From Haliovirga abyssi (GTDB lineage: Bacteria; Fusobacteriota; Fusobacteriia; Fusobacteriales; Haliovirgaceae), in NCBI RefSeq assembly GCF_030295325.1, contig NZ_AP027060.1, forward strand, positions 233,552-297,551: a stretch of 64,000 bases of DNA, given 5' to 3'. This document shows positions 1 to 64,000 of this stretch, piece by piece (position 1 is the first letter of the stretch; each line of letters opens with the position of its first letter). Under the pieces are notes generated by a model. It was not told the origin of the DNA and ran no database searches. It saw only the letters and a list, made by a program, of their open reading frames with translations. The translations under genes were made by a program, and so were the position numbers.

Positions 1-34
1 GTCGTCTTTTGTGCAGAAAGTGTCGTTAGTTAGG
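1..34. other. Tail of a plasmid iteron array, cut by the window edge
   Basis: The last one and a half iterons of the array at 5947-6077 are repeated here (gtcgtctttt, then tgcagaaagtgtcgttagtt). The window therefore opens inside a second replication-origin copy. Another rep gene may lie immediately to the left; that cannot be seen. The AT-rich tract at about 115-180 would fit a DNA-unwinding region. Confidence 0.7.
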
Positions 35-207
35 AGATATATCCCTTTATTTACAAGGCTTTCAGCTACCTTAAACTTTATTAAACATATATTAAACAAA
101 ACCTACAACAGGTGAAATTTAAATTTTTTTATTTTTTTTAATATTTTTTTATTTTTGTTGTTTTTTTTGAAAAATTTATAAATGAAAGGAAAAACCAGAA
201 GAGGAAA

Positions 208-342
208 TTAATCCTCCTCTGGCTCATAATCTGGACAATCTTCTGGTGAAATGAAATATTTACAATTATCTTGAATAAGTATGCAACCTAATGCTCCATC
301 ATCGCATATATCAAAATACTTACAAGGTCTAATCTCTTCCAT
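208..342 (-). CDS. 44-aa Cys-rich small protein, copy 1
   Basis: A short ORF with a textbook ribosome-binding site (ggaggtgg, five bases before ATG). The product is acidic at its C-terminus (ends CPDYEPEED) with cysteines at residues 7, 13, 20, 27 and 36. The second copy (6254-6388) has a sixth cysteine at residue 31 where this copy has isoleucine; that is the main visible coding difference. The regular Cys spacing suggests zinc or iron-sulfur binding, which is inference. It sits between the origin and a long hairpin, on the opposite strand to the toxin-antitoxin operon. Function unknown. Confidence 0.7.
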   Translation of the reverse strand: MEEIRPCKYFDICDDGALGCILIQDNCKYFISPEDCPDYEPEED

Positions 343-372
343 CTTTTCCACCTCCTTTTTTCTTTACAAGCC

Positions 373-467
373 TCACGAGTAAAGGAAGGAAGTCAAAAGC
401 AGAGTTTGAAATTTTTTTAAGCATTAAAAAAATTTCAAAAAGCTTTTTACTTCCTAACGGCTCGTGA
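373..467. repeat. Long nested inverted repeat (95 bp), copy 1
   Basis: Outer arms tcacgag/ctcgtga, middle arms around aggaagt/acttcct and inner arms gaaattttttt/aaaaaaatttc nest symmetrically, so one strand could fold into a single long hairpin. It lies just upstream of the Cys-rich ORF. In small plasmids such hairpins act as single-strand origins, primer sites or regulatory RNAs; which applies here is not visible. Confidence 0.7.
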
Positions 468-504
468 TACAATCGAAAGAAAAGGAGTGGAAAACACAAA
501 AAAA

Positions 505-541
505 GAAAAATCCCAGCTTTTTATCCTGCTGGGATTTTTTC
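505..541. terminator. Terminator upstream of the TA operon, copy 1
   Basis: The 9-bp stem aatcccagc/gctgggatt is followed by a T run on the plus strand and preceded by an A run, so it could work both ways. The same hairpin recurs after the toxin gene (1250-1287); a 58-bp segment (501-558 and 1247-1304) is duplicated around the TA genes. Confidence 0.8.
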
Positions 542-627
542 ATTATTCAATTTGCTTTGAACATTCCAAAATACCCATTTGCGAAACTCATTTTTTTAAA
601 AAATTAGTGTCGCTGTGCTCATATTTT

Positions 628-656
628 TTGACAAATATAATTATAAATGGTATTAT
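628..656 (+). promoter_or_regulatory. Sigma-70-type promoter of the TA operon, copy 1
   Basis: TTGACA (628-633), a 17-bp spacer and TATTAT (651-656). Overlapping and following it are repeated ataattat elements to about 683, a plausible operator for autoregulation by the ribbon-helix-helix antitoxin, as is usual for such operons. Confidence 0.75.
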
Positions 657-697
657 ATAATTATAGAATTCAATAATTATATAACGAGGTGATAAAA

Positions 698-958
698 ATG
701 AATAGAAAAAGTATAGTTATGGACAAAGAATTATGGGAGCATTTAAAAATTTTTAAAGAATTACATAAAAAAAGTATAAGTTTTATTATCAGAGAGGCTG
801 TAAAAAAATATTTAGAAGAAAAAACAAAAAATGATTTAGCTTATAAAATGCGAGTATTAACTCCTTATGTAGATGATAAAGAACAAGAAGAAATAAAAAA
901 TATATTATCAAATTTAACTAAAGAAGATTTAGAAACAGGTGAAATAATTGAAATATAA
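698..958 (+). CDS. Ribbon-helix-helix antitoxin, copy 1
   Basis: An 86-aa basic/acidic protein. Its N-terminal half (beta strand around KSIVMDKELWEHL, then two helices with SISFIIREAVKKYL) fits a MetJ/Arc/CopG-type DNA-binding domain. The acidic C-terminal tail would wrap the toxin. ATG at 698 is chosen because the Shine-Dalgarno sequence cgaggtga sits five bases upstream; a GTG at 689 lies inside that site. The gene overlaps the toxin gene by 11 bp, the usual coupling of type II TA operons. In this family the antitoxin binds its own promoter and neutralises the toxin. The protein is identical to that of the second copy. Confidence 0.85.
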   Translation: MNRKSIVMDKELWEHLKIFKELHKKSISFIIREAVKKYLEEKTKNDLAYKMRVLTPYVDDKEQEEIKNILSNLTKEDLETGEIIEI

Positions 959-1226
959 ATTAAAATTATCTAAAAAAGCAGTCAAATTTTTAAATAAACA
1001 TTCAAATGAAAAGGAAAAAATTATAAATATTTTTAAAGAAATAATGCCTAATTACGAAAAAGCTTTAAAAAAATATGATATAAAACAATTAAAAGGAACT
1101 CTTGAGGAAACATACAGATTAAGAATTGGAAAATATAGAGTTATTTATAAAATATATAATGATATTTTAGTTGTATATGTTTTAGCTATAGGAAGTAGAG
1201 GAGATATTTATAAAAATTTAAAATAA
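948..1226 (+). CDS. RelE/ParE-superfamily toxin, copy 1
   Basis: A 92-aa basic protein with the RelE/ParE fold signature: N-terminal KLSKKAVKFLNK, a helical middle, then LKGTLEETYRLRIGKYRVIYKI and a final strand ending GSRGDIYKNLK. The RLRIGKYRVIY strand is typical of RelE/YafQ/ParE toxins. Whether it cleaves mRNA or poisons gyrase cannot be decided. It starts at TTG, with aggtga eight bases upstream inside the antitoxin gene. It differs from the copy at 6994-7272 by one residue (Glu versus Lys at position 23). Such a module would stabilise the plasmid-like element by post-segregational killing. Confidence 0.85.
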   Translation: MKYKLKLSKKAVKFLNKHSNEKEKIINIFKEIMPNYEKALKKYDIKQLKGTLEETYRLRIGKYRVIYKIYNDILVVYVLAIGSRGDIYKNLK

Positions 1227-1249
1227 AACCATTTTTTTACTTTATAAAA

Positions 1250-1287
1250 GAAAAATCCCAGCTTTTTATCCTGCTGGGATTTTTTTC
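1250..1287 (+). terminator. Terminator of the TA operon, copy 1
   Basis: A 9-bp stem aatcccagc/gctgggatt, a 10-nt loop and seven T residues, 28 bp after the toxin stop codon. It is the same hairpin as the one upstream of the operon. Confidence 0.85.
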
Positions 1288-1464
1288 ATTATTCAATTTG
1301 CTTTTAATTTCTTTTAAAATGTACTTTAAATTCATTCTAAGGCTTCTTTTTTGTTTTTTAGTATTTAGGAACTGCCTTTGCTTTTAAAAACTCATATACG
1401 GAAAATTCATTGCCTTAACTTCTCCACTTACCATTAAATTAATTTTGCGTAATTGAGGATAGGG

Positions 1465-1706
1465 GAGAGTTTGAGAGGGTAAGGAACTAAGTTCCTTTTC
1501 TCCCTCTCAAGATATCCTTGCCCAAGTGCTATATATCCACGCTCCCTCCCCACATCAAACGTTTAGTGGGGAGGAATCAAAGGTGGGGTACTCCTCAAAA
1601 GCAGGAGCGAGCACATAATACCACATTATCGGATGCTCTAAGGAGAGCGCAGTCTCGACGGCTGCGTCGGATAATGTTTATTATGTCGCGAGCGGATAGG
1701 TGGGGC
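1465..1706. other. GC-richer, highly structured non-coding segment, copy 1
   Basis: Several helices can be drawn. (a) ttgagaggg 1471-1479 pairs with ccctctcaa 1502-1510, with inner ggaac/gttcc. (b) cgctcc 1540-1545 with ggagcg 1604-1609, enclosing ctccccac/gtggggag (1546-1573). (c) cataata 1614-1620 with tattatg 1679-1685, then cattatc 1624-1630 with gataatg 1670-1676, closing two small hairpins (gctct/agagc and cgcag/ctgcg), a T-shaped fold. Base composition differs sharply from the surroundings. A 65-codon ORF across it has no ribosome-binding site and looks accidental. It could be a structured RNA, a transposon end or a folded recombination site. It abuts the variable toxin/immunity cassette in both copies. 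Confidence 0.6.
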
Positions 1707-1744
1707 AAAAGGTAGTAGCTTTTTATTGGTCGGAACATTTTTAA

Positions 1745-1996
1745 TCATTCATAATATTTTGCTGTTTCCAGTATTTCAGCAAAAATATTCCAAGGAACAT
1801 TTTTAGGAATTTCTAATTTATTATTTATATAATAATTATCCATTGCTTCAATTGCCGCTTGAAATGCTTCTAAATAATTTTCAAGTGTGTCATTCTCCCA
1901 CTCCTCTTTATTTTCTTTAAAATCCATTCTTAATTGTCTGACAAATTCAATAAAATCTTTTTTATTTCTTATCTTTTCTACTTCTATTTCTATCAT
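1745..1996 (-). CDS. Putative immunity protein for the orphan Rhs tip C
   Basis: An 83-aa acidic protein (WENDTLENYLEAFQAAIEAM, later VPWNIFAEILETAKYYE). The pattern resembles small DUF7660-type proteins often seen beside polymorphic toxins; that assignment is from memory and tentative. It begins 3 bp after the stop of the toxin tip, with aggggtga before the ATG, so the two are translationally coupled. A short acidic protein immediately downstream of an Rhs tip is the standard place for the cognate immunity gene. It would act in the cytoplasm by binding its toxin. Confidence 0.7.
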   Translation of the reverse strand: MIEIEVEKIRNKKDFIEFVRQLRMDFKENKEEWENDTLENYLEAFQAAIEAMDNYYINNKLEIPKNVPWNIFAEILETAKYYE

Positions 1997-1999
1997 AAA

Positions 2000-2572
2000 T
2001 TATTCACCCCTAACTTTAATATCTAAGCCATCATTTATTGGTTTAAATTTTCTTTTTATTTCTCTTTCTATTTTTAAATCATTTGTATTAACACGCTTAA
2101 CATTTATATCAAGTCCAGCATCTTTAAAAGCTTTAAGCCTTCTATTATCTAACGAATATATTTTACCATCTTTCTCAAAAACTCTTATAGCTGGAATATC
2201 ATCTGGATTTATAGAACCATTTTTTAATCCTGCAATTAAATCCTCAATTTTCCCACCATTCTTAAAAGTATTTTTAATACTATTTTGACTAAATCGAATT
2301 AAACTCGGATCTAATTTTTTAATTATATTTCCAACCTTTTTCAAAGTAGAACCAGCTAACGGAAGAGCTAATCCAGCTACTCCAAAAGCTCGATCAGTAG
2401 GTTCTCCCCACATGTCTTTACCAGTAGATGCCGTCTTACTATCATTATACGATTCTACCCATGGAAGATTTTCAACTAACATTTTAAATCCAGCAGTTAC
2501 AGTATTTAAATAATGCTGCCCCATCATTGCAATTCCTTCTCCAAAATGCCCAGACGGATCAACATACCTCAA
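2000..2572 (-). CDS. Orphan Rhs C-terminal toxin tip C (core lost)
   Basis: 190 aa. The reading frame upstream reads YRYCLGNPL before RYVDPSGH, the motif that closes an Rhs core, and is preceded by a stop. Only about ten residues of core remain, and no start signal is evident: a displaced tip rather than an independent gene. Residues 1-90 are a linker with a hydrophobic AGLALPLAG stretch. The C-terminal 100 aa (LIRFSQNSIKNTF, then IPAIRVFEKDGKIYSLDNRRLKAF) recall ParB/sulfiredoxin-like folds found in some toxin tips; tentative. In Rhs loci such orphan tips can be recombined onto a full-length core. The tip differs completely from tips A and B in this window. Confidence 0.65.
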   Translation of the reverse strand: MRYVDPSGHFGEGIAMMGQHYLNTVTAGFKMLVENLPWVESYNDSKTASTGKDMWGEPTDRAFGVAGLALPLAGSTLKKVGNIIKKLDPSLIRFSQNSIKNTFKNGGKIEDLIAGLKNGSINPDDIPAIRVFEKDGKIYSLDNRRLKAFKDAGLDINVKRVNTNDLKIEREIKRKFKPINDGLDIKVRGE

Positions 2573-2668
2573 AGGATTCCCTAAACAATAACGATACTAA
2601 ATTTCTATTTTTCTCTAGCCCTTTATTTCCAACATCATTTTAACATATATATTTGTATTTGTAAACTT

Positions 2669-2715
2669 ACAAAAACATTACTATTCTATTACTAATAGCA
2701 TTGTAATGTTTTTGT
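2669..2715. repeat. Inverted repeat, 13-bp arms
   Basis: acaaaaacattac (2669-2681) pairs with gtaatgtttttgt (2703-2715). It lies between the recombinase-linked gene and the orphan toxin tip. There is no good T run, so it may be a protein-binding or recombination site rather than a terminator. Confidence 0.5.
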
Positions 2716-2753
2716 AATATTACTTTTCATACACTAAATGGATTTCATATACA

Positions 2754-2801
2754 AAAAAGCTAATAACACGAGCTTATTGCCCGATATTATTAGCTTTTTC
2801 T
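2754..2801 (-). terminator. Terminator overlapping the end of the 239-aa gene
   Basis: Arms aaaaagctaataa and ttattagcttttt form a stem that includes the last codons and stop of the gene at 2774. The minus strand ends in a T run. It would end the recombinase transcript. Confidence 0.65.
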
Positions 2802-3493
2802 GTCTTTTCTCCTAATAAATACTTTATTTCTCTTTCAAACCCATATTTTTGAAAAAATTCTATTAATGCTACCTCAAATATATTCTTTTGAGTTATATTA
2901 AATGCTCTACTATATTCTCTTGCCATTTCATTTAAACTGCTTATTATTTGTACTGATTTTATTGTATTTATTCCTGGTATCCTATATTTTTTTATCACTT
3001 TACCCGAATTTAAATTTAATGCTTCTTCCAGGTTCCCATAATTTTTTGACAGTAGCTCTAGTAATTCTATATATTTATCTAAATTTTTCAATTCCTCTAA
3101 ATTCCTATTTAAATATTCTTCTTTTTTTACAAAATTACTTTCCTTCGATGACCATAAATAACCTTTCATTTTCATAAAATTTGACATATCTTTATAATTA
3201 TCAAAATCAAGTTTTTTTGCAACCTCTTTTGGATCTGCGTTTTCATCTTGAAAATACATTAAAACCCGTTTTACTCTAAAACTATCATCTACTTTTATCT
3301 TTGGGGCTTCTCTTTTTTTCCCTTTTACATATCTTTTCCCTTCTTTTTCCCAATAATAACCTTTACTTCTTACAAAATTTTTAAATGAATTATAATTTTT
3401 ATATCCCATTTTTTCTGATAATTCTTCACGTTCTATCCCTTTTTTTAACTGTTCAAATATATATCTTAATTTTTCTTCAGAGTTCAATCTCAC
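2774..3493 (-). CDS. Uncharacterised protein with two helix-turn-helix-like repeats, co-transcribed with the recombinase
   Basis: 239 aa, not recognised. The N-terminal half holds two copies of a roughly 60-residue unit: a helix with KMGYKNYNSFKNFVRSKGYYWE (about 25-47) and again KLDFDNYKDMSNFMKMKGYLW (about 93-115). These look like small DNA-binding helix-turn-helix units. The C-terminal part is helical and ends ALIEFFQKYGFEREIKYLLGE, resembling a partner-binding or oligomerisation region. It starts 5 bp downstream of the recombinase stop codon, so the two are one operon. A recombination accessory or plasmid copy/partition function is plausible but unproven. Confidence 0.7.
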   Translation of the reverse strand: MRLNSEEKLRYIFEQLKKGIEREELSEKMGYKNYNSFKNFVRSKGYYWEKEGKRYVKGKKREAPKIKVDDSFRVKRVLMYFQDENADPKEVAKKLDFDNYKDMSNFMKMKGYLWSSKESNFVKKEEYLNRNLEELKNLDKYIELLELLSKNYGNLEEALNLNSGKVIKKYRIPGINTIKSVQIISSLNEMAREYSRAFNITQKNIFEVALIEFFQKYGFEREIKYLLGEKTEKANNIGQ

Positions 3494-3498
3494 ACCTC

Positions 3499-4362
3499 CT
3501 AAAGTTCATTTACTGCTTTTCTCATATCTTCATTACTTGCGTTTAAATAAATCATTGTTGTATTTATGTTTGAATGCCCTAATAGTTTCTGAATTATTTT
3601 TATATTTACATTTTTACTAACTAGCGAACTAGCAAATGAATGTCTGAAAGTATGACTTGTTATTTTTCTACCAAAAAATCCAGCTTTTTTTACTGCTTTT
3701 CTTAATGTTATCGCTACATAATAATTTGATAGTTTCCCTGTATATTTTGTACTAAAAAACCTTGTTGTTTCAACTTCTGGTATGTTATTTTCTTTATATT
3801 CCAATAGTATTTTTTTTAACTTTTTTGACATTGGAATATATCTACTTCCTCCACCTTTTCCATTTCTAATATATATTAATTCTTTCTTAAAATTTATATC
3901 TCGTTTTTCTAAAAATAAGCATTCATTTAATCTTAATCCAGTATAATACAACGTTTTGAAATATGTTTTCAACAAAGGTTTTTCAATACATCCAATCAAT
4001 TTTTCAACTTCTTCCTGTGTTAAATATTCTCTCTGTTTATTTATTCTTTTTATTTTCGGAACTGCTTTTGATAGATCTTCTTTTATCAATTCATTAGAAT
4101 AAAGGTATTTAAAAAAACTATTTAATCTAATTTGATAAGTTGATAATGTTGAACTTTCTAATTTTTTCTCTACTAATTTTTTAAAAAAACTTTCCATATC
4201 AGATTTTTTTATATCTTCTACATAAATTTTTGAATTTTTTTCCTCTTCAAGGTAATTTTTAAAATATCTCAATATTACACAATTCCCTTTAATTGTTGCT
4301 TTGCTTCTCATTCCTGCTGTAAGTACATATTTCCATTTCTCTATTGCTTCCACAAATAACAT
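3499..4362 (-). CDS. Tyrosine recombinase (XerC/XerD-like integrase)
   Basis: 287 aa from ATG 4362, which follows a good ribosome-binding site (agaggaa); an in-frame upstream extension has none. Residues 1-100 form the SAM-like core-binding domain and 110-287 the catalytic domain. The active-site set is visible: Arg144 (TGLRLNE), Lys169 (GKGGGSRY), His237 and Arg240 (HTFRH), His263 (LGHSNINTT) and Tyr272 (MIYLNA). It should therefore be active in DNA strand exchange. On plasmids such enzymes resolve multimers or integrate the element. No attachment site is proven, but the flanking 1.7-kb repeats and the structured segments are candidates. The 239-aa gene follows in the same operon. Confidence 0.9.
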   Translation of the reverse strand: MLFVEAIEKWKYVLTAGMRSKATIKGNCVILRYFKNYLEEEKNSKIYVEDIKKSDMESFFKKLVEKKLESSTLSTYQIRLNSFFKYLYSNELIKEDLSKAVPKIKRINKQREYLTQEEVEKLIGCIEKPLLKTYFKTLYYTGLRLNECLFLEKRDINFKKELIYIRNGKGGGSRYIPMSKKLKKILLEYKENNIPEVETTRFFSTKYTGKLSNYYVAITLRKAVKKAGFFGRKITSHTFRHSFASSLVSKNVNIKIIQKLLGHSNINTTMIYLNASNEDMRKAVNEL

Positions 4363-4411
4363 AATTTCCTCTCTTCCAATAAAGACAAAAAAAACAAAAA
4401 AAGCCAATAAT

Positions 4412-4436
4412 CTGCCAAAATTTTTCATTTTGGCAG
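4412..4436 (-). terminator. Probable terminator between rep and recombinase genes
   Basis: ctgccaaaat/attttggcag is a 10-bp stem with a 5-nt loop, followed on the minus strand by a T-rich stretch. It lies 75 bp after the rep stop codon and 50 bp before the recombinase start. Confidence 0.55.
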
Positions 4437-4511
4437 TAGCTTTTTACATCATTTTATGGTATAATTTTTTGACTATTTAGGTGTCGAGCCTACTGTTTCA
4501 TAGTCTTGGTC

Positions 4512-5798
4512 TTAATCAGTTTCAGCTGGTTTAAGACCTTTTTTATTATATCCATTTTGATGTTCGCCTCTCAATATCTCTATTATTTTTTCTTCTTTCA
4601 TACTTGCAAATATTGTTGGTCTATTCTTTAAAAATTTTATTCCTTTCAGTTGTTCCAGCTCTTCTAATGCTGTTTTTTCTATGTCAAGCCTCTCTTTTTC
4701 AGGCATATTATTGTAAAATTTTAAAGTTTCTTCTCTTAATTTTGCTTTTAATTCTGCTGCTGCTTTTTGTTTGTCTAATTCCAATTTCTCTTTTTCTAAT
4801 CTTTCTTTTTCCGCTGCTGCTTTTACTCTCATTGGTTCTGCATAATCTTCTTTTATTGCTTTTCTTAAATAATTGTAATATTCTTTATATTTATGACTAT
4901 TTGTATAATTTAAATTTGATTCTACATGCTCCAATCCATATTCTTTTATTAATTTTTTTAATTCTTTTTCTTGTTTTAATGTTAATTTTTCTTTAGCTGG
5001 CATTTTCTTTATTAATTCTTCAAATTCCAATGTCTTTTGAATTTTAATTTTCCCTTTTGGATCTTCTTCAAATATTTCTACTTCATTTCCTGGGAATATT
5101 CCATTTCCCTCACTTACTGAAAATCCTTCTTTTGCTTCACCCCAGAATTTTATATGCCCCATTTTTTTACCATTTCTTATTAATTCATATTTCGTTATAT
5201 TTATATCTGTTGTTTCATTTATCTCTTTTATTGCTGGTTCTATCACTTTTCTTCTTAAATCGTGTATTTTATTATATGCTCCTGTTATTCCCAACATAAA
5301 TTTAAACGTTTCCAATTCCATCTTGGGTATTTGTACTTTTATATAGTCTTTGCAAAATTCATAAATTGGCAATGAATGTTTTCTACTCATTCCTTTTTGG
5401 AAATCTAAATTTAATGGACTAAACATTTTTGGATGGTACAAATTTTTTCTCACTGTATCTGGAAAGATAAATTCTATATTAAAATCTTTATCTGTTTCTA
5501 CTTCTGCTAATACTGCAACTGCTCTTCTACTCATAAATTTTTCATTTTCCAATATATTTATTGTTATTCCTATTTCTACTAATGATTCCAAATTCTTTAG
5601 TAGTTCATTATTGTTTATTCTTTTGTCTGTCATTAGACTTTTTACTTCTTTGTATGTCGATTTGAATATTTTCCTGTCAAAATCTTCATCCATTTGTTGT
5701 TTTGCTATATACAGCAACGCATTAAATGCTTTTTTCTGATTTAGACCCATCTTTGATGAACTTTGAATTAAAATCCTGCTTTTTTTCAAAATAGCCAT
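4512..5798 (-). CDS. Replication initiator protein, Rep_3 (RepB/RepE) family
   Basis: 428 aa from ATG 5798, preceded by agaggtga; an upstream in-frame ATG lacks such a site. Residues 1-220 are the two-winged-helix initiator module: ILIQSSSKMGLNQKKAFNALLYIA (start of the first domain), LPIYEFCKDYIK and AYNKIHDLRRKVIEPAIKEINETTDI (second domain) are characteristic. The C-terminal 200 residues are Lys/Glu/Leu-rich, with a likely coiled coil around 330-370 and a DUF-like helical tail. Rep_3 proteins bind origin iterons as monomers and repress their own promoter as dimers. Both target types are visible upstream (iterons at 5947-6077, inverted half-sites at 5817-5841). Confidence 0.9.
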   Translation of the reverse strand: MAILKKSRILIQSSSKMGLNQKKAFNALLYIAKQQMDEDFDRKIFKSTYKEVKSLMTDKRINNNELLKNLESLVEIGITINILENEKFMSRRAVAVLAEVETDKDFNIEFIFPDTVRKNLYHPKMFSPLNLDFQKGMSRKHSLPIYEFCKDYIKVQIPKMELETFKFMLGITGAYNKIHDLRRKVIEPAIKEINETTDINITKYELIRNGKKMGHIKFWGEAKEGFSVSEGNGIFPGNEVEIFEEDPKGKIKIQKTLEFEELIKKMPAKEKLTLKQEKELKKLIKEYGLEHVESNLNYTNSHKYKEYYNYLRKAIKEDYAEPMRVKAAAEKERLEKEKLELDKQKAAAELKAKLREETLKFYNNMPEKERLDIEKTALEELEQLKGIKFLKNRPTIFASMKEEKIIEILRGEHQNGYNKKGLKPAETD

Positions 5799-5816
5799 TT
5801 TTTCACCTCTTTTCTT

Positions 5817-5898
5817 AACGACCTTTTTTAAATTAGTCGTTTTATCATATTTATACATTGTGTAATAAAATTATACACCGTTTTTTTCGAAATTGCAA
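5817..5898 (-). promoter_or_regulatory. rep promoter with an inverted iteron half-site operator
   Basis: On the minus strand TTGCAA (5898-5893), a 17-bp spacer and TATAAT (5875-5870). Downstream, aacgac (5817-5822) and gtcgtt (5836-5841) form an inverted repeat of the gtcgtt core of the iterons. This fits dimeric-Rep autorepression. Confidence 0.75.
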
Positions 5899-5946
5899 GT
5901 ACTTTTTTTGGCGACTATACATCTACATTCACTTTTCCAAATTTCT

Positions 5947-6077
5947 TGCAGAAAGAGTCGTCTTTTACCTGCAGAAACTGTCGTTAGTTGTGCAGAAGAA
6001 GTCGCTTTTTGCTGCAGAAAAGGTCGTCTTTTAACGCAGAATCTGTCGTCTTTTGTGCAGAAAGTGTCGTTAGTTAG
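5947..6077. other. Plasmid replication origin: six iterons
   Basis: Six direct repeats of about 22 bp, each with TGCAGAA, two variable bases, then GTCGTcTTTT or GTCGTTAGTT, start at 5947, 5970, 5991, 6013, 6035 and 6056. An AT-rich tract follows (about 6160-6230). Spacing of 21-23 bp places sites on one face of the helix. Together with the adjacent Rep_3 gene this is a classical iteron origin. Long ORFs drawn across it on either strand are artefacts of the repeats. Confidence 0.9.
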
Positions 6078-6253
6078 GAGATATATCCCTTTATTTACAG
6101 GGCTTCCAGCTACCTTAAACCTTATTAAACATATATTAAACAAAACCTACAACAGGTGAAATTTAAATTTTTTTTATTTTTTTTAATATTTTTTTATTTC
6201 TGTTGTATTTTTTTGAAAAATTTATAAATGAAAAGAAAAACCAGAAGAGGAAA

Positions 6254-6388
6254 TTAATCCTCCTCTGGCTCATAATCTGGACAATCTTCTGGTGAACAGA
6301 AATATTTACAATTATCTTGAATAAGTATGCAACCTAATGCTCCATCATCGCATATATCAAAATACTTACAAGGTCTAATCTCTTCCAT
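6254..6388 (-). CDS. 44-aa Cys-rich small protein, copy 2
   Basis: Same ORF as 208-342 but with six cysteines (7, 13, 20, 27, 31, 36), giving the pattern C-x5-C-x6-C-x6-C-x3-C-x4-C. Strong ribosome-binding site (ggaggtgg). The even Cys number suggests this is the intact version and the left copy is decaying. Function unknown; metal binding is inferred from the cysteines only. Confidence 0.72.
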   Translation of the reverse strand: MEEIRPCKYFDICDDGALGCILIQDNCKYFCSPEDCPDYEPEED

Positions 6389-6418
6389 CTTTTCCACCTC
6401 CTTTTTTCTTTACAAGCC

Positions 6419-6513
6419 TCACGAGTAAAGGAAGGAAGTCAAAAGCAGAGTTTGAAATTTTTTTAAGCATTAAAAAAATTTCAAAAAGCTTTTTACTTCC
6501 TAACGGCTCGTGA
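6419..6513. repeat. Long nested inverted repeat (95 bp), copy 2
   Basis: Identical in layout to 373-467: outer tcacgag/ctcgtga, inner A/T-rich arms. Its unchanged preservation in both copies argues that the fold matters. Confidence 0.7.
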
Positions 6514-6550
6514 TACAATCGAAAGAAAAGGAGTGGAAAACACAAAAAAA

Positions 6551-6587
6551 GAAAAATCCCAGCTTTTTATCCTGCTGGGATTTTTTC
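6551..6587. terminator. Terminator upstream of the TA operon, copy 2
   Basis: Same aatcccagc/gctgggatt hairpin as at 505-541. Confidence 0.8.
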
Positions 6588-6673
6588 ATTATTCAATTTG
6601 CTTTGAACATTCCAAAATACCCATTTGCGAAACTCATTTTTTTAAAAAATTAGTGTCGCTGTGCTCATATTTT

Positions 6674-6702
6674 TTGACAAATATAATTATAAATGGTATT
6701 AT
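6674..6702 (+). promoter_or_regulatory. Promoter of the TA operon, copy 2
   Basis: TTGACA (6674-6679), 17-bp spacer, TATTAT (6697-6702), followed by the same ataattat operator-like repeats as copy 1. Confidence 0.75.
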
Positions 6703-6743
6703 ATAATTATAGAATTCAATAATTATATAACGAGGTGATAAAA

Positions 6744-7004
6744 ATGAATAGAAAAAGTATAGTTATGGACAAAGAATTATGGGAGCATTTAAAAATTTTT
6801 AAAGAATTACATAAAAAAAGTATAAGTTTTATTATCAGAGAGGCTGTAAAAAAATATTTAGAAGAAAAAACAAAAAATGATTTAGCTTATAAAATGCGAG
6901 TATTAACTCCTTATGTAGATGATAAAGAACAAGAAGAAATAAAAAATATATTATCAAATTTAACTAAAGAAGATTTAGAAACAGGTGAAATAATTGAAAT
7001 ATAA
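6744..7004 (+). CDS. Ribbon-helix-helix antitoxin, copy 2
   Basis: Identical in protein sequence to the antitoxin at 698-958, with the same ATG, ribosome-binding site and 11-bp overlap with the toxin gene. Two identical antitoxins mean that loss of one element copy would still leave protection. Family role as for copy 1: neutralises the toxin and represses the operon. Confidence 0.85.
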   Translation: MNRKSIVMDKELWEHLKIFKELHKKSISFIIREAVKKYLEEKTKNDLAYKMRVLTPYVDDKEQEEIKNILSNLTKEDLETGEIIEI

Positions 7005-7272
7005 ATTAAAATTATCTAAAAAAGCAGTCAAATTTTTAAATAAACATTCAAATGAAAAGAAAAAAATTATAAATATTTTTAAAGAAATAATGCCTAATTA
7101 CGAAAAAGCTTTAAAAAAATATGATATAAAACAATTAAAAGGAACTCTTGAGGAAACATACAGATTAAGAATTGGAAAATATAGAGTTATTTATAAAATA
7201 TATAATGATATTTTAGTTGTATATGTTTTAGCTATAGGAAGTAGAGGAGATATTTATAAAAATTTAAAATAA
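6994..7272 (+). CDS. RelE/ParE-superfamily toxin, copy 2
   Basis: 92 aa, TTG start, same RelE/ParE signature as 948-1226. The only change is Lys instead of Glu at residue 23, in a surface helix, so both copies should be functional. It is followed by the same terminator. Confidence 0.85.
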   Translation: MKYKLKLSKKAVKFLNKHSNEKKKIINIFKEIMPNYEKALKKYDIKQLKGTLEETYRLRIGKYRVIYKIYNDILVVYVLAIGSRGDIYKNLK

Positions 7273-7295
7273 AACCATTTTTTTACTTTATAAAA

Positions 7296-7333
7296 GAAAA
7301 ATCCCAGCTTTTTATCCTGCTGGGATTTTTTTC
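7296..7333 (+). terminator. Terminator of the TA operon, copy 2
   Basis: aatcccagc/gctgggatt stem plus T run, 28 bp after the toxin stop. Confidence 0.85.
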
Positions 7334-7510
7334 ATTATTCAATTTGCTTTTAATTTCTTTTAAAATGTACTTTAAATTCATTCTAAGGCTTCTTTTTTGT
7401 TTTTTAGTATTTAGGAACTGCCTTTGCTTTTAAAACCTCATATACGGAAAATTCATTTCCTTAACTTCTCCACTTACCATTAAATTAATTTTGCGTAATT
7501 GAGGATAGGG

Positions 7511-7752
7511 GAGAGTTTGAGAGGGTAAGGAACTAAGTTCCTTTTCTCCCTCTCAAGATATCCTTGCCCAAGTACCATATATCCACGCTCCCTCCCCACA
7601 TCAAACGTTTAGTGGGGAGGAATCAAAGGTGGGGCACTCCTCAAAAGCAGGAGCGAGCACATAATACCACATTATCGGATGCTCTAAGGAGAGCGCAGTC
7701 TCGACGGCTGCGTCGGATAATGTTTATTATGTAGCGAGCGGATAGGTGAGGC
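7511..7752. other. GC-richer structured non-coding segment, copy 2
   Basis: Same multi-helix layout as 1465-1706. Substitutions (for example tgct to acca in the single-stranded region near 7575, and tcg to tag after the last stem) leave the drawn helices intact, which fits a conserved fold. It ends 24 bp before the immunity gene at 7776. Confidence 0.6.
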
Positions 7753-7775
7753 TTGGGAATATTATTTGGGCTATT

Positions 7776-7967
7776 TTAAATTATACTTTCCTCTATACAA
7801 GTTTTTACTACTTTTCTAATAGTACCTTCTCCAAAATCTCCACCAATAGAATATGTGATTTTTAAAATTTTTTTTGTTTTTTCTAATAATTTATTATCAT
7901 CTATATCGATTTTTAATTCTTCTTTTAATATTGCTTTAGTTAGATTTATGTCATTCTTATTATACAT
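7776..7967 (-). CDS. Putative immunity protein for orphan Rhs tip B
   Basis: 63 aa, predicted mostly helical, start at ATG 7967 with agaggtga upstream. It begins 19 bp after the stop of the orphan Rhs cassette and reads in the same direction. Position and size are the reasons for calling it an immunity protein; I do not recognise the family. Confidence 0.6.
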   Translation of the reverse strand: MYNKNDINLTKAILKEELKIDIDDNKLLEKTKKILKITYSIGGDFGEGTIRKVVKTCIEESII

Positions 7968-7986
7968 TATTTCACCTCTTTTAGTT

Positions 7987-10620
7987 TTATTTCAATATTT
8001 CTATATCATCTAAATGAATTGACATATTTGTAATTGCTTGAGTTGCTCCGCCTTCCCCAAACTTTGGAAAATCTTTTGTAAGTGGTTCTAAATAATTAGT
8101 TGTATTCCATTTCCCATACGGAATTCTTATATCATCTAATAATTGTAAAGTATCAAACGAAGCCCTAATAGAAGCATCATGAGGTACTTGTAATTTTCCA
8201 GGAGAAGGAATATCATATTTTTCAAAACTAAAATATGTCCCGTTTGTATTAGAAGGTATTTTCATACTATTTTGCATTTCCTCTAAATATGTCGCATCTT
8301 TAGATACATACCTATATCCAGTAGAAGGAATAACATCTCCATTTGATTTTACATAAAAATCAGCTTTTGGCTTTGTTATATTTTTCAACTCAGCATTATA
8401 GGATTTAGCTCTATCAAAAGCTCCTGCATTTTCCATTCCCATTCCTAATGCAAATGCAGAAAACTCTCCAAAATTATAAGCTCCTGAATTAAAATTAACA
8501 CTACTATTTGTTCCCATTAATTCTCTAATATGATATGTCAATCCAAAGGAAAGCGTATCTCCCATTCCTGCACTAAAATCTGCAAATGTATAAATTATAT
8601 CTGCAGCATCATGCCCCGACGGATCGACATACCTAATAGGATTCCCTTTTGAGTAGCCATATAAGTTCAAACTAAGCGGCTCCTTAATATCGCCCTTGTA
8701 CGTATCACGACTTATAAATCGTCTTATCTCCGGGCTATAATATCTTGCTCTTAGATACTGCAATCCACTCTCTTCATCTGTATATTCTCCTGAATATCTA
8801 AATGGATTTTTTATGTCTTCTTCTATTTTAAGCTCTTTCCCATACTTATCATATTCATAATTATTTTTTATTGTTCCTGACGAATCAAATAGTTTTAGTG
8901 TATCTCCATGACTATTTTTCAAATAACCATAGTTTTTCCCATTTATTTCTCTTCCTATTATTCCTCTTAATCCAAATAAATTTCTTTTTATTTCTCCATT
9001 TGATATGTCATTTATAATTTTATTATTTGAATAATAAAATTTTGTTTCTAATCCATTTACTGCTTTTGACTTCCTTTGATTTGTTGGATAATATTTATAT
9101 ATTCCCGTTATCCCTCTTTTTATATCATTATATTTTGTAAGCCTATTTTCTATATTATATTTATAAGCTTCTGTTTTTTCTCCATTTATTGACTTATTTA
9201 GCAGATTTCCATTATCATCATATTCAAATGAATTTTTTTCTTTTTTACATTCCCATATATTATTATTTGATTTTACTCCTTTCCATTTTGTTATATTTAT
9301 CAACTCATCATCTTCGTTATAATTATACCACAAACCGCCTGTTTCATTCCAGTTATTATTAACTTTTACTTTATATTTTTCCATACTTATATTTCCCGAA
9401 GTTGTATATGTATAGCCCCTATCAATACTATCATTCCCATTATTAATTTTTAAGTTTCTAATAAGTCTATTCACTCCATCATACATATATATGTTTTTTT
9501 GATTAGATATATTATTGATTTCAGTTGTTAAATTTCCTACTTTATCATAATCATAAGTATAATCTAAACTCTTCTTTTCATTTAAAGTCCCTTGTAAAGT
9601 CATTAAATTTCCAATATCATATGTATATTCTTCAGAATATATAGTTTTTTTATCTTTTTTTTCTTCTAACTTTTCTAATTTATTATTCATGTAATATTGA
9701 TATTCTATTTTTTCATCCGTTTCATTATTATCATATATTTTCCATAATCTATTTCTAGTATCATATATATATTTATAATATTTATTGGTTATATCAGTAA
9801 CTTTTTTTATGTTTCCATTTTTATTGTACTCATACTTTACGCTTTTTCCATCTGGATATACTAACTCTTTTAAGCTACCATCATTATAATATTTATAATT
9901 TAATGATTCTTTCTCTAATGAGTTAATAACCTCTTTTATTGAACCATCATCATAATATTTATATTCTTTTATTTTATTATCTTCTTCTATTTTATTTTTA
10001 TAAACATATTGCAATCTATTATAACTATCATATGTATAATAGAATTCTTGTAATTTCTTGTCTTTTTTATAGATTATATTCCCCAAATAATCGTACTTAT
10101 AAATATTTGTTTTACCTTTTATTTCTATATTATATAAATCACCTTCATCTATTTTCCCTTGTTCTGCTTTATTTATACCTTTCAAAACTTCTGAATTTAG
10201 TTTTCCTATTTCTTTTATTAATTCTCCTCTTTTATTATATTGCTTTACTATACTCCCCCTTGGAGTTAATATTTTAATTATATTTCCAAGTAAATCATAA
10301 TAGTATTTTATATATATTTTTTCTGTTGGAATTTCTACTTTTATTAATCTTTCTAACGAATCATAATAATATATAGTTTTAACATCTCTAGCATTTATTA
10401 TCGTTTTTATTTTTCTAAATCCAGTTATCCAATCTATTTTTTCTTTATTTGATATATGTTCATTTGAAGATAATTTTTTTATTATATCTTCTGCATTATT
10501 TACTTTTGTTAATAATTCTTTAAATGATATTTTCTTCCCACTAAATGTACATTGAAATTGCAAATTATCATTAGGGGGTCTTTTTTTCATACTCATAACC
10601 TTCCGGTTCTTTGTGTCCAC
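7987..10620 (-). CDS. Orphan Rhs cassette: partial core plus toxin tip B
   Basis: An open frame of 877 codons. From about residue 17 to 660 it is almost identical to residues of the full-length Rhs protein (11044-18216), with YD repeats and the closing motif YGYSKGNPIRYVDPSGH. It lacks the signal peptide, carbohydrate-binding-like modules and N-terminal shell. The first codons (GTG at 10620, or ATG giving MKKRPPNDN) come from junction DNA, so it is probably silent or poorly expressed. The 205-aa tip is different: linker, then YVKSNGDVIPSTGYRYVS, GTYFSF, LQVPHDASIRASFDTLQLLDDI, ending near FGEGGATQAIT. The spaced Arg, Ser and Glu/Gln positions suggest an ADP-ribosyltransferase-type toxin; low confidence. 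Confidence 0.8.
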   Translation of the reverse strand: MDTKNRKVMSMKKRPPNDNLQFQCTFSGKKISFKELLTKVNNAEDIIKKLSSNEHISNKEKIDWITGFRKIKTIINARDVKTIYYYDSLERLIKVEIPTEKIYIKYYYDLLGNIIKILTPRGSIVKQYNKRGELIKEIGKLNSEVLKGINKAEQGKIDEGDLYNIEIKGKTNIYKYDYLGNIIYKKDKKLQEFYYTYDSYNRLQYVYKNKIEEDNKIKEYKYYDDGSIKEVINSLEKESLNYKYYNDGSLKELVYPDGKSVKYEYNKNGNIKKVTDITNKYYKYIYDTRNRLWKIYDNNETDEKIEYQYYMNNKLEKLEEKKDKKTIYSEEYTYDIGNLMTLQGTLNEKKSLDYTYDYDKVGNLTTEINNISNQKNIYMYDGVNRLIRNLKINNGNDSIDRGYTYTTSGNISMEKYKVKVNNNWNETGGLWYNYNEDDELINITKWKGVKSNNNIWECKKEKNSFEYDDNGNLLNKSINGEKTEAYKYNIENRLTKYNDIKRGITGIYKYYPTNQRKSKAVNGLETKFYYSNNKIINDISNGEIKRNLFGLRGIIGREINGKNYGYLKNSHGDTLKLFDSSGTIKNNYEYDKYGKELKIEEDIKNPFRYSGEYTDEESGLQYLRARYYSPEIRRFISRDTYKGDIKEPLSLNLYGYSKGNPIRYVDPSGHDAADIIYTFADFSAGMGDTLSFGLTYHIRELMGTNSSVNFNSGAYNFGEFSAFALGMGMENAGAFDRAKSYNAELKNITKPKADFYVKSNGDVIPSTGYRYVSKDATYLEEMQNSMKIPSNTNGTYFSFEKYDIPSPGKLQVPHDASIRASFDTLQLLDDIRIPYGKWNTTNYLEPLTKDFPKFGEGGATQAITNMSIHLDDIEILK
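8640..10573. repeat. Duplicated Rhs core segment, copy in orphan cassette
   Basis: Matches 11700-13633 at an offset of 3,060 bp with only scattered differences. The match starts at ggattccctttt, inside the NP codons of the core-closing motif, and ends at caaattatcatta. It is the homology that would let tip B replace tip A. Confidence 0.93.
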
Positions 10621-10635
10621 TAGCTTAGCTAGTGG
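10617..10635. repeat. Short palindrome at the orphan cassette junction
   Basis: ccactagc/gctagtgg with a 3-nt centre, followed by a T-rich tract on the plus strand. It marks the start of the orphan open frame. Confidence 0.4.
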
Positions 10636-10651
10636 TTTTCTTTTTTTATTA

Positions 10652-10684
10652 ATAAAAAAACTGGAGATTAAATTCCAGTTTTCT
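10652..10684 (-). terminator. Terminator of the T2SS-Rhs operon
   Basis: aactgga/tccagtt stem with an 8-nt loop and seven T residues on the minus strand, about 80 bp after the immunity gene. It separates the expressed locus from the orphan cassette. Confidence 0.7.
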
Positions 10685-10762
10685 TATCCTCATAAATTAA
10701 ATTCTTTCTCCTCATAATCTATGATTAACTACTCTAAATAGTTTGCAGTATTCCATAATAAA

Positions 10763-11080
10763 TTATATCAACTCATTATATTTCCGAGCTAATTTTAATA
10801 AGGCACTCCCTAATTCAGAGTATATATCCCAAGAATCCACTATGTTTCTTGTATATGATGGCAAAAATAACTTTGGTGACATCTTTGTTTTCATCTTTTC
10901 AAGCTCTGCTAGTATTCTTTCCAATTCATTTTGAGAAGGAATTAACTCTGAACTATTATCTTCTCTTTTTATTTTTAATATTTCTTTATTTATCCTAATT
11001 TCTAATTCATCAATCATATTAATAACTTTCATTTTCTTTTTTTCTACGGCATTATTAAATTTTGTCTTTGTACCCACCAT
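10763..11080 (-). CDS. Putative immunity protein for Rhs tip A
   Basis: Up to 105 aa, helical and charged (MIDELEIRINKEILKIK, ELERILAELEKMKTKM). The frame overlaps the Rhs stop codon by 37 bp. An internal ATG at 11032, just after the Rhs stop, is an equally good start and would give 89 aa. The overlap with the toxin tip is the basis for the call. It is the last gene of the long operon, before the terminator at 10652-10684. No family recognised. Confidence 0.65.
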   Translation of the reverse strand: MVGTKTKFNNAVEKKKMKVINMIDELEIRINKEILKIKREDNSSELIPSQNELERILAELEKMKTKMSPKLFLPSYTRNIVDSWDIYSELGSALLKLARKYNELI

Positions 11081-14000
11081 TGCATTTCACCTCCTGTATA
11101 TTGCAACCCATAATTTAATTGAGATGCTGCTTTGCCTGTTATTATTTGAGTTCCTGCTTGCACTTGCCATTGTTGTAATCCTGTCATAAGATTCCAATTT
11201 GGAGGAAGAGCTAAACCATATCTATTTGTTAAATTTGTAAAAGTAGGAAATAAATATGATCCTGATTTATAAGCTTTTTCCCCAAAATCATGAAACCTCA
11301 ATCCATAAGTAGCTGTATCTGCAGTTTTCATATTAATTGTTCCTTCTTTAAAAGATTGCAATATATTAATTCTTTGTTCTCTGCCAACTCCAATATTTTG
11401 TAGATATTTTGAAGCTTGTTTTACCCCTGCGTAGGAATCCTTAGTTATTAATTCACCACTTTCTGCTGCTACTGTAGGTAATAAAAACATTTGAGCAGCA
11501 TATCCCCCAAGTAAAGTTAATGCCGTTTTATCATAAGTATCTCTTGTCCACATCGAAGATAAAAACAACGGCATTAAATACAAGCTATTATCTGTATCAA
11601 TATATTTATTTGCCCAATATTCACTAGCATATTCTCCTGCTTTTGTCCCCAAAAATCCATATTCTGCACTATTTCCGGTCGGATCCACATAACTAATCGG
11701 ATTCCCTTTTGAGTAGCCATATAAGTTCAAACTAAGCGGCTCCTTAATATCTCCATTATATGTATCACGACTTATAAATCGTCTTATCTCCGGGCTATAA
11801 TATCTAGCTCTTAGATACTGCAATCCACTCTCTTCATCTGTATATTCTCCTGAATATCTAAATGGATTTGTTATGTCTTCTTCTATTTTAAGCTCTTTCC
11901 CATACTTATCATATTCATAATTATTTTTTATTGTTCCTGACGAATCAAATAGTTTTAGTGTATCTCCATGACTATTTTTCAAATAACTATAGTTTTTCCC
12001 ATTTATTTCTCTTCCTATTATTCCTCTTAATCCAAATAAATTTCTTTTTATTTCTCCATTTGATATGTCATTTATAATTTTATTATTTGAATAATAAAAT
12101 TTTGTTTCTAATCCATTTACTGCTTTTGACTTCCTTTGATTTGTTGGATAATATTTATATATTCCCGTTATTCCTCTTTTTATATCATTATATTTTGTAA
12201 GCCTATTTTCTATATTATATTCATAAGCTTCTGTTTTTTCTCCATTTATTGACTTATTTCGCAGATTTCCATTATCGTCATATTCAAATGAATTTTTTTC
12301 TTTTTTACATTCCCATATATTATTATTTGATTTTACTCCTTTCCATTTTGTTATATTTATCAACTCATCATCTTCGTTATAATTATACCACAAACCGCCT
12401 GTTTCATTCCAGTTATTATTAACTTTTACTTTATATTTTTCCATACTTATATTTCCCGAAGTTGTATATGTATAGCCCCTATCAATACTATCATTCCCAT
12501 TATTAATTTTTAAGTTTCTAATAAGTCTATTCACTCCATCATACATATATATGTTTTTTTGATTAGATATATTATTGATTTCAGTTGTTAAATTTCCTAC
12601 TTTATCATAATCATAAGTATAATCTAAACTCTTCTTTTCATTTAAAGTCCCTTGTAAAGTCATTAAATTTCCAATATCATATGTATATTCTTCAGAATAT
12701 ATAGTTTTTTTATCTTTTTTTTCTTCTAACTTTTCTAATTTATTATTCATGTAATATTGATATTCTATTTTTTCATCCGTTTCATTATTATCATATATTT
12801 TCCATAATCTATTTCTAGTATCATATATATATTTATAATATTTATTGGTTATATCAGTAACTTTTTTTATGTTTCCATTTTTATTGTACTCATACTTTAC
12901 GCTTTTTCCATCTGGATATACTAACTCTTTTAAGCTACCATCATTATAATATTTATAATTTAATGATTCTTTCTCTAATGAGTTAATAACCTCTTTTATT
13001 GAACCATCATCATAATATTTATATTCTTTTATTTTATTATCTTCTTCTATTTTATTTTTATAAACATATTGCAATCTATTATAACTATCATATGTATAAT
13101 AGAATTCTTGTAATTTCTTGTCTTTTTTATAGATTATATTCCCCAAATAATCGTACTTATAAATATTTGTTTTACCTTTTATTTCTATATTATATAAATC
13201 ACCTTCATCTATTTTCCCTTGTTCTGCTTTATTTATACCTTTCAAAACTTCTGAATTTAGTTTTCCTATTTCTTTTATTAATTCTCCTCTTTTATTATAT
13301 TGCTTTACTATACTCCCCTTTGGAGTTAATATTTTGATTATATTTCCAAGTAAATCATAATAGTATTTTATATATATTTTTTCTGTTGGAATTTCTACTT
13401 TTATTAATCTTTCTAACGAATCATAATAATATATAGTTTTAACATCTCTAGCATTTATTATCGTTTTTATTTTTCTAAATCCAGCTATCCAATCTATTTT
13501 TTCTTTATTTGATATATGTTCATTTGAAGATAATTTTTTTATTATATCTTCTGCATTATTTACTTTTGTTAATAATTCTTCAAATGATATTTTCTTCCCA
13601 CTAAATGTACATTGAAATTGCAAATTATCATTATTATCGTAAACATTCCAATTATGATTTCCTTCTTCATCTATATTCACTTTTACCCTGTTAAACTTAT
13701 ATTGGCTATCCAAATATTTTATTCTTTTTTCTGGAATAATTCCATTATTTGTTTTGGGATATATTATTTTTGTATTCCTATTTAGTTCGTCGTATTTATA
13801 GATAATTTTGTTATCTTCTGCATCTGACTCTGAATTTAATCTTCCTATTTCATCATATTCATATCCTTTTATTTTATTCCATTCGTTATTCTTATATTCC
13901 AAAATTTCTTTTATATTATCATATATATCATATTTTAACTTTACTTTATATATTCCATCATTAGCATATTCTGCTTTCTTTTCCATTATTATTTCTCTTT

Positions 14001-17000
14001 GTGTATCATCATATTTTATCTCTTTGTCAAAAATCTTATCACCTGAATTATAAATATATCTTAATCTATCTAATTCATCATATTGTTTATATATCTTACT
14101 ATTATCTCCAGAATTATTTGATAATTGTTCTAATAGAATTAAATTTCCTGTTTCTTTTCTATAGTTAGAAACACTCTTTATTATATTCTCTTTGCCTGTA
14201 TAATCTTTTTCATAGATATTTTTTGTTATACTATACCCATTATATGTTTGATTCCAAGGAGTTACTATATTTACATTATCATTATATTCATATCTTTCTT
14301 TATAATTACTTTCTTTTCCAGCAACATATCTATCAAAATCCCATTTGCTAATCTCTTTTAATCTTCCATCGTCATAATAATTATATTTTTCATAAATATT
14401 ATTCGGATTATTATCTGCATCAAAATTATGTATGATTTTTAGTCCTATGTTCTTTTTGTTTTCTGTAAGCTCAAAGTCCATCTGTTTATTAATTACTAAA
14501 TCTTTACTATCATCTGCTTTTTCTATATCATATGATCCACTATAGCCTACTTTTATAGATTTAGGCAGTTCCCAGAAATGATTCCCTTCTGATGTACTGT
14601 AATATTCAAATTTATCAACTCTATCATAATAATCCAATTCATCCATATGAACAGATTTTTTTTTATTTCCATTATCATAATATCTATAATATTGGATTTC
14701 TGAATTGTTTTGTTTGCCTAAATAAAAATTTGATTTTGTTACTTTTGTTGGATATACATCTTTGAAATAATCTTCATACCATATACACTGTATTTTTTCA
14801 ATATCACTTCCTTGTCCATTTTTATCTTTATCTATCCATTTTATTTCATTTGTTTTTAGTCTTTTCCAATTATATAAATATGTAGTTTTTAAATTCGTTT
14901 TTGAATTTGTTTCTGTTGTTGTAAACCAATATTTTTCTTTATCATAATTATCATAGTTATAATTCTCCTCTTTCATTCCAGCCAATAAATATCCGCCATT
15001 TTTAAATTGAGAATCATAATTGTAAATTAATTTAAATTCAAATTCATTTTTTTTGAATTTGTCATCACTCTTATATATTATTTTATTTTTTAATCTATAA
15101 TATATTTTTCGAGCATGAAGCTCAAAATGATCTTCAACATAAAAGAATGGTGGTGGACATAATGAATAAATAACATCATGTCGTCTCCCATATTTTTCTT
15201 CAAACTGCTCATATTCTAATTTTATTATTTTACCACTATTTTCTGTTATTTTATTTAAATATGAAAAAGAAATCTCTTTTTTATCATCTGGTACATTTGT
15301 TTCATTTCCTTTTAGTAATCCTAACAATTTTTGGTATTGTTCTCTCTTAATCTCATCTTTTATTGAATACTTAAGGTAATCAAAACTTGTTTTTCTATTT
15401 TTTTGATCTACTCTTGTTAAAATTTCCCCCTTTCTTTTAATATATTCTATATTTTTATTTGTTGGCAATTCAATAGTTACTTTATTGTTTTTATTGGTAA
15501 TTATAATTTTATTTTTATAAGTATCTTCTATTATTATTTTATTAGTTTTGTAAATAAAAATAATTTTATCCTTAAACCTATTCTCTATAAAATTTAATTT
15601 CCCTGTATTATCAAAAACATAAGTTATTCCTGTTATCATATTCATTAAATAATATTTATTTCCTTCTTTTTTTAATTTTATATTATTTAATTTATGATCT
15701 TTTAATTTATTATTATCAATTTCAATTCTACTACCATTAGATAACATTAATATATCTTTTTTATTTTTATTATTTCCAAATTTTGAATATCCTAATATAA
15801 TTTCTGGAAAACATATTCTCCAACCAGAACCTATCTTAAATTTTCCTTCTATATCATAAAAACTTGTACTATATATTGTTTCAATTTTTAAATTCAAATT
15901 ATTTTTTCCAGGTAAATTTAAATCAGTTATTTTATAGTTAAAGTCTCCTGTAACTAAATTAATATCTGCTTTATTTTTGTACTTAGTTAGCGTGTTAGCG
16001 ACAGAATTTAAAAAATTATCATCATTACTTACATTTTCTGCACTTCCTCTTGTAATTATTTCTTTTTTTATATTTCCATTTTCAATTATGTATTTTCCAC
16101 TTTCTGTTATCTCATAATTTTTATCATAATCTCCTTTATTGTTTGTAAATTTTAAAATTAAAGGTTCTTCAAATTTTATTTCTATTTTATTATATATTTT
16201 TCCATATAATATACTTTTTTCTAATTTTATTGGTGGAACTTTATCACTATCTACTTTCATATATACGTTTTCCCAATCACTTAAATAATAAATTGTTGCT
16301 TTTTTACTTAATTCTACTGTGGGACTACTTTCTAACGCCACATTTTTTGACATTTCAATTCTTTTGACTATGTTTTCTTTTTTTATTTCCGAACTTTTTA
16401 CAAGATATTTCCCTACCTCATTCCCCATATCCAACAACAAATTCTTTTCTTTTAAATTATCTATAATGTTATCATTATCTATATCATATTTATATCTATT
16501 CTCAAAAATATAATTATTATCTTGACCTATTCCTAAATAATTTAAACTTCCATTATACTCATTGTTATATGGATATTTTATTATTGGTTTTTGTTTACTA
16601 AGCAACCCTATTATATCCAATTTATAAGTTTTTTGTAATTTGCCATTAATATAAACTTCAAATTCTAATGGATTTTTTCCATTAATTTCCTTAATATTTC
16701 CATTGTTTTCTGTTATTTCTCTATAAGTAACTCCTAAAATTTTCACTATATACATCTCATTTTTTGCCTTATATGCCTTAAATTCTTTTTCATAACTTGG
16801 TCCTGTACTATTTATAAATTTTATGCTTATATCTTTTTTTGCATCTGTCAAAAATCCTAATTCCAAATTATATCCTATTTTTTTATGTATATAATTTTTA
16901 TCTTCACCTGGTTCTACCTTATAATCAATAACTTCTTTCCAGCCATCCACTTTTTCTAATTTAACATTATCATTTACAGAAAATTCTTCTGCATATGTTT

Positions 17001-18216
17001 TTTGTGTGAATGTTAATAAATTAAATATTTCAGAAAAAATCTTTGATATATTTTTAATATTAATTGTCTTTATATAATACTCTCCAGGCATTAATAAAAT
17101 ATTTCTACTTCTATAGTTCCCATTGACTTCATCTTTTTTTATTGAAATTTCTTTTAATAAATTATAATCTTTATCTAATAATTGAGCTTTATTAAATATT
17201 TCTTTTCCTAAGTTAATATAATATAGATCTTTATTTAATATTTTCACTTTAAATATATTATCTGATATTTTTTCTAATAATATTGTATTTTTAAATTTAT
17301 TTATCTCTTCTAATTGAATTGATTTTTTTACTTTACTTTTTATAGAATAAAAATTTTCATATTTATTTTTACTTATATCAATCTTTTCTATATTAAAATT
17401 TTTATCAAGTTTATATACTCCTGGTAAGTCTATATAATAGTTAGAGCTTTTATTATTTTCTATATTATTTGTATTTTCAAAATAAAAATTTATACTTGTA
17501 GTATATGGGAAAATAGTATACTTATATCCTTGTTTTAATTTACTATCTACTATTTTTTTCTTTTCCCAGCCTCTATTATCACTATTATAATTTATTACAT
17601 TATATTTCTCTGTTTGAAAATATAGAGCTATAAATTTTTCTTTACTTGAAACTACCTTTGTTACAAATTCAAGATTTTTATTTTCAAGTTTATAAACTCC
17701 TGCACTATTTATTTTATAACTTGCAGTTTCATAACCTATTTTAAATTCCATATAGTTTGCTGGAATTGTTATCTCTTTATATCCTTCATATATTAAACTC
17801 GAATGCATTAAAATCAATTTTTCTATCCATTTTTTCCCATCTAAACTATATTTTATATATACATTATTTTTATTACTTTTATAATGTATTTGTATTAATG
17901 AACTTGTCATTTGAGAAACAATCCCATTTTCTATTATATATTCTCCTGAATTATTTATATAATATTCTTCGTTCTTACCTACTCCATCAGTTATTTTAAA
18001 TTGAGATTTATTTCCTTTTACAATTGTATAATCATACCCACCATATAAATAACTCTTTATCATCTCTTTCTTAGGCAGCCATCCATTTGTTCCTCTTTCT
18101 TGAATAAATAATTGTTTCTGATTCGCTTTATAATGTATCTTTATACAGTTATCTGTTTTTCCAAAAGATATTAAACTTAAAACTAAAATCCCTAATACTA
18201 TTATTATTTTTTTCAT
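11044..18216 (-). CDS. Full-length Sec-exported Rhs/YD-repeat toxin
   Basis: 2,390 aa. Residues 1-19 are a Sec signal peptide (MKKIIIVLGILVLSLISFG). Modules at about 24-98, 103-180, 190-275 and 645-740 share IHYKxN...YIKYSxDGxxW and resemble CBM25-type carbohydrate-binding domains. The Rhs shell starts near 750 (LVTGDFNYKITDLNLPG), followed by many YD-type repeats. The core closes near 2172 with RARYYSPEIRRFISRDTY and NLYGYSKGNPISYVDPTGN. The tip (about 2185-2390, tip A) contains GVGREQRINILQSF, LALPPNWNLMTGLQQWQV and GGEMQWWV, a pattern seen in other polymorphic toxin tips, activity unknown to me. Rhs shells encapsulate the tip until delivery. A signal peptide and upstream T2SS genes suggest release through GspD rather than a type VI system. 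Confidence 0.9.
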   Translation of the reverse strand: MKKIIIVLGILVLSLISFGKTDNCIKIHYKANQKQLFIQERGTNGWLPKKEMIKSYLYGGYDYTIVKGNKSQFKITDGVGKNEEYYINNSGEYIIENGIVSQMTSSLIQIHYKSNKNNVYIKYSLDGKKWIEKLILMHSSLIYEGYKEITIPANYMEFKIGYETASYKINSAGVYKLENKNLEFVTKVVSSKEKFIALYFQTEKYNVINYNSDNRGWEKKKIVDSKLKQGYKYTIFPYTTSINFYFENTNNIENNKSSNYYIDLPGVYKLDKNFNIEKIDISKNKYENFYSIKSKVKKSIQLEEINKFKNTILLEKISDNIFKVKILNKDLYYINLGKEIFNKAQLLDKDYNLLKEISIKKDEVNGNYRSRNILLMPGEYYIKTINIKNISKIFSEIFNLLTFTQKTYAEEFSVNDNVKLEKVDGWKEVIDYKVEPGEDKNYIHKKIGYNLELGFLTDAKKDISIKFINSTGPSYEKEFKAYKAKNEMYIVKILGVTYREITENNGNIKEINGKNPLEFEVYINGKLQKTYKLDIIGLLSKQKPIIKYPYNNEYNGSLNYLGIGQDNNYIFENRYKYDIDNDNIIDNLKEKNLLLDMGNEVGKYLVKSSEIKKENIVKRIEMSKNVALESSPTVELSKKATIYYLSDWENVYMKVDSDKVPPIKLEKSILYGKIYNKIEIKFEEPLILKFTNNKGDYDKNYEITESGKYIIENGNIKKEIITRGSAENVSNDDNFLNSVANTLTKYKNKADINLVTGDFNYKITDLNLPGKNNLNLKIETIYSTSFYDIEGKFKIGSGWRICFPEIILGYSKFGNNKNKKDILMLSNGSRIEIDNNKLKDHKLNNIKLKKEGNKYYLMNMITGITYVFDNTGKLNFIENRFKDKIIFIYKTNKIIIEDTYKNKIIITNKNNKVTIELPTNKNIEYIKRKGEILTRVDQKNRKTSFDYLKYSIKDEIKREQYQKLLGLLKGNETNVPDDKKEISFSYLNKITENSGKIIKLEYEQFEEKYGRRHDVIYSLCPPPFFYVEDHFELHARKIYYRLKNKIIYKSDDKFKKNEFEFKLIYNYDSQFKNGGYLLAGMKEENYNYDNYDKEKYWFTTTETNSKTNLKTTYLYNWKRLKTNEIKWIDKDKNGQGSDIEKIQCIWYEDYFKDVYPTKVTKSNFYLGKQNNSEIQYYRYYDNGNKKKSVHMDELDYYDRVDKFEYYSTSEGNHFWELPKSIKVGYSGSYDIEKADDSKDLVINKQMDFELTENKKNIGLKIIHNFDADNNPNNIYEKYNYYDDGRLKEISKWDFDRYVAGKESNYKERYEYNDNVNIVTPWNQTYNGYSITKNIYEKDYTGKENIIKSVSNYRKETGNLILLEQLSNNSGDNSKIYKQYDELDRLRYIYNSGDKIFDKEIKYDDTQREIIMEKKAEYANDGIYKVKLKYDIYDNIKEILEYKNNEWNKIKGYEYDEIGRLNSESDAEDNKIIYKYDELNRNTKIIYPKTNNGIIPEKRIKYLDSQYKFNRVKVNIDEEGNHNWNVYDNNDNLQFQCTFSGKKISFEELLTKVNNAEDIIKKLSSNEHISNKEKIDWIAGFRKIKTIINARDVKTIYYYDSLERLIKVEIPTEKIYIKYYYDLLGNIIKILTPKGSIVKQYNKRGELIKEIGKLNSEVLKGINKAEQGKIDEGDLYNIEIKGKTNIYKYDYLGNIIYKKDKKLQEFYYTYDSYNRLQYVYKNKIEEDNKIKEYKYYDDGSIKEVINSLEKESLNYKYYNDGSLKELVYPDGKSVKYEYNKNGNIKKVTDITNKYYKYIYDTRNRLWKIYDNNETDEKIEYQYYMNNKLEKLEEKKDKKTIYSEEYTYDIGNLMTLQGTLNEKKSLDYTYDYDKVGNLTTEINNISNQKNIYMYDGVNRLIRNLKINNGNDSIDRGYTYTTSGNISMEKYKVKVNNNWNETGGLWYNYNEDDELINITKWKGVKSNNNIWECKKEKNSFEYDDNGNLRNKSINGEKTEAYEYNIENRLTKYNDIKRGITGIYKYYPTNQRKSKAVNGLETKFYYSNNKIINDISNGEIKRNLFGLRGIIGREINGKNYSYLKNSHGDTLKLFDSSGTIKNNYEYDKYGKELKIEEDITNPFRYSGEYTDEESGLQYLRARYYSPEIRRFISRDTYNGDIKEPLSLNLYGYSKGNPISYVDPTGNSAEYGFLGTKAGEYASEYWANKYIDTDNSLYLMPLFLSSMWTRDTYDKTALTLLGGYAAQMFLLPTVAAESGELITKDSYAGVKQASKYLQNIGVGREQRINILQSFKEGTINMKTADTATYGLRFHDFGEKAYKSGSYLFPTFTNLTNRYGLALPPNWNLMTGLQQWQVQAGTQIITGKAASQLNYGLQYTGGEMQWWVQRQNLIMP
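11700..13633. repeat. Duplicated Rhs core segment, copy in full-length gene
   Basis: Partner of 8640-10573. It covers the last third of the Rhs core up to the tip junction. Confidence 0.93.
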
Positions 18217-18231
18217 TTTAACATTTCCCTC

Positions 18232-19632
18232 CTATTTTCTTACTATTATTTTATACCATCTATTTTCACTTACATCATTATCTATATAATAATTATCAGT
18301 TGTACTTCCTAATATTTTATAATCTATTCCATTTGTACTCATATATATATAATATCCAGTACTTTCATCTATATTTTCCCATTCTAATTTTATATTTGAT
18401 TTTTCAAAATTAACATTATCCATTTGACTTATCCTGAAATTTAACTTCTTAGACAATGTCTTTACACTTTTTTCAATATATTCACTACTAATATTTCCAT
18501 ATACTGCTCTAATTCTAACGTTATAGTTTGTATTTAACTTTAGATTATCTATTAGAATATTCTCTTTTTTCACTGTTTTTTTATTTTTATATTCTGTACT
18601 ATTTGATTCTCTCCATTCTATTTCATACTTTGTACCCTCTGGATATATACTTTTTTTCCATGATAAGTATATTGAATTTCCATCTACTCCATCATCTTTA
18701 AAGTTAATTGGCTTTTCAAGTTCAAGATTAAAAGTAACTTCTTTTTCTTTTAATAATTCTTTATTTTTATTATACGCTTGTACTTTTACTTTATATTCTT
18801 TGTTGTCTCTAATTTCACTCATATAAAATCCATATCCTGTAACGCCTTTATTTGTAGTTTGCTTTATTATTTTTCCATTATTTTCTATGGTAATTTTATA
18901 CTCATCTGCTTCATTTAATTTATTCCATTCAATCTCTATCGTTGGATATGTTTTATCTTTTACTACTAACGAATTTAATCCATTCAATGCTGTCGCCTCT
19001 ATAGTTATTTCATTACTTTTTACTCCATCAATCATCACATATAATTTATGTGTACCTGGATATACTGTCCTATAATATAATTGAGGTAGTTCTATATTTA
19101 TTGTTTTCCCTGAAGGTAAAATATCATATATCTTAACCCTACTTTTTATCTCTTCATAAGGTATCGTCTTATCTACATATACAGGAACTCCTGGAGCAAC
19201 TTGTTCTTTTTCCCAACTATATACATCGAAAGATATATATTCTACTTCTAATCCATCTGCTTTTACCTTCCCATCTGCCTTATCAGACAGCTTAATATGA
19301 TGTATTGGAGCTATTTGATTTCCTGTAATTACTTTTAAATATGCTCCTTTTTCTACTTTAAACTCTCCTTTAATTCTCACTGTTTCTCCTGCTTTTAACA
19401 AAACTTCTCCATTTGGTTTGCTTATTTTTCCTGAATTTATGGTAATTGTCTCATCAGCTTTATAATATTTTCTTGTATCGTCCAATAGATTTACTAATAA
19501 TAACTTTCTTTTTAATAAAGTCAACCTTTCCGATAGAGGTAATGGAGTTAATATTTCAAAATTAACTTGCGAAAATACCGTCCATGACATACTGATAAAA
19601 ATAATTAACCTAAAATATTTTCCTTTATTCAT
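18232..19632 (-). CDS. Secreted fibronectin type III-repeat protein
   Basis: 466 aa with an N-terminal signal peptide (LIIFISMSWTVFSQ, followed by mature VNFEIL). Residues 60-130 look like a beta-rich adhesin segment (TITINSGKISKPNGEVLLKAGETVRIKG), as in proteins that anchor Rhs shells. Three fibronectin III-like units follow: about 215-300 (IEIEWNKLNEADEYKITIEN), 305-390 (IYLSWKKSIYPEGTKYEIEWR) and 395-466 (IKLEWENIDESTGYYIYMS). It lies 15 bp upstream of the Rhs gene in the operon, ribosome-binding site aaggaga. Probably a surface or assembly partner of the Rhs protein; exact role not known. Confidence 0.8.
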   Translation of the reverse strand: MNKGKYFRLIIFISMSWTVFSQVNFEILTPLPLSERLTLLKRKLLLVNLLDDTRKYYKADETITINSGKISKPNGEVLLKAGETVRIKGEFKVEKGAYLKVITGNQIAPIHHIKLSDKADGKVKADGLEVEYISFDVYSWEKEQVAPGVPVYVDKTIPYEEIKSRVKIYDILPSGKTINIELPQLYYRTVYPGTHKLYVMIDGVKSNEITIEATALNGLNSLVVKDKTYPTIEIEWNKLNEADEYKITIENNGKIIKQTTNKGVTGYGFYMSEIRDNKEYKVKVQAYNKNKELLKEKEVTFNLELEKPINFKDDGVDGNSIYLSWKKSIYPEGTKYEIEWRESNSTEYKNKKTVKKENILIDNLKLNTNYNVRIRAVYGNISSEYIEKSVKTLSKKLNFRISQMDNVNFEKSNIKLEWENIDESTGYYIYMSTNGIDYKILGSTTDNYYIDNDVSENRWYKIIVRK

Positions 19633-19660
19633 TTTTATATCTCCTTATTTATATATTTTT

Positions 19661-21379
19661 TTAATACTCAAATGTATCTAATCTTTTCTCCAACTCTAAA
19701 ATTATTTTATAATTATTTATTTGGGCATTTCCATAAATTGGATTATTCTTTATATTTAAATATTTTAAAGAATTTAATTCTAACATAACTCTCAAATCAG
19801 TTATTAAATTATTATCTGCATATAAATTTTCTAAATTTGTCATATTATGCAAATAACTAATCTCTTTTATTTTATTATAACTACACTTTAAGTTCCTTAA
19901 ATTCATTAAATTTACTATTGGAAACAAATTATCAATTTTATTGTTACTTATTATTAATTCTTCTAAATTTTTTAAATCATCTAATCCATCTAATTTTATT
20001 ATTTCGTTAAATTTTAAATCTAATATTTTTAATGCAGTTAATTTATCCAATTTTGATATATCTTTTAATTGATTGCCAGACAAATATAATTTTTCCAATT
20101 TTGTTAAATTTTCAATACTAGAAATATCTTCTAACAAATTCCCTTCTAAATTTAATTCTTTCAAATTTACCATATCAGCTAAAGGTAAAATATTTTTTAT
20201 ACTATTTTCACTTAAATCTAATTTTTCTAAATGTTTTAAATTCCCTAAAAAACTTATATCTTCTATGTCATCTCCTATTAAATATAATTCTTTTAAGTTA
20301 TTTAATTTTTTTATAAATTCAAAATCTTTGTTTTCCAAATATGGCAAATATAATTTTTCTAATTTTTTCAAATTCCCTGCTTTTTCTATATTATTAATTT
20401 TATTATGCATAATATCTAACTCTTTTAAATTTTTAATATACTTATCTACATTAAAGTTCTCTATATCATCTTTTTCTAAGTTTAATCTTTCTAAATTCTT
20501 AATATTTTTTAAAAATGAAAAATCTGATATTCTACAGTTTTCAATAGTTAAATCGTTCAAATAATCAAGTTTAGGAATTATAAATTTTATTAACGTTTTA
20601 TTTTCTACACTTTCTATATATAATGTTTTTAAATTTGTAAAATATTTTAATTCCTCTATTAAATCAAACTTGTATATAAGTAAATTTTTAATCTGTTTTA
20701 AATCTTCATAATAAATATTTCTATTTTCAGGAATATCTAGTTTTGCCTTAATTACATTTTCAAAATGTTTATTATAAAAAAATATATAAGTTTTAACAGT
20801 GGATAATCCTTTATCATCAAATGCTATTATTTTTAATTCTATTGTTTTATCTCCCAAATTATAGCTATGATTTAAATTCAACATCAAAAAATTTTCATCT
20901 ATTTCTTCATCTATTTCTCCATCATTCTCCCAATCAATTTGAAACTTTTTTATTTTACCATCTATATCTAAAATATTTCCTAATAAATTTATAATATTAT
21001 TTTCTCTTTTTCCAAGCATATTTAAGACTGGTGGTTTATCAAATTCAACTTCTATACTCTTACTTCTTATCTCTTCTACTTCACATTCTAAAATATATTT
21101 TCCGCTTTTATCTGTTGAAAAAAAATTGTTCTCAATTTTTTGCCCATTAACATAATAATTAATGTGATAATTTGTTAATATATCTCCATATTTATTTTTA
21201 ACTATCCCTGTTAATATTACCTTGTCAACTCCATTAGCTTTTATTAATTTTTTGTTTATAATTAATTCTACTTTATCTATTTTTAGTTTTTCATTTAAAA
21301 AACATCCGCTTAGAAATAATATTAAAAATAATATTATTAATTTATTTTTAATATTATTAATCTTCTCCATATTTAACAT
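19661..21379 (-). CDS. Lipoprotein with PKD-like domain and leucine-rich repeats
   Basis: 572 aa. The signal ends in lipobox LSGC (Cys about 26), so it is predicted to be a lipoprotein. Residues 30-110 resemble a bacterial Ig-like domain (LTGIVKNKYGDILTNYHINYY). Residues 115-205 are PKD-like (DGKIKKFQIDWENDGEID). From about 245 to 560 come leucine-rich repeats of the internalin/SDS22 type (LKNLEELIISNNKIDNL). Internalin-type repeats usually bind proteins, so target or partner recognition is likely. Its start overlaps the end of the upstream lipoprotein gene by 23 bp, indicating coupled translation. Confidence 0.85.
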   Translation of the reverse strand: MLNMEKINNIKNKLIILFLILFLSGCFLNEKLKIDKVELIINKKLIKANGVDKVILTGIVKNKYGDILTNYHINYYVNGQKIENNFFSTDKSGKYILECEVEEIRSKSIEVEFDKPPVLNMLGKRENNIINLLGNILDIDGKIKKFQIDWENDGEIDEEIDENFLMLNLNHSYNLGDKTIELKIIAFDDKGLSTVKTYIFFYNKHFENVIKAKLDIPENRNIYYEDLKQIKNLLIYKFDLIEELKYFTNLKTLYIESVENKTLIKFIIPKLDYLNDLTIENCRISDFSFLKNIKNLERLNLEKDDIENFNVDKYIKNLKELDIMHNKINNIEKAGNLKKLEKLYLPYLENKDFEFIKKLNNLKELYLIGDDIEDISFLGNLKHLEKLDLSENSIKNILPLADMVNLKELNLEGNLLEDISSIENLTKLEKLYLSGNQLKDISKLDKLTALKILDLKFNEIIKLDGLDDLKNLEELIISNNKIDNLFPIVNLMNLRNLKCSYNKIKEISYLHNMTNLENLYADNNLITDLRVMLELNSLKYLNIKNNPIYGNAQINNYKIILELEKRLDTFEY

Positions 21380-22364
21380 AATATCCTATATTTTTAGTAT
21401 AATATTTATTTAACATATCTAAATCTTTTGACTCACTTCCAATCCAAGCAACAAACATCTCACTTTGAATCCAATTATTATTATAATCTTCCAAAGGGAT
21501 ATTTTCCCACCAATTTTCTCCCTTTTTATAAGGAATTACATAATATACCACTAATGAATCTTCAGTAAATACTCCTTTTCTCTCTAATTTTGAAATTGAA
21601 TCATTTAAATTTTTAGTATATATTATCTTTGTAGTTTCTTCACAATAATTTATATATTGATTTTTTGATTGCTTTCTCACATCTATATTCTCTACAAGAG
21701 TATAATATGGAGCAGCCATATATCTTTTAGGCCATTTTTCTTCATTTAACAAAATTACTCCCTTATATACCAAATATCCATCTGGGACTATCTCACTACC
21801 ATCATTATTTAAATTTGGAAATCCTCTATGTACCCATTTTATACCATCAGATAAACTATTTTTTAAATTTGTTTTAAATACTGTTTTTTTCGTTTTAGAT
21901 ATATTCCTAGTTATTTTTATTTCATATCCCATATTTTCTAAATTTTCTCTATATATTTGTTTTCTTATTTTCTCATCTGCCCAAGGAATAATTTTATTAT
22001 ACTCCGTTGTATACCTACTTGCTGCAATAGCATAACATAATCCTTTTTCAGAATTTTTATAATCCATTATTGGGGGAATATACTCTCCATTTTTAGTAAA
22101 ATCTGGAAAATAATTTTCATCATAAACAATATCTGGCTTACTATCTATATTCCTTTTTATTTTTTTCTTAGAATCAATATTTCTAGTAAAGATAATTTTT
22201 CCATAAATTAAAATTTCTCTCTCACGTTCACTTATTTTTCCTGTTTTTATTACTTTTGATTTTATTTTATTTCTTTCTTCTACTTTATTATAAGAATATT
22301 GTTTTATACATCCATTTAAAACTAATACAGTTATCAATAACATAAATCCTATTTTATTCTTCAT
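21357..22364 (-). CDS. Uncharacterised lipoprotein with a Cys-protease-like motif
   Basis: 335 aa with lipobox LNGC (Cys 19). The body is not recognised. The segment SEKGLCYAIAASRY (about 105-118) resembles the nucleophile region of papain-like cysteine peptidases, and later His and Asp/Asn residues (HRGFPNLNNDG) could complete a site; speculative. A processing or maturation role for the co-transcribed Rhs toxin would fit. Start with aaggaga upstream; 13 bp after the last fibre-like gene. Confidence 0.6.
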   Translation of the reverse strand: MKNKIGFMLLITVLVLNGCIKQYSYNKVEERNKIKSKVIKTGKISEREREILIYGKIIFTRNIDSKKKIKRNIDSKPDIVYDENYFPDFTKNGEYIPPIMDYKNSEKGLCYAIAASRYTTEYNKIIPWADEKIRKQIYRENLENMGYEIKITRNISKTKKTVFKTNLKNSLSDGIKWVHRGFPNLNNDGSEIVPDGYLVYKGVILLNEEKWPKRYMAAPYYTLVENIDVRKQSKNQYINYCEETTKIIYTKNLNDSISKLERKGVFTEDSLVVYYVIPYKKGENWWENIPLEDYNNNWIQSEMFVAWIGSESKDLDMLNKYYTKNIGYYVKYGED

Positions 22365-22377
22365 TTTTTCTCCTTTT

Positions 22378-23565
22378 CTATTTATTTTTTAATTTTGCTA
22401 TCTCATTTTTCATATCTTCATTCTCTTTCTTAAGCTCTATCATATACAAAGTAAGCTCCTCTACCTTTTGCAATAACTTTGCCTGCATATCTCCTACACT
22501 TACACCTTTGCTTTTCACCTCTTTTTCACTTGGAATATCTGGTAAATGTTTATTTGATTTTACAAATTTTGCTACTTCTTCAAGTGGTCTTAATTTGTAA
22601 TTATTTTCAAATACATAATCTGCCCATACATTTTGTGTTACTACTAATTCTGACGTATGCAAAGTCCCGTTTATACTTGCAGAACCTTCTACTTGCAATT
22701 TTTGTCCTGTGTCATTTGATTTGCCTATTAATACATTCCCTCCTCGTCCATTTATTATTGTTCTATTTTTACTATACCAATTTATATATGTAGAAAAATT
22801 TCCGTTCTTTGCATCTAAATGTAAATTACCATTTGTTGCTGCTACCGATGCGTAAGATGTTACTCTTCCATTACCTCCCACTTGAAGATATTCGCCCCAT
22901 GAAGAATTAGGTCCATATAATGTATATCTATCTTTATATAAATGAAGTGCTGCTTTTGGATTTGCTGTTCCTATTCCTACATTTCCATTAAAAGAAGCAT
23001 TACCACTATAACTCATCCCATTAGAATTAACATAAGAATCAACTGATGTTTTAGGCTTATGATAAGTGATCCAATCTTTATGATGCCCTTCTTCTTGTGG
23101 ATAACCATTTTCATCAAGATATACTTTTGGCACATTAATCATATCATTGTTACTTCTGTAACGATATGTTGTCCCACCACCTCTTAACCATATTAATATA
23201 CATGAACTGCTATTATTTCCAGTTACATCTTTCCAACCAGCTACAAATCTATTCCCACTATTTCTTATATCAGCATCAATAAATGCTGATCCATGTCCCC
23301 AATTTGTAGTATGAAATCTAAATTTTGCAATTATTGTCCCTCTCCATGATGAATTTACATGTGTATCTGCCCTTGTTATCTCTAATTCTGTTGCTCCATT
23401 GGTCCAATTTGTATTTCTCCATAATACGGGATAAAATTTATCAAAATCCCCTCCTACATTAAATACTCTAATTTCTGGTGTAGTTAATGTAGTCCCTGTA
23501 AGATCTGCTCCAAATGATATTATGCTTGAAATAACTATTAAAATTACTAAAACTATTTTTCGCAC
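22378..23565 (-). CDS. Secreted fibre-like protein 5
   Basis: 395 aa, GTG start with ggaggag upstream, signal peptide MRKIVLVILIVISSIISFG. The middle holds NGNVGIGTANPKAALHLYKD, the GNVGIGTxxP signature of trimeric tail-fibre/adhesin-type proteins. The last 85 residues carry the domain shared by five paralogues: WADYVFENNYKLRPLEEVAKFVK, HLPDIPSEKEV, GVSVGDMQAKLLQKVEELTLYMIEL, then a coiled coil. In Bacteroidota, proteins with this C-terminus often lie beside Rhs genes. The N-terminal region (20-190) is unique, so it probably sets binding specificity. Confidence 0.8.
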   Translation of the reverse strand: MRKIVLVILIVISSIISFGADLTGTTLTTPEIRVFNVGGDFDKFYPVLWRNTNWTNGATELEITRADTHVNSSWRGTIIAKFRFHTTNWGHGSAFIDADIRNSGNRFVAGWKDVTGNNSSSCILIWLRGGGTTYRYRSNNDMINVPKVYLDENGYPQEEGHHKDWITYHKPKTSVDSYVNSNGMSYSGNASFNGNVGIGTANPKAALHLYKDRYTLYGPNSSWGEYLQVGGNGRVTSYASVAATNGNLHLDAKNGNFSTYINWYSKNRTIINGRGGNVLIGKSNDTGQKLQVEGSASINGTLHTSELVVTQNVWADYVFENNYKLRPLEEVAKFVKSNKHLPDIPSEKEVKSKGVSVGDMQAKLLQKVEELTLYMIELKKENEDMKNEIAKLKNK

Positions 23566-23583
23566 TCCTAAATCTCCTCCATT

Positions 23584-24996
23584 TTACTTTTTTTCTAACT
23601 TATTAATTTTTTCCTTCATTTTATTTTGATTTTTTCTTAAATCTTCATTCTCTTTCTTAAGCTCTATCACATACAAAGTAAGCTCCTCTACCTTTTGCAA
23701 TAACTTTGCCTGCATATCTCCTACACTTACTCCTTTACTCTTTACCTCTTTTTCACTTGGAATATCTGGCAAATGTTTATTCTCTTTTACATAATTTGAT
23801 ACTTCTTCTAATGGCTTTAATTTATAACTTTTTTCAAATACATTATCGTACCATTTATCTTGAGTTACCACTATCTCTCTAGCTCCAATAGTCCCTTCTA
23901 CTGCAAGTTTATAATTATTCTTATTTGAAGTTGTCCCTATTAATACGTTTCCACCTTTTTGACTTTGAATACTAATTGGTTTCCCTGCATTACTATATAT
24001 TTCATTATAGGTCTTTTTATTTGATAAAATTAAAGTATTTGTCCAGTCTTTATCGGTTATTCCAATTCCAGAGTCTCCATTCAAAACTCTAAAATATTGT
24101 CCGCCATTTTCTCCTTTTACATTAAAAATATCTACATTTACTTTATCTGTATTGATTAAAACCTTCCCTTGTATATCTAATTTTGCTCTTGGGTTTGATG
24201 TGCCTATTCCTACATTCCCCTTCAATCTATTATTTACAATATCTTCTGCACTTGGCATCCAACTTTTCCCATTATTTATCAATCTAGCATAAGGTAAAGC
24301 TAAATATATTTCTATTGGTCCATCATTGCCTACAGCTTCAAATCCTAGCGAGCATTGATTCCCTCCTAACCTTGTTGTTTCGCTAATAGTAGTATTAAAT
24401 TCCCATTTATACCATCCTTGCGCTCCCTTATCTGTTGTTGTTTTATATATTGTTGTTCCTCTCCTTATACTTCCACTTCCATTATCATATCCCGCATCTG
24501 TTCCAAAACAAACATAATCTCCCTTGACTATTTTTATCCAAACTGAAAAATGAATTTTTCCTCCATTTACAACTGGGCCAACATAGGGCAATCTAACTAT
24601 CTGATAACCTCTTGCATCTTTTGATACATTCCCAGTTACTTTTAATATGTGCCCATCACCTCTTCCATTCCACCCGTCTCCTAAACCACCTCTTGATATT
24701 CTAGGTCCTTTGTAGTATCTCCTAAACCAATATGGAGTAGTTTTTGTAGCACTTTCTACATCTTTAGTTGCATTCGCTGGACTGGTGGCTACATATGGTC
24801 CTTCAAATGCTTTCGTATATGGATGTACTGCCTCTATTGTCATTCCTGTCGTAGAATATCCTTTCGGTGTTTTCCCATCACTATTTAATTCATTCATAAA
24901 TCCATTATTTATTAAGTTATATGGAACTGTTTCATTTGCCATTATGATATTCGCAAAGTTTAATAATATAATTATATACATTATTATTTTTTTCAT
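23584..24996 (-). CDS. Secreted fibre-like protein 4
   Basis: 470 aa from ATG 24996, which has ggaggtaag directly upstream. Signal peptide MKKIIMYIIILLNFANIIMA. Residues 30-230 look like a lectin/carbohydrate-binding jelly-roll (IHFSVWIKIVKGDY, WYKWEFNTTISETTRLGG). Then GNVGIGTSNPRAKLDIQG, beta-rich repeats, and the shared C-terminal domain (WYDNVFEKSYKLKPLEEVSNYVK, HLPDIPSEKEV, GVSVGDMQAKLLQKVEELT) with a terminal coiled coil. The unique jelly-roll suggests surface glycan binding; inference. Confidence 0.8.
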   Translation of the reverse strand: MKKIIMYIIILLNFANIIMANETVPYNLINNGFMNELNSDGKTPKGYSTTGMTIEAVHPYTKAFEGPYVATSPANATKDVESATKTTPYWFRRYYKGPRISRGGLGDGWNGRGDGHILKVTGNVSKDARGYQIVRLPYVGPVVNGGKIHFSVWIKIVKGDYVCFGTDAGYDNGSGSIRRGTTIYKTTTDKGAQGWYKWEFNTTISETTRLGGNQCSLGFEAVGNDGPIEIYLALPYARLINNGKSWMPSAEDIVNNRLKGNVGIGTSNPRAKLDIQGKVLINTDKVNVDIFNVKGENGGQYFRVLNGDSGIGITDKDWTNTLILSNKKTYNEIYSNAGKPISIQSQKGGNVLIGTTSNKNNYKLAVEGTIGAREIVVTQDKWYDNVFEKSYKLKPLEEVSNYVKENKHLPDIPSEKEVKSKGVSVGDMQAKLLQKVEELTLYVIELKKENEDLRKNQNKMKEKINKLEKK

Positions 24997-25008
24997 TCTT
25001 ACCTCCAT

Positions 25009-26004
25009 CTATTTTTTTACTTCTAACTTTTCTAATTTTTTTTCAAGAATTTCATTTTTTTCATTCAATAAATTAATTTTCTTATCTTGCTCTATCATAT
25101 ACAAAGTAAGCTCCTCTACCTTTTGCAATAACTTTGCCTGCATATCTCCTACACTTACTCCTTTACTCTTTACCTCTTTTTCACTTGGAACATCTGGTAA
25201 ATGTTTATTTACTTTTACAAATTTTGCTACTTCTTCAAGTGGTCTTAATTTGTAATTATTTTCAAATACATAATCTGCCCATACATTTTGTATTACTACT
25301 AATTCTGACGTATGTAGAGTTCCATTTATGCTTACAGAACCTTCTACTTGCAATTTTTGTCCTGTATCATTTGCTTTGCCTATTAATACATTCCCATTTA
25401 TACTTGCAGAGCCTTTTATTATTTCATTCCCATATATGTTCTCTGTTTCTGTAAAAAATTCTTTTTCTTCTGTTATTTGTTCTCCTGGTTTCACTGATAT
25501 TTTTTTCCCATTTGGCCAAGTTGCATTTCCTCCCAATACAGGTTTTAATAACTCTCCATCACTCACATAAGCCCATCCTGTAAATTCTATGGCATATAGT
25601 GTAGACCTAATATTTGCTCTTAAAGCAATATATTTATCTCCTTTATATCTAACTGTAACTAATTTCCAATCCTCAAATCTTGACTTTACAAAACCTCTAT
25701 TTGTATTATAAGCTGTTGCTGTATTAACTTCAATTAACACCTTTCTATTCCATGAATGTTTATCCCCTCTAATAGCGGATATTTTTCCCATAACATAATA
25801 ATTATTCATTAATTTCCCATCATATGCTTTATGTAATAATATATAAAAATTAGATGGATCTCCAAAAGAATGGGAATTATTAGCTATTTTATAATTTACA
25901 TAATAATTTTTATATCCTTTTACCTGAAGGGTTCCATTTATAGTATCTCCAAATATAAATAAAGTATTTATAAGTAACAATATAATGACCAAAATTTTTA
26001 TCAT
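25009..26004 (-). CDS. Secreted fibre-like protein 3
   Basis: 331 aa, signal peptide MIKILVIILLLINTLFIFG. The N-terminal 160 residues are unique (GTLQVKGYKNYYVNYKIA, with SFGDPSNFYILL), followed by NGNVLIGKANDTGQKLQVEGS and the shared C-terminal domain ending in a long coiled coil (INLLNEKNEILEKKLEKLE). Only 12 bp separate it from the next gene. Its 3' part is near-identical in DNA to the corresponding parts of genes 22378 and 26019. Confidence 0.8.
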   Translation of the reverse strand: MIKILVIILLLINTLFIFGDTINGTLQVKGYKNYYVNYKIANNSHSFGDPSNFYILLHKAYDGKLMNNYYVMGKISAIRGDKHSWNRKVLIEVNTATAYNTNRGFVKSRFEDWKLVTVRYKGDKYIALRANIRSTLYAIEFTGWAYVSDGELLKPVLGGNATWPNGKKISVKPGEQITEEKEFFTETENIYGNEIIKGSASINGNVLIGKANDTGQKLQVEGSVSINGTLHTSELVVIQNVWADYVFENNYKLRPLEEVAKFVKVNKHLPDVPSEKEVKSKGVSVGDMQAKLLQKVEELTLYMIEQDKKINLLNEKNEILEKKLEKLEVKK

Positions 26005-26018
26005 AGTTTTTATTCTCC

Positions 26019-26900
26019 TTATTTTTTTTCAAGTTTATTTATTCGTTCTTTTAAATATTCATTTTCTTTCTTAAGCTCTATCATATACAACGTAAGCTCC
26101 TCTACCTTTTGCAATAACTTTGCCTGCATATCTCCTACACTTACTCCTTTACTCTTTACCTCTTTTTCACTTGGTATATCTGGTAAGCGTTTATTTACTT
26201 TTACAAATTTCGCTACTTCATTCAATGTTCTCAACTTATAATTATCCTCAAATACATAATCTGCCCATGGAGTTTCACTTAATCTTAGGTCTGTTGCTGC
26301 TATTGTTTGTGTAACTATTATTTCATTTGTTGTTAGTGTCCCTTTTATCTTTGCATTGCCATTTACATCTAATTTAGCACTTGGAGTAGTTGTTCCTATT
26401 CCTACATTTCCAACATTATCTGTAGCATATATCGTATTAATTGAAAAATTCATCTTTTTTTTATTACTCTTGTTATAATCTTTTATTTCAACTGTTTTTA
26501 AACCTGTTGAATCAGCATAAAATGCCTCTATTGTAAAAAATGGATATGGCTCATTATTATTTGTAACAACAACATCATAGCTATTTCCATTATCATATAT
26601 TTCTAAATTAAAATATCTATATCCTCCGCCTCCATGTATTTCTCTATTAACCTTCAACCCCTCCCTAGAAGAAATATAGTATGTAGTTTCTCCAAGCGTA
26701 GTATTTATCCAACTTCCTCCAAATACTTTTATCATAAGTTTTTGATAATCACTAGAAGAACTATATGGAAGATTTCCTACAAATTTTGAATTTGTATTTG
26801 AAGTGCCATAACCTATAAATGTTGTTCCCACTTTCACTGGTTCTGTTGCAAAACAAACTACTGATAAAATAAAACTTATAAATATAACAATTTTTTTCAT
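26019..26900 (-). CDS. Secreted fibre-like protein 2
   Basis: 293 aa, signal peptide MKKIVIFISFILSVVCFA. A unique N-terminal domain of about 130 residues (QKLMIKVFGGSWINTTLGET), then GNVGIGTTTPSAKLDVNGN, KGTLTTNEIIVTQTIAATDL and the shared C-terminal domain. The last 120 codons are nearly the same DNA as in gene 26909-28054, a sign of recent duplication or gene conversion. Confidence 0.8.
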   Translation of the reverse strand: MKKIVIFISFILSVVCFATEPVKVGTTFIGYGTSNTNSKFVGNLPYSSSSDYQKLMIKVFGGSWINTTLGETTYYISSREGLKVNREIHGGGGYRYFNLEIYDNGNSYDVVVTNNNEPYPFFTIEAFYADSTGLKTVEIKDYNKSNKKKMNFSINTIYATDNVGNVGIGTTTPSAKLDVNGNAKIKGTLTTNEIIVTQTIAATDLRLSETPWADYVFEDNYKLRTLNEVAKFVKVNKRLPDIPSEKEVKSKGVSVGDMQAKLLQKVEELTLYMIELKKENEYLKERINKLEKK

Positions 26901-26908
26901 GTTTTATA

Positions 26909-28054
26909 TTATCTCCTTTCTAAATTTTTTATTTTATTTTTCAACATATTAATTTCTTTAGTTTGTTCTATATTTTTCTTATCTTGCTCTATCATATACA
27001 AAGTAAGCTCCTCTATCTTCTGCAATAACTTCGCCTGCATATCTCCTACACTTACTCCTTTACTTTTCACCTCTTTTTCACTTGGTATATCTGGTAAGTG
27101 TTTATTTACTTTTACAAATTTCGCTACTTCATTCAATGTTCTCAACTTATAATTATCCTCAAATACAAAATCTGCCCATGGAGTTTCACTTAATCTTAGG
27201 TCTGTTGCTGCTATTGTTTGTGTAACTATTATTTCATTTGTTGTTAGTGTCCCTTTTATCTTTGCGTTTCCATTTACATCTAATTTAGCACTTGGAGTAG
27301 TTGTTCCTATTCCGACTTCTCCGCTTCTTTTTATAAATAATCTGCTTCTCCAACCATTGTAATTTCCTTCTATACTATATCCTCCATCCATTCCAGCATC
27401 ACTTCGCATTCCTACATTCCAACCATATCCATTATCTTTAGTTTTAAACATATGTCTTGCAAAGGCTCCAGCTCCATCAGCTTCTAATAATACATCTACT
27501 GAACCTTTCTTCTTGATATGTAATATCCTTTTAGGCCTTTCTACTCCAATTCCAACTTTACTATCCATCAATGTTAATCCACTTTCTTGGTCTCTTACAT
27601 TTGATAACCTTATAAATCTACTGTGATATAAAAATAATTTCTTAGAATAACCATCATCCCCAGTTATATACGAATCTCCCGCTAAATTTGAATTATCTTT
27701 AAAAATTAATTTCTTATATTCCCCATTTAATTTTATATTTCCATTTACTTCTAATTTTTCACTAGGATTAGATGTCCCTATCCCTACATTTCCATTCTCT
27801 CTTAAGGTTAAAACATTCAAGCTTTTCATAGTAACTGACTCAGAAAATATGAAATCAAATCTTTTCCCATATTCATTTCCATAAGTAGTTAATCTCCAAG
27901 TATGTGTATCTCCCCTTGGTGTAAAATCTAATGGAGTTATTTTAGAGCGAGTCAAGTCCAATTCATTATTAATTACCAAATTTTCCATAACCTCCCCACC
28001 AAAACTTACAATCCCAACCATAACCATAATAATCCCTATCAATACTTTTCTCAT
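26909..28054 (-). CDS. Secreted fibre-like protein 1
   Basis: 381 aa from ATG 28054 (ggagaggttagag upstream; an earlier in-frame ATG inside gspD lacks a signal peptide). Signal peptide MRKVLIGIIMVMVGIVSFG. It has two GVGIGxxxP-type repeats (GNVGIGTSNPSEKLEVNGN and GEVGIGTTTPSAKLDVNGN) and a middle region resembling Bacteroidota tail-fibre proteins (KLFLYHSRFIRLSNV), then the shared C-terminal domain. It starts 41 bp after the gspD stop codon, joining the fibre genes to the T2SS genes. Confidence 0.8.
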   Translation of the reverse strand: MRKVLIGIIMVMVGIVSFGGEVMENLVINNELDLTRSKITPLDFTPRGDTHTWRLTTYGNEYGKRFDFIFSESVTMKSLNVLTLRENGNVGIGTSNPSEKLEVNGNIKLNGEYKKLIFKDNSNLAGDSYITGDDGYSKKLFLYHSRFIRLSNVRDQESGLTLMDSKVGIGVERPKRILHIKKKGSVDVLLEADGAGAFARHMFKTKDNGYGWNVGMRSDAGMDGGYSIEGNYNGWRSRLFIKRSGEVGIGTTTPSAKLDVNGNAKIKGTLTTNEIIVTQTIAATDLRLSETPWADFVFEDNYKLRTLNEVAKFVKVNKHLPDIPSEKEVKSKGVSVGDMQAKLLQKIEELTLYMIEQDKKNIEQTKEINMLKNKIKNLERR

Positions 28055-28094
28055 CTCTAACCTCTCCTTAATTATTTTTTCTCTATTACTCACT

Positions 28095-29855
28095 TTATTG
28101 TGCTTTTTTAATAAGCTCACTCATATCTCTTGCCATTTTTATAGTTTCTCCATCTTCTACTATTCTTGGTGTAATATAAATTAATAATTCTGTTTGGTTG
28201 CTATCTCTACTTTTTGTTTTAAATAACTCGCCTAATAAAGGGATATCTTTTAATATTGGAATTCCTGACTCTTTTTCTGTTATTACATTTTGCTCTAACC
28301 CGCCAATTACTATGGTTTCTCCATCTTTTACTCTTACTGTTGTTTTGGCTTCTCTTTTACTTACTGTTGGTGGTCCTTCTGCTGGTGCTGCTCCTCCTAT
28401 ATTGCTTATTGTTGGATTTAACTTTAAACTTATATCTCCTGTTGAATTTATCCATGGAGTTACATCTAGTGTTACTCCAGCATTTACACTTTTATAATCT
28501 ATCTTTTCTTTGCCTTCGTTATCTAAAGTTACAACTTTATAATACTGAACTGTTCCTACATTTATTACTGCCTTTTCTCCGTTTATTGTTGTTATACTTG
28601 GCTTGGCTTTAATTTTTGCTAATCCTTGTTGTATTAACAATTGTAATTTTGTATAAAATACATCGTTTAATTTTGTTGCATTTTCATATGTAAACTCTCC
28701 TGAATTTGTATCAAATACATTTAATTTTTTTCCCCTTGTTGTTACCCCCTCTAATTGTAATCCTAGTTTCTGTGTATTATTTTTATTTTTTGATATTTCT
28801 ACTATTAATGCTTCAATTTTTATTTGTGGTACTTTTTCATCTAATTTTTTTATATATGATTTCAATTTTGACATATCTTTATCCGTCCCTGAAAACAGAA
28901 GAGCATTCTGATTTGAAATAACTTTTATATTTGCAACTGAAAAATCATTTGGAAGTAAAGATGGCACTTTCTCAGCCTGAATAAATTTCAATTTTATTAA
29001 TTCTGTTGAATTAAATATATCATTCCCTACTCCCATGCTATTTTTTCTCGTAATTATATAAATCTTATTTTCTATTTTATATGTATAATTAGCTCCCTCT
29101 AGTAAAATGTTTATAACTTCATTTAAATTAGCATTTTCTAATTTTAATGATATCGACTCAACTCCCGAAGTTAATATCATCATATTTAAACCTGCTATTG
29201 TTGATATTTTTTTTAATATTTTTATTACATTTTCATTTTCTGCATCTATAGACACTTTCCCCTTATTATATGATATTTTTAGTTTACTTGGTATTCTTGC
29301 TCTGCTTATTCCAGATGTAATTTTATAAATCCCTCTATCTTTCATAATAGAATATCCATTAGTTTCAAATAATACAACTAATCCTGAATCTATATCCACA
29401 TCTCTTACTCTGCCTGATATATTTCCTTTTACATTATTATCTACAACAATATTCAATCCTGCTTTTTCTGTAAGTTCTTTTGCTACCTCTCGTATATCAA
29501 CATCATATATGCTATAACTTAGTTTATTCCCGTTAATACTTATTTCTGCCATATTTTTTGGAATAACTTTCCTTTTTACATAAAAAGTATTATCTGTTAT
29601 TTTTATAATCTCATAATTATATACTTTTTCTAATATACTTAATGTATTCTTTAGAGTAACATTTTCAAGATTAAGTGATATCTTACCATGTATTTCAGGA
29701 CTTGATATTATATTCATTCCACTTTGTTTTGTAAGTAATACAAATACATCTTTTGCTTCTGCTCCTAAAACGCTTATATTTATCAGTTTTTCTTGTGCAA
29801 ATACAATGTTTGTATACATAATAATCATAAAAATAATAAACATTAACTTTTTCAT
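28095..29855 (-). CDS. gspD: Type II secretion outer-membrane secretin GspD (PilQ-like)
   Basis: 586 aa with signal peptide (MKKLMFIIFMIIMYTNIVFA). Three STN/N-type domains occupy about 20-265 (VLGAEAKDVFVLLTKQSGMNI; YDVDIREVAKELTEKAGLNIV; ENVIKILKKISTIAGLNMM), then an N1-like domain and the secretin channel (about 380-575), with VKDGETIVIGGL and GIPILKDIPLLGELF. It would form the outer-membrane channel for folded substrates. The start overlaps the gspM stop by 4 bp. At 586 aa it is shorter than classical GspD (about 650), closer to PilQ-type channels. Confidence 0.9.
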   Translation of the reverse strand: MKKLMFIIFMIIMYTNIVFAQEKLINISVLGAEAKDVFVLLTKQSGMNIISSPEIHGKISLNLENVTLKNTLSILEKVYNYEIIKITDNTFYVKRKVIPKNMAEISINGNKLSYSIYDVDIREVAKELTEKAGLNIVVDNNVKGNISGRVRDVDIDSGLVVLFETNGYSIMKDRGIYKITSGISRARIPSKLKISYNKGKVSIDAENENVIKILKKISTIAGLNMMILTSGVESISLKLENANLNEVINILLEGANYTYKIENKIYIITRKNSMGVGNDIFNSTELIKLKFIQAEKVPSLLPNDFSVANIKVISNQNALLFSGTDKDMSKLKSYIKKLDEKVPQIKIEALIVEISKNKNNTQKLGLQLEGVTTRGKKLNVFDTNSGEFTYENATKLNDVFYTKLQLLIQQGLAKIKAKPSITTINGEKAVINVGTVQYYKVVTLDNEGKEKIDYKSVNAGVTLDVTPWINSTGDISLKLNPTISNIGGAAPAEGPPTVSKREAKTTVRVKDGETIVIGGLEQNVITEKESGIPILKDIPLLGELFKTKSRDSNQTELLIYITPRIVEDGETIKMARDMSELIKKAQ

Positions 29856-30397
29856 CTTTTGCCTCCTTTAATATATGCTATTAAGATTATGTTTGTCATT
29901 AAAATATCTGTTTTTTTCTTTATCTCAAGAGCTTCAATGTACATTTTTTTTTCATATGAAAATGTTTCTAAAAATGTTATTGTATTTTCATATTCTCCTT
30001 CAAGCAAAATATGAAATGAAATTTTAGTTATACCTACCTTTTTAATTTCTTCAATATTAATACTTTTATTTTTTATTTTTAAATTATCTTTTATACTTTC
30101 TTTATTTATTTTATCCATAATATTAAATTGAACATTTTTAATATTATCATTAAATATTTTTTTTGAAATATCTACCTCGTCATTTTCAATATTTTCCTTT
30201 TGCTTTTTATAGCTTATATAATTTCCTATATCATTTCTAACTAATTTAGATTCAGCTAAAGTTTTTTCTATTTTCATTCCTAATCTCCTGTTTTCATCAA
30301 TCAATGGCAATAAATACCACTTTACATATGAAACAGAAATTATTATAATTATTGTTATTAACATCATTATCTTTTCTCTTTTTTGCAATTTACTCAA
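29852..30397 (-). CDS. gspM: GspM/PilO-like inner-membrane assembly protein
   Basis: 181 aa with one N-terminal membrane helix (IMMLITIIIIISVSYVKWYLLPLI), a coiled-coil stretch and a ferredoxin-like C-terminal domain (ISFHILLEGEYENTITFLETF), the PilO/GspM layout. It pairs with the GspL/PilN-like protein encoded just upstream, overlapping it by 8 bp. Role: inner-membrane platform of the T2SS. Identified by architecture and position. Confidence 0.75.
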   Translation of the reverse strand: MSKLQKREKIMMLITIIIIISVSYVKWYLLPLIDENRRLGMKIEKTLAESKLVRNDIGNYISYKKQKENIENDEVDISKKIFNDNIKNVQFNIMDKINKESIKDNLKIKNKSINIEEIKKVGITKISFHILLEGEYENTITFLETFSYEKKMYIEALEIKKKTDILMTNIILIAYIKGGKR

Positions 30398-31484
30398 CTA
30401 ATTCACCTTCTATTCTAAATCTCTCTTTTTGCTTTTCTGTTATTATACTTCCTCTAAATTTTAATTTTAAAAATTTTTTCGACTGTTCAAGTTTTTTTAA
30501 AAATTCAGAAGCATTTTTGCTCTTTCCTGATATTCCCTGTAGCTTGTTCTTTTGAAATGTAATTCTGTCTATTTCAGTTGTAGAATCAGAAACATCCGCT
30601 ATCACCGCTAACCATTTTATATAACTTTTACTCTCAAATACTGATACTAACTCTTTTAATTTTTCTACTTCTTTTGTTTTACTTTTAAGATATTTTTTCA
30701 TTTCCATAATATTGCCTTCAGGTTTTTTTAGTTTTTCATTTATGCTTTTAAGTTTTAACAAACTGTTTTTATAGTTTTGATTCATATATATGAGTTTTGT
30801 ATTATACATAATGAATATTATAGTTACCATAAAAATAGATGCATATTTAAAAATAATTCTACTTTTATTTATATCTTTTACTGATATTAAAAAATTTAAT
30901 TTATTCAATTTTTTTCCTGCTTTTTTTCTTAATTTATCAATTTTTTCATAACTATCAAGATTATACACATCTCCATCTGATTCAAATAACTCCCTTTTAT
31001 CTTCTGTTTTGTATAATTCTATATCTTTTTCTTTATATACATATTTATTTTCTAATCTATAAATAAGTCTCTTTTCATTTGTAAATAAAATTTCTGTTAA
31101 TGGATATATCCCTCCTATATTTACTCTTTTATCAAATTTCATTTTAAACTTTCTTTTTTCTACTATAAATATCTTTAAATTCAAATTATTATCTTTTTTA
31201 GATATAGTGTATTTATAATTTACATCTTCTCTTGGAAATAGTAGATTATTTAAAACATTCATCTCTATCATATTATTTATTCTACTTTTTAATTTCTTTA
31301 ATATGGTTATTTGTTTATATATCACATAATCAGGTGTTATAAACCACTGTATATTGACTTTTTTATAATTTTCACTTAGATACCTATTTAATTCTTCAAT
31401 TCCTTCAAATGTTTTTTTCTCATTATTACTAAAAAAACAAATATGAATATCTCTAAAAGATATCACGTAACAATTTTCAATCAT
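30390..31484 (-). CDS. gspL: GspL/PilMN-like inner-membrane platform protein
   Basis: 364 aa from ATG 31484 (gaggaga upstream). A cytoplasmic N-terminal region (about 1-210) is followed by one membrane helix (IFKYASIFMVTIIFIMYNT), a coiled coil (about 240-290) and a periplasmic PilN-like domain (YIKWLAVIADVSDSTTEIDRI). This is the GspL arrangement, although the cytoplasmic part is too diverged to show an actin-like fold. Links the ATPase GspE to the pseudopilus. Confidence 0.75.
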   Translation of the reverse strand: MIENCYVISFRDIHICFFSNNEKKTFEGIEELNRYLSENYKKVNIQWFITPDYVIYKQITILKKLKSRINNMIEMNVLNNLLFPREDVNYKYTISKKDNNLNLKIFIVEKRKFKMKFDKRVNIGGIYPLTEILFTNEKRLIYRLENKYVYKEKDIELYKTEDKRELFESDGDVYNLDSYEKIDKLRKKAGKKLNKLNFLISVKDINKSRIIFKYASIFMVTIIFIMYNTKLIYMNQNYKNSLLKLKSINEKLKKPEGNIMEMKKYLKSKTKEVEKLKELVSVFESKSYIKWLAVIADVSDSTTEIDRITFQKNKLQGISGKSKNASEFLKKLEQSKKFLKLKFRGSIITEKQKERFRIEGELVE

Positions 31485-31510
31485 ACCGTTTCTCCTCAAA
31501 TTTTATCATT

Positions 31511-32017
31511 TTATAAATCTCTCATTAAATAGATTGATATATTTTTTGTTATTATTTTATTGGATTTTTTAAAAAATCTTATAGTAATTACTTTTGGCAT
31601 TTTCTTCTCTTTAAGGAAGTCCCATTCACTCTTCCATTCACCATTTAAACCTATATAGATAAATTCCACTCTTGCGTACTCTTCTTCCTCTGTTAAATCA
31701 AATTCCTTTTTATTCTCTTTAATAATTAGTTTATAACCATTAAAAAATATCTTAATATGCTTTTCTTCATTTTTTAATATCCTATCAAATTCCATCTCAT
31801 TATATTTACCTTTAAAATCCATAGTTGAATTAATATTTCGCAAGTTATATTTTAATATCTCTACTATTTTATCTTCTGTCCCTATTAATTTTTCTGTTTT
31901 CATATTTAAACTTTTATTTATTATAGATAGAAAAGCAATTGCAGAATAGATTACAAGACTGGATATAGAAATAGCTATAAGTAATTCTATTAATGTAAAT
32001 CCTTTCTCAATTTTCAT
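31511..32017 (-). CDS. gspJ: Minor pseudopilin GspJ-like
   Basis: 168 aa from ATG 32017 (gaggaagc upstream). Type III signal KGFTLIELLIAISISS with Gly at -1 and Glu at +5, then a hydrophobic helix and a C-terminal beta domain (WKSEWDFLKEKKMPKVITIRF typical of GspJ). It needs a prepilin peptidase, which is not encoded in this window. Start overlaps the gspI stop by 11 bp. Confidence 0.8.
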   Translation of the reverse strand: MKIEKGFTLIELLIAISISSLVIYSAIAFLSIINKSLNMKTEKLIGTEDKIVEILKYNLRNINSTMDFKGKYNEMEFDRILKNEEKHIKIFFNGYKLIIKENKKEFDLTEEEEYARVEFIYIGLNGEWKSEWDFLKEKKMPKVITIRFFKKSNKIITKNISIYLMRDL

Positions 32018-32378
32018 TTTTCTTTGCTTCCTCTTGGTTAAAAATTGCAGATAATATATCATGTTTTTCAATTCCTTTTATTTTATAATTTGCTCTAAAT
32101 GTTCTTTTAATCAGATTATTTTCTATTCTTTCTTCTGTTATATTCCAATTAATTTCTATTCTATTAATATCATCTACACCATTTAAACCATAACTTATTT
32201 TATCATTTATCTCTTCTAGCTTGTTCGCCCCTAATTTGTGTACTTTAGATTTCACTATATAATTTATATTGTTATTAGATAACTTTATCGTAAGTGAAAT
32301 AAATGACGGAACTGACATTGCTAAAATTGCTGCTGCAACAAGAACTTCTATAAGGGTAAATCCTCTATTATTCGACAT
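32007..32378 (-). CDS. gspI: Minor pseudopilin GspI-like
   Basis: 123 aa. Prepilin signal MSNNRGFTLIEVLVAAAILA with conserved Glu+5, then a short globular part with INWNITEERIENNLIKRTF, the W-containing strand usual in GspI. Overlaps both neighbours by about 11 bp. Expected to form the pseudopilus tip with GspJ and GspK. Confidence 0.82.
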   Translation of the reverse strand: MSNNRGFTLIEVLVAAAILAMSVPSFISLTIKLSNNNINYIVKSKVHKLGANKLEEINDKISYGLNGVDDINRIEINWNITEERIENNLIKRTFRANYKIKGIEKHDILSAIFNQEEAKKNEN

Positions 32379-32796
32379 TTACTTCACCTGTTTCTTCCTG
32401 AATCTCTATATTTAGTGTTCCATATGAAGTTTTTATTTCTACATTTTCACCTAACACTTTTCCATATTTATTAAATATTATTTTATTACTTCCATTATCT
32501 GATTCGTTGTTAAAATTCATATTATTTTCATCCCATTTAACTGATATAATCTTTTTTTCAGATATAAGTTCTCTTATATCTTTTATTTCTATATCTTTTT
32601 TTTCAATAATTGCTTTATCTTTAAAGTATTGAAATTTCTCTTCTACCCCTTTTAATATAAGTTTTCTATTCATTGATTTATCATATCTTTGCATATTATT
32701 TATTGTAATTGTCAATATCAACGAAAGAATAACTACTACTATTATCATTTCTATAAAAGTAAAACCTTTTTCTTTTTTACCAGTTTGTAATATCAT
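32368..32796 (-). CDS. gspH: Minor pseudopilin GspH-like
   Basis: 142 aa. Prepilin signal KEKGFTFIEMIIVVVILSLILT, 30-residue hydrophobic helix, then a beta-rich domain. Its position between gspG and gspI and its length fit GspH. Overlaps gspG by 20 bp. Confidence 0.8.
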   Translation of the reverse strand: MILQTGKKEKGFTFIEMIIVVVILSLILTITINNMQRYDKSMNRKLILKGVEEKFQYFKDKAIIEKKDIEIKDIRELISEKKIISVKWDENNMNFNNESDNGSNKIIFNKYGKVLGENVEIKTSYGTLNIEIQEETGEVNVE

Positions 32797-33205
32797 CGCT
32801 ATCTTTTCCGCCTTCTATTCCATCTTCTCCATTAGACCAAATATCATATTTTTCAGGATTGTTATATCCGGGACTCCTATATTCAAATTTATTTCCCCAA
32901 GCATCTTTTGGTATCTCTTTCTTTTCAAGGTAAGGACCATTCCAATTTCCAGCTATAGGATATGTTATTGGCTTTTCTGTTAATGCCCTTAATCCTTGTT
33001 CTGTAGTAGGATAATTCTTATTATCTAACCAATAATTATCAAGTGCCATTTGTATTATTTTAATCTGATTCTTCGTTGTAACTTTTTCAGCTTGTGATAC
33101 TCGATTAAAAAGATTTGGCCCTATAGTTGCTGCTAAAAATCCTATTATCACAACTACTATTATAATTTCTATCAATGTAAATCCATTTTCTTTTTTCTTA
33201 TTCAT
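32777..33205 (-). CDS. gspG: Major pseudopilin GspG
   Basis: 142 aa. Signal NGFTLIEIIIVVVIIGFLAA, then the GspG hallmark core: ALDNYWLDNKNYPTTEQGLRALTEKP, GPYLEKKEIPKDAWGNKFEYRSPG and the calcium-loop region YDIWSNGEDGIEGGKDSDDI. This is what makes the cluster a T2SS rather than a type IV pilus. ATG preceded by gaggagt. Confidence 0.93.
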   Translation of the reverse strand: MNKKKENGFTLIEIIIVVVIIGFLAATIGPNLFNRVSQAEKVTTKNQIKIIQMALDNYWLDNKNYPTTEQGLRALTEKPITYPIAGNWNGPYLEKKEIPKDAWGNKFEYRSPGYNNPEKYDIWSNGEDGIEGGKDSDDITNW

Positions 33206-33252
33206 TAAAAACTCCTCTCACAAAATATAATAAACTTCTTTTTTAAAGACAC

Positions 33253-33357
33253 TTAGGAACGTTTAAAAAATAATCTTCTCATATTTTGTTATAAAAACGC
33301 TTAAAACATTGCGTATTTTAAAGCAAAATGGGAATGTTATTTTTAAGCCATTCCTTA
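33253..33357. mobile_element. 105-bp palindromic MITE-like element between gspF and gspG
   Basis: Terminal inverted repeats ttaggaacgtttaaaaaataa and (reversed) taaggaatggcttaaaaataa bound an imperfect palindrome. The reverse complement matches 37924-38028 over its full length. One end abuts the gspF stop codon. A degenerate fragment with the same core occurs at about 59825-59870. Confidence 0.75.
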
Positions 33358-34551
33358 TTATAATTTTTCTATACCTGCTAAATTAATTATTGGTATCAGC
33401 ATTGCATAAATTAATACTCCAAATATAATTCCTATAATTATTATTACCAGTGGTTCAAATACTTTTGAAAATATTGCTATATTACTCTTTAATTCATCAT
33501 TCAATGTATCTGATAAATCTGCAAAAGACAGACCTAAATCCCCACTATTTTCTCCTACTTTTAAAAGTTGAAAAAATAGATTATCATATAAAAAATTCCC
33601 ATTTAATGATTCTGATAATTTATTACCATTTACAACTTTTGTTATTATCTTTTCAACTTCATTTTTTAAATATTGATTTTTTGTAAGTGTTTTTGATATT
33701 TCTAGAGATTTTATAAGCGAAACTTTACTATTTAATAATCCACTCATCATTGATGAAAAGTTATACAGAAAAAATTTTCTATAACTTTTATTAACAAAAG
33801 GTATTATTAATAGATATTTATATACTTTTCGCTTTAGAAATTCTGAATTAAAAAAAATATAACTTAAAACAATAAATATCATGCTAACCGCAAAAATACT
33901 TATTATATTCTTTTCAAATAAGTTCACTAAATCAATAATCACACTTGTAATTTTAGGAAGTTTTTGCCCATAATTATCATATATCTGCTTAAATCTTGGA
34001 AGTACATACCCAAACATTACTGCCACTGATATTATTCCAACAAAAATTAAAATAACCGGATAAGTCAATGTTGATATTATGAATTTCCTGAAATTCATTT
34101 TTTCATAAATTGTTTTTTTTAGTTCTTCAAAAACAGCCTTTATAAATCCTCCTTCTTCTCCAGCTTTTATCATACTTATATATCTTTGATCAAAATATCC
34201 AGGATATGAAGATAATGCTATTGAAAAGCTTTCACCTTTTCTTACTTTTTCATATATAGCATCATAAACTTTTCTGGCATATTTATTCTTTGTGAGATTT
34301 GTTGCTGTTTCTAATGATTCTCCCAGATTCATACCTGATTTTAATAGTGTATTCATATTTTTTGTAAATATATATATATCTTTTAGACTTGCTCTTTTAG
34401 AAAAGATTGTTGCTATTTCCTCTTTTATTTCATATATTGTTATCTCTTTTCTATTTAAATCATTTAAAGCTTGCTGCTCATTTGTAGATTCCACTGTTCC
34501 TTCTACTTTTTCTCCTTTTTTATTATATCCTTTATACTTGTATAAAGACAT
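33358..34551 (-). CDS. gspF: Inner-membrane platform protein GspF
   Basis: 397 aa, full length. Two T2SSF domains (about 65-190 and 265-390), each with the conserved pattern (LLKSGMNLGESLETA; SLIKSLEISKTLTKNQYL), and three membrane helices (about 170-190, 222-240, 365-390). MSLYKYKGYNKKGEKVEGTVE is the typical N-terminus. Recruits GspE and the pseudopilins. Good ribosome-binding site (taggaggta), 8 bp after gspE. Confidence 0.93.
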   Translation of the reverse strand: MSLYKYKGYNKKGEKVEGTVESTNEQQALNDLNRKEITIYEIKEEIATIFSKRASLKDIYIFTKNMNTLLKSGMNLGESLETATNLTKNKYARKVYDAIYEKVRKGESFSIALSSYPGYFDQRYISMIKAGEEGGFIKAVFEELKKTIYEKMNFRKFIISTLTYPVILIFVGIISVAVMFGYVLPRFKQIYDNYGQKLPKITSVIIDLVNLFEKNIISIFAVSMIFIVLSYIFFNSEFLKRKVYKYLLIIPFVNKSYRKFFLYNFSSMMSGLLNSKVSLIKSLEISKTLTKNQYLKNEVEKIITKVVNGNKLSESLNGNFLYDNLFFQLLKVGENSGDLGLSFADLSDTLNDELKSNIAIFSKVFEPLVIIIIGIIFGVLIYAMLIPIINLAGIEKL

Positions 34552-34559
34552 TTTACCTC

Positions 34560-35966
34560 CTAACCACTTGTAACTCTTATCACTTCTTCTATTGTTGTTA
34601 TGCCATCTTCTATTTTCTTTTCTCCATCTTCAAAAATTGTTCTCATACCATTTTTCTTTGATTCTTTTATAATATCCTGTAATTCTCTTTTTTCTGAAAT
34701 CATTCTTTTTATATCATCTGTTATATTCATTACTTCAAATAGTCCTAATCTTCCTACATATCCAATATCATTACATGTTATACATCTTTTATGGCTCTCA
34801 TCTTTTAGTTTCTTCTCTTCTTTACAATCTGGACATATTTTTCTAACAAGTCTTTGTGCAATAATTCCTTTTAAAGATGCTGCAAGCAAGTAATCTTCTA
34901 CTCCAAGATCTTTTAATCTCATTATCGAACTCGGTGCATCATTTGTATGTAATGTTGCCAATACAAGATGACCAGTTAAAGCTGCCTGAACTGCTATCTT
35001 CGCTGTTTCAGTATCTCTTATTTCTCCTATCATTATAATATCTGGATCCTGTCTCAATATCGATCGCAAGCCATTTGCAAATGTAAAATTTATTTCTGGC
35101 TTTACTTGCATCTGGTTCACTCCACTTATCTGATATTCTATTGGATCTTCTATTGTTATTATTTTTTTTTCTGAAGCATTTAGATAGTTTAAAGTTGCAT
35201 AAAGTGTCGTTGTTTTCCCACTTCCTGTGGGTCCCGTGACTAGTATAATTCCCGTTGTATTCTTTAATATCTCATAATATTTTTTTAAATTATAGGTATC
35301 AAATCCTATATTTTCAAGCTTTAATAAACTTTTTTTCTTATCAAGTATTCTCAATGTTATATTTTCACCATTTATTATTGGTGCTATGGCTACTCTTATG
35401 TCCACTTCTCTTGAAAAAATTTTTATCCTTATTCTTCCATCCTGCGGGATTCTTCTTTCTGCTATATCAAGTGATGCCATTATTTTTATTCTTGTTACTA
35501 ATGCTGGTGCTATATACAATGGTAAAATGCCTATATTTATCAGTACTCCATCCACTCTATATCTTACCACAACTCCTTGTTCAAAAGGTTCTATATGAAT
35601 ATCGCTTGAGTCCCTTTTTACTGCATTTGCTATAATCATATTTACTAGATTAATTATTGGAGCTTCATTTGCCATCTCTTCTATATCTTCTACATTTTTT
35701 ATATTCTCATTTTCTAAAAAACTTTTAAATCCTGTTATATCTACTTCTCCAAGTATATCTGATTTCCATTCTTCTTTTTCATAATCCAATTTAATAAATT
35801 CTTCATTTTCAAGTTTTTCTATTTTCACTTTTTTTCCTAAAAACACCTCTATTTCATGAATAACTTGTGCATTATGATTAAGCTTCGAAAAAAAAATTAT
35901 ACTATTTTTATCTTTTTCCTTTATTATTAAATTGTATTTTTTTATAATTTTTTCTATATTCCTCAT
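34560..35966 (-). CDS. gspE: Type II secretion ATPase GspE
   Basis: 468 aa. Walker A GPTGSGKTTTLYATL (about 243-257), Asp box, Walker B IGEIRDTETAKIA (about 313), His box, and a C-terminal zinc-binding element with four cysteines (CPDCKEE ... CITCNDIGY). The N-terminal N1E-type domain is short. Powers pseudopilus assembly from the cytoplasmic face. The start overlaps the gspC stop by 1 bp. Confidence 0.95.
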   Translation of the reverse strand: MRNIEKIIKKYNLIIKEKDKNSIIFFSKLNHNAQVIHEIEVFLGKKVKIEKLENEEFIKLDYEKEEWKSDILGEVDITGFKSFLENENIKNVEDIEEMANEAPIINLVNMIIANAVKRDSSDIHIEPFEQGVVVRYRVDGVLINIGILPLYIAPALVTRIKIMASLDIAERRIPQDGRIRIKIFSREVDIRVAIAPIINGENITLRILDKKKSLLKLENIGFDTYNLKKYYEILKNTTGIILVTGPTGSGKTTTLYATLNYLNASEKKIITIEDPIEYQISGVNQMQVKPEINFTFANGLRSILRQDPDIIMIGEIRDTETAKIAVQAALTGHLVLATLHTNDAPSSIMRLKDLGVEDYLLAASLKGIIAQRLVRKICPDCKEEKKLKDESHKRCITCNDIGYVGRLGLFEVMNITDDIKRMISEKRELQDIIKESKKNGMRTIFEDGEKKIEDGITTIEEVIRVTSG

Positions 35967-36493
35967 TAATTCCCTACCCTTTTTTTAAATTTTATCGTCT
36001 TAAAAAAATTTTCATTCTTAACTATAATCGAATCTAAATTTATCTGTGACAACTTCCATTTCCCATATACAATATCCCCTTCTTTAAAAATTTTATTCTC
36101 ATCATGAATTATTATAAGTACTTTATTATTTTCCTTTTCATTTATTATTCCTACTAATTTTACGCCGTTTAACTCAGGAGCCCTTATAAAACTCTTCTCT
36201 TTTAATCCTTTTTCGTCTTTTTTTTTAGATAAACTAAATAATTTTTTACTGTGTAATTTTACAATATATTTCCCAATATCTTCCTGCTTTTTATCCATAT
36301 ATTTGTTTTTATTTTTATTCTCAATGGTTTTTTGCTTTCTTTTATCTTTTTCATACTTCATCAAAGAAATTCTGTTTTCTAATTCTTCACCTTTTATAAT
36401 ATCTATTCCACTGTTTTTTGTCTCTGACCACATATCATATGAAACATACACTCCACATAAAATTAACGCATATAATAATACCTTAAACTGCAC
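35966..36493 (-). CDS. gspC: GspC/PilP-like inner-membrane protein, first gene of the operon
   Basis: 175 aa from GTG 36493, chosen because agaggggg lies seven bases upstream; an ATG 33 bp earlier has no such site. One membrane helix (VLLYALILCGVYVSY), a Lys/Glu-rich linker, and a C-terminal homology-region domain (APELNGVKLVGIINEKENNKVLII, then FKEGDIVYGKWKLSQI) as in GspC/PilP, which contacts the secretin. No PDZ domain, so this is the short form. Confidence 0.8.
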   Translation of the reverse strand: MQFKVLLYALILCGVYVSYDMWSETKNSGIDIIKGEELENRISLMKYEKDKRKQKTIENKNKNKYMDKKQEDIGKYIVKLHSKKLFSLSKKKDEKGLKEKSFIRAPELNGVKLVGIINEKENNKVLIIIHDENKIFKEGDIVYGKWKLSQINLDSIIVKNENFFKTIKFKKRVGN

Positions 36494-36546
36494 ACAAAAC
36501 CCCCTCTTTAAACATAATTTTATCAATCAAAAACTAATTAAAAAAA

Positions 36547-36588
36547 AGTATATCATTATTTTTATTTTTTTTCAATAGTTTCTTGACA
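36547..36588. promoter_or_regulatory. Divergent promoters for the gspC operon and gspK
   Basis: Minus strand: TTGAAA (36575-36570), 17-bp spacer, TATACT (36552-36547), driving gspC and the rest. Plus strand: TTGACA (36583-36588), 17 bp, TATCTT (36606-36611), driving gspK. The -35 boxes are 7 bp apart, so a regulator bound here would affect both. Confidence 0.65.
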
Positions 36589-36641
36589 TTCTTTTCATAA
36601 TATTGTATCTTTTAAAGAAAATCTATAGGAGAAATTTCATT

Positions 36642-37598
36642 ATGAATACAAAAAACAGAGGTTTTATATTAATTTTTATTTTATGGATAATATCAATTAT
36701 ATCTTTAATCACAAGCTATCTGATTACTAATTATTCTTTTAATAGAAAAAACTCTTTTAACTATATTAATCATACTGATTCAGATATGGCTATAATATCT
36801 GGATTCAATAAAGCTATCTCAATTTTAAAAAATGATGAAACAAAATATGATTTTAAATCTGATAATTGGAATAATCTTTTTTCAGATAAATTAAATAACT
36901 TTGTATATCATGTAAAAATCTCTGATGTTGGAAGCTTGTTAAATATCAATTTTTATTCTAGAAGTGATATTAACAAAAACAGTTCCAAGTATATTCCTAA
37001 TATGATACTAAATTCCAATGGTAGCGACTCTAAATATTTTGATGTATATAGTAAATTTAATTTTTATCTTTACAGCATCAAAACTCTTGAGAAAAAACTT
37101 ACTTATGATAAATTTAATTTTGAAGAAATAAATAATATTATTACAACTTTTGATGAGAATTTTAAAATAAAAAGTTTTAATATAAACGTTACTAATGTTA
37201 TTAATTCTCTTAATTTAACAGCCGAAAAAAAAGAACTATTTACTAATTATTTTATGACTGTTGGTTCCTTAAATATAAACATTCTTACTAAAGAACAATT
37301 GAATTTTATTTTTAATATATGCAAATCAAAAGAATTTAGAAATTATAAATCAGATATCATTGAATATATGAACAATAACTCAATTGACAAAATTAGTTCT
37401 ATATTTGATAATAATATTGTTCCTAAAAATTTAGAACATGTTTTTAGAAATATCTTTAATACTTCTTCAAATATATTTTCTATTAAAATATCTAACAACA
37501 ATAATAAAATCTTAGCAAGAATTGTTGTTAAACGAAATTTTAAAGAAAAAAAAGAAAGCACATTTTCTGTGCTTTCTTGGAATGAATATTTTGATTAA
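36642..37598 (+). CDS. gspK: Minor pseudopilin GspK-like
   Basis: 318 aa from ATG 36642 (aggaga nine bases upstream). Prepilin-type N-terminus NRGFILIFILWIISIISLITSYL, without the +5 glutamate, which is the mark of GspK. The large C-terminal region includes a helical domain (LNLTAEKKELFTNYFMTVGSLNINILTKEQL) resembling the GspK SAM-like/helix-hairpin-helix region. Transcribed away from the rest of the T2SS. It would cap the pseudopilus with GspI and GspJ. Confidence 0.78.
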   Translation: MNTKNRGFILIFILWIISIISLITSYLITNYSFNRKNSFNYINHTDSDMAIISGFNKAISILKNDETKYDFKSDNWNNLFSDKLNNFVYHVKISDVGSLLNINFYSRSDINKNSSKYIPNMILNSNGSDSKYFDVYSKFNFYLYSIKTLEKKLTYDKFNFEEINNIITTFDENFKIKSFNINVTNVINSLNLTAEKKELFTNYFMTVGSLNINILTKEQLNFIFNICKSKEFRNYKSDIIEYMNNNSIDKISSIFDNNIVPKNLEHVFRNIFNTSSNIFSIKISNNNNKILARIVVKRNFKEKKESTFSVLSWNEYFD

Positions 37599-37604
37599 GT
37601 AGTT

Positions 37605-37923
37605 GATTAAAAAACCAATTCTATCAAAATTATATATCCATCTTTTCTTTCTATTACAAATATTTTATTAGGAGCATTTGCTAAATGAATTATATCTTTA
37701 TATCCTGTCCTTGATATATTAAATATTTTACAGCTTTATAACTTCCAATTATATTATTAGAGTTAATATAAATTATATTTTTTCATCTTCTTTTTGATCA
37801 ATTATAACAATTTTATATCATTTTTTAGAAAGCAGGTTTGTTTCTTCAACTTTTTGATATTCTTCTTCTGTAACTACAAAAAAACAAAACATTATATTCA
37901 ATTTCATCTGCACACTCAACTAC
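37605..37923 (-). pseudogene. LacI-family regulator, C-terminal remnant
   Basis: On the minus strand, broken frames give EYQKVEETNLLSKK, INSNNIIGSYKAVKYLI and, after a frameshift, DIIHLANAPNKIFVIERKDGYI. These match the ligand-binding domain of LacI/PurR regulators. It is separated from the N-terminal part (38470-38752) by the insertion at 37924-38452. Stops and frameshifts make it non-functional. Confidence 0.7.
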
Positions 37924-38028
37924 TAAGGAATGGCTTAAAAATAACCTTCCCATTTTGTTTTAAAATACGCAATAATTTAAGCATTTTTATAACAAAATAT
38001 AAGAAACTTATTTTTTAAACGTTCCTAA
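37924..38028. mobile_element. 105-bp palindromic MITE-like element inside the broken regulator
   Basis: Reverse-complement partner of 33253-33357 (about 90% identical by eye). Starts taaggaatggc and ends gttcctaa. It directly precedes the transposase remnant, so it may be an internal deletion product or passenger of the same insertion. Confidence 0.75.
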
Positions 38029-38452
38029 AGCTATAAAATTAGAAAAACAAGATAAATCTACTATTCTTCCGTTTACATTTTTAATAGTATCAAGTATAAA
38101 TAATCCTATTATTTTTTCTCCAACTAAAGCCATTCACCTTAATACAAAAACAAAAGAATGGGAAAATAGTCAGGAAATAGCTTATTATTTTTCAACTGAA
38201 ATTTGTTCAGCAAAATTATTATGTGAAAGAATTAGAGGTCATTGGAGAATAGAAAACTGTAATCATTATGTTAGAGATGAGACTTTAAAAGAAGACAAAT
38301 CAAGAATAAGAATTAATGCAAATATTATGTTAAAATTAAGAAGCTTTGTTTTAAATATTTTAAGAATAAATAATATTAAAAATATTAGCAAAGAATTATG
38401 GAATAATGTATTAAATGTAGATAGAATATTTAAATATGTTGGCTTATATTAA
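38029..38452 (+). pseudogene. ISAs1-family transposase, C-terminal remnant
   Basis: The open frame reads EWENSQEIAYYFSTEICSAK, then RIRGHWRIENCNHYVRDETL, KEDKSRIRINANIM and LRSFVLNILRINN, ending VGLY. Arg-x-His-Trp-x-Ile-Glu-Asn and E-D-x-S-R-I-R are signatures of ISAs1 transposases. Only the last 140 or so residues remain, without a start. It sits on the opposite strand to, and inside, the LacI-type gene. Confidence 0.8.
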
Positions 38453-38469
38453 TAAGCAAGTTTGTTTCA

Positions 38470-38752
38470 AATGTAGCATTGAACGGCCCTGCTTTTTAAC
38501 CACACTTTCCCCTATTTTCCAATCAACTCCAACCAAATAACCCCCGCCATATATTGCTTCATCATCTATTACCTATACCAAACGTTTTCCTGCTAAAGCT
38601 CTTGCTAAAGAGTTTGGAACATATCCATATTTGTTTATTACTTCCATTACTTTTTATTTTGTTTCTAGCGGAACATTAGAATATCCATTTACAACTCTAG
38701 AAACTGTACTCCTTGATACTCCTGCTATTTTAGCTATATCTTTACTTTTCAT
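38470..38752 (-). pseudogene. LacI-family regulator, N-terminal remnant
   Basis: ATG 38752 with ggaggtac upstream. MKSKDIAKIAGVSRSTVSRV, VVNGYSNVPLETK, then a stop, KVMEVINKYGYVPNSLARAL, another stop. This is the LacI helix-turn-helix and hinge. Two nonsense codons plus the downstream insertion show it is dead. Confidence 0.8.
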
Positions 38753-38893
38753 TTGTACCTCCTAAAATTCTCAAATTATAATATTTTTAATATATTTTAT
38801 CATTTTCTACTAAAATAGCAAGACCCTTTTTTTAATTTCTCTCTTTTGTAGAACTTCTTTATGAAATTTAACACTACTAATTTATAAAAATTA

Positions 38894-38933
38894 TAAAAAA
38901 CTATGCCCGCTTATGCAATGGACATAGTTTTTT
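38894..38933 (-). terminator. Terminator after the aldo/keto reductase gene
   Basis: aaaaaactatg/catagtttttt stem with flanking A and T runs, 42 bp downstream of the stop codon; could act in both directions. Confidence 0.75.
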
Positions 38934-38974
38934 AATAAATCCTTTTCTTCTTAATTTTTATTTTAAACCCTTCT

Positions 38975-39877
38975 CTAAGGAATTTGATTCCCATTAGCAG
39001 CTTCTAATATTTCAAACCATTCTTGTCTGCTTAATTTAATTTCCAAAGCATACATTGCAGCTCTTATTCTATCCCATTTGCTACTTCCAACTATTGGAAC
39101 TATTTTTGCTGGATGCATTAATAGCCAAGAATACATTACTACATCTATTCCAGATATATTATGTTCTTTTGCTATTTTCTCCAATGTTTTTCTAACTCTA
39201 ACTACTTTTTCACTATTTCCTTTAAAAATTTCTCCACCTGCAAGCGGCGACCAAGCTAATGGTGTTATCCTTTTTTCAAAACAATTTTCAATAGTTCCAT
39301 TATAAAACTGTTCAACTTGTAATGCTGATATCTCCACTTGATTTACTGTTATTGGAAAATCTAAATAACTTTGCAGCATATTCACTTGTGATGGCAAAAA
39401 ATTAGAAACTCCAAATTCTCTAACTTTCCCAGCTTTTTTTAATTCAAGAAAAGCTTCTGCTACCTCTTCTGGATTCATAAACGGATCTGGCCTATGAATT
39501 AATAAAATATCAATATAATTGGTTCTAAAATTTCTTAAAGATTTTTTTACTGATTCTATAATATGTTTTTTACTTGTGTCATAATGATTAATCCAATTAT
39601 TAGGTCTATTATCTGCCTTTAGTTGTATCCCGCATTTTGTTATAATCTCTATTTTATCTCTTATTCTTGGATCCATAGAGATAATATCTCCAAATTTTCT
39701 TTCTACACTGTATCCACCATAAATATCAGCATGATCGAATGTAGTTATTCCACTGTCAATATCTTTTTTTATTAAGCTCAAAACTTCTTCTTTACTTAAA
39801 TCCCAATCATTTAATCTCCAATATCCATGTATAATCCTAGAAATTGACAAATCCTCACTTATTTTCACTCTTTTCAT
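38975..39877 (-). CDS. ydhF: Aldo/keto reductase, YdhF type
   Basis: 300 aa from ATG 39877 (gggaggc upstream; an upstream in-frame extension has no ribosome-binding site). The sequence closely follows E. coli YdhF: IIHGYWRLNDWDLS, FDHADIYGGYSVERKFG (catalytic Asp and Tyr about 45-50), IEIITKCGIQL (Lys), LLIHRPDPFMNPEEVAEAF (His) and VPIVGSSKWDRIRAAM for NADP binding. An NADPH-dependent cytosolic oxidoreductase; physiological substrate unknown. Single-gene unit between two terminators, next to the dead LacI-type gene, which might once have controlled it. Confidence 0.9.
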   Translation of the reverse strand: MKRVKISEDLSISRIIHGYWRLNDWDLSKEEVLSLIKKDIDSGITTFDHADIYGGYSVERKFGDIISMDPRIRDKIEIITKCGIQLKADNRPNNWINHYDTSKKHIIESVKKSLRNFRTNYIDILLIHRPDPFMNPEEVAEAFLELKKAGKVREFGVSNFLPSQVNMLQSYLDFPITVNQVEISALQVEQFYNGTIENCFEKRITPLAWSPLAGGEIFKGNSEKVVRVRKTLEKIAKEHNISGIDVVMYSWLLMHPAKIVPIVGSSKWDRIRAAMYALEIKLSRQEWFEILEAANGNQIP

Positions 39878-40075
39878 TTTGCGCCTCCCTATTTTTAGTT
39901 TATTTATATTCTTAATTACTAAACTCAAATCAACTAACTCATCGCAAGTAGCTGGTAAGTTAAACACAAATCATGATTAAATTTAAATTAGTTTTTTTAG
40001 AAAATCAACAAACAAAATGCCAACGAAAAATATGAATTTATTCTTTTAATTTATTTTACCAGATATAATCTAATA

Positions 40076-40106
40076 AAACAAGCAGATAATTTTTATCTGC
40101 TTGTTT
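40076..40106 (-). terminator. Terminator after esterase gene 1
   Basis: aacaagcagata/tatctgcttgtt stem with T run on the minus strand, about 30 bp after the stop codon. Confidence 0.75.
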
Positions 40107-40134
40107 TTGAATCATATTCAAAAGATAATAAGCT

Positions 40135-42462
40135 TTATTCTACTCTAACTTTATTTGACTTAAATATTATAGACCCATCAGCTAAAAATAAAATATCATT
40201 ATTTTCCCCAATTTTTCCTTTTTTATCTGTAATTAATCTTGAAACTCTATCAGTTATTAACATCTTCCTCATTTTTTTCAAAAATTTTTCTTTATTATGA
40301 TCTTTCAAATAATCTTTATAAACTTTCATTTCATATATATCTGTATTGCCAAGCTTTAAAACTGTTCTTCCAAGAGCTCTAATTACCATTTTCCCTTTTA
40401 CTAATCCAAACATATATTCCTGCCCCTTAGAAAAAGGTTCTTTATATTTTGTAATTGAAAAATTTCCATCTTTTATATCTATTATTTTATTAATAATTTC
40501 AAAAAAATCATTAGAACTTTTAGAATTTATAACTTCTCTTTCATATTTTTTTATAAATTCAGAATCTATCCCACTATTTTGACTTTTTAATAAATTAATA
40601 ATTGTTCTGTATATTGATAATTTTGATTTTTCAGTTAAATTATTTTGAGTTATATTTCCATAGTTATTCAATATATCTCTAGTAATCTCAACATTAGTCT
40701 CTTTTATTAATTTATAATTTAAAATATAAGGTAATCTATCAATTATAAATAAAATATTATGCTTTAACAATTCATTTTGAACAATAAATAAAGGTATAAA
40801 TGTTTTATCTGTTGTCTTTTCATATGATATTCCATAATTATTAAAGTTTATATCTCTATTTTTAATCTTTAGTCTATTTTGTTCTATATCTGTTTTAAAA
40901 ACTATTTTATCTCTAACTTTTCCAATTAAATTTACTCCATCTTTTTTGTATTTAATTTCAGAAAATAATAATTCATTAAATAAAACAGATGCTGATTCAA
41001 AACTAATATAATCAACGCCTTCAAATTTTCTAATATCTAAGTTTTCAACATGAACTCCATTGTGAAAAATTTTTGTTTTAATTCCTTTTCCTGCTCTATC
41101 TTTTATTTTATTATAATCAACCTCTATATCATTAATTTTTTCATTATAAGTTATTCTTATTTTCACTCTATCTTTATTTCCAAAACTAAAATTTCCTTTT
41201 GAATCAATTTTAGCTCCTCCACCATCTCCGACTATTTCATACTTAGCTAAATTATATAAACTATATTTTAATCCATTATCTATATCTACCATTGGATTTA
41301 TCAAACACCAATGACTTCCTCCCTCTAAAAATTCAAATTGTGTTTTCATTTGTTTTATTTTATTTTGTTTCTCTCCAAAAAATAAAACAAACGGATATTC
41401 TATTATTTTACTCCATTCAATCTCATCATGATTACTATCTTTTGATTCATAATAAATTATATCTTTTCCTAATTTATATCCTTTATCTAAAAATTCATCT
41501 AACATATTTCTATCGCCTTTAGTATAAAAATCTGATCCCATTTCAGCTGTTCCTACACTTAACCATATTTTCAAATCTTTTTTAGAACTGTTTTTTATTA
41601 AATCTGCATTCCATTTAAATGGCGGCAAAGAAAGTAATCCAATCATAGAAAACATATTTTCATAACGGTATCCCATTCTTAAAGAAAAAGTTGCTCCTCC
41701 AGAAGAGCCCATAACTCCCCTATTTTCTCTATTTGCTAAAGTTTTATAATGTTTATCTACATAAGGGACTATATTTTTCACAAAGACATTATCATCAGGA
41801 AATCTTCCAGGGGCTCCATTAGATACCAAAGCCACTACAATTAAATCTTTAATTTTCTTTTCTTTCTTTAATTTATCCAAAGCTTCGTCAACTTTCCATT
41901 CGCCTTTTACCAAATTAGAGGCTGTTTTATTATAAAACATATTTTGTCCATCACCCATATATATTACAGGATATCTCTTATTAGAACTGTTGTAATTATC
42001 TGGCAAATATATTTGTAATCTCCAATCACTAAGAAAAGACATATCGTCTAAAATCACATTTTTAAGATTAGCAGCTTTATTTACTTTTCTTCCTCTACTT
42101 ATTTTCCCATCTTTTGAAATTAATTGGACTTTAAAACTCAACATAAAAAGAGGATGTATAGATATTTCTATCTCTTTAGAATCTGCTGGTAATAGAATAG
42201 TTTTCCATATTTTTGCTACATCTTGCTTATATGAGACTTTTATATTTTTTATATCTTTTGTGTCTTTTAAATCCCACACTAACTTTACTTTTCTATTTTC
42301 CGAAATTGCTTTTAAATTTGTAATATTTTTTGCAAAATAATCAACTTTTTTAACCTTCTTCTTATTTACTTTATTCATATTTCGATTATTAATCTTTTTA
42401 GGGGTATTTGCACATCCAACAAACATTAATACACTAATTAATAAAATTACAACTTTTTTCAT
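40135..42462 (-). CDS. Lipoprotein esterase (alpha/beta hydrolase) with C-terminal extension, paralogue 1
   Basis: 775 aa; lipobox FVGC (Cys 17). A fibronectin III-like domain at 45-130 (NLKAISENRKVKLVWDLKDTK), then an esterase D/enterochelin-esterase-like domain (about 145-375) with RLQIYLPDNYN, nucleophile elbow GSSGG (Ser about 255), and probable acid and His (SNHDEIEW, about 345). A 400-residue C-terminal region contains a copper-amine-oxidase-N-like stretch (KIFHNGVHVENLDIRKFEGVDYISFES). Predicted cell-envelope ester hydrolase, substrate unknown. Paralogue of 42561-44303 with the same 5' leader (taggaggagaaatttatt). Confidence 0.8.
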   Translation of the reverse strand: MKKVVILLISVLMFVGCANTPKKINNRNMNKVNKKKVKKVDYFAKNITNLKAISENRKVKLVWDLKDTKDIKNIKVSYKQDVAKIWKTILLPADSKEIEISIHPLFMLSFKVQLISKDGKISRGRKVNKAANLKNVILDDMSFLSDWRLQIYLPDNYNSSNKRYPVIYMGDGQNMFYNKTASNLVKGEWKVDEALDKLKKEKKIKDLIVVALVSNGAPGRFPDDNVFVKNIVPYVDKHYKTLANRENRGVMGSSGGATFSLRMGYRYENMFSMIGLLSLPPFKWNADLIKNSSKKDLKIWLSVGTAEMGSDFYTKGDRNMLDEFLDKGYKLGKDIIYYESKDSNHDEIEWSKIIEYPFVLFFGEKQNKIKQMKTQFEFLEGGSHWCLINPMVDIDNGLKYSLYNLAKYEIVGDGGGAKIDSKGNFSFGNKDRVKIRITYNEKINDIEVDYNKIKDRAGKGIKTKIFHNGVHVENLDIRKFEGVDYISFESASVLFNELLFSEIKYKKDGVNLIGKVRDKIVFKTDIEQNRLKIKNRDINFNNYGISYEKTTDKTFIPLFIVQNELLKHNILFIIDRLPYILNYKLIKETNVEITRDILNNYGNITQNNLTEKSKLSIYRTIINLLKSQNSGIDSEFIKKYEREVINSKSSNDFFEIINKIIDIKDGNFSITKYKEPFSKGQEYMFGLVKGKMVIRALGRTVLKLGNTDIYEMKVYKDYLKDHNKEKFLKKMRKMLITDRVSRLITDKKGKIGENNDILFLADGSIIFKSNKVRVE

Positions 42463-42488
42463 AATAAATTTCTCCTCCTAAAATATTT

Positions 42489-42575
42489 TGTTTTTTGAAA
42501 AATTTCGCCTTAAAAAATCGCATACTTAAAAAAATAGCATAGATTATTTTCAAAATAATTTTATATTTTCCTACT
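42489..42575. repeat. Partial palindromic repeat truncating esterase gene 2
   Basis: On the minus strand it reads agtaggaaaatataaaat ... ataatctatgc ... tatgcgattttttaa, matching the 5' half of the intergenic family at 61781-61918. The stop codon and last few codons of the gene at 42561 (SRKI stop) lie inside it. Confidence 0.65.
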
Positions 42576-44303
42576 TGCTAAAAATATACTTTTAAATAAA
42601 TTTAATTTCATAAACGAGCTATCTCTTATCTTTTTATAAGATGTATTATAATTTTTAAAATTATTATTTTTATCTCTTATACTTAATATATTATTTTGAA
42701 TATCAATTATAAATATTTTTTTATTATTTGTAATCCCTTCTATAGAATTATCTTTTTCTATATATTTTATATTAGGATAAGTAACTTCTTTTACTAATTT
42801 TAATGCAGATTTAAAATTAATATAATCCATATTATCAACTCTTCTTATATCCAAATATAGCCCTTTTATTGTAAATTTTCCATTTTTATTTTTAAATTTA
42901 ATCGTGGTATAAATTCCCTTTTCCAATTTTTCCTTAAATTCATTATAATCAATTTCTATTTTACTAATTTTATCTTTATACGTTATTTCTACATTAGTTT
43001 TATCTCTGTTTCCAAAAATAAAATTACCTTTTGAATTAACTTCACCTCCTTTTCCATTTTCTATAATTTTATATTTAGCTGAATTATACAAACTATACTT
43101 TAATCCATTGTCCAAGGTTATTTGTGGATTTAATAGCAGCCAATGACTTTTTGAATTTATAAGTTCAAGCTGTATTCCCATCTTCTTTATTTTTTTAGCT
43201 TTTTTTCCTTTGAAAAATATAAAAGGATATTCTATAATATCTCCCCATGCTTTTTCGTTATGCCTTCCATCTTTTAATTCATAATAAACAATATCTTTAC
43301 CTAATTTATATCCTTTTTTTAAAAACATATCTAAAGCTCTTCTATCAAATTTCAAATAAGAATCTGATTCCATCTCATCTGTTCCTACGCTTAACCATAT
43401 TTTCAAATTTTTCTTAGGTGAATTTTTTATAAGATCTATATTACTTTCAAAACATGGCAAAGATAACAGCCCTATCATTGAAAAAAGATTATTATATTTA
43501 TACCCAATTTCTAAAGAATAGGAAGCACCTCCAGAAGAACCCATAATAGCTCTATTTTCTCTATTTGCTATAGTTCTATAATTATTATCTATGTATGGCA
43601 ATATTTCATCTACAAATAAATTTTCATCTGGAAATCTTTCTCTTGTATTATAAGGAACAATAGCTACCACTATCAAATCTTCTATCTTTTTTTCTACTTT
43701 TAATCTTTCTAACATTTCATCAACTTTCCATTCTGCTTTTATTGGACTTAATGAAGTTACAGTAGAAAAAATATTATTTCCATCTCCTAAATATACTACA
43801 GGATATCTTTTTTTTGAATTATTGTAATTATCAGGTAAATATATTTGAGCTCTCCAATTATGGATTGTTGATATATTATCTAAAATAACATTTTTAGCAT
43901 TAGCTGCTTTTTTTATAATTTTTCCTTTGCTTATTCTATTTTGTTTAGAAATCAACTGTACCCTAAATTTCATCATAGTAAGTGAAGGCACTTTTATCTC
44001 TATCATATTTTTTAAACCTATGTTTTGTTGATGCTGCCAATGTTTTTTATTTTCTTCTTTATATGAAATTTTAATGTTTTTAAGATTTTTAAGATTTTTT
44101 AAATTCCAACTTAACTTTACTTTTCCATCTTCTGATATTGCTTTTAAATTAAAAACTTCTTCTTTGAAAAATCTCACATCTTTTTTTAGATTAGTTCTTT
44201 TTAAATCATATTTTTTTATTTTATGAGATTTTACTTTTTTAGAGTTATTTGCACATCCCAAAAACATTAATATACCAATCAATAAAATTACAATTTTTTT
44301 CAT
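42561..44303 (-). CDS. Lipoprotein esterase, paralogue 2, shortened at the C-terminus
   Basis: 580 aa; lipobox FLGC (Cys 17). Same order as paralogue 1: fibronectin III-like domain, esterase domain with RAQIYLPDNYN, GSSGG (about 258) and DGRHNEKAW (His), and the start of the C-terminal domain (ISKIEIDYNEFKEKLEKGIYT). It stops near the point equivalent to residue 590 of paralogue 1, at a repeat insertion, so the last 190 or so residues are missing. The catalytic part is intact. The two genes arose by tandem duplication including the leader. Confidence 0.78.
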   Translation of the reverse strand: MKKIVILLIGILMFLGCANNSKKVKSHKIKKYDLKRTNLKKDVRFFKEEVFNLKAISEDGKVKLSWNLKNLKNLKNIKISYKEENKKHWQHQQNIGLKNMIEIKVPSLTMMKFRVQLISKQNRISKGKIIKKAANAKNVILDNISTIHNWRAQIYLPDNYNNSKKRYPVVYLGDGNNIFSTVTSLSPIKAEWKVDEMLERLKVEKKIEDLIVVAIVPYNTRERFPDENLFVDEILPYIDNNYRTIANRENRAIMGSSGGASYSLEIGYKYNNLFSMIGLLSLPCFESNIDLIKNSPKKNLKIWLSVGTDEMESDSYLKFDRRALDMFLKKGYKLGKDIVYYELKDGRHNEKAWGDIIEYPFIFFKGKKAKKIKKMGIQLELINSKSHWLLLNPQITLDNGLKYSLYNSAKYKIIENGKGGEVNSKGNFIFGNRDKTNVEITYKDKISKIEIDYNEFKEKLEKGIYTTIKFKNKNGKFTIKGLYLDIRRVDNMDYINFKSALKLVKEVTYPNIKYIEKDNSIEGITNNKKIFIIDIQNNILSIRDKNNNFKNYNTSYKKIRDSSFMKLNLFKSIFLASRKI

Positions 44304-44504
44304 AATAAATTTCTCCTCCTAAAATATTTTTTAATTAATTCTTTTTAATAATAAACATCTATTATTTTCTTAGACGAAATCAAATAATTATTTTTTAACG
44401 AATTTATAGATTGTTCTCATTCAATTTTTTATATCTTTTTTTAATACAATTTCAATATTATACTAACACATTTTTATTTAGTTTTCAACTGTTTTTAATT
44501 TTTA

Positions 44505-44548
44505 AAAAAAGAAAACAGCCTATTTTAAAATAGGCTGTTTTCTTTTTT
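44505..44548. terminator. Bidirectional terminator
   Basis: A perfect stem aaaaaagaaaacagcctatt with its complement, T runs on both strands, between the operon ending at 44595 and the esterase gene starting at 44303. Confidence 0.85.
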
Positions 44549-44594
44549 AACTATACAATTTAAGAGTTTAAAAAAATCCAAAAATTTTAAAAAT

Positions 44595-44783
44595 CTATAT
44601 TTTAAAAGGAATTATTGCTAATATTACTCCAACAATCAACATCCACATTATATTCTGAATAAAATATGGATATGCCATTAATATTATTCCAATAACCAAA
44701 AACATAGAATTATAACTTTTTTTTCCATACATAAAATATCCTAAACCTATTGTACTTATAATAAAACTAATTAGCAATGTCAT
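44595..44783 (-). CDS. Small membrane protein
   Basis: 62 aa from ATG 44783 (aaggag seven bases upstream). Two to three hydrophobic helices (TLLISFIISTIGLGYFMYG, MFLVIGIILMAYPYFI, WMLIVGVILAIIPF). Resembles small inner-membrane proteins often found as single copies in anaerobes; function unknown. 59 bp downstream of the activase gene and probably in its transcript. Confidence 0.75.
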   Translation of the reverse strand: MTLLISFIISTIGLGYFMYGKKSYNSMFLVIGIILMAYPYFIQNIMWMLIVGVILAIIPFKI

Positions 44784-44842
44784 TTTTTTCTCCTTCAAAA
44801 ATTAATTCGTTTATGATATTTTTATCTTTATAATATCTATTA

Positions 44843-47800
44843 TCATAAACTCAATTTATTCATCTCTTTAGCTGTCATTATTACCATTTGTAATCTATTT
44901 TCTATATTTGCAAAACTTGTATCGGGATCATAATCAAGAGATAAAATCTGTATATCAGGAAACATTTTTTTTAATGATTTTGTCATTCCTCTTCCTGTAA
45001 TATGGTTTGGAATACATCCAAAAGGCTGTACTATTATAAATGTTTTAACTCCATTTCTAGCATGTTCAATTATCTCAGCAGGAATTAACCAACCTTCTCC
45101 AGTAGTATATGTTTTATCTATAATTCCATCTATATTTTCAGCTAATTCATGAACATTTTTTTTATATTCATAAAATTTAAACTTTTTTAATCTTTTTTCT
45201 ACTTTATTAACCACTCTTTGATATATCTTATCTGTAACATCAGCTAATAAAAAATTCCTAACAGGTTTTTCTATTTGTGAATTTTTAATTCCCTCTTTTA
45301 TTTTTATCATATCTCGTCTAAAAAAATCTATAAATGAAGGAAAAATAGTTTCCATTCCATTTGCTTCAAGATATCCTTCAATATTTTCATTTGCAGATGG
45401 ATGATAATTCATTAAAATTTCTCCAATTACAAATACTTTTGGTTTTGGTTTTTGTTCAATTAACTCTATGTTATTAAATGCCTCAATAGCTTCTTCAACT
45501 ATTTTGGGTGAATTTTTATAATTTTTTTTCATAACTTCCACTATTTTATCTACATATTTTTCAAAAATTTGATTAGTTTCACCTCTATTTTTTTCATATG
45601 GTCTTATTCTTCTTTTCATATATTCCAAAGCATCAGTTGTAACAAGTCCATATAACATACCTAATTGAAACCACAATCCTAATTTAATCCCAGGCTGAAT
45701 TCCTTTGTTATCTTCTCCAGTTGTAATAATCGAAACATCTTTATATCCTGCTTCATCTAATGCTTTCCTTGCAAGTGTTAAATATTGACCTGCACGACAA
45801 TCATTACAATTTTTAGCTATTCCAAATGTAACCTCTTTTGGATTTTTGTCTTCCATTACTGCTAACATCTCTCCAATGTTTATTTGAGCTGGATAACATA
45901 TATCATTATGTACATATTTTTTTCCTAAAGCTTTTGCCCTATCTCCTGCAATTGGCAATGGCTGTACATTATATCCTTTTTCACTTAAAACAGCCGAAAC
46001 AACTTTTGCAAATGTTTCTGATAAAATTGGAACATAAATAGTTCTTTTTCCCTTATCTTTTTTTGAAAAAATTGAATTACCAAAAGGCTCTTTTAATTTT
46101 CTTAATGTTATTTTTTCCTGTTTTTCTCTTCTTGATTTTATTGTTTCTATAAATGAATTAATTCTTATAGTCATAGGACCTTTTACTTCACTTTCATCTA
46201 GCTTCATTATTAAAGGCTGTTTTTGAGAAATATCATTCATTAATCTAATTACTTCATCACTGTTAATTGCTTCATGACCACATCCAAAACTAACCACTTC
46301 TACAAATTCTAAATTTTTATTTTTTGCTGTATATATTGCTCCTGTAAAAAGCCTTGTGTGAAAAGGATTTACTGTATCAGGTCTTACTTTACTTAAATCA
46401 ACATCATTAAGACCAGGCAAAGAATCCAATGTTAATACAGGAATATTTAAATTTACAAAAAAAGATGATATATTGTGGTTTATTAATTCATCACTATGAT
46501 ACGGCCTTGATGCTATAACAACTCCAAATCTGTTTTCTTTTTCTAACTGTTCCAGAACTTTTTTCCCTTCTTCTAACATCTTATTTTTAAAAATATTCTG
46601 AGCTATATCTCCCTCTAAAATTGCATTTTCTACAACATCTTTTTTTAATCCAAAACTTTCATTTATAAATTTTATTAATTGTTTATCTCTTAGATTTATA
46701 GTTGTCCATCTAAACATTGGAGTATCAAAAATAACTCCGCTTTTTTCTGGTTCATCATTCTCTTTTATAACCAAAGGATACCCTTGAATAACTGCACACA
46801 TATTTACTGCTTCTTTATGTTTTTCATTTTCAGGCGGTATATCCATCATCATTGGCATAAATATTCTATCAACTTTTTTATCTATTAAATTTTTTATATG
46901 ACCATGTACTATTTTTGCAGGAAAACAAACTGTATCTGATGGAATATTTTTTAATCCATCTTCAAATATTTTATAACTGCTTTTATCAGAAACAATAACT
47001 TCAAATCCCAATGATGTATAAAATGATTTCCAAAATGGCAAACTATTCCAAAATTCAAGTACTCTTGGAATTCCAATTTTAATATTTTTTTTAGGACTTA
47101 ATTCTTTTGGAGCATAATTCTCAAAAAGAATTTTATTCCTATATTTCAGTAAATCAGGAACAGATTCTTTTTTTCTCATAATGTTTTTTAATTCTTTTAA
47201 AGTTGACTCATCTTTCAAATCGCCTATAACTTCTCCTCGTTCACATCTATTTCCAGTTACAAATGTAGTTTTATCATTAAATTCAACTATTGTTCGACTA
47301 CAATTATTCGTACATAATTTACATATACTTCCTGATATCTTTTTATAATTAAAAGTTTCTAAATTTTCAAATCCTATAAAAGAAGTTGTCTTTTTATTCT
47401 TCATATTTTTTTTAGTAAGCAAAGCTACTCCAATTGCTCCCATCTCTCCTGAATGAGGAGGTCTCACAACTTTTATTCCTGTATATTGTTCCATTGCTCT
47501 TAATACAGCATCATTTTTAAAAGTCCCACCTTGAGCAAGAATGGTATTTCCAAGACTATTAAAATTAGAAACTCTTACAACTTTTGTGAATACATTTTCT
47601 ATTACAGACCTACAAAGCCCAGCCATAATATCCTCTACAGAACGTCCATTTTTTTGTTCAGTAATTATAGAACTATTCATAAATACAGTACATCTAGAAC
47701 CTAATTTTGAAGGATTTTTCGATTTAAATGCCAATTTTGAAATCTCTTCTACAGGAATTTTTAATGCTTTTGAGTAAGTTTCAATAAAAGAACCACAACC

Positions 47801-49192
47801 TGCAGAACAAGCTTCATTTAATACAATACCTGTAACAATTTTATTTTTTATGTTAATGGCTTTCATATCTTGCCCACCAATATCAAGAATAAACGATACA
47901 TCAGGTGCATATTTAAAAGCTGCTTCTGCATGAGCTACTGTTTCAACTATATGATAATCCGCTTTAAATGCTTTGGCAAAAAGAAGTTCTCCATATCCAG
48001 TAGTTCCAACTCCTTTTACTGTTAAATTAACCCCCATTTTATCATAATAATCTTTTATTTCTAAAAGACCATTTTTCACAACATCAATTGGTTCTCCTGC
48101 GTTATTTGAATAAAATTTATTAATAATATTTTCATCTTCATCTATTAATACAAACTTACTTGTAGTAGAGCCTGCATCTATTCCAATATAAATATTTATA
48201 TTTTCACCTTTATTATATTGCTTTGGCTCAAATTTTTCTACTTTATGTCTTTTGAAAAATTCTTCTTCTTCTTTTGTAGATTCAAAAAAATTCTCATTTT
48301 TTTCCACTTTATATTTATAATTTTTTTTATATTCTGAAAGTTTCTTTATAATCTCTGATAAATTATGAATTTCTTTTTTATCTTCAAATATTGTACCTAT
48401 TGATAACGCTGCCCCTGCTGCTACAATAATTTCAGGATTTTCAGGGATTATAATTTCATTTTCATTTAATCCAAGTCTTTCTTTAAATACAGATATTAAT
48501 TCAGTGTTAAATGTAAGTGGACCACCTTCAAAAATTACAGGTTTTACTATTTCTGCTCCTTGTGCTAATCCACCTATTGTTTGTTTTGCTATTGCATGAA
48601 AAGATGATAAAGCTATATCACTTTTTGGTACTCCTTGATTTAATAACGGTTGAATATCTGTTTTAGCAAATACTCCACATCTGCCAGAAATATCATAAAG
48701 AGTAGTTGATTTTTTTGCCAAATCATTAAATTCTTCAACTCCTACATTTAATATTTCAGCAATTTGGTCTATAAATGCACCTGTCCCACCTGCACAACTT
48801 CCATTCATTCTCATATCTGATGCAATTAATTTATCAGTTTTTTCATCATGATGAAAAAATATAACTTTCGCATCTTGCCCTCCAAGCTCTATTGCTGTCC
48901 TTGCATTTGGATAATAATTACCAATAGCTATAGCATTTGCCACTACTTCTTGCACAAAAAACAGACCTGTATAATCTGCAATAAAACTTCCACCACTTCC
49001 ACATACTGCTATTTCAAAATTGCTGTTTTTATATTTTTTATCTATTTCTTTTAAAAGTTCTAAAATAGTTTCTGACTGTTTTGCATTATGTCTTAAATAT
49101 TTAGAATAAACTATTTTTTTTGTAATTGGATCTAATACAACAGTTTTTACAGTTGTAGATCCTACATCTATTCCTAACCAATAATTATTCAT
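44843..49192 (-). CDS. Acyl-CoA dehydratase activase, fused double ASKHA ATPase plus DUF2229/HgdB-like region
   Basis: 1,449 aa. Two BadF/BadG/BcrA/BcrD-type ATPase domains: phosphate motif GIDVGSTTVKTVVLD at 6-20 with Cys in NGSCAGGTGAF (about 132), and GIDAGSTTSKFVLID (about 341) with NEACSAGCGSF (about 464). These cysteines normally hold a 4Fe-4S cluster between subunits. From about 615 there are further Cys motifs (GSICKLCTNNCSRT) and a long DUF2229 region with IGIPRVLEFWNSLPFW and a C-terminal HgdB-like part. In 2-hydroxyacyl-CoA dehydratases the activase fires electrons by ATP hydrolysis. This large fused form is widespread in Fusobacteriota and Clostridia with unclear substrate. No dehydratase gene in the window. 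Confidence 0.9.
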   Translation of the reverse strand: MNNYWLGIDVGSTTVKTVVLDPITKKIVYSKYLRHNAKQSETILELLKEIDKKYKNSNFEIAVCGSGGSFIADYTGLFFVQEVVANAIAIGNYYPNARTAIELGGQDAKVIFFHHDEKTDKLIASDMRMNGSCAGGTGAFIDQIAEILNVGVEEFNDLAKKSTTLYDISGRCGVFAKTDIQPLLNQGVPKSDIALSSFHAIAKQTIGGLAQGAEIVKPVIFEGGPLTFNTELISVFKERLGLNENEIIIPENPEIIVAAGAALSIGTIFEDKKEIHNLSEIIKKLSEYKKNYKYKVEKNENFFESTKEEEEFFKRHKVEKFEPKQYNKGENINIYIGIDAGSTTSKFVLIDEDENIINKFYSNNAGEPIDVVKNGLLEIKDYYDKMGVNLTVKGVGTTGYGELLFAKAFKADYHIVETVAHAEAAFKYAPDVSFILDIGGQDMKAINIKNKIVTGIVLNEACSAGCGSFIETYSKALKIPVEEISKLAFKSKNPSKLGSRCTVFMNSSIITEQKNGRSVEDIMAGLCRSVIENVFTKVVRVSNFNSLGNTILAQGGTFKNDAVLRAMEQYTGIKVVRPPHSGEMGAIGVALLTKKNMKNKKTTSFIGFENLETFNYKKISGSICKLCTNNCSRTIVEFNDKTTFVTGNRCERGEVIGDLKDESTLKELKNIMRKKESVPDLLKYRNKILFENYAPKELSPKKNIKIGIPRVLEFWNSLPFWKSFYTSLGFEVIVSDKSSYKIFEDGLKNIPSDTVCFPAKIVHGHIKNLIDKKVDRIFMPMMMDIPPENEKHKEAVNMCAVIQGYPLVIKENDEPEKSGVIFDTPMFRWTTINLRDKQLIKFINESFGLKKDVVENAILEGDIAQNIFKNKMLEEGKKVLEQLEKENRFGVVIASRPYHSDELINHNISSFFVNLNIPVLTLDSLPGLNDVDLSKVRPDTVNPFHTRLFTGAIYTAKNKNLEFVEVVSFGCGHEAINSDEVIRLMNDISQKQPLIMKLDESEVKGPMTIRINSFIETIKSRREKQEKITLRKLKEPFGNSIFSKKDKGKRTIYVPILSETFAKVVSAVLSEKGYNVQPLPIAGDRAKALGKKYVHNDICYPAQINIGEMLAVMEDKNPKEVTFGIAKNCNDCRAGQYLTLARKALDEAGYKDVSIITTGEDNKGIQPGIKLGLWFQLGMLYGLVTTDALEYMKRRIRPYEKNRGETNQIFEKYVDKIVEVMKKNYKNSPKIVEEAIEAFNNIELIEQKPKPKVFVIGEILMNYHPSANENIEGYLEANGMETIFPSFIDFFRRDMIKIKEGIKNSQIEKPVRNFLLADVTDKIYQRVVNKVEKRLKKFKFYEYKKNVHELAENIDGIIDKTYTTGEGWLIPAEIIEHARNGVKTFIIVQPFGCIPNHITGRGMTKSLKKMFPDIQILSLDYDPDTSFANIENRLQMVIMTAKEMNKLSL

Positions 49193-49206
49193 TTTACCTC
49201 CAAAAA

Positions 49207-49647
49207 TTAAAAATATTCTTTTAAAATTTTCATTAAATTTTCTTCAAATAACTGATCATCTTTTCTCTCTCTTTTTTTAGGACCTTTTGTCCTTTTTCCT
49301 GCATTCCTCATTTTTTGTCCCATATGTCGTTGAAACATTAAAGATTCAATATTAAATTTAGTATACCGCATCCCTTTTGGATGAATTACTGCATAAACTT
49401 TTTCAATTAGTATTGTAGCTAATCCATAATCTTGTGTTATGATTATATCCTCATTTTTAGATATTTTAACTATTTCCAAATCCACAGAATCTTTTCCTTT
49501 ATCAACCTTTATTACTTTAAAATCTCCAGTTAATTCATGTGCATTATCAATTACCATTATTAACTCTAATTCATATTTTTTAGCTAATTGTTCACAAATT
49601 AATTTTGCATTTTTAGGTGTCGCATCTGCATCAATTATTATTCTCAT
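49207..49647 (-). CDS. yqxD: YqxD/YaiI-family protein (DUF188)
   Basis: 146 aa. MRIIIDADATPKNAKLICE, IITQDYGLATILI, HPKGMRYTKFNIESLMFQRH and KRTKGPKKR are all conserved in this family, a PIN-like fold with a conserved N-terminal Asp. Biochemical role not established. Strong ribosome-binding site (aaggagaaa). The activase gene begins 14 bp downstream, so they share an operon. Confidence 0.9.
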   Translation of the reverse strand: MRIIIDADATPKNAKLICEQLAKKYELELIMVIDNAHELTGDFKVIKVDKGKDSVDLEIVKISKNEDIIITQDYGLATILIEKVYAVIHPKGMRYTKFNIESLMFQRHMGQKMRNAGKRTKGPKKRERKDDQLFEENLMKILKEYF

Positions 49648-49783
49648 CTTTTTCTCCTTTAAGAATCAGATCTGTTAATGCTATCTGTTTTCAATATTTT
49701 TTTATTATATTTAATCACAACCTGACTTAAAATGTCAATTATTTTTGCTATAATATTATTATTATAATTTTTCACTAGATAAA

Positions 49784-49915
49784 AAATAAGCTACGCTTCA
49801 TTTGTTAAAACATAAATGTTTTTCAAAATTTTTGGTTTCTGAAAACTTTTTCTTTGAAAAATCGCATATTTCAAAAAAACGGCGTAGCTTATTTCCCAAA
49901 TAAATTTATACTTTC
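49784..49915. repeat. Palindromic intergenic repeat, ataagctacgc family (near-complete)
   Basis: aaaataagctacgc at one end and gcgtagcttattt at the other bound a roughly 110-bp hairpin-capable element, followed by aaatttatactttc. Lies between the divergent yqxD and manA genes. Confidence 0.75.
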
Positions 49916-49935
49916 ATATTAAATTAAAAAAATAT

Positions 49936-49964
49936 TTGACAGACAAAATATAAAAATGTATACT
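49936..49964 (+). promoter_or_regulatory. manA promoter
   Basis: TTGACA (49936-49941), 17-bp spacer, TATACT (49959-49964), about 50 bp upstream of the start codon. Confidence 0.75.
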
Positions 49965-50019
49965 TTAAATCTAAACATATAAAAAAATCAAATATCCAAA
50001 AATATAAAAGGAGATAATT

Positions 50020-50988
50020 ATGTATCCATTAAAATTCGAAAAAGTGTTTAAAGAAAAAGTTTGGGGTGGAAGAAATTTTGAATCTATATTAAATATTAAA
50101 TTAAAATCAAATAAAAAAATTGGGGAATCTTGGGAAGTTTCAACTCATAAAAATGGAATATCTATTGTTTCAAGTGGAATCTACAAAGGAAAAACTCTAC
50201 AAGAATTGATTAATCAATATGGAGAATCTATTGTTGGAAAAAAAGTATATACAAAATTTAAAAATAAATTTCCGCTTTTAATAAAATACCTAGATATAAA
50301 TGATAAACTCTCTGTACAAGTTCATCCAAATGACAAATATGCTTTGGAAAATGAAGGAGAATTCGGAAAATCTGAATGTTGGTATGTTATTGATGCTTCT
50401 AAAGATGCAAAATTAATATTAGGAATAAAAGAAAATATTTCAAAAGAAATATTTCATAAGAAAGTCCAAAAAAACGATTTTTCAGAATTATTTAATGAAA
50501 TACCTGTAAAAAAGGGTGATTTTATAAATATCTCTCCAGGACTTGTTCACGCTTCAACAGAAGGTTCTATTTTAATTTGTGAGATACAACAAAATTCAGA
50601 TACTACTTATAGAATTTATGATTTTGACAGAGTTGTAGATGGTAAGCTAAGACCACTACATATAGATAAAGCTTTAGAAGTTATTAATTTTGGATTAAAG
50701 CCTGAAATAACTGAAGAAAAATATAGAGAAAATATAAAAATCAATGAAACAAACATTCAAAATCTAATAAGAAATGAATATTTTAACGTAGATAAATTAG
50801 ACATAAAAAACAAGTATTCTTATAATTTAAAAGATAGTTTTTCTATTTTATCAATTATTGATGGCGCAGGACAATTAATTTATAATTCTGAAATATATAA
50901 TATAAAAAAAGGAGAAACTTATTTTATTCCTGCTAACCTTAATATAGAAATAAACGGAAATTTAACAATTTTAAAAAGTTTTTTATAA
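50020..50988 (+). CDS. manA: Mannose-6-phosphate isomerase, class I
   Basis: 322 aa, the compact Bacillus-type enzyme. Zn ligands are visible in SVQVHPNDKYALENEGEFGKSECWY (Gln/His about 97-99, Glu about 116) and in PGLVHASTEG (His about 175). WEVSTHKNG and the C-terminal cupin follow. Interconverts mannose 6-phosphate and fructose 6-phosphate in the cytosol. Single gene with its own promoter; ribosome-binding site aaggaga. Confidence 0.93.
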   Translation: MYPLKFEKVFKEKVWGGRNFESILNIKLKSNKKIGESWEVSTHKNGISIVSSGIYKGKTLQELINQYGESIVGKKVYTKFKNKFPLLIKYLDINDKLSVQVHPNDKYALENEGEFGKSECWYVIDASKDAKLILGIKENISKEIFHKKVQKNDFSELFNEIPVKKGDFINISPGLVHASTEGSILICEIQQNSDTTYRIYDFDRVVDGKLRPLHIDKALEVINFGLKPEITEEKYRENIKINETNIQNLIRNEYFNVDKLDIKNKYSYNLKDSFSILSIIDGAGQLIYNSEIYNIKKGETYFIPANLNIEINGNLTILKSFL

Positions 50989-51002
50989 TTTTATATTTTT
51001 TT

Positions 51003-51046
51003 GAAAATAAAACAGAGGGAATATATATTCCCCCTGTTTTATTTTC
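51003..51046. terminator. Bidirectional terminator between manA and htrA
   Basis: gaaaataaaacag/ctgttttattttc stem with ggga/tccc extension lies between two converging genes. Confidence 0.85.
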
Positions 51047-51051
51047 ATCTA

Positions 51052-52434
51052 TTAATCTTTTTCTAACATTATATATCTGCTTGCATTTTTACCTTCTATA
51101 TAAAATAATATTCCATCACCTTTTTTAGTTTTTTTATATTTTCCCATTATTTGATTAACGTTAGTTATTGTATTATTATTTACCTCTACAATTATATCTC
51201 CTGGTCTAACTCCATAACTATAAGCTTGTGAGTCATATGAAACTTCTAAAACTATTACCCCTTTTGTATTTTTATCTAAATTAAATTGTTTTATCACATT
51301 GTTATCTATATTTTTTATTTTCATTCCCATTAATTCTTGTTCTTCAGATGCTAATCCATTTCCATTATTAGCTTTTTTTCCAAGTTTTACTCTAATATTT
51401 ATTTTTTTTCTATTTCTTAATATTCTTAAATCAACTTTTGTTCCAGGTGCAGCTGCTCCAATTTTATTTCTCAAATCATTGTAATCTTTTACTTTTTCTC
51501 CATTAATTTGTAAAACTATATCCCCTCTTTTTAATCCTGCTTTTTCAGCTGGCGTTCCTTTTAATACCTCACCAATTAATGCTCCTTTTGTATCTTTTAA
51601 TCCAAATTTTTCAGCCATTTTATCATTAAGAGGTTGAATAGAAACTCCAAGCCATCCTCTCTCTACTTTTCCATTTTTTATCAATGAATTCTTTATTGGT
51701 TTTACCATATCTATAGGAATTGCAAATCCTATTCCCATATTCCCACCGCTTTTAGAAAGAATTGCTGTATTTATACCAATAACATTTCCATTAATATCTA
51801 CTAATGGACCTCCGCTATTTCCTGGATTAATCGAAGCATCTGTTTGAATAAAATTTTCATAATTTTCTATTCCCATTCCAGAACGTCCTTTTGCACTTAT
51901 GATTCCAACTGTCATTGTATTATTCAATCCAAATGGGTTTCCTATTGCAATTGCCCATTGCCCAACTTCCAATTTTGATGAATTACCTAAAGTTAAATAT
52001 TTAAATTTTTTATTTGACTTTATTTTTAATATTGCAATATCTGTATCTTTGTCTGTTCCTATTAGTTTAGCAGAATAAGTTGATTTGTCATTTAAAGTAA
52101 CTTTTATTTTATCTGCTCCATCAACTACATGATTATTTGTAACAATATATCCATCCTCTGAAATGATAAATCCTGACCCTAATGCAGTTTGCTTTCTTTT
52201 AATCTCTCTTGGTTCTCTTCTTTGATTATTTCTACCAAAAAATTGATCATTAAATAAATCTTCAAATGGATCATAATATCTTTGTTTTATAACTTTTTCA
52301 GTACTAATATTTACCACTGCTGGCATAACTTTCTTTGATACTTCTGTAAATGCTTTCTGATCGTCAAATACATTTGCAAAACTTGAAATTGATAAAATTG
52401 TAAAAACTAACATAAAACTCATAACTTTTTTCAT
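51052..52434 (-). CDS. degP: Periplasmic serine protease, DegP/HtrA family
   Basis: 460 aa from ATG 52434 (ggaggcg upstream). Signal peptide VMSFMLVFTILSISSFA. Protease domain with His in VTNNHVV (about 101), Asp in DTDIAILKI and Ser in NPGNSGGPLVD (about 207), then two PDZ domains (about 250-340: GWLGVSIQPL; about 365-455: GVIVLEVSYDSQAYSYGVRPGD). The LA loop holds a Gln/Arg-rich insert. Degrades or refolds misfolded envelope proteins. Preceded by a partial palindromic repeat in the leader. Confidence 0.95.
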   Translation of the reverse strand: MKKVMSFMLVFTILSISSFANVFDDQKAFTEVSKKVMPAVVNISTEKVIKQRYYDPFEDLFNDQFFGRNNQRREPREIKRKQTALGSGFIISEDGYIVTNNHVVDGADKIKVTLNDKSTYSAKLIGTDKDTDIAILKIKSNKKFKYLTLGNSSKLEVGQWAIAIGNPFGLNNTMTVGIISAKGRSGMGIENYENFIQTDASINPGNSGGPLVDINGNVIGINTAILSKSGGNMGIGFAIPIDMVKPIKNSLIKNGKVERGWLGVSIQPLNDKMAEKFGLKDTKGALIGEVLKGTPAEKAGLKRGDIVLQINGEKVKDYNDLRNKIGAAAPGTKVDLRILRNRKKINIRVKLGKKANNGNGLASEEQELMGMKIKNIDNNVIKQFNLDKNTKGVIVLEVSYDSQAYSYGVRPGDIIVEVNNNTITNVNQIMGKYKKTKKGDGILFYIEGKNASRYIMLEKD

Positions 52435-52475
52435 GATAATCGCCTCCATATTTTTTTATTTTTTTAGATCATAAT

Positions 52476-52530
52476 AGAAAAATAAGCTACGCTTTAATCT
52501 GGTAAAAGATAAACGTTTTTCTAAATACTT
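52476..52530. repeat. Partial palindromic repeat, ataagctacgc family
   Basis: Half-element aaataagctacgctttaatctgg with aaacgtttttcta, upstream of htrA. The other arm is missing. Confidence 0.6.
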
Positions 52531-52586
52531 ATTTTTTATGATCTCTTTATTTATAAGGTAAATAAACAAACTATAAACTATATGTT

Positions 52587-52663
52587 AGGGAGGGGAAGCC
52601 ACTATGAAGGCTTCCTCTAAAAGGAGGTAAAATACGTTAAAATAGGGTGTTTTTTAACGTATA
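52587..52663. other. Structured intergenic stretch upstream of htrA
   Basis: ggaagcc/ggcttcc hairpin (52593-52615) and atacgtt/aacgtat hairpin (52632-52662). An 8-codon ORF (MKASSKRR) with agggagggg upstream lies inside on the plus strand. Could be a leader or part of a small RNA; no further support. The rest of 52664-52805 is AT-rich with nothing visible. Confidence 0.35.
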
Positions 52664-52805
52664 TAAAACTCAAAAAAATGCTCTTATATAAAATATTAAT
52701 TTATATTCTTTTTTTTCTTTTTTTTATCCTCTTTTCAATAACATTATACTATATGATTATTAAATTAAAATTAAATTAAAATTAAAATTTTTTAATCTAT
52801 TCCTA

Positions 52806-52955
52806 AATTAAAATAGAAGAGCCGGGATTTCCCGACTCTTCTATTTTAATGTGTTATTCTCGAGGGCTTATTTGCAGTTAATTGGTCTGCTTGCCTTACT
52901 TTTCGTCTCTATCTTTTTATACCAGTGAGCACTAATCTGGTCGTCTCTGCCCTCT
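52806..52955 (-). ncRNA. Candidate independent small RNA, about 150 nt
   Basis: On the minus strand a promoter (TTGATT 52990-52985, 17-bp spacer, TATATT 52967-52962) is followed by an RNA whose ends pair (gagggc with gccctc, 52949-52954 and 52862-52867). It has an internal ccag/ctgg hairpin and agagacga twice. A 15-bp-stem terminator (52807-52850) closes it. No ORF. It sits between the converging ends of the cyclase gene and the htrA leader. Size and layout would suit a regulatory RNA such as 6S, but I cannot match any family's conserved core. Confidence 0.5.
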
Positions 52956-52998
52956 ATTAATAATATACTTCATAAAACTACAAAAATCAACCTTTTTT

Positions 52999-54846
52999 TT
53001 AATTTCTTTCAGCTTTTTTTAATTTTTTATCTTCATACATTCTATTATCTGCAATTTCTATTATTTTATAAGCACTCATCTCTCTGTTTTCATCTAATGA
53101 TGCAATACCATAACTAAGACTTACTTTAAAGTCAAATTTACCACTTCTATTTTTCCTTTCTTTATTTTCCAAGACTCTATTCCAAAATTTTTCGCTATCC
53201 ACTAAATCACAATTTACTAATATCACTAGAAATTCATCTCCGCCCAATCTACAAACTATATCTGATTCTCTACTGCTTTCTTTTAAAATATCTGCTGTAA
53301 TTTTTATTAATTTATCTCCATTTTTATGCCCTAAAGAATCATTAATTTTTTTTAAGCCATTTACATCAATAAATATAACAATTAGATTATTATTATTTCT
53401 TTTGGCCATTTGTAGATTTTTTTCTAACATTTCTATTCCGATTCTACGATTATATAATCCAGTAAGCTCATCAAAAGTAGCATATCTTTTTATCTCATTT
53501 TCAATTAGTTTTTTTTCAGTTATATCTGTTCCTACAAGTAAAACTCTATATTTGTCCCCTTCTTCTATTAAAAGAAAATTTGAAGGTTTTATAATTAAAT
53601 ATTTTATATCTCCATTTTTAGCTTTTAACATTACCTCTGTTTCTTTTGACCCTGTTCCTAAAAAAATATTATCTATTATATTTTTTATTTTTATATTATT
53701 TTCTTCATCAAAAGAAGATAATATACTTTCACCTACTATTTCCTCTCTATTATATCCAATAATCTTTTCTGCCGCTTTATTCACTTCTCTTATACAATAA
53801 TTTTCATCAACCATAATATGGATTACTGTACTTTCTTCAAAAAGTGCTCTATATTTTTCATTTCCTAACAAAATTTCCATATTCATATTTTGTATTTCTA
53901 AAATCATTTTGTTAATTGAATCAGCCAATACTTTAAATTCTCCTGATCCTTTTATTCTTATTTTTTCTTTAAATTTATCTAATGGTAAATTCTCCAATTG
54001 TTTTTTTAAACTTTCTATCTCTTTTATTGCAGAATGATAAACATTCATTCCTACTATAATAAAAAATATAATATAAATTACTACACTAAACAATATAGAT
54101 ATTTTTAAAATTTTAAGAATAATTACTCCAATCCATCTTTTACTTTTAATTCTTAAATTAATTTTATTTTTTCCAAAAGATCCTACTGTTTTTTCCGCCA
54201 ATATATATTTATTATTTGGATTTAATATTAAATTTTTTAACTTTTTATTGGAAATTAAAAATTTAACTTCTACTCCGGCTCTTTCAGAAATATTTTTATA
54301 ATGTTTAGAATCCAAAGAAAAACCCATCATTAAATATCCATTGAAAGGTTTTTCTTCATTAGTATCAAAAACTTTGCTATATGACACCATTACAACTTTA
54401 TTATTGTTTATTCCAAGAAATTTTTTATTTTTGTTATCATCTATTTCTTTTATAAAATTATTTTTAAAAGGAATAATTTTATTTGTTTTATAATCATATT
54501 TTGCAGAATAAATTTCTTTTTTGTTTTTATTTAAAATAGTTATAAATTCTACACCTGTATTTGTAAAAGTTGTATCATTAATATTAGATTTTATATATTC
54601 AATATTTTGATTTTGTATAAATTGATAAGTATCATCCCAAATTGACCAATCAAGCACAAGCTTTTGAATATTTGATAACTCTTCATTTATATTTTTTTCT
54701 GCTCTATTAAATTGCTCTTTAACATAATTACTCTCTATTTTTAAAAGTTTTGGTTTTAAAAAATAATTTGTTCCTATTGCCTGAATAATAATGACTACTA
54801 AAAAAGTTAAAAATAATCCTAGAAAAATTTTATTTCTTAATTTCAT
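52999..54846 (-). CDS. Membrane diguanylate cyclase with periplasmic sensor, PAS and GGDEF domains
   Basis: 615 aa. Membrane helices at about 8-28 and 238-262 bracket a periplasmic CHASE4-like sensor (YVKEQFNRAEKNINEELSNIQ ... DWSIWDDTYQFI). A HAMP segment (about 265-325), a PAS domain (about 330-445: YRALFEESTVIHIMVDENYCIREVN, GYNREEIVG), then GGDEF (TFDELTGLYNRR; active site RLGGDEFLVIL, about 535). The intact GGDEF motif means it should make cyclic di-GMP from GTP. Single gene. Confidence 0.9.
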   Translation of the reverse strand: MKLRNKIFLGLFLTFLVVIIIQAIGTNYFLKPKLLKIESNYVKEQFNRAEKNINEELSNIQKLVLDWSIWDDTYQFIQNQNIEYIKSNINDTTFTNTGVEFITILNKNKKEIYSAKYDYKTNKIIPFKNNFIKEIDDNKNKKFLGINNNKVVMVSYSKVFDTNEEKPFNGYLMMGFSLDSKHYKNISERAGVEVKFLISNKKLKNLILNPNNKYILAEKTVGSFGKNKINLRIKSKRWIGVIILKILKISILFSVVIYIIFFIIVGMNVYHSAIKEIESLKKQLENLPLDKFKEKIRIKGSGEFKVLADSINKMILEIQNMNMEILLGNEKYRALFEESTVIHIMVDENYCIREVNKAAEKIIGYNREEIVGESILSSFDEENNIKIKNIIDNIFLGTGSKETEVMLKAKNGDIKYLIIKPSNFLLIEEGDKYRVLLVGTDITEKKLIENEIKRYATFDELTGLYNRRIGIEMLEKNLQMAKRNNNNLIVIFIDVNGLKKINDSLGHKNGDKLIKITADILKESSRESDIVCRLGGDEFLVILVNCDLVDSEKFWNRVLENKERKNRSGKFDFKVSLSYGIASLDENREMSAYKIIEIADNRMYEDKKLKKAERN

Positions 54847-54966
54847 TTTTTTTAGCTCCTTTTTTGTTTTTAGATCCTTTTTTGCCTTATCAATTTATTA
54901 TACTATATATATGACTATTTTCCTTTATTTTTTAGTATTATAAAAAACAAACTATATTTTATTCCG

Positions 54967-55008
54967 TAAATAGCGTAGCTTATTTTCTGAATAAATTTAT
55001 ACTTTTCT
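54967..55008. repeat. Partial palindromic repeat, ataagctacgc family
   Basis: agcgtagcttattttctgaat followed by aaatttatacttttc; one arm only. Confidence 0.55.
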
Positions 55009-55011
55009 AAC

Positions 55012-55056
55012 ATAAAAAAAAAGCTCTATAGATTTTATTTTCTATAGAGCTTTTTA
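55012..55056 (-). terminator. Terminator of the copper operon
   Basis: aaaagctctatag/ctatagagctttt stem with an AT loop, 8-9 T residues on the minus strand, just after the copZ stop codon. Confidence 0.85.
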
Positions 55057-55059
55057 TTA

Positions 55060-55263
55060 TTACTTTATTTCTTTCACATCATATCCTGCTTCATCAATAG
55101 CATCAATTATAATTTTATCTGCTATATCTATATTAATATCTATCACTGCTTTCCCAATTTCTACATTGTCTATTTTTACTCCATCTAGTTCACTAAGAGC
55201 CTCTTTTACATGCGTTACACAATGCCCACAACTCATCCCATCAATTAATATTGTCTTTTTCAT
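55060..55263 (-). CDS. copZ: Copper chaperone CopZ-like (HMA domain)
   Basis: 67 aa, a single ferredoxin-like heavy-metal domain: ILIDGMSCGHCVTHVKEALSELDGV with the MxCxxC copper site at residues 10-15. Delivers Cu(I) to the ATPase encoded 19 bp upstream. Confidence 0.92.
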   Translation of the reverse strand: MKKTILIDGMSCGHCVTHVKEALSELDGVKIDNVEIGKAVIDINIDIADKIIIDAIDEAGYDVKEIK

Positions 55264-55282
55264 TTTTATCCTCCCTATTCTT

Positions 55283-57748
55283 CTATTTTTTATTTGAAGG
55301 TTTAAATCCCCTCAATCTCAAAGCATTAATCACAACTGAAACTGAACTAAATGCCATTGCTGCTCCTGCTATCATTGGATTTAATTTTGGACCTCCAAAA
55401 GCATATAAAACCCCTGCTGCAATTGGTATTCCAAAAGTATTATATCCAAATGCCCAAAAAAGATTTTGTTTTATATTTCTAATTGTTGCTTTACTAAGTT
55501 CAATTGCTGTTGCTACATCATTTATATTACTTCTCATTAAAATTATATCAGCTGATTCAATAGCTACATCTGTTCCATTTCCTATAGCTATTCCAATGTT
55601 AGCTTGAGCTAATGCTGGAGCATCATTAATTCCATCTCCAACCATTGCTACGATTTTATTTTCACTTTGCAATTTTTTTATTTCATTAGATTTATCATTT
55701 GGCAATACTTCTGATAAAACAATATTAATTCCCAATTTTTTAGCAATTGCTGTTGCTGTTCTTTTATTATCTCCTGTTATCATAGCTATATCTAAATTTA
55801 ATTCTTTTAATCTTTTTATAGCACTATAGCTTGATTCTTTTATTGTGTCTGCTACTGCAATTATTCCTTCTAATCTATTATTTACAGATATATACATTGG
55901 AGTTTTTCCTTCATTTGATAATTTTAAACTTATATTATCATTCTTCAAATCTATTTTATTATCTTCTAACAACTTTTTGTTTCCAATTAATATCTCTTTT
56001 TCATCTATTATAGTTTTTATTCCATGCCCTGGTTCAGCTAAAAATTTATCTACTTTTTTTAATATTATTTTTCTTTCCTCGGCTAGATTTACAATTGCTT
56101 CTCCTAATGGATGTTCAGATTTTTTTTCAGAAGATGCTGCTAAATTTAAAATTTCTTCTTCTGAAATTTCTCCTAATTTTATAACATCCGTTACTTTAGG
56201 TTTTCCTTCTGTAAGAGTTCCTGTTTTATCAAATACTATTGTATCAATTTTTAATGCTGTTTCTAATGCTTCTCCATTTTTAATTAATATCCCATATTCT
56301 GCTCCTTTTCCGGTCCCTACCATTATTGCTGTTGGCGTTGCAAGGCCTAATGCACATGGACAAGCTATTACCAATACCGCAATAGTTATTGTCAACGAAA
56401 AAACAAATGTAGCTCCTGTCAAATACCAAATCAATCCTGATATAATCGCAATTGAAATTACAATTGGTACAAAATACCCTGCCACAATATCAGCTAATTT
56501 AGCAATAGGTGCTTTTGAACCTTGTGCCTCTTCTACTAATTTTATAATTTGAGATAACACTGTATCTTTTCCAACTTTTGTTACTTTAAATTTAACAGAT
56601 CCATTTTTATTAATAGAACCTCCGATTACTTTATCCCCAATTTTTTTCTCTACAGGAATACTTTCTCCAGTCAACATTGATTCATCTATATATGTATCTC
56701 CTTCTATTATCATCCCATCTACCGGTATCTTTTCTCCTGGCTTTACTATTACTATATCTCCTTCTTCTACTTCTTCAATTGGAATATCTATCTCTTTCCC
56801 ATCTTGAAATACTAAAGCAGTTTTAGGCTGCAATCCAACCAGTTTTTTTATGGCATCAGACGTTTTACCTTTTGAAACTATTTCTAAATATTTACCTAAA
56901 AGTATAAAGGATATTATTATTCCTGCTGTTTCAAAATACAAATCTTTTGTAAAAGATAATTTTCCAAAATAGATTTGTATAATTGCATATACTCCATATA
57001 AAAATGCTGCTCCTGTTCCAAGTGCCACTAAAGAATCCATATTTGGTGATAATGTAAATAAATTTCTAAATCCTGCTGTATAAAATTTATATCCTGCTAT
57101 CAACACTGGAATTACTAAAAACAGTTGTGCAAAAGCAAAATTTAACGGGTGACTACCAGGAGTTATTATTTCTGGCAAATAAAATCCAAACATATGTCCC
57201 ATTGCTATATATAATAATGGTATTGAAAAAACAGAGGAAACAATAAATTTTATAAGAAAAATTTTTCTCTCTTTTTCATGTCTCTTTTTTTCAAAATCTA
57301 CATCATTTTCTTTTTCAATTTTTAAAGGTATATATCCAGCTTTTTTTATTATATTTTTTATTTCTGAAACTCTTGTTTTAGAAGCATCATATTTTATAAA
57401 TGCTTTTTCATTTGCAAAATTCACACTAATATTCACTACTCCATCTATTTTAGAAACTTTTTTCTCAATAGTTTTTGAGCACGCAGTGCACGTCATCCCT
57501 TCTATTGGTATAATTATCTCTTTTTCCTCTTTTTTTTCTTCTAAATCATATCCAGCTTTTTTTACAATTTCTTTTATTCTTTCAGTTTCTATTAAATTTT
57601 CATCAAATTTTACAACCAATTTTTCATTTGCAAAATTCACACCAGCAGCTTCTACTCCAACTGTTTTTAAAAGTCTTCTTTCTATTGTTTTTGCACAAGC
57701 TGTGCAGGTCATACCAATTACCTCAAATTCTTTTTTTTTAGTTTCCAT
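55283..57748 (-). CDS. copA: Copper-exporting P1B-type ATPase
   Basis: 821 aa. Two N-terminal HMA domains with GMTCTAC at 12-18 and about 86-92, eight membrane helices, the transport motif IACPCALG (about 464), phosphorylation motif DKTGTLTEG (about 507), SEHPLGEAI for ATP binding and [13 protein letters not shown] near 705. These are diagnostic of Cu(I) exporters. ATP-driven export from the cytoplasm. It begins 2 bp after the small Cys protein's stop codon. Confidence 0.95.
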
Positions 57749-57750
57749 TT

Positions 57751-57915
57751 TTATCTACATCCTCTCTTTTTCCCTTTACTTCCGTTTTCATTTCCCTCTT
57801 CTTTATTCATATTACAACAATCTAATTTTTCTGTCCCTAAGTTTTTATTATTCTCACTTCCTAAATATTTCAATAAATTTAATACTTTTCTATTTATAAT
57901 CTCTTTAATTTTCAT
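57751..57915 (-). CDS. 54-aa Cys-containing small protein, first gene of the copper operon
   Basis: Not in standard gene calls because of its size. ATG 57915 follows agggaggggg. Basic N-terminus [19 protein letters not shown], then a tail with [11 protein letters not shown] and a C-terminal GCR. The stop lies 2 bp before the copA ATG. The adjacent cysteines (CC, later C) suggest copper binding, perhaps a chaperone or a leader that senses copper; inference. Family not recognised. Confidence 0.65.
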
Positions 57916-57938
57916 ATAGCCCCCCTCCCTATATTTAT

Positions 57939-57967
57939 AGTATACTATTTTTTATATAAAAAATCAA
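57939..57967 (-). promoter_or_regulatory. Promoter of the copper operon
   Basis: Minus strand TTGATT (57967-57962), 17-bp spacer, TATACT (57944-57939), 24 bp before the small ORF. No obvious CopY or CueR operator. Confidence 0.7.
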
Positions 57968-58028
57968 CAATTATTTTTCTTGTTTTTTTCTTTCTTATAA
58001 TATATAATAATTCATTGAGGTGAACTTT

Positions 58029-59777
58029 ATGAAAATTAAATCTAAATTTTTTATACTTAATACTATTTTTTTACTTATTTTTATTTTTTTGATCTATTTT
58101 TTTTATTGCTATCAAAAAAATAAAATTTATAATAAAACTTTAAATACACTAAAAAAAGATAATAATGTTATTAATGAATTAATCCAAGGTAGTCTTGATG
58201 TTTCTATAAAAAGTTACTTAAGAGGTATTGCCGAAAAAAATAGAGATATTACAGTTAAATTATATAATAATTTTAAAAATAATATTATTACAGAACAAGA
58301 AGCTAAAAAAAGGTTATTTGAACTTTTCTTTTCTCAAAAAATTGCAGATTCTGGATATATTTATATTGTTAATTCCAAAGGAGATTTAGTTTATCATCCT
58401 TCTAAATTTTTTAATCATAAAAATTTAAAAAATTATGATTTTATAAAAAGACAAATTAATCATAAAAATGGATTTATAAAATATAAATTTGCAAGTTATG
58501 ACTATCAAAGACCAGAAAATAAAGTTTTATATATGGCCTATTTTAAACCTTGGGATTGGATTATTTCAGTTTCTGCTAAAAGAAATGAACTAAAATCTCT
58601 TATAAATATTAACGATTTTAGAAATCAGATTTTAGCTCTTAAATTTGGAAAAACTGGATATTCTTATGTTATAGATTCTAAAGGAAATCTTATTATTCAT
58701 CCCTATTTACAAGGAACAAATATCCTTAACGCCAAAGATGAAAAAAACCATTACTTTATAAAAGAAGTGGTTAAAAATAAAAATGGAATTATTAAATATC
58801 CTTGGAAAAATAAAAAAAATAAAAAAACTTCGTATAAATTAGTAGTTTACTCCTATATTCCATCTATGGACTGGATTATAGCTTCTGGAGGATATTTTAA
58901 TGAATTTAATGATGAATTAAACTCCTTTCAATTGTTAATACTTTTGATAATAACTATATATATATTAAATATTATTATTATTAATTTACTTTTAAATAGA
59001 ATTATGTTTAGACCTCTTAAAGAATTTTTAAATAAAATAAAAAACATTAATATTTCAAAAAAATATTTACCACTTAAAATTCATTCTAAAAGTGAAATTG
59101 GATTATTAAGTGTAGAGTTTAATCGAATGATAATTCGAATAAAAAATCATACTAAAAATTTAGAATCTTTGGTTTTAGAAAAAACGAAAGATTTACACAG
59201 AGCAAATTCAAATTTAAAAAAGATTAACCAACAATTAAATGAAAAAAATAATGTTTTATTTAAAACAGCTACCACTGATAAATTAACAGGAATATATAAT
59301 CGTTCCTACCTAATAAACGCTTTCGAAAAAGAGTTTGCTAAATGCAAAAGACACAATATAAATTTATCATGTATTATGATTGATATTGATTTTTTTAAAA
59401 ATGTAAATGATACTTATGGACATTTAACAGGAGATTTTGTTTTAGAAAATACAGCAAAAAATATACACGATAGTTTAAGAAAAGAGGATATTTTTGGAAG
59501 ATATGGTGGAGAAGAATTTTTAGTAATATTACCAAATACATCTATTGAACAAGCTGAAAATGTAGCTGAAAAAATAAGAAAGAATATTGAAAGAACTAAA
59601 TACAGTAATAATAATAATTCTTTAAATGTAACTTTAAGCCTTGGTGTTTCAAATATTTTTATTGATAATCCTAAAAATATTGATAATATGATATTAAATT
59701 CTGATATTGCTTTATATGAATCTAAAAATAGTGGTAGAAATAAAACTACTGTTTATACAAAGAAAGAAGAGGTATGA
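58029..59777 (+). CDS. Membrane diguanylate cyclase with double Cache sensor
   Basis: 582 aa from ATG 58029 (tgaggtga upstream). Membrane helix 1 at about 7-27; extracytoplasmic dCache-like sensor with two halves (DSGYIYIVNSKGDLVYHPS and KTGYSYVIDSKGNLIIHP); second helix about 300-322; HAMP; a coiled coil (about 375-410); GGDEF domain (TDKLTGIYNRSYLINAF; active site RYGGEEFLVILP, about 492). GGEEF is catalytically competent. Cache domains bind small metabolites, so it converts an external signal to cyclic di-GMP. Confidence 0.92.
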   Translation: MKIKSKFFILNTIFLLIFIFLIYFFYCYQKNKIYNKTLNTLKKDNNVINELIQGSLDVSIKSYLRGIAEKNRDITVKLYNNFKNNIITEQEAKKRLFELFFSQKIADSGYIYIVNSKGDLVYHPSKFFNHKNLKNYDFIKRQINHKNGFIKYKFASYDYQRPENKVLYMAYFKPWDWIISVSAKRNELKSLININDFRNQILALKFGKTGYSYVIDSKGNLIIHPYLQGTNILNAKDEKNHYFIKEVVKNKNGIIKYPWKNKKNKKTSYKLVVYSYIPSMDWIIASGGYFNEFNDELNSFQLLILLIITIYILNIIIINLLLNRIMFRPLKEFLNKIKNINISKKYLPLKIHSKSEIGLLSVEFNRMIIRIKNHTKNLESLVLEKTKDLHRANSNLKKINQQLNEKNNVLFKTATTDKLTGIYNRSYLINAFEKEFAKCKRHNINLSCIMIDIDFFKNVNDTYGHLTGDFVLENTAKNIHDSLRKEDIFGRYGGEEFLVILPNTSIEQAENVAEKIRKNIERTKYSNNNNSLNVTLSLGVSNIFIDNPKNIDNMILNSDIALYESKNSGRNKTTVYTKKEEV

Positions 59778-59800
59778 TAACCATATCTCTTCTTTCTTTT
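59760..59800 (+). terminator. Terminator of the Cache cyclase gene
   Basis: agaaagaagag/ctcttctttct stem ending in TTTT; the stop codon is in the loop. Confidence 0.75.
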
Positions 59801-59870
59801 AATTATTTTATCTCTAAAAAATAAATTTGTTATAAAAACAGTTAAAGAACTGCGTGTTTTAAAACCGCTT

Positions 59871-60701
59871 CTAATCCAATCCTATTTTACATTTATGATC
59901 TTTTTCTTGTTCCTCTTCTTTAAACATTGTCTGTTTTCTCATTAATCCATCAAAATCAACTAAAAATCCATCAAAATCTGGTCCATCTACACATGCAAAT
60001 TTTGTTTCTTCTCCTATTTTTACTCTGCATCCTCCACACATTCCAGTTCCGTCAATCATAATTGGATTTAAAGATACAGATGTTGGAATATTTAATTTTT
60101 TTGTTATTTCCACTACTGCTTTCATCATAATTACTGGTCCAATTGTTATTATTTCATCATATTTTTCACCATTTTTTATTAATTCATTTAATACATCAGT
60201 TACAAATCCTTTAGTTCCTTCACTACCATCATTTGTTGCAAAATAAATATTTTCACTAATTTTTCTAAATTCATCTTCTAATATAATATTTTCTTTACTT
60301 CTGCCACCTATAATTATATCTGTTTTTACTCCTAATTCATTTAATTTTCTAATTTGAGGATATAGTGGAGCTGCTCCAACGCCACCTGCTATTCCTAAAA
60401 CTCTATTTTTCTTTTCTAATTTAGTAGCTTTCCCAAGTGGTCCTGCTACATCACTTATAAAATCGCCTTTATTTTTTTCACTTAATAATTTTGTAGTATA
60501 TCCTACAACTTGATAAATTAATGTTACTGTTTTATCTTCTCTATTATAATCAGCAATTGTAAGAGGAATCCTTTCTCCATCTTCTTCTACTCTTATTATT
60601 ACAAATTGACCAGGTTCACATTTTCTTGCTACAAAAGGTGCTTCTACTACTATTTTTTCTACTACACTATTCAATATCTCTTTTTCTATTATTTTATGCA
60701 T
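59871..60701 (-). CDS. FAD/NAD-binding and 2Fe-2S flavoprotein, NfnA/SudB-like
   Basis: 276 aa from ATG 60701 (aggag seven bases upstream; ATG 60710 overlaps that site). N-terminal FAD-binding barrel (GQFVIIRVEEDGERIPLTIAD), NAD(P)-binding fold (VLGIAGGVGAAPLYPQIRKL), C-terminal 2Fe-2S cysteines GTGMCGGCRV ... FACVDGPDFDG (about 222-240). This is the layout of ferredoxin-NADP reductase subunit alpha (NfnA), sulfide dehydrogenase beta and related proteins. The NfnB/GltD partner is not in the window. Confidence 0.88.
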   Translation of the reverse strand: MHKIIEKEILNSVVEKIVVEAPFVARKCEPGQFVIIRVEEDGERIPLTIADYNREDKTVTLIYQVVGYTTKLLSEKNKGDFISDVAGPLGKATKLEKKNRVLGIAGGVGAAPLYPQIRKLNELGVKTDIIIGGRSKENIILEDEFRKISENIYFATNDGSEGTKGFVTDVLNELIKNGEKYDEIITIGPVIMMKAVVEITKKLNIPTSVSLNPIMIDGTGMCGGCRVKIGEETKFACVDGPDFDGFLVDFDGLMRKQTMFKEEEQEKDHKCKIGLD

Positions 60702-60796
60702 ATTATCCATCTCCTATTTTAACTTTTAAACTATTATATCATATATTATATCTTATTTAAACTATTTTTAATATTTAAGAATACCTTGAAAAATTT

Positions 60797-60939
60797 TAAT
60801 CATTTAGTGCTTTGACCACAAAAAATATTTAGTTTTCTTTTCATCTACTATATATTGTGTTCGAACGTTGCAACGAAACTATATATAGTAGATAAAAATT
60901 TAGAAAACTACTTTTTATGTTCTAATCATTTAGTGCTTT
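60797..60939. repeat. Palindrome flanked by 17-bp direct repeats
   Basis: taatcatttagtgcttt occurs at 60797-60813 and 60923-60939. Between them is a roughly 110-bp inverted repeat (agttttc...atctactatatat / atatatagtagat...gaaaact). This resembles a small mobile element with target duplication. Confidence 0.6.
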
Positions 60940-60950
60940 TTAGATTTCTC

Positions 60951-61601
60951 TTAGTTTTTTATACTTTTTCCTCTCATATAATCTATATTTACTTTTAACT
61001 TACCATTCACGTCATATCCTACTTCTGTTAATTTTGTTTTATTTAATTTCAAATTTATAGTTCCAATTTTATAATTGTTTAAATATACTTGTATCTCCCC
61101 CTTACCCATTATAAATTCAAAAATATTCCAATCATTTATGTTTACCGCCTCTGTTTTAGTCCAGTCTAAAATAGTGCTTGTTTTATCTCCTTCATCTTCA
61201 AATATAGTAACTTCTCCTAAATTATCTATTTCAAAATAAGCCTGTCTTTTATTGCTTAATCCAAAATATATTCCGAAACCTTCATCTGTGTTTCCTTTTT
61301 CATATCTAATACTAGTTTCTCCTAAATAAGTTTTATCATCTTTAAAGTCAAATTTCTTATAGATTTGAAAAGAAGAATCTTCATCTTTATGATCAATATT
61401 ATAATAACCATTTGCTACTTTTACTTCTATTTCTTTGTTTTTTTCTTCATACCATTTGTACTTATTATTATCAAATTCATCATTAATATTAAAATTCTTT
61501 ACCTCAGATAATTCATTTGATTTCAAAGCTGGAAGGTTTTTACATCCTAAAATAGTTGTTGCCAAAACTAATACTGTTAAAAATTTCATTCTTTTTTTCA
61601 T
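60951..61601 (-). CDS. Uncharacterised lipoprotein with a jelly-roll-like domain
   Basis: 216 aa; lipobox ILGC (Cys 20). Residues 35-210 look like a beta-sandwich related to laminin-G/DUF1080-type domains: NINDEFDNNKYKWYEEKN, EGFGIYFGLSNKRQAYFEID, NDWNIFEFIMGKGEIQVYLNNYKIGTI. Such domains bind glycans or act on surface sugars; function unknown. Ribosome-binding site aggaga; single gene. Confidence 0.75.
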   Translation of the reverse strand: MKKRMKFLTVLVLATTILGCKNLPALKSNELSEVKNFNINDEFDNNKYKWYEEKNKEIEVKVANGYYNIDHKDEDSSFQIYKKFDFKDDKTYLGETSIRYEKGNTDEGFGIYFGLSNKRQAYFEIDNLGEVTIFEDEGDKTSTILDWTKTEAVNINDWNIFEFIMGKGEIQVYLNNYKIGTINLKLNKTKLTEVGYDVNGKLKVNIDYMRGKSIKN

Positions 61602-61636
61602 TCACTTCATCTCCTATTTTATTTTTTTATTTAACC

Positions 61637-61775
61637 TGAAAGTATAAATGTATTCAGAAAATAAGTTATGCTTTTTTTGAAATATACGATTTTTAAAAGT
61701 GAGATTTTTCAGAAGCCAAAAATTCAGAAAAACATTTATGCTTTATCAGATTAAAAACGTAGCTTGTTTTTTATT
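61637..61775. repeat. Palindromic intergenic repeat, ataagctacgc family, copy in a tandem pair
   Basis: gaaagtataaatgtattcagaaaataag ... gatttttaaaagtgag ... aacatttatgc ... aacgtagcttg. First of two adjacent copies in the same orientation. Confidence 0.75.
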
Positions 61776-61780
61776 TACTA

Positions 61781-61918
61781 GGAAAGTATAAATTTGTCTA
61801 GAAAATAAGCTACGCCATTTTTTTGAAATATGCGATTTTTCAAAGCAAAATTTTTCAGAAGCCAAAAATTTTGAAAAACATTTATGTTCTACCAGATGAA
61901 GCGTAGCTTATTTTTTTA
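61781..61918. repeat. Palindromic intergenic repeat, most complete copy
   Basis: Starts ggaaagtataaatttgtct, then ataagctacgcc, tatgcgatttttcaaag, agaagccaaaaatttt, aaacatttatg and gcgtagcttat. The end arms are complementary and the interior nearly so (aaaatttt centre). Confidence 0.8.
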
Positions 61919-61932
61919 TTTAAAAAATATTT

Positions 61933-62676
61933 TCAAATTTTATCAATTTCCCCTGCAAACATTTTTTTTACAATTTCTGTATATTCTCCATTTTCTTTAT
62001 TTATATATAATGGTTGTTCTATTATAATTCCCTCTTTTGAATTTTTTTTACCTTCTATCAAAACAATTTTAGAATTTTTATTTTTTGTAGTATAACAAAA
62101 CTTTATCCTTTTGGGTTCTATTTTGTTTTTTTTCATTATATTTAATATTTCATAAAATCTTTCAGCTCTATGAACAATTGCAAAATAGCCCATATTTCTT
62201 AATAATTTCCCTGAAATAAAGATAATTTCTTCAAGAGTTATAGCTATTTCGTGTCTTGCTATACTTAATTGGTCTAAATTATTTATATCTGAATTTTTGA
62301 AAAATGGAGGGTTAGAAATTACTGCATCTTGACTTTGTTCTTTTAGATGTTTTTTCCAGTTTTTCATATCATCGTGTATTATTTCTATTCTGTTTTCCAA
62401 ATTGTTTATATTTATATTTTTTTTTGCTAATTCATAAGAATCTTTTAATATTTCTATTCCTGTTATTTTTGCACTTGTTCTTTTAGATAATAGTAAAGAT
62501 ACTGCTCCATTCCCAAATCCTAATTCTGTTATATTTTTAAGTTTTCTATTGATTGTTAAAAAATTTGCTAAAAGCACTGAGTCAATAGAAAAATTAAAAT
62601 GATCATTTTTTTGAAATATTTTCATATTAGGTATATCTAAAAAATCTATTAAAACTTCTTCCCCATTTTTTTTCAT
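61933..62676 (-). CDS. trmN6: tRNA1(Val) (adenine37-N6)-methyltransferase-like
   Basis: 247 aa from ATG 62676 (aaaggac upstream); an in-frame extension runs into a palindrome. N6-adenine methyltransferase pattern: FSIDSVLLANFL, SAM-binding ELGFGNGAVSLLLSK (about 50-64), GIEILKDSYELAKKN, and catalytic SNPPFFKNSD (about 122), as in TrmN6/YfiC and Bacillus YabB. It would methylate A37 of tRNA. RNA specificity is assumed from family. Confidence 0.85.
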   Translation of the reverse strand: MKKNGEEVLIDFLDIPNMKIFQKNDHFNFSIDSVLLANFLTINRKLKNITELGFGNGAVSLLLSKRTSAKITGIEILKDSYELAKKNININNLENRIEIIHDDMKNWKKHLKEQSQDAVISNPPFFKNSDINNLDQLSIARHEIAITLEEIIFISGKLLRNMGYFAIVHRAERFYEILNIMKKNKIEPKRIKFCYTTKNKNSKIVLIEGKKNSKEGIIIEQPLYINKENGEYTEIVKKMFAGEIDKI

Positions 62677-62696
62677 TAAAAGTCCTTTCTTTTTTC

Positions 62697-62735
62697 TGTT
62701 TATAAAAAGTGTCGCGGCGACACTTTTTATAAACA
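62697..62735. promoter_or_regulatory. Perfect 39-bp palindrome upstream of the methyltransferase gene
   Basis: 19-bp arms (tgtttataaaaagtgtcgc and its complement) with a single central g. No loop, so a dimeric repressor operator or a leader hairpin is more likely than a terminator. Confidence 0.65.
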
Positions 62736-62954
62736 CTAATAATATTTAATTGTATTTTCTAAAACGATAGTATAGTTGAAGTTTTATTATTAAATAATAT
62801 TTTTTCATATAATTTTCAATAGTATATCATATATTTTTAATAAATAAAATATGTTTTTTTAATTTTAATTAATATTTACACTTGTTTTAGAAAGTATAAT
62901 TGATATATTTTACTAAGAATTCTTTCATCTAATATCTATATATAAGTATAATTT

Positions 62955-63150
62955 TATTTTGAAAATATGTTACACTGTTTTTTTAGTATATGATTTTTCA
63001 GAAATTAAAGATTTAGAAAAATATTTATGTTTTATCAGATAAATATTAGTTTATTTTTTTGTCTATTAGGAAAGTATAAACTTAATCAGAAAATAAGCTA
63101 CACTTTTGGGGAAAAATATGCAATTTTTTAAATCTGAATTTTTAATTATG
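62955..63150. repeat. Two degenerate palindromic repeats, ataagctacgc family
   Basis: gaaaatatgttacac ... tatgatttttcagaaat ... atatttatg ... agataaatattag at 62955-63060, then ggaaagtataaacttaatcag and ataagctacac at 63068-63150. Both diverged and incomplete. Confidence 0.5.
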
Positions 63151-63536
63151 ATTATTATAATTGATTTTTTTCTAAAATAAGAATATAGCTATTAATATAA
63201 AGAATCATATAGATGATGTTATAATGTATAATGTATAATGTAGTGAAAGTTAGAATTTTTTTTATTTTATATTTTGCTTGCAATTTTTCAATGGTTGAGC
63301 TATAATTAGTTAATTAATTTTCTAAAATCTTGGTATAGTTATATTATAAGCTTTATTTTATAACGGTTTTAGAGTTTCTAATATGAGTGTAATGGTTTGA
63401 ATCTATTAATTAAACTAACATAATTTTTTTTTATTAGTTTGTTTTTCTAAAATATTAGTAATGTCTAAAAAAGCTTTTATTTTAAGGGGATATATAAATT
63501 CTAAAATAAGAGTAATGTTTTTATAAACCTTTAAAT

Positions 63537-63590
63537 ATACTCTCATATTAGAAAATTAATAATATTTAATTTTCTAATATGAGAGTATAT
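63537..63590. repeat. Inverted repeat with 23-bp perfect arms
   Basis: tatactctcatattagaaaa (63537 on) and its complement ending at 63590, 8-nt loop. It is made of two head-to-head copies of the TTCTAAtATGAGAGTA motif. Confidence 0.7.
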
Positions 63591-63681
63591 TTTTTATGAA
63601 GAGGCTATTTTATTAGGTTTGTTATCTTAAATTAGTTTTTCTAAAATGAAGATACTGATATTTTTATTGTTTTTTTATATA

Positions 63682-63830
63682 ATAGAAAAATATAAATTTA
63701 TTAAAAAAATAAGCTATTCTATCTTTGTAACACCTGATTTTTCAAAGGAAAATTTTTAAGCAATTAAAAATTTAGAAAAACGTTTATGCTTTACTATAAG
63801 AAGTGTAGCTTATTTTTTAAACAAATTTAT
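63682..63830. repeat. Palindromic repeat inserted in the motif array
   Basis: aatagaaaaatataaattta, ataagctattc, cctgatttttcaaag, aaacgtttatg and gtgtagcttat: a degenerate member of the ataagctacgc family that widens one interval of the array. Confidence 0.6.
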
Positions 63831-64000
63831 TTGAAATTTAATTTTCTAAAATGATTATACAGTTTTTATAACCGTTATTTTTTAAGGATTTTAAAAATTC
63901 TAAAATAAAGATACTGTTGTTTAGTTTTATAAAACATAGTGGTTTTGCCATAATTTTTTTATAAAAAAATTTCTAAAATTATTGTAATGGGGTGTTTTAA

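What the first reader, a model, noticed from the sequence alone, without database searches (positions are those of the whole stretch)
10763..36493. A type II secretion operon physically fused to an Rhs toxin locus
From gspC to the immunity gene, about 20 genes on one strand are separated by overlaps or gaps of mostly under 50 bp: complete core T2SS (C,E,F,G,H,I,J,L,M,D), five signal-peptide fibre-like proteins, two lipoproteins, a fibronectin III protein, and a Sec-signal Rhs toxin with immunity gene. Rhs toxins are best known as type VI cargo or as Sec-exported proteins of Gram-positives; one encoded inside a dedicated T2SS operon is, to my knowledge, not a described delivery system. I infer that the T2SS exports the Rhs protein and fibre proteins, with lipoproteins anchoring or maturing them.
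Basis: partly seen in the sequence, partly recalled or inferred. Interest (0 to 1): 0.9.

Follow-up and report, generated by a model that had tools for sequence, protein, structure and literature searches.

The report
Secretion machine wired to toxin-fibre genes
A fusobacterium carries one long gene run that joins a type II secretion machine to five adhesive fibre proteins and a swappable-tip Rhs toxin, and the same secretion-machine/Rhs neighbourhood turns out to recur across Bacteroidota, which suggests an undescribed way of exporting Rhs toxins.

Summary
From gspC (36526) to a putative immunity gene (10763), 20 minus-strand genes follow one another with overlaps or gaps of at most 28 nt, except 152 nt between gspF and gspG. 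Rhs is a polymorphic toxin: two displaced tip cassettes lie downstream, one joined exactly at the core/tip border. Comparative evidence goes beyond the finding. The fibre module is otherwise absent from 98 Fusobacteriota genomes and matches Bacteroidota fibres head by head. The T2SS itself is a duplicate of the organism's own chromosomal T2SS, outside the Bacteroidota clade in GspE and GspF trees. In Bacteroidota, T2SS loci sampled without regard to Rhs sit beside Rhs: 13 of 14 within 15 kb (0.40 expected, P about 2e-20), and 13 of 20 further loci within 10 kb against 0 of 20 control stretches. So Rhs is linked to two T2SS lineages. Most likely the T2SS exports Sec-delivered fibres and Rhs to the surface as an adhesin-toxin set. 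Export was not tested, and fibre-Rhs arrays also occur in genomes without T2SS. I found no published description of the linkage. Best filed as a new variant of a known kind.

The parts
   Evidence: NF037980 GspK 4e-4 over residues 19-117, prepilin-like N-terminus without Glu5
35966..36526 (-). gspC
   Evidence: PF11356 T2SSC 2.6e-5 (below cut-off), position
34560..35966 (-). gspE ATPase
   Evidence: T2SSE 2.5e-135; TIGR02533 571 bits against PilB 498
33358..34551 (-). gspF platform protein
   Evidence: T2SSF 2.8e-47
32777..33205 (-). gspG major pseudopilin
   Evidence: T2SSG 6.7e-36
32368..32796 (-). gspH minor pseudopilin
   Evidence: N_methyl 1.6e-7, order
32007..32378 (-). gspI minor pseudopilin
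   Evidence: N_methyl 1.6e-8, order
31511..32071 (-). gspJ minor pseudopilin
   Evidence: N_methyl 1.1e-7, order
30390..31499 (-). gspL
   Evidence: PilN-like 5e-4, order as in chromosomal T2SS
29852..30397 (-). gspM
   Evidence: membrane-anchored, order only
28095..29855 (-). gspD secretin
   Evidence: Secretin 1.5e-48, STN x2; 51-52% identical to own chromosomal GspD
26909..28120 (-). fibre 1
   Evidence: GNVGIGT repeats, tail-fibre PHROGs 1.6e-12, common C-terminal domain
26019..26900 (-). fibre 2
   Evidence: 39% identical over full length, head included, to a Marinifilum fibre beside a T2SS
25009..26004 (-). fibre 3
   Evidence: 33% identical over full length to a Pedobacter fibre in a T2SS-fibre-Rhs locus
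23584..25008 (-). fibre 4
   Evidence: common C-terminal domain
22378..23565 (-). fibre 5
   Evidence: 29% identical to an Elizabethkingia fibre, head included
21357..22364 (-). lipoprotein of unknown family
   Evidence: LNGC lipobox by eye; no Pfam, no PDB relative
19661..21379 (-). LRR lipoprotein with Big_1-like stretch
   Evidence: LRR_4 1e-40, lipobox
18232..19632 (-). secreted fn3 protein
   Evidence: fn3 1.7e-15
11044..18216 (-). Rhs protein, 2390 aa, Sec signal, tip from about 11674 downwards
   Evidence: Rhs_assc_core 1e-21, RHS_repeat 3e-12
10763..11080 (-). putative immunity gene of the main tip
   Evidence: position only, overlaps rhs by 37 nt
7987..10620 (-). displaced Rhs C-terminal cassette: 1954 nt of core 99.1% identical, then another tip
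   Evidence: identity ends at the YVDP[ST]G border
2000..2572 (-). second displaced tip cassette (starts at RYVDPSG; pre-toxin TG domain)
   Evidence: PT-TG 6e-4; frame has only the last core residues
1745..1996 (-). partner of the second displaced tip, putative immunity
   Evidence: DUF7660 6e-28

Best explanation
The run is a dedicated T2SS whose cargo is an adhesin-toxin set. Fibres, fn3 protein and Rhs are made with Sec signals and folded in the periplasm: fibres as trimeric beta-helix shafts with variable heads, Rhs as a shell around its C-terminal toxin. They then leave through the GspD secretin. On the surface or in the medium the fibres bind target cells and bring the Rhs close, and its tip enters and poisons the target while the immunity protein protects siblings. 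Displaced tip cassettes renew the toxin. Shown: gene content, single-strand contiguity, signal peptides by sequence, tip replacement, linkage in two T2SS lineages. Inferred: co-transcription, export by this T2SS, fibre-Rhs contact, entry and toxicity.
For: Contiguity with overlapping genes. Own genome has no T6SS sheath gene and only this Rhs and its displaced cassettes. Two T2SSs: the chromosomal one lies beside a GH18-motif chitinase, a usual T2SS type of cargo, and has no Rhs on its replicon. The window's GspE and GspF group with that one outside the Bacteroidota T2SS clade, yet Bacteroidota T2SS loci recurrently hold Rhs (13/14 within 15 kb; 24/34 against 0/20 controls) and some hold fibres in the same run (Pedobacter L063, Leeuwenhoekiella L096, L115, L124). 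Most Bacteroidota Rhs and fibre proteins near T2SS have signal-peptide-like starts. Fibres resemble Bdellovibrio prey-binding MAT fibres. Tips exchanged at the core border.
Against: No export, expression or toxicity data. Fibre-Rhs arrays without T2SS exist (Elizabethkingia), so another exit route serves the same module there. A folded 2390-aa Rhs is a large T2SS cargo. Bacteroidota loci are not independent of each other by descent. No family for the main tip or its immunity. The secretin scores somewhat better as PilQ than as GspD in NCBIfam.
Confidence: 0.55

Rival explanations
1. Hitch-hiking: the fibre-Rhs module from Bacteroidota was inserted behind a general T2SS and profits from its promoter; the Rhs leaves by another route (vesicles, lysis).
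For: Module is foreign to Fusobacteriota; integrase and a second displaced tip lie nearby; T2SS-free fibre-Rhs arrays exist.
Against: Linkage recurs with a different T2SS lineage far above chance; organism keeps a second T2SS beside ordinary cargo.
Confidence: 0.2
2. The machine is a pilus-like display device: fibres and Rhs sit on the pseudopilus or secretin as a contact-dependent weapon, rather than being secreted.
For: NCBIfam ranks the secretin as PilQ above GspD; F. johnsoniae outer-membrane tubes carry a secretin with an unexplained flexible extracellular density (PMC8455137); Rhs is linked to T2SS in most sampled Bacteroidota loci.
Against: GspG has a full T2SSG domain and GspE scores as GspE; no fibre carries a prepilin start.
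Confidence: 0.15
3. The fibres and Rhs serve attachment or feeding (substrate binding) and not antagonism.
For: Bacteroidota T2SS mutants of Cytophaga hutchinsonii fail on cellulose (PMC5553014); fibres of the related Bdellovibrio family bind glycans (PMC10769870).
Against: Exchangeable tips with partner genes and displaced cassettes are the mark of polymorphic toxins.
Confidence: 0.1

Closest known systems
Type II secretion systems of Bacteroidota (Cytophaga hutchinsonii CHU_3191-3202; PMC5553014)
   Same: Core genes D, E, F, G and distant C, L, M, K; my survey finds Rhs beside most such loci
   Different: Published as a cellulose-utilisation system without mention of Rhs; the window's GspE/GspF lie outside that clade
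Rhs polymorphic toxins (Zhang et al. 2012, PMC3482391; T6SS Rhs such as Tse5, PMC10684867)
   Same: Rhs core, swapped C-terminal tips, immunity partner, displaced cassettes
   Different: Here in a T2SS gene run; the 2012 table calls signal-peptide toxins 'T2SS/Sec-dependent' but lists no signature neighbour genes; no T6SS sheath gene in this genome
Mosaic adhesive trimer fibres of Bdellovibrio (PMC10769870)
   Same: Signal peptide, GNVGIGTxxP capping repeats of a trimeric beta-helix (8ond 2.4e-8)
   Different: Different conserved C-terminal helical domain, shorter, encoded with T2SS and Rhs
Fibre-RhsA-RhsB arrays of Bacteroidota (Elizabethkingia L073, Pedobacter L063)
   Same: Same fibre heads and C-terminal domain, Sec signals on most proteins, Rhs at the 3' end
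   Different: Rhs split over two genes; T2SS beside it only in part of the genomes

Membership tests
Type II secretion system | Major pseudopilin with T2SSG domain | tested here: met
   PF08334 6.7e-36
Type II secretion system | GspE-type ATPase, GspF, secretin in one locus | tested here: met
Type II secretion system | Secretin classifies as GspD rather than PilQ | tested here: inconclusive
   NCBIfam PilQ 227.8 bits, GspD 174.7, both below cut-off; GspD N0 3e-5
Type II secretion system | GspC, L, M, K and prepilin peptidase present | tested here: inconclusive
   C and K weak, L and M by order, one peptidase A24 on chromosome
Type II secretion system | Exports folded Sec/Tat cargo | not testable with these tools
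   needs a mutant
Rhs polymorphic toxin | Rhs-associated core followed by variable tip | tested here: met
   TIGR03696 1e-21; identity of two copies ends at the core/tip border
Rhs polymorphic toxin | Displaced tip cassettes and immunity partner | tested here: met
   two displaced tips (one with PT-TG domain); partner genes by position, DUF7660 for one
Rhs polymorphic toxin | Tip is toxic | not testable with these tools
   main tip has no Pfam family
Type VI Rhs effector | T6SS genes in genome | tested here: not met
   no VipB (PF05943) in own genome; E. coli control positive
Mosaic adhesive trimer fibres | Beta-helix capping repeats | tested here: met
   profile match to 8ond, 8ol4
Mosaic adhesive trimer fibres | Conserved 130-aa N-terminal domain after the signal peptide | not tested
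   feature from PMC10769870; not compared

The most novel reading that the evidence does not exclude
T2SSs of Bacteroidota and of this fusobacterium are, as a rule, dedicated exporters or display devices of Rhs toxins, in part together with trimeric adhesive fibres: a widespread antibacterial delivery system that has been overlooked because these T2SSs were studied for polymer degradation. The unexplained extracellular density on F. johnsoniae tube-tip secretins could be its fibre or Rhs part.
Probability: 0.35. Interest if true: 0.92.

Novelty: new variant of a known kind. Interest (0 to 1): 0.78.

Why it matters
How signal-peptide Rhs proteins of diderm bacteria without T6SS cross the outer membrane is an open question. 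A recurrent T2SS-Rhs neighbourhood in two T2SS lineages gives a concrete, testable exit route and assigns a new role to the poorly understood T2SS of Bacteroidota. The prediction can be tested directly with gspD deletions in tractable Pedobacter or Flavobacterium laboratory strains.

Tried and rejected
Vertical inheritance in Fusobacteriota: rejected; the fibre domain occurs only in this genome of 98 and the Rhs core in 3 of 98. Import of the whole T2SS-fibre-Rhs block from Bacteroidota: rejected; the T2SS pairs with the organism's own chromosomal copy in three trees. T6SS cargo: rejected. Phage tail or plasmid element as the source of the fibres: no match in 50,697 phage records, 7 plasmids only, mostly of Bacteroidota hosts. 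Structure of the unknown lipoprotein: useless model, pLDDT 35. Fibre model weak (pLDDT 58) except the C-terminal helices; its top fold hit, the Bdellovibrio fibre 8ond, is not significant (E 0.27). Resemblance between the window fn3 protein and Pedobacter RhsB: not significant. A phylum-wide search with the full Rhs failed on the machine and was replaced by the TIGR03696 family. Papers: no open paper found that links T2SS gene clusters with Rhs; subscription papers and preprints were not searchable. Sequence-consensus promoters are uninformative in the T2SS half (as many as in shuffles).
Full report
What is there. The window is the last 64 kb of a 297.6-kb second replicon (contig C2) of a 2.73-Mb two-contig Fusobacteriota genome, the only member of its family in the collection. 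On the minus strand 20 genes run from gspC to a small gene overlapping the 3' end of rhs. Every junction is an overlap or a gap of at most 28 nt, except 152 nt between gspF and gspG. No minus-strand terminator-like site was found between 36.5 and 18 kb; the only one further down, before the end of rhs, lies within the rhs reading frame. This is strong indirect evidence for one transcript, not proof.

The secretion machine. GspE, F, G and D have clear families, and H, I and J carry prepilin starts. C is weak; L and M are placed by order, which equals that of a second T2SS on the chromosome. One prepilin peptidase on the chromosome can serve both systems. The secretin alone would score a little better as PilQ, so the T2SS label rests mainly on GspG, GspE and gene order. 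The chromosomal T2SS lies beside a protein with the GH18 chitinase motif DGVDIDWEYP, and no Rhs occurs on that replicon.

The cargo candidates. Five fibres have variable heads, GNVGIGT-type repeats and a near-invariant C-terminal domain of about 65 residues, modelled as two short helices and one long helix. Their profile matches solved Bdellovibrio mosaic adhesive trimer fibres through the beta-helix capping repeat (PMC10769870). All five, the fn3 protein and Rhs have signal-peptide-like starts, and two proteins have lipoboxes. Rhs has one full copy in the genome. Downstream lies a displaced copy of its core, 1954 nt at 99.1% identity, which ends exactly at the core/tip border and continues with another tip; a third tip retains only RYVDPSG of the core, has a pre-toxin TG domain and is followed by a DUF7660 gene. 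This is the usual tip-replacement anatomy of polymorphic toxins.

Where it came from. In 98 Fusobacteriota genomes the fibre domain occurs only here and the Rhs core in three. A scan of 84,980 species genomes returned 77 fibre loci, nearly all Bacteroidota. Fibre 2 matches a Marinifilum fibre over its whole length including the head (39%), fibre 3 a Pedobacter fibre (33%), fibre 5 an Elizabethkingia fibre (29%). So the fibre set shares several head types with Bacteroidota. In contrast, GspD, E and F of the window pair with the organism's own chromosomal T2SS at full support; GspE and GspF lie outside the well-supported Bacteroidota T2SS clade, and GspD falls as its sister with moderate support. 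The most economical reading is that the block was assembled here from a duplicated native T2SS and a foreign fibre module.

The linkage in Bacteroidota. Some fibre loci from the scan sit in T2SS runs: Pedobacter westerhofensis D-L-M-fn3 lipoprotein-C-MORN-K-I-J-F, fibres, RhsA, RhsB on one strand; Leeuwenhoekiella with 13 fibres behind gspF and then RhsA; Marinifilum with fibres before the T2SS genes. Because that scan was chosen through fibres, I sampled T2SS without regard to Rhs: a GspF profile hit 15 of 395 Bacteroidota genomes. (The profile's four seeds came from fibre-bearing loci, so distant T2SS may be under-sampled.) Leaving out the seed genome, 13 of 14 have an Rhs core within 15 kb of gspF, against 0.40 expected from the Rhs number and genome size (P about 2e-20). 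One genome has its only Rhs 5 kb from gspF. A second sample in another order gave 20 new loci: 13 hold Rhs within 10 kb, 24 of 34 in all, against 0 of 20 control stretches (Fisher P 1e-7). Orientation and side vary, and in several loci Rhs follows a gsp gene directly (L112, L115). Fibres are near T2SS in 5 of the 34. Relatedness inflates these P values; the deep-branching L122 and L123 genomes have Rhs only at 12-14 kb.

Limits. Fibre-RhsA-RhsB arrays also occur in genomes without the T2SS (Elizabethkingia), so T2SS implies Rhs far more than Rhs implies T2SS. Export, contact and toxicity are inferred. The two window lipoproteins have no counterpart that I could identify.

Literature. Zhang et al. 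2012 label signal-peptide toxins 'T2SS/Sec-dependent' without any neighbourhood marker (PMC3482391). The Bacteroidota T2SS is described for cellulose use (PMC5553014). F. johnsoniae shows secretins with a flexible extracellular density at tube tips, candidate GspD (PMC8455137). None of the passages read mentions Rhs beside T2SS. Preprints and most subscription papers could not be searched, so the novelty claim is provisional.

Verdict. A real and unusual T2SS-fibre-Rhs gene run, whose T2SS-Rhs linkage recurs in a second T2SS lineage. Most likely a T2SS-exported adhesin-toxin set.

Noticed in passing
window 1-1706 and 6045-7752: 99% identical direct duplication carrying a toxin-antitoxin-like pair (ORFs 689-958 and 948-1226; copies at 6735-7272), flanking an integrase (3499-4428) and a replication-initiator-like gene (4512-5858).
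   Followed up: partly
L007 185-3439 (chromosome C1): Protein with a GH18 chitinase motif directly beside the organism's other T2SS, a likely ordinary T2SS cargo.
   Followed up: no
G000 C1:169842-170765: Secretin-like gene with an in-frame TAA, about 6 kb from the only prepilin peptidase: possibly a decayed or interrupted pilus secretin.
   Followed up: no
G044 C2:1453762-1454577: Secretin match inside an open frame of 2422 codons in another fusobacterium, 46 kb from two Rhs cores.
   Followed up: no
plasmid CP012864.1 of Persicobacter sp. JZB09: 18 separate places encoding the fibre domain on one 110-kb plasmid: possibly a large fibre repertoire.
   Followed up: no
L073, L103 (Elizabethkingia): Four fibres followed by RhsA and RhsB; no T2SS GspF found in the L073 genome (the L103 genome was not searched): the exit route of the same module there is unknown.
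   Followed up: partly
window 40135-44303: Two tandem related lipoproteins of 775 and 580 aa that look like esterase-type alpha/beta hydrolases.
   Followed up: no
L063 3189-4136 and most Bacteroidota T2SS loci: An fn3/Ig-like lipoprotein is a nearly constant member of the Bacteroidota T2SS run and is absent from textbook T2SS; its role is unknown.
   Followed up: no

What the first reader, a model, noticed from the sequence alone, without database searches (positions are those of the whole stretch)
22378..28054. Five tandem fibre-like paralogues with a homogenised C-terminal domain
N-terminal domains are unrelated, while the last 75-120 codons are almost the same DNA. This points to gene conversion keeping a common docking or export domain while heads diversify, like a set of interchangeable receptors. 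Similar C-termini are known beside Rhs genes in Bacteroidota, suggesting transfer across phyla.
Basis: partly seen in the sequence, partly recalled or inferred. Interest (0 to 1): 0.68.

Follow-up and report, generated by a model that had tools for sequence, protein, structure and literature searches.

The report
Secreted fibre array beside T2SS and Rhs
Five fibre genes with different heads and one shared, apparently recombination-homogenised C-terminal domain of Bacteroidota origin sit between a type II secretion operon and a large Rhs gene in a fusobacterium, an arrangement also found in Bacteroidota around a different secretion machine, which suggests that such machines export interchangeable fibres together with Rhs proteins.

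Summary
Five tandem genes (22378-28054, minus strand) have different heads and share a ~75-residue C-terminal domain whose 90-nt core is 87-100% identical DNA in every pair; synonymous codons show a conversion mosaic. The five tails form one clade, while four of the five heads have their relatives in separate Bacteroidota fibres, so tails do not follow heads. The domain occurs in 1 of 98 genomes of the window's phylum (inferred to be Fusobacteriota) but widely in Bacteroidota, so transfer is likely. It has no Pfam, NCBIfam or PDB relative.

Fibre tails, T2SS-like genes and Rhs genes are also neighbours in Bacteroidota. The window's T2SS, however, is a paralogue of a chromosomal T2SS of the same genome, which lies beside a chitinase gene; it is not a Bacteroidota machine. 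The same fibre family has thus been joined to two unrelated T2SS-type machines. Best reading: a T2SS copy dedicated to exporting fibres and Rhs. The tail is not an obligatory T2SS signal, since many tail-bearing genomes lack a T2SS. Export itself is untested.

The parts
22378..23565 (-). Fibre g1 (395 aa): signal peptide, tail-fibre-like head, NVGIGT stalk, shared C-terminal domain (22390-22641)
23584..25008 (-). Fibre g2 (474 aa; likely start Met5): own head, stalk repeats, shared domain (23614-23868)
25009..26004 (-). Fibre g3 (331 aa): own head, shared domain (25048-25296)
26019..26900 (-). Fibre g4 (293 aa): own head, NVGIGTTTP stalk, shared domain (26031-26279)
26909..28054 (-). Fibre g5 (381 aa from ATG 28054; open frame from 28120 overlaps gspD): stalk repeats, shared domain (26945-27190)
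22438..22527 (-). 90-nt homogenised core of the shared domain in g1; the other copies are 23665-23754, 25093-25182, 26079-26168 and 26990-27079
28095..36526 (-). T2SS operon: gspC (35966-36526), gspE (34560-35966), gspF (33358-34551), gspG (32777-33205), gspH/I/J-like pseudopilins (31511-32796), gspL-like (30390-31499), gspM-like (29852-30397), gspD (28095-29855)
   Evidence: for D, E, F, C; (paralogue matches) for G, H, I, J, L, M
36603..37598 (+). Protein with a pilin-like N-terminus, GspK-like, on the opposite strand
   Evidence: no Pfam match; by sequence reading only
21357..22364 (-). 335-aa lipoprotein of unknown family, next in the cluster
   Evidence: lipobox read by eye
19661..21379 (-). 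Lipoprotein with leucine-rich repeats
18232..19632 (-). Fibronectin type III protein with signal peptide
11044..18216 (-). Rhs protein (2390 aa) with signal peptide, RHS repeats and Rhs core

Best explanation
The region is one co-directional cluster in which a second T2SS of the genome is coupled to its own cargo: five secreted fibres and an Rhs protein, plus surface lipoproteins. Each fibre has a Sec signal peptide, its own head, a short beta stalk and a common helical C-terminal domain ending in a long helix, which most likely clamps the fibre as a trimer and fits it to a common partner. The fibre genes came from Bacteroidota; the T2SS is a copy of the resident chromosomal T2SS. Gene conversion between the 3' ends keeps the common domain uniform while the heads differ. 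Shown: anatomy, conversion mosaic, head/tail discordance, foreign origin of the tails, native T2SS, recurrence of the fibre/T2SS/Rhs neighbourhood in Bacteroidota. Inferred: export through the T2SS, trimerisation, receptor binding by the heads, joint action with Rhs.
For: Gene order from gspC to Rhs on one strand with gaps of 0-28 nt around the fibres and no minus-strand terminator-like site between gspD and Rhs. Same neighbours in Pedobacter, Puteibacter and Marinifilum. In 121 Sphingobacteriaceae genomes tail and GspE co-occur (22 both, 6 and 12 single, 81 neither; odds ratio 24.8, p 1.3e-10), and 76 of 129 listed tails lie within 40 kb of gspE. Rhs within 40 kb of gspE in 20 of 24 genomes, 2.8 expected. 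The window's T2SS groups with the chromosomal paralogue (GspE 100/99), not with the Bacteroidota clade; all nine other parts tested match that paralogue best, so the pairing of this fibre family with a T2SS-type machine arose at least twice. The paralogue operon lies beside a GH18/GH19 chitinase gene, a classical kind of T2SS substrate. Heads g1-g4 each have relatives in T2SS-side arrays of Bacteroidota. Tail model pLDDT 90 with a 35-residue C-terminal helix.
Against: 16 of 20 tail-bearing genomes lack the GspE. In the Puteibacter family tail (9 genomes) and GspE (11) co-occur once in 100, as by chance. Counts are not corrected for common descent. The GspE row of the window has a long branch. 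No export, trimer or receptor data exist.
Confidence: 0.6

Rival explanations
1. The common domain is only an assembly domain (trimerisation or folding clamp) of a general Bacteroidota fibre family that travels with Rhs islands; its place beside a T2SS is a by-product of where such islands settle, and export uses another route.
For: Tails in genomes without GspE; no co-occurrence in the Puteibacter family; tails near Rhs without T2SS in 20 of 81 clusters, 3.35 expected.
Against: The window's cluster joins the fibres to a native T2SS copy rather than to a Bacteroidota island, and linkage to gspE is strong in Sphingobacteriaceae.
Confidence: 0.27
2. The likeness of the tails is due to recent tandem duplication of one fibre gene followed by fast change of the heads under diversifying selection, with no conversion.
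For: The five tails are one clade.
Against: Heads g1-g4 each have separate Bacteroidota relatives (48-55% identity for g1), so they did not arise in place from one head; different tracts have different partners; identity drops on both sides of the core.
Confidence: 0.08
3. The genes are remnants of prophage tail fibres.
For: Stalk repeats match tail-fibre PHROGs, and the g1 head model resembles phage tail fibres.
Against: Each protein begins with a Sec signal peptide; the neighbours are T2SS and surface-protein genes; the C-terminal domain is absent from 50,697 phage records and found once among 2.9 million viral contigs.
Confidence: 0.03

Closest known systems
Bacteroidetes 'T2SS' of Cytophaga hutchinsonii (Wang 2017, PMC5553014; Denise 2019, PMC6668835)
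   Same: A T2SS-like machine of this kind (found by GspE likeness) stands beside tail-bearing fibre arrays and Rhs genes in Sphingobacteriaceae, Puteibacter and Marinifilum.
   Different: The window's machine is a T2SS of its own phylum, outside the Bacteroidota GspE clade. Neither paper's passages read here mention fibres of this family or Rhs.
Phage tail fibres
   Same: Head fold of g1 (Foldseek E 1.2e-6, TM 0.60, 29% identity to Aeromonas phage Ah1 tail fibre) and NVGIGT stalk repeats.
   Different: Proteins with signal peptides and a C-terminal domain practically absent from phages.
Rhs polymorphic toxins labelled T2SS/Sec-dependent (Zhang 2012, PMC3482391)
   Same: The Rhs protein has a signal peptide, an Rhs core and alternative tips nearby.
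   Different: Zhang et al. use T2SS/Sec as the default label for toxins with a signal peptide; here an actual T2SS operon and a fibre array adjoin the Rhs gene.
Peptidase_S74 (endosialidase-type C-terminal chaperone of fibres)
   Same: C-terminal helical domain of fibres that ends in a coiled-coil-like helix.
   Different: No Pfam match, no conserved cleavage serine, profile comparison without support.

Membership tests
Canonical type II secretion system (window machine) | GspC, D, E, F, G and minor pseudopilins in one operon | tested here: met
   Secretin, T2SSF, T2SSC (just under its cut-off) and GspE models; G, H, I, J, L, M by match to the chromosomal paralogue operon. NCBIfam GspE and GspF scores stay below the curated cut-offs.
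Bacteroidota T2SS-like system | GspE inside the Bacteroidota clade | tested here: not met
   Bacteroidota rows are one clade 100/100; the window's row is with its own-genome paralogue 100/99.
T2SS substrate | Export across the outer membrane depends on the T2SS | not testable with these tools
   Only Sec signal peptides (sequence) and gene neighbourhood are available.
Peptidase_S74 | Match to PF13884 | tested here: not met
   None of 85 tails matches PF13884 at E 0.01; hhalign probability 5.6%.
Peptidase_S74 | Conserved serine at the start of the domain for self-cleavage | tested here: not met
   The position between W and D in W-x-D is A, S, P or Y across the family; no serine is invariant.
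T9SS C-terminal sorting domain | Match to a T9SS sorting-domain model | tested here: not met
   No such Pfam or NCBIfam model among the matches of the five proteins at E 1.
Rhs polymorphic toxin | RHS repeats and Rhs core followed by variable tips, with further tips nearby | tested here: met
   Core and repeats; a second core with another tip at 7987-10620. Toxicity not tested.
Phage tail fibre | Part of a phage structural gene cluster | tested here: not met
   Neighbours are T2SS, lipoprotein, Fn3 and Rhs genes.

The most novel reading that the evidence does not exclude
The C-terminal domain is a transferable assembly-and-targeting tag accepted by T2SS-type machines of unrelated lineages, so that a bank of fibres with exchangeable heads, kept compatible by gene conversion, is secreted together with Rhs proteins as one system; the Bacteroidota T2SS-like machine would then be largely a fibre and Rhs secretion system.
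Probability: 0.15. Interest if true: 0.85.

Novelty: new variant of a known kind. Interest (0 to 1): 0.62.

Why it matters
T2SS substrates share no known linear signal (established knowledge), and the Bacteroidota T2SS-like system has been called a possible new type of secretion system (PMC6668835). A recurrent set of fibres with one common C-terminal domain, Rhs proteins and T2SS-type machines, joined independently in two phyla, names concrete candidate substrates and a domain to delete. It also defines a widespread domain family absent from the curated libraries searched here.

Tried and rejected
Tail as an obligatory T2SS signal: rejected by genomes with tails but no GspE and by lack of co-occurrence in the Puteibacter family. 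Tail as a Peptidase_S74 relative: no support. Known fold for the tail: Foldseek and VIA-align gave nothing above noise, which does not prove a new fold. Transfer of the whole T2SS with the fibres from Bacteroidota: not supported by the GspE tree or by best matches of the other parts. Tail homogenisation as a rule in all arrays: not so; within-genome tail identity is high in some arrays (0.69-0.83) but near the between-genome mean of 0.47 in others. The first regular-expression scan of neighbours failed through wrong patterns and was redone. Naming the organism: genome handles are nameless; a region of one genome of the same order matches Fusobacterium best, so Fusobacteriota is inferred; from memory the two-replicon layout recalls Haliovirga (taxonomy), a lead only. 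Literature searches found no paper on this domain or gene set in the open-licence library.

Full report
OBSERVATION. The window holds five tandem minus-strand genes, here g5 (26909-28054), g4, g3, g2 and g1 (22378-23565) in order of transcription. Their 3' ends form a five-copy repeat. BLASTN between the genes gives 80-95% identity over about 210-350 nt at the 3' end, plus short stalk repeats. In 30-nt steps identity is 87-100% in a 90-nt core for every pair and falls to about 30-60% on both sides of the shared tract. Two pairs, g1-g3 and g4-g5, share a longer tract reaching about 210-240 nt upstream of the core.

SELECTION OR CONVERSION. Protein conservation could explain similar tails, so silent positions were counted. 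In the 30 core codons, 24-29 of 28-30 codons with the same residue are the same codon, against 17-18 expected from codon usage of neighbouring genes. In the 33 codons before the core, g1-g3 and g4-g5 have 31 of 31 identical; g2 shows a weak excess with g1 and g3; the other pairs are at chance. This mosaic is what gene conversion or 3' cassette exchange leaves. It rests on one genome; no close relative with the array was available to date the events.

HEADS VERSUS TAILS. Head g1 has relatives in Chitinophaga, Puteibacter and Pedobacter fibres; g2 in one Sphingobacteriaceae array; g3 in Chitinophaga and Pedobacter; g4 in Marinifilum; g5 only through stalk repeats. Most of these relatives carry a tail of the same family. 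In the tail trees the window's five form one clade (SH-aLRT 96; 99/97). Forcing g1's tail to its head family's tails costs 75 log-likelihood units (AU p 0.0007); for g4, g3 and g2 p is 0.042, 0.060 and 0.085 (85 columns, so power is low). Heads have separate histories and tails share one.

ORIGIN. The tail occurs in 1 of 98 genomes of the window's phylum. In the genome collection nearly all hits are Bacteroidota, with a few MAG contigs labelled otherwise, among them Thermochlorobacteriaceae, Saccharibacteria and Patescibacteria. It is absent from annotated phages and found once in IMG/VR. G+C of the fibre stretch is 0.28-0.34 against mostly 0.18-0.28 around it. Transfer from Bacteroidota is the simple reading. 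The window is the last 64 kb of a 297,551-bp contig; the other contig has 2,427,922 bp.

NEIGHBOURHOOD. Upstream is a T2SS operon from gspC to gspD; g5's open frame overlaps gspD. Downstream follow a lipoprotein, an LRR lipoprotein, an Fn3 protein and a 2390-aa Rhs protein, all on one strand with no minus-strand terminator-like site between gspD and Rhs. In Bacteroidota the same neighbours recur: Pedobacter westerhofensis has T2SS genes, five fibres, a large protein and Rhs in a row; Puteibacter and Marinifilum have fibres next to T2SS genes.

STATISTICS. In 121 Sphingobacteriaceae genomes 28 have a full-length GspE match and 34 the tail; 22 have both (Fisher odds ratio 24.8, p 1.3e-10). Of 129 listed tails in GspE-bearing genomes 76 lie within 40 kb of gspE, where about 1.6% would be expected. 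Rhs cores lie within 40 kb of gspE in 20 of 24 genomes (the window's genome included), 2.8 expected. In genomes with tails but no GspE, 20 of 81 tail clusters have an Rhs core within 16 kb, 3.35 expected, 18 of them with one on the same strand. These counts are not corrected for common descent and use listed matches only. The negative result matters as much: in 100 genomes of the Puteibacter family GspE (11) and tail (9) co-occur once, as by chance, and 16 of 20 tail-bearing genomes lack the GspE. The steadier partner of the tail is Rhs; the T2SS is a partner in some lineages.

TWO MACHINES. The window's GspE groups with a chromosomal paralogue of the same genome (100/99) inside its phylum, while Bacteroidota GspE form a separate clade (100/100). 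GspD, E, F, G, H, I, J, L and M all match that paralogue best (GspG 77%). The paralogue operon lies beside a gene with two GH18 and one GH19 chitinase domains, a classical kind of T2SS substrate (established knowledge). So a resident T2SS was probably duplicated and its copy became associated with imported fibres and Rhs, while in Bacteroidota the same fibre family stands beside a different machine. This independent association is the strongest argument for a functional link; it rests mainly on the GspE tree, where the window's row has a long branch.

STRUCTURE. AlphaFold gives the tail a mean pLDDT of 90: three short helices and a 35-residue C-terminal helix. No Pfam, NCBIfam or PDB sequence relative was found and no fold match above noise. 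The g1 head model is moderate (pLDDT 70) and resembles phage tail fibres, best Aeromonas phage Ah1. The design is head, stalk, clamp; trimerisation is inferred.

VERDICT. The functional reading should be widened to a T2SS-linked fibre and Rhs cluster, and narrowed in that the common domain is not in general a dedicated T2SS signal.

Noticed in passing
window 7987-10620 and 2000-2572, minus strand: Near-identical partial copy of the Rhs core with a different tip, and a third short Rhs tip fragment: displaced alternative tips downstream of the full Rhs gene.
   Followed up: partly
L185 and L229 (chromosomal contig C1 about 385-408 kb): The paralogous T2SS operon lies directly downstream of a 1777-aa protein with two GH18 and one GH19 chitinase domains and CBM5/12.
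   Followed up: partly
L023 and L061: The tail domain also occurs on contigs labelled Saccharibacteria and Patescibacteria; contamination or further transfer.
   Followed up: no
G102 and G113 (Puteibacter, Flammeovirga): About 30 tail-bearing matches in one genome, in several arrays.
   Followed up: partly
window 40135-44303, minus strand: Two tandem, related lipoproteins (775 and 580 aa) that look like esterase-type hydrolases; not scanned against profiles.
   Followed up: no
window 36603-37598, plus strand: GspK-like protein with a pilin-like N-terminus stands on the opposite strand to the rest of the T2SS operon.
   Followed up: no
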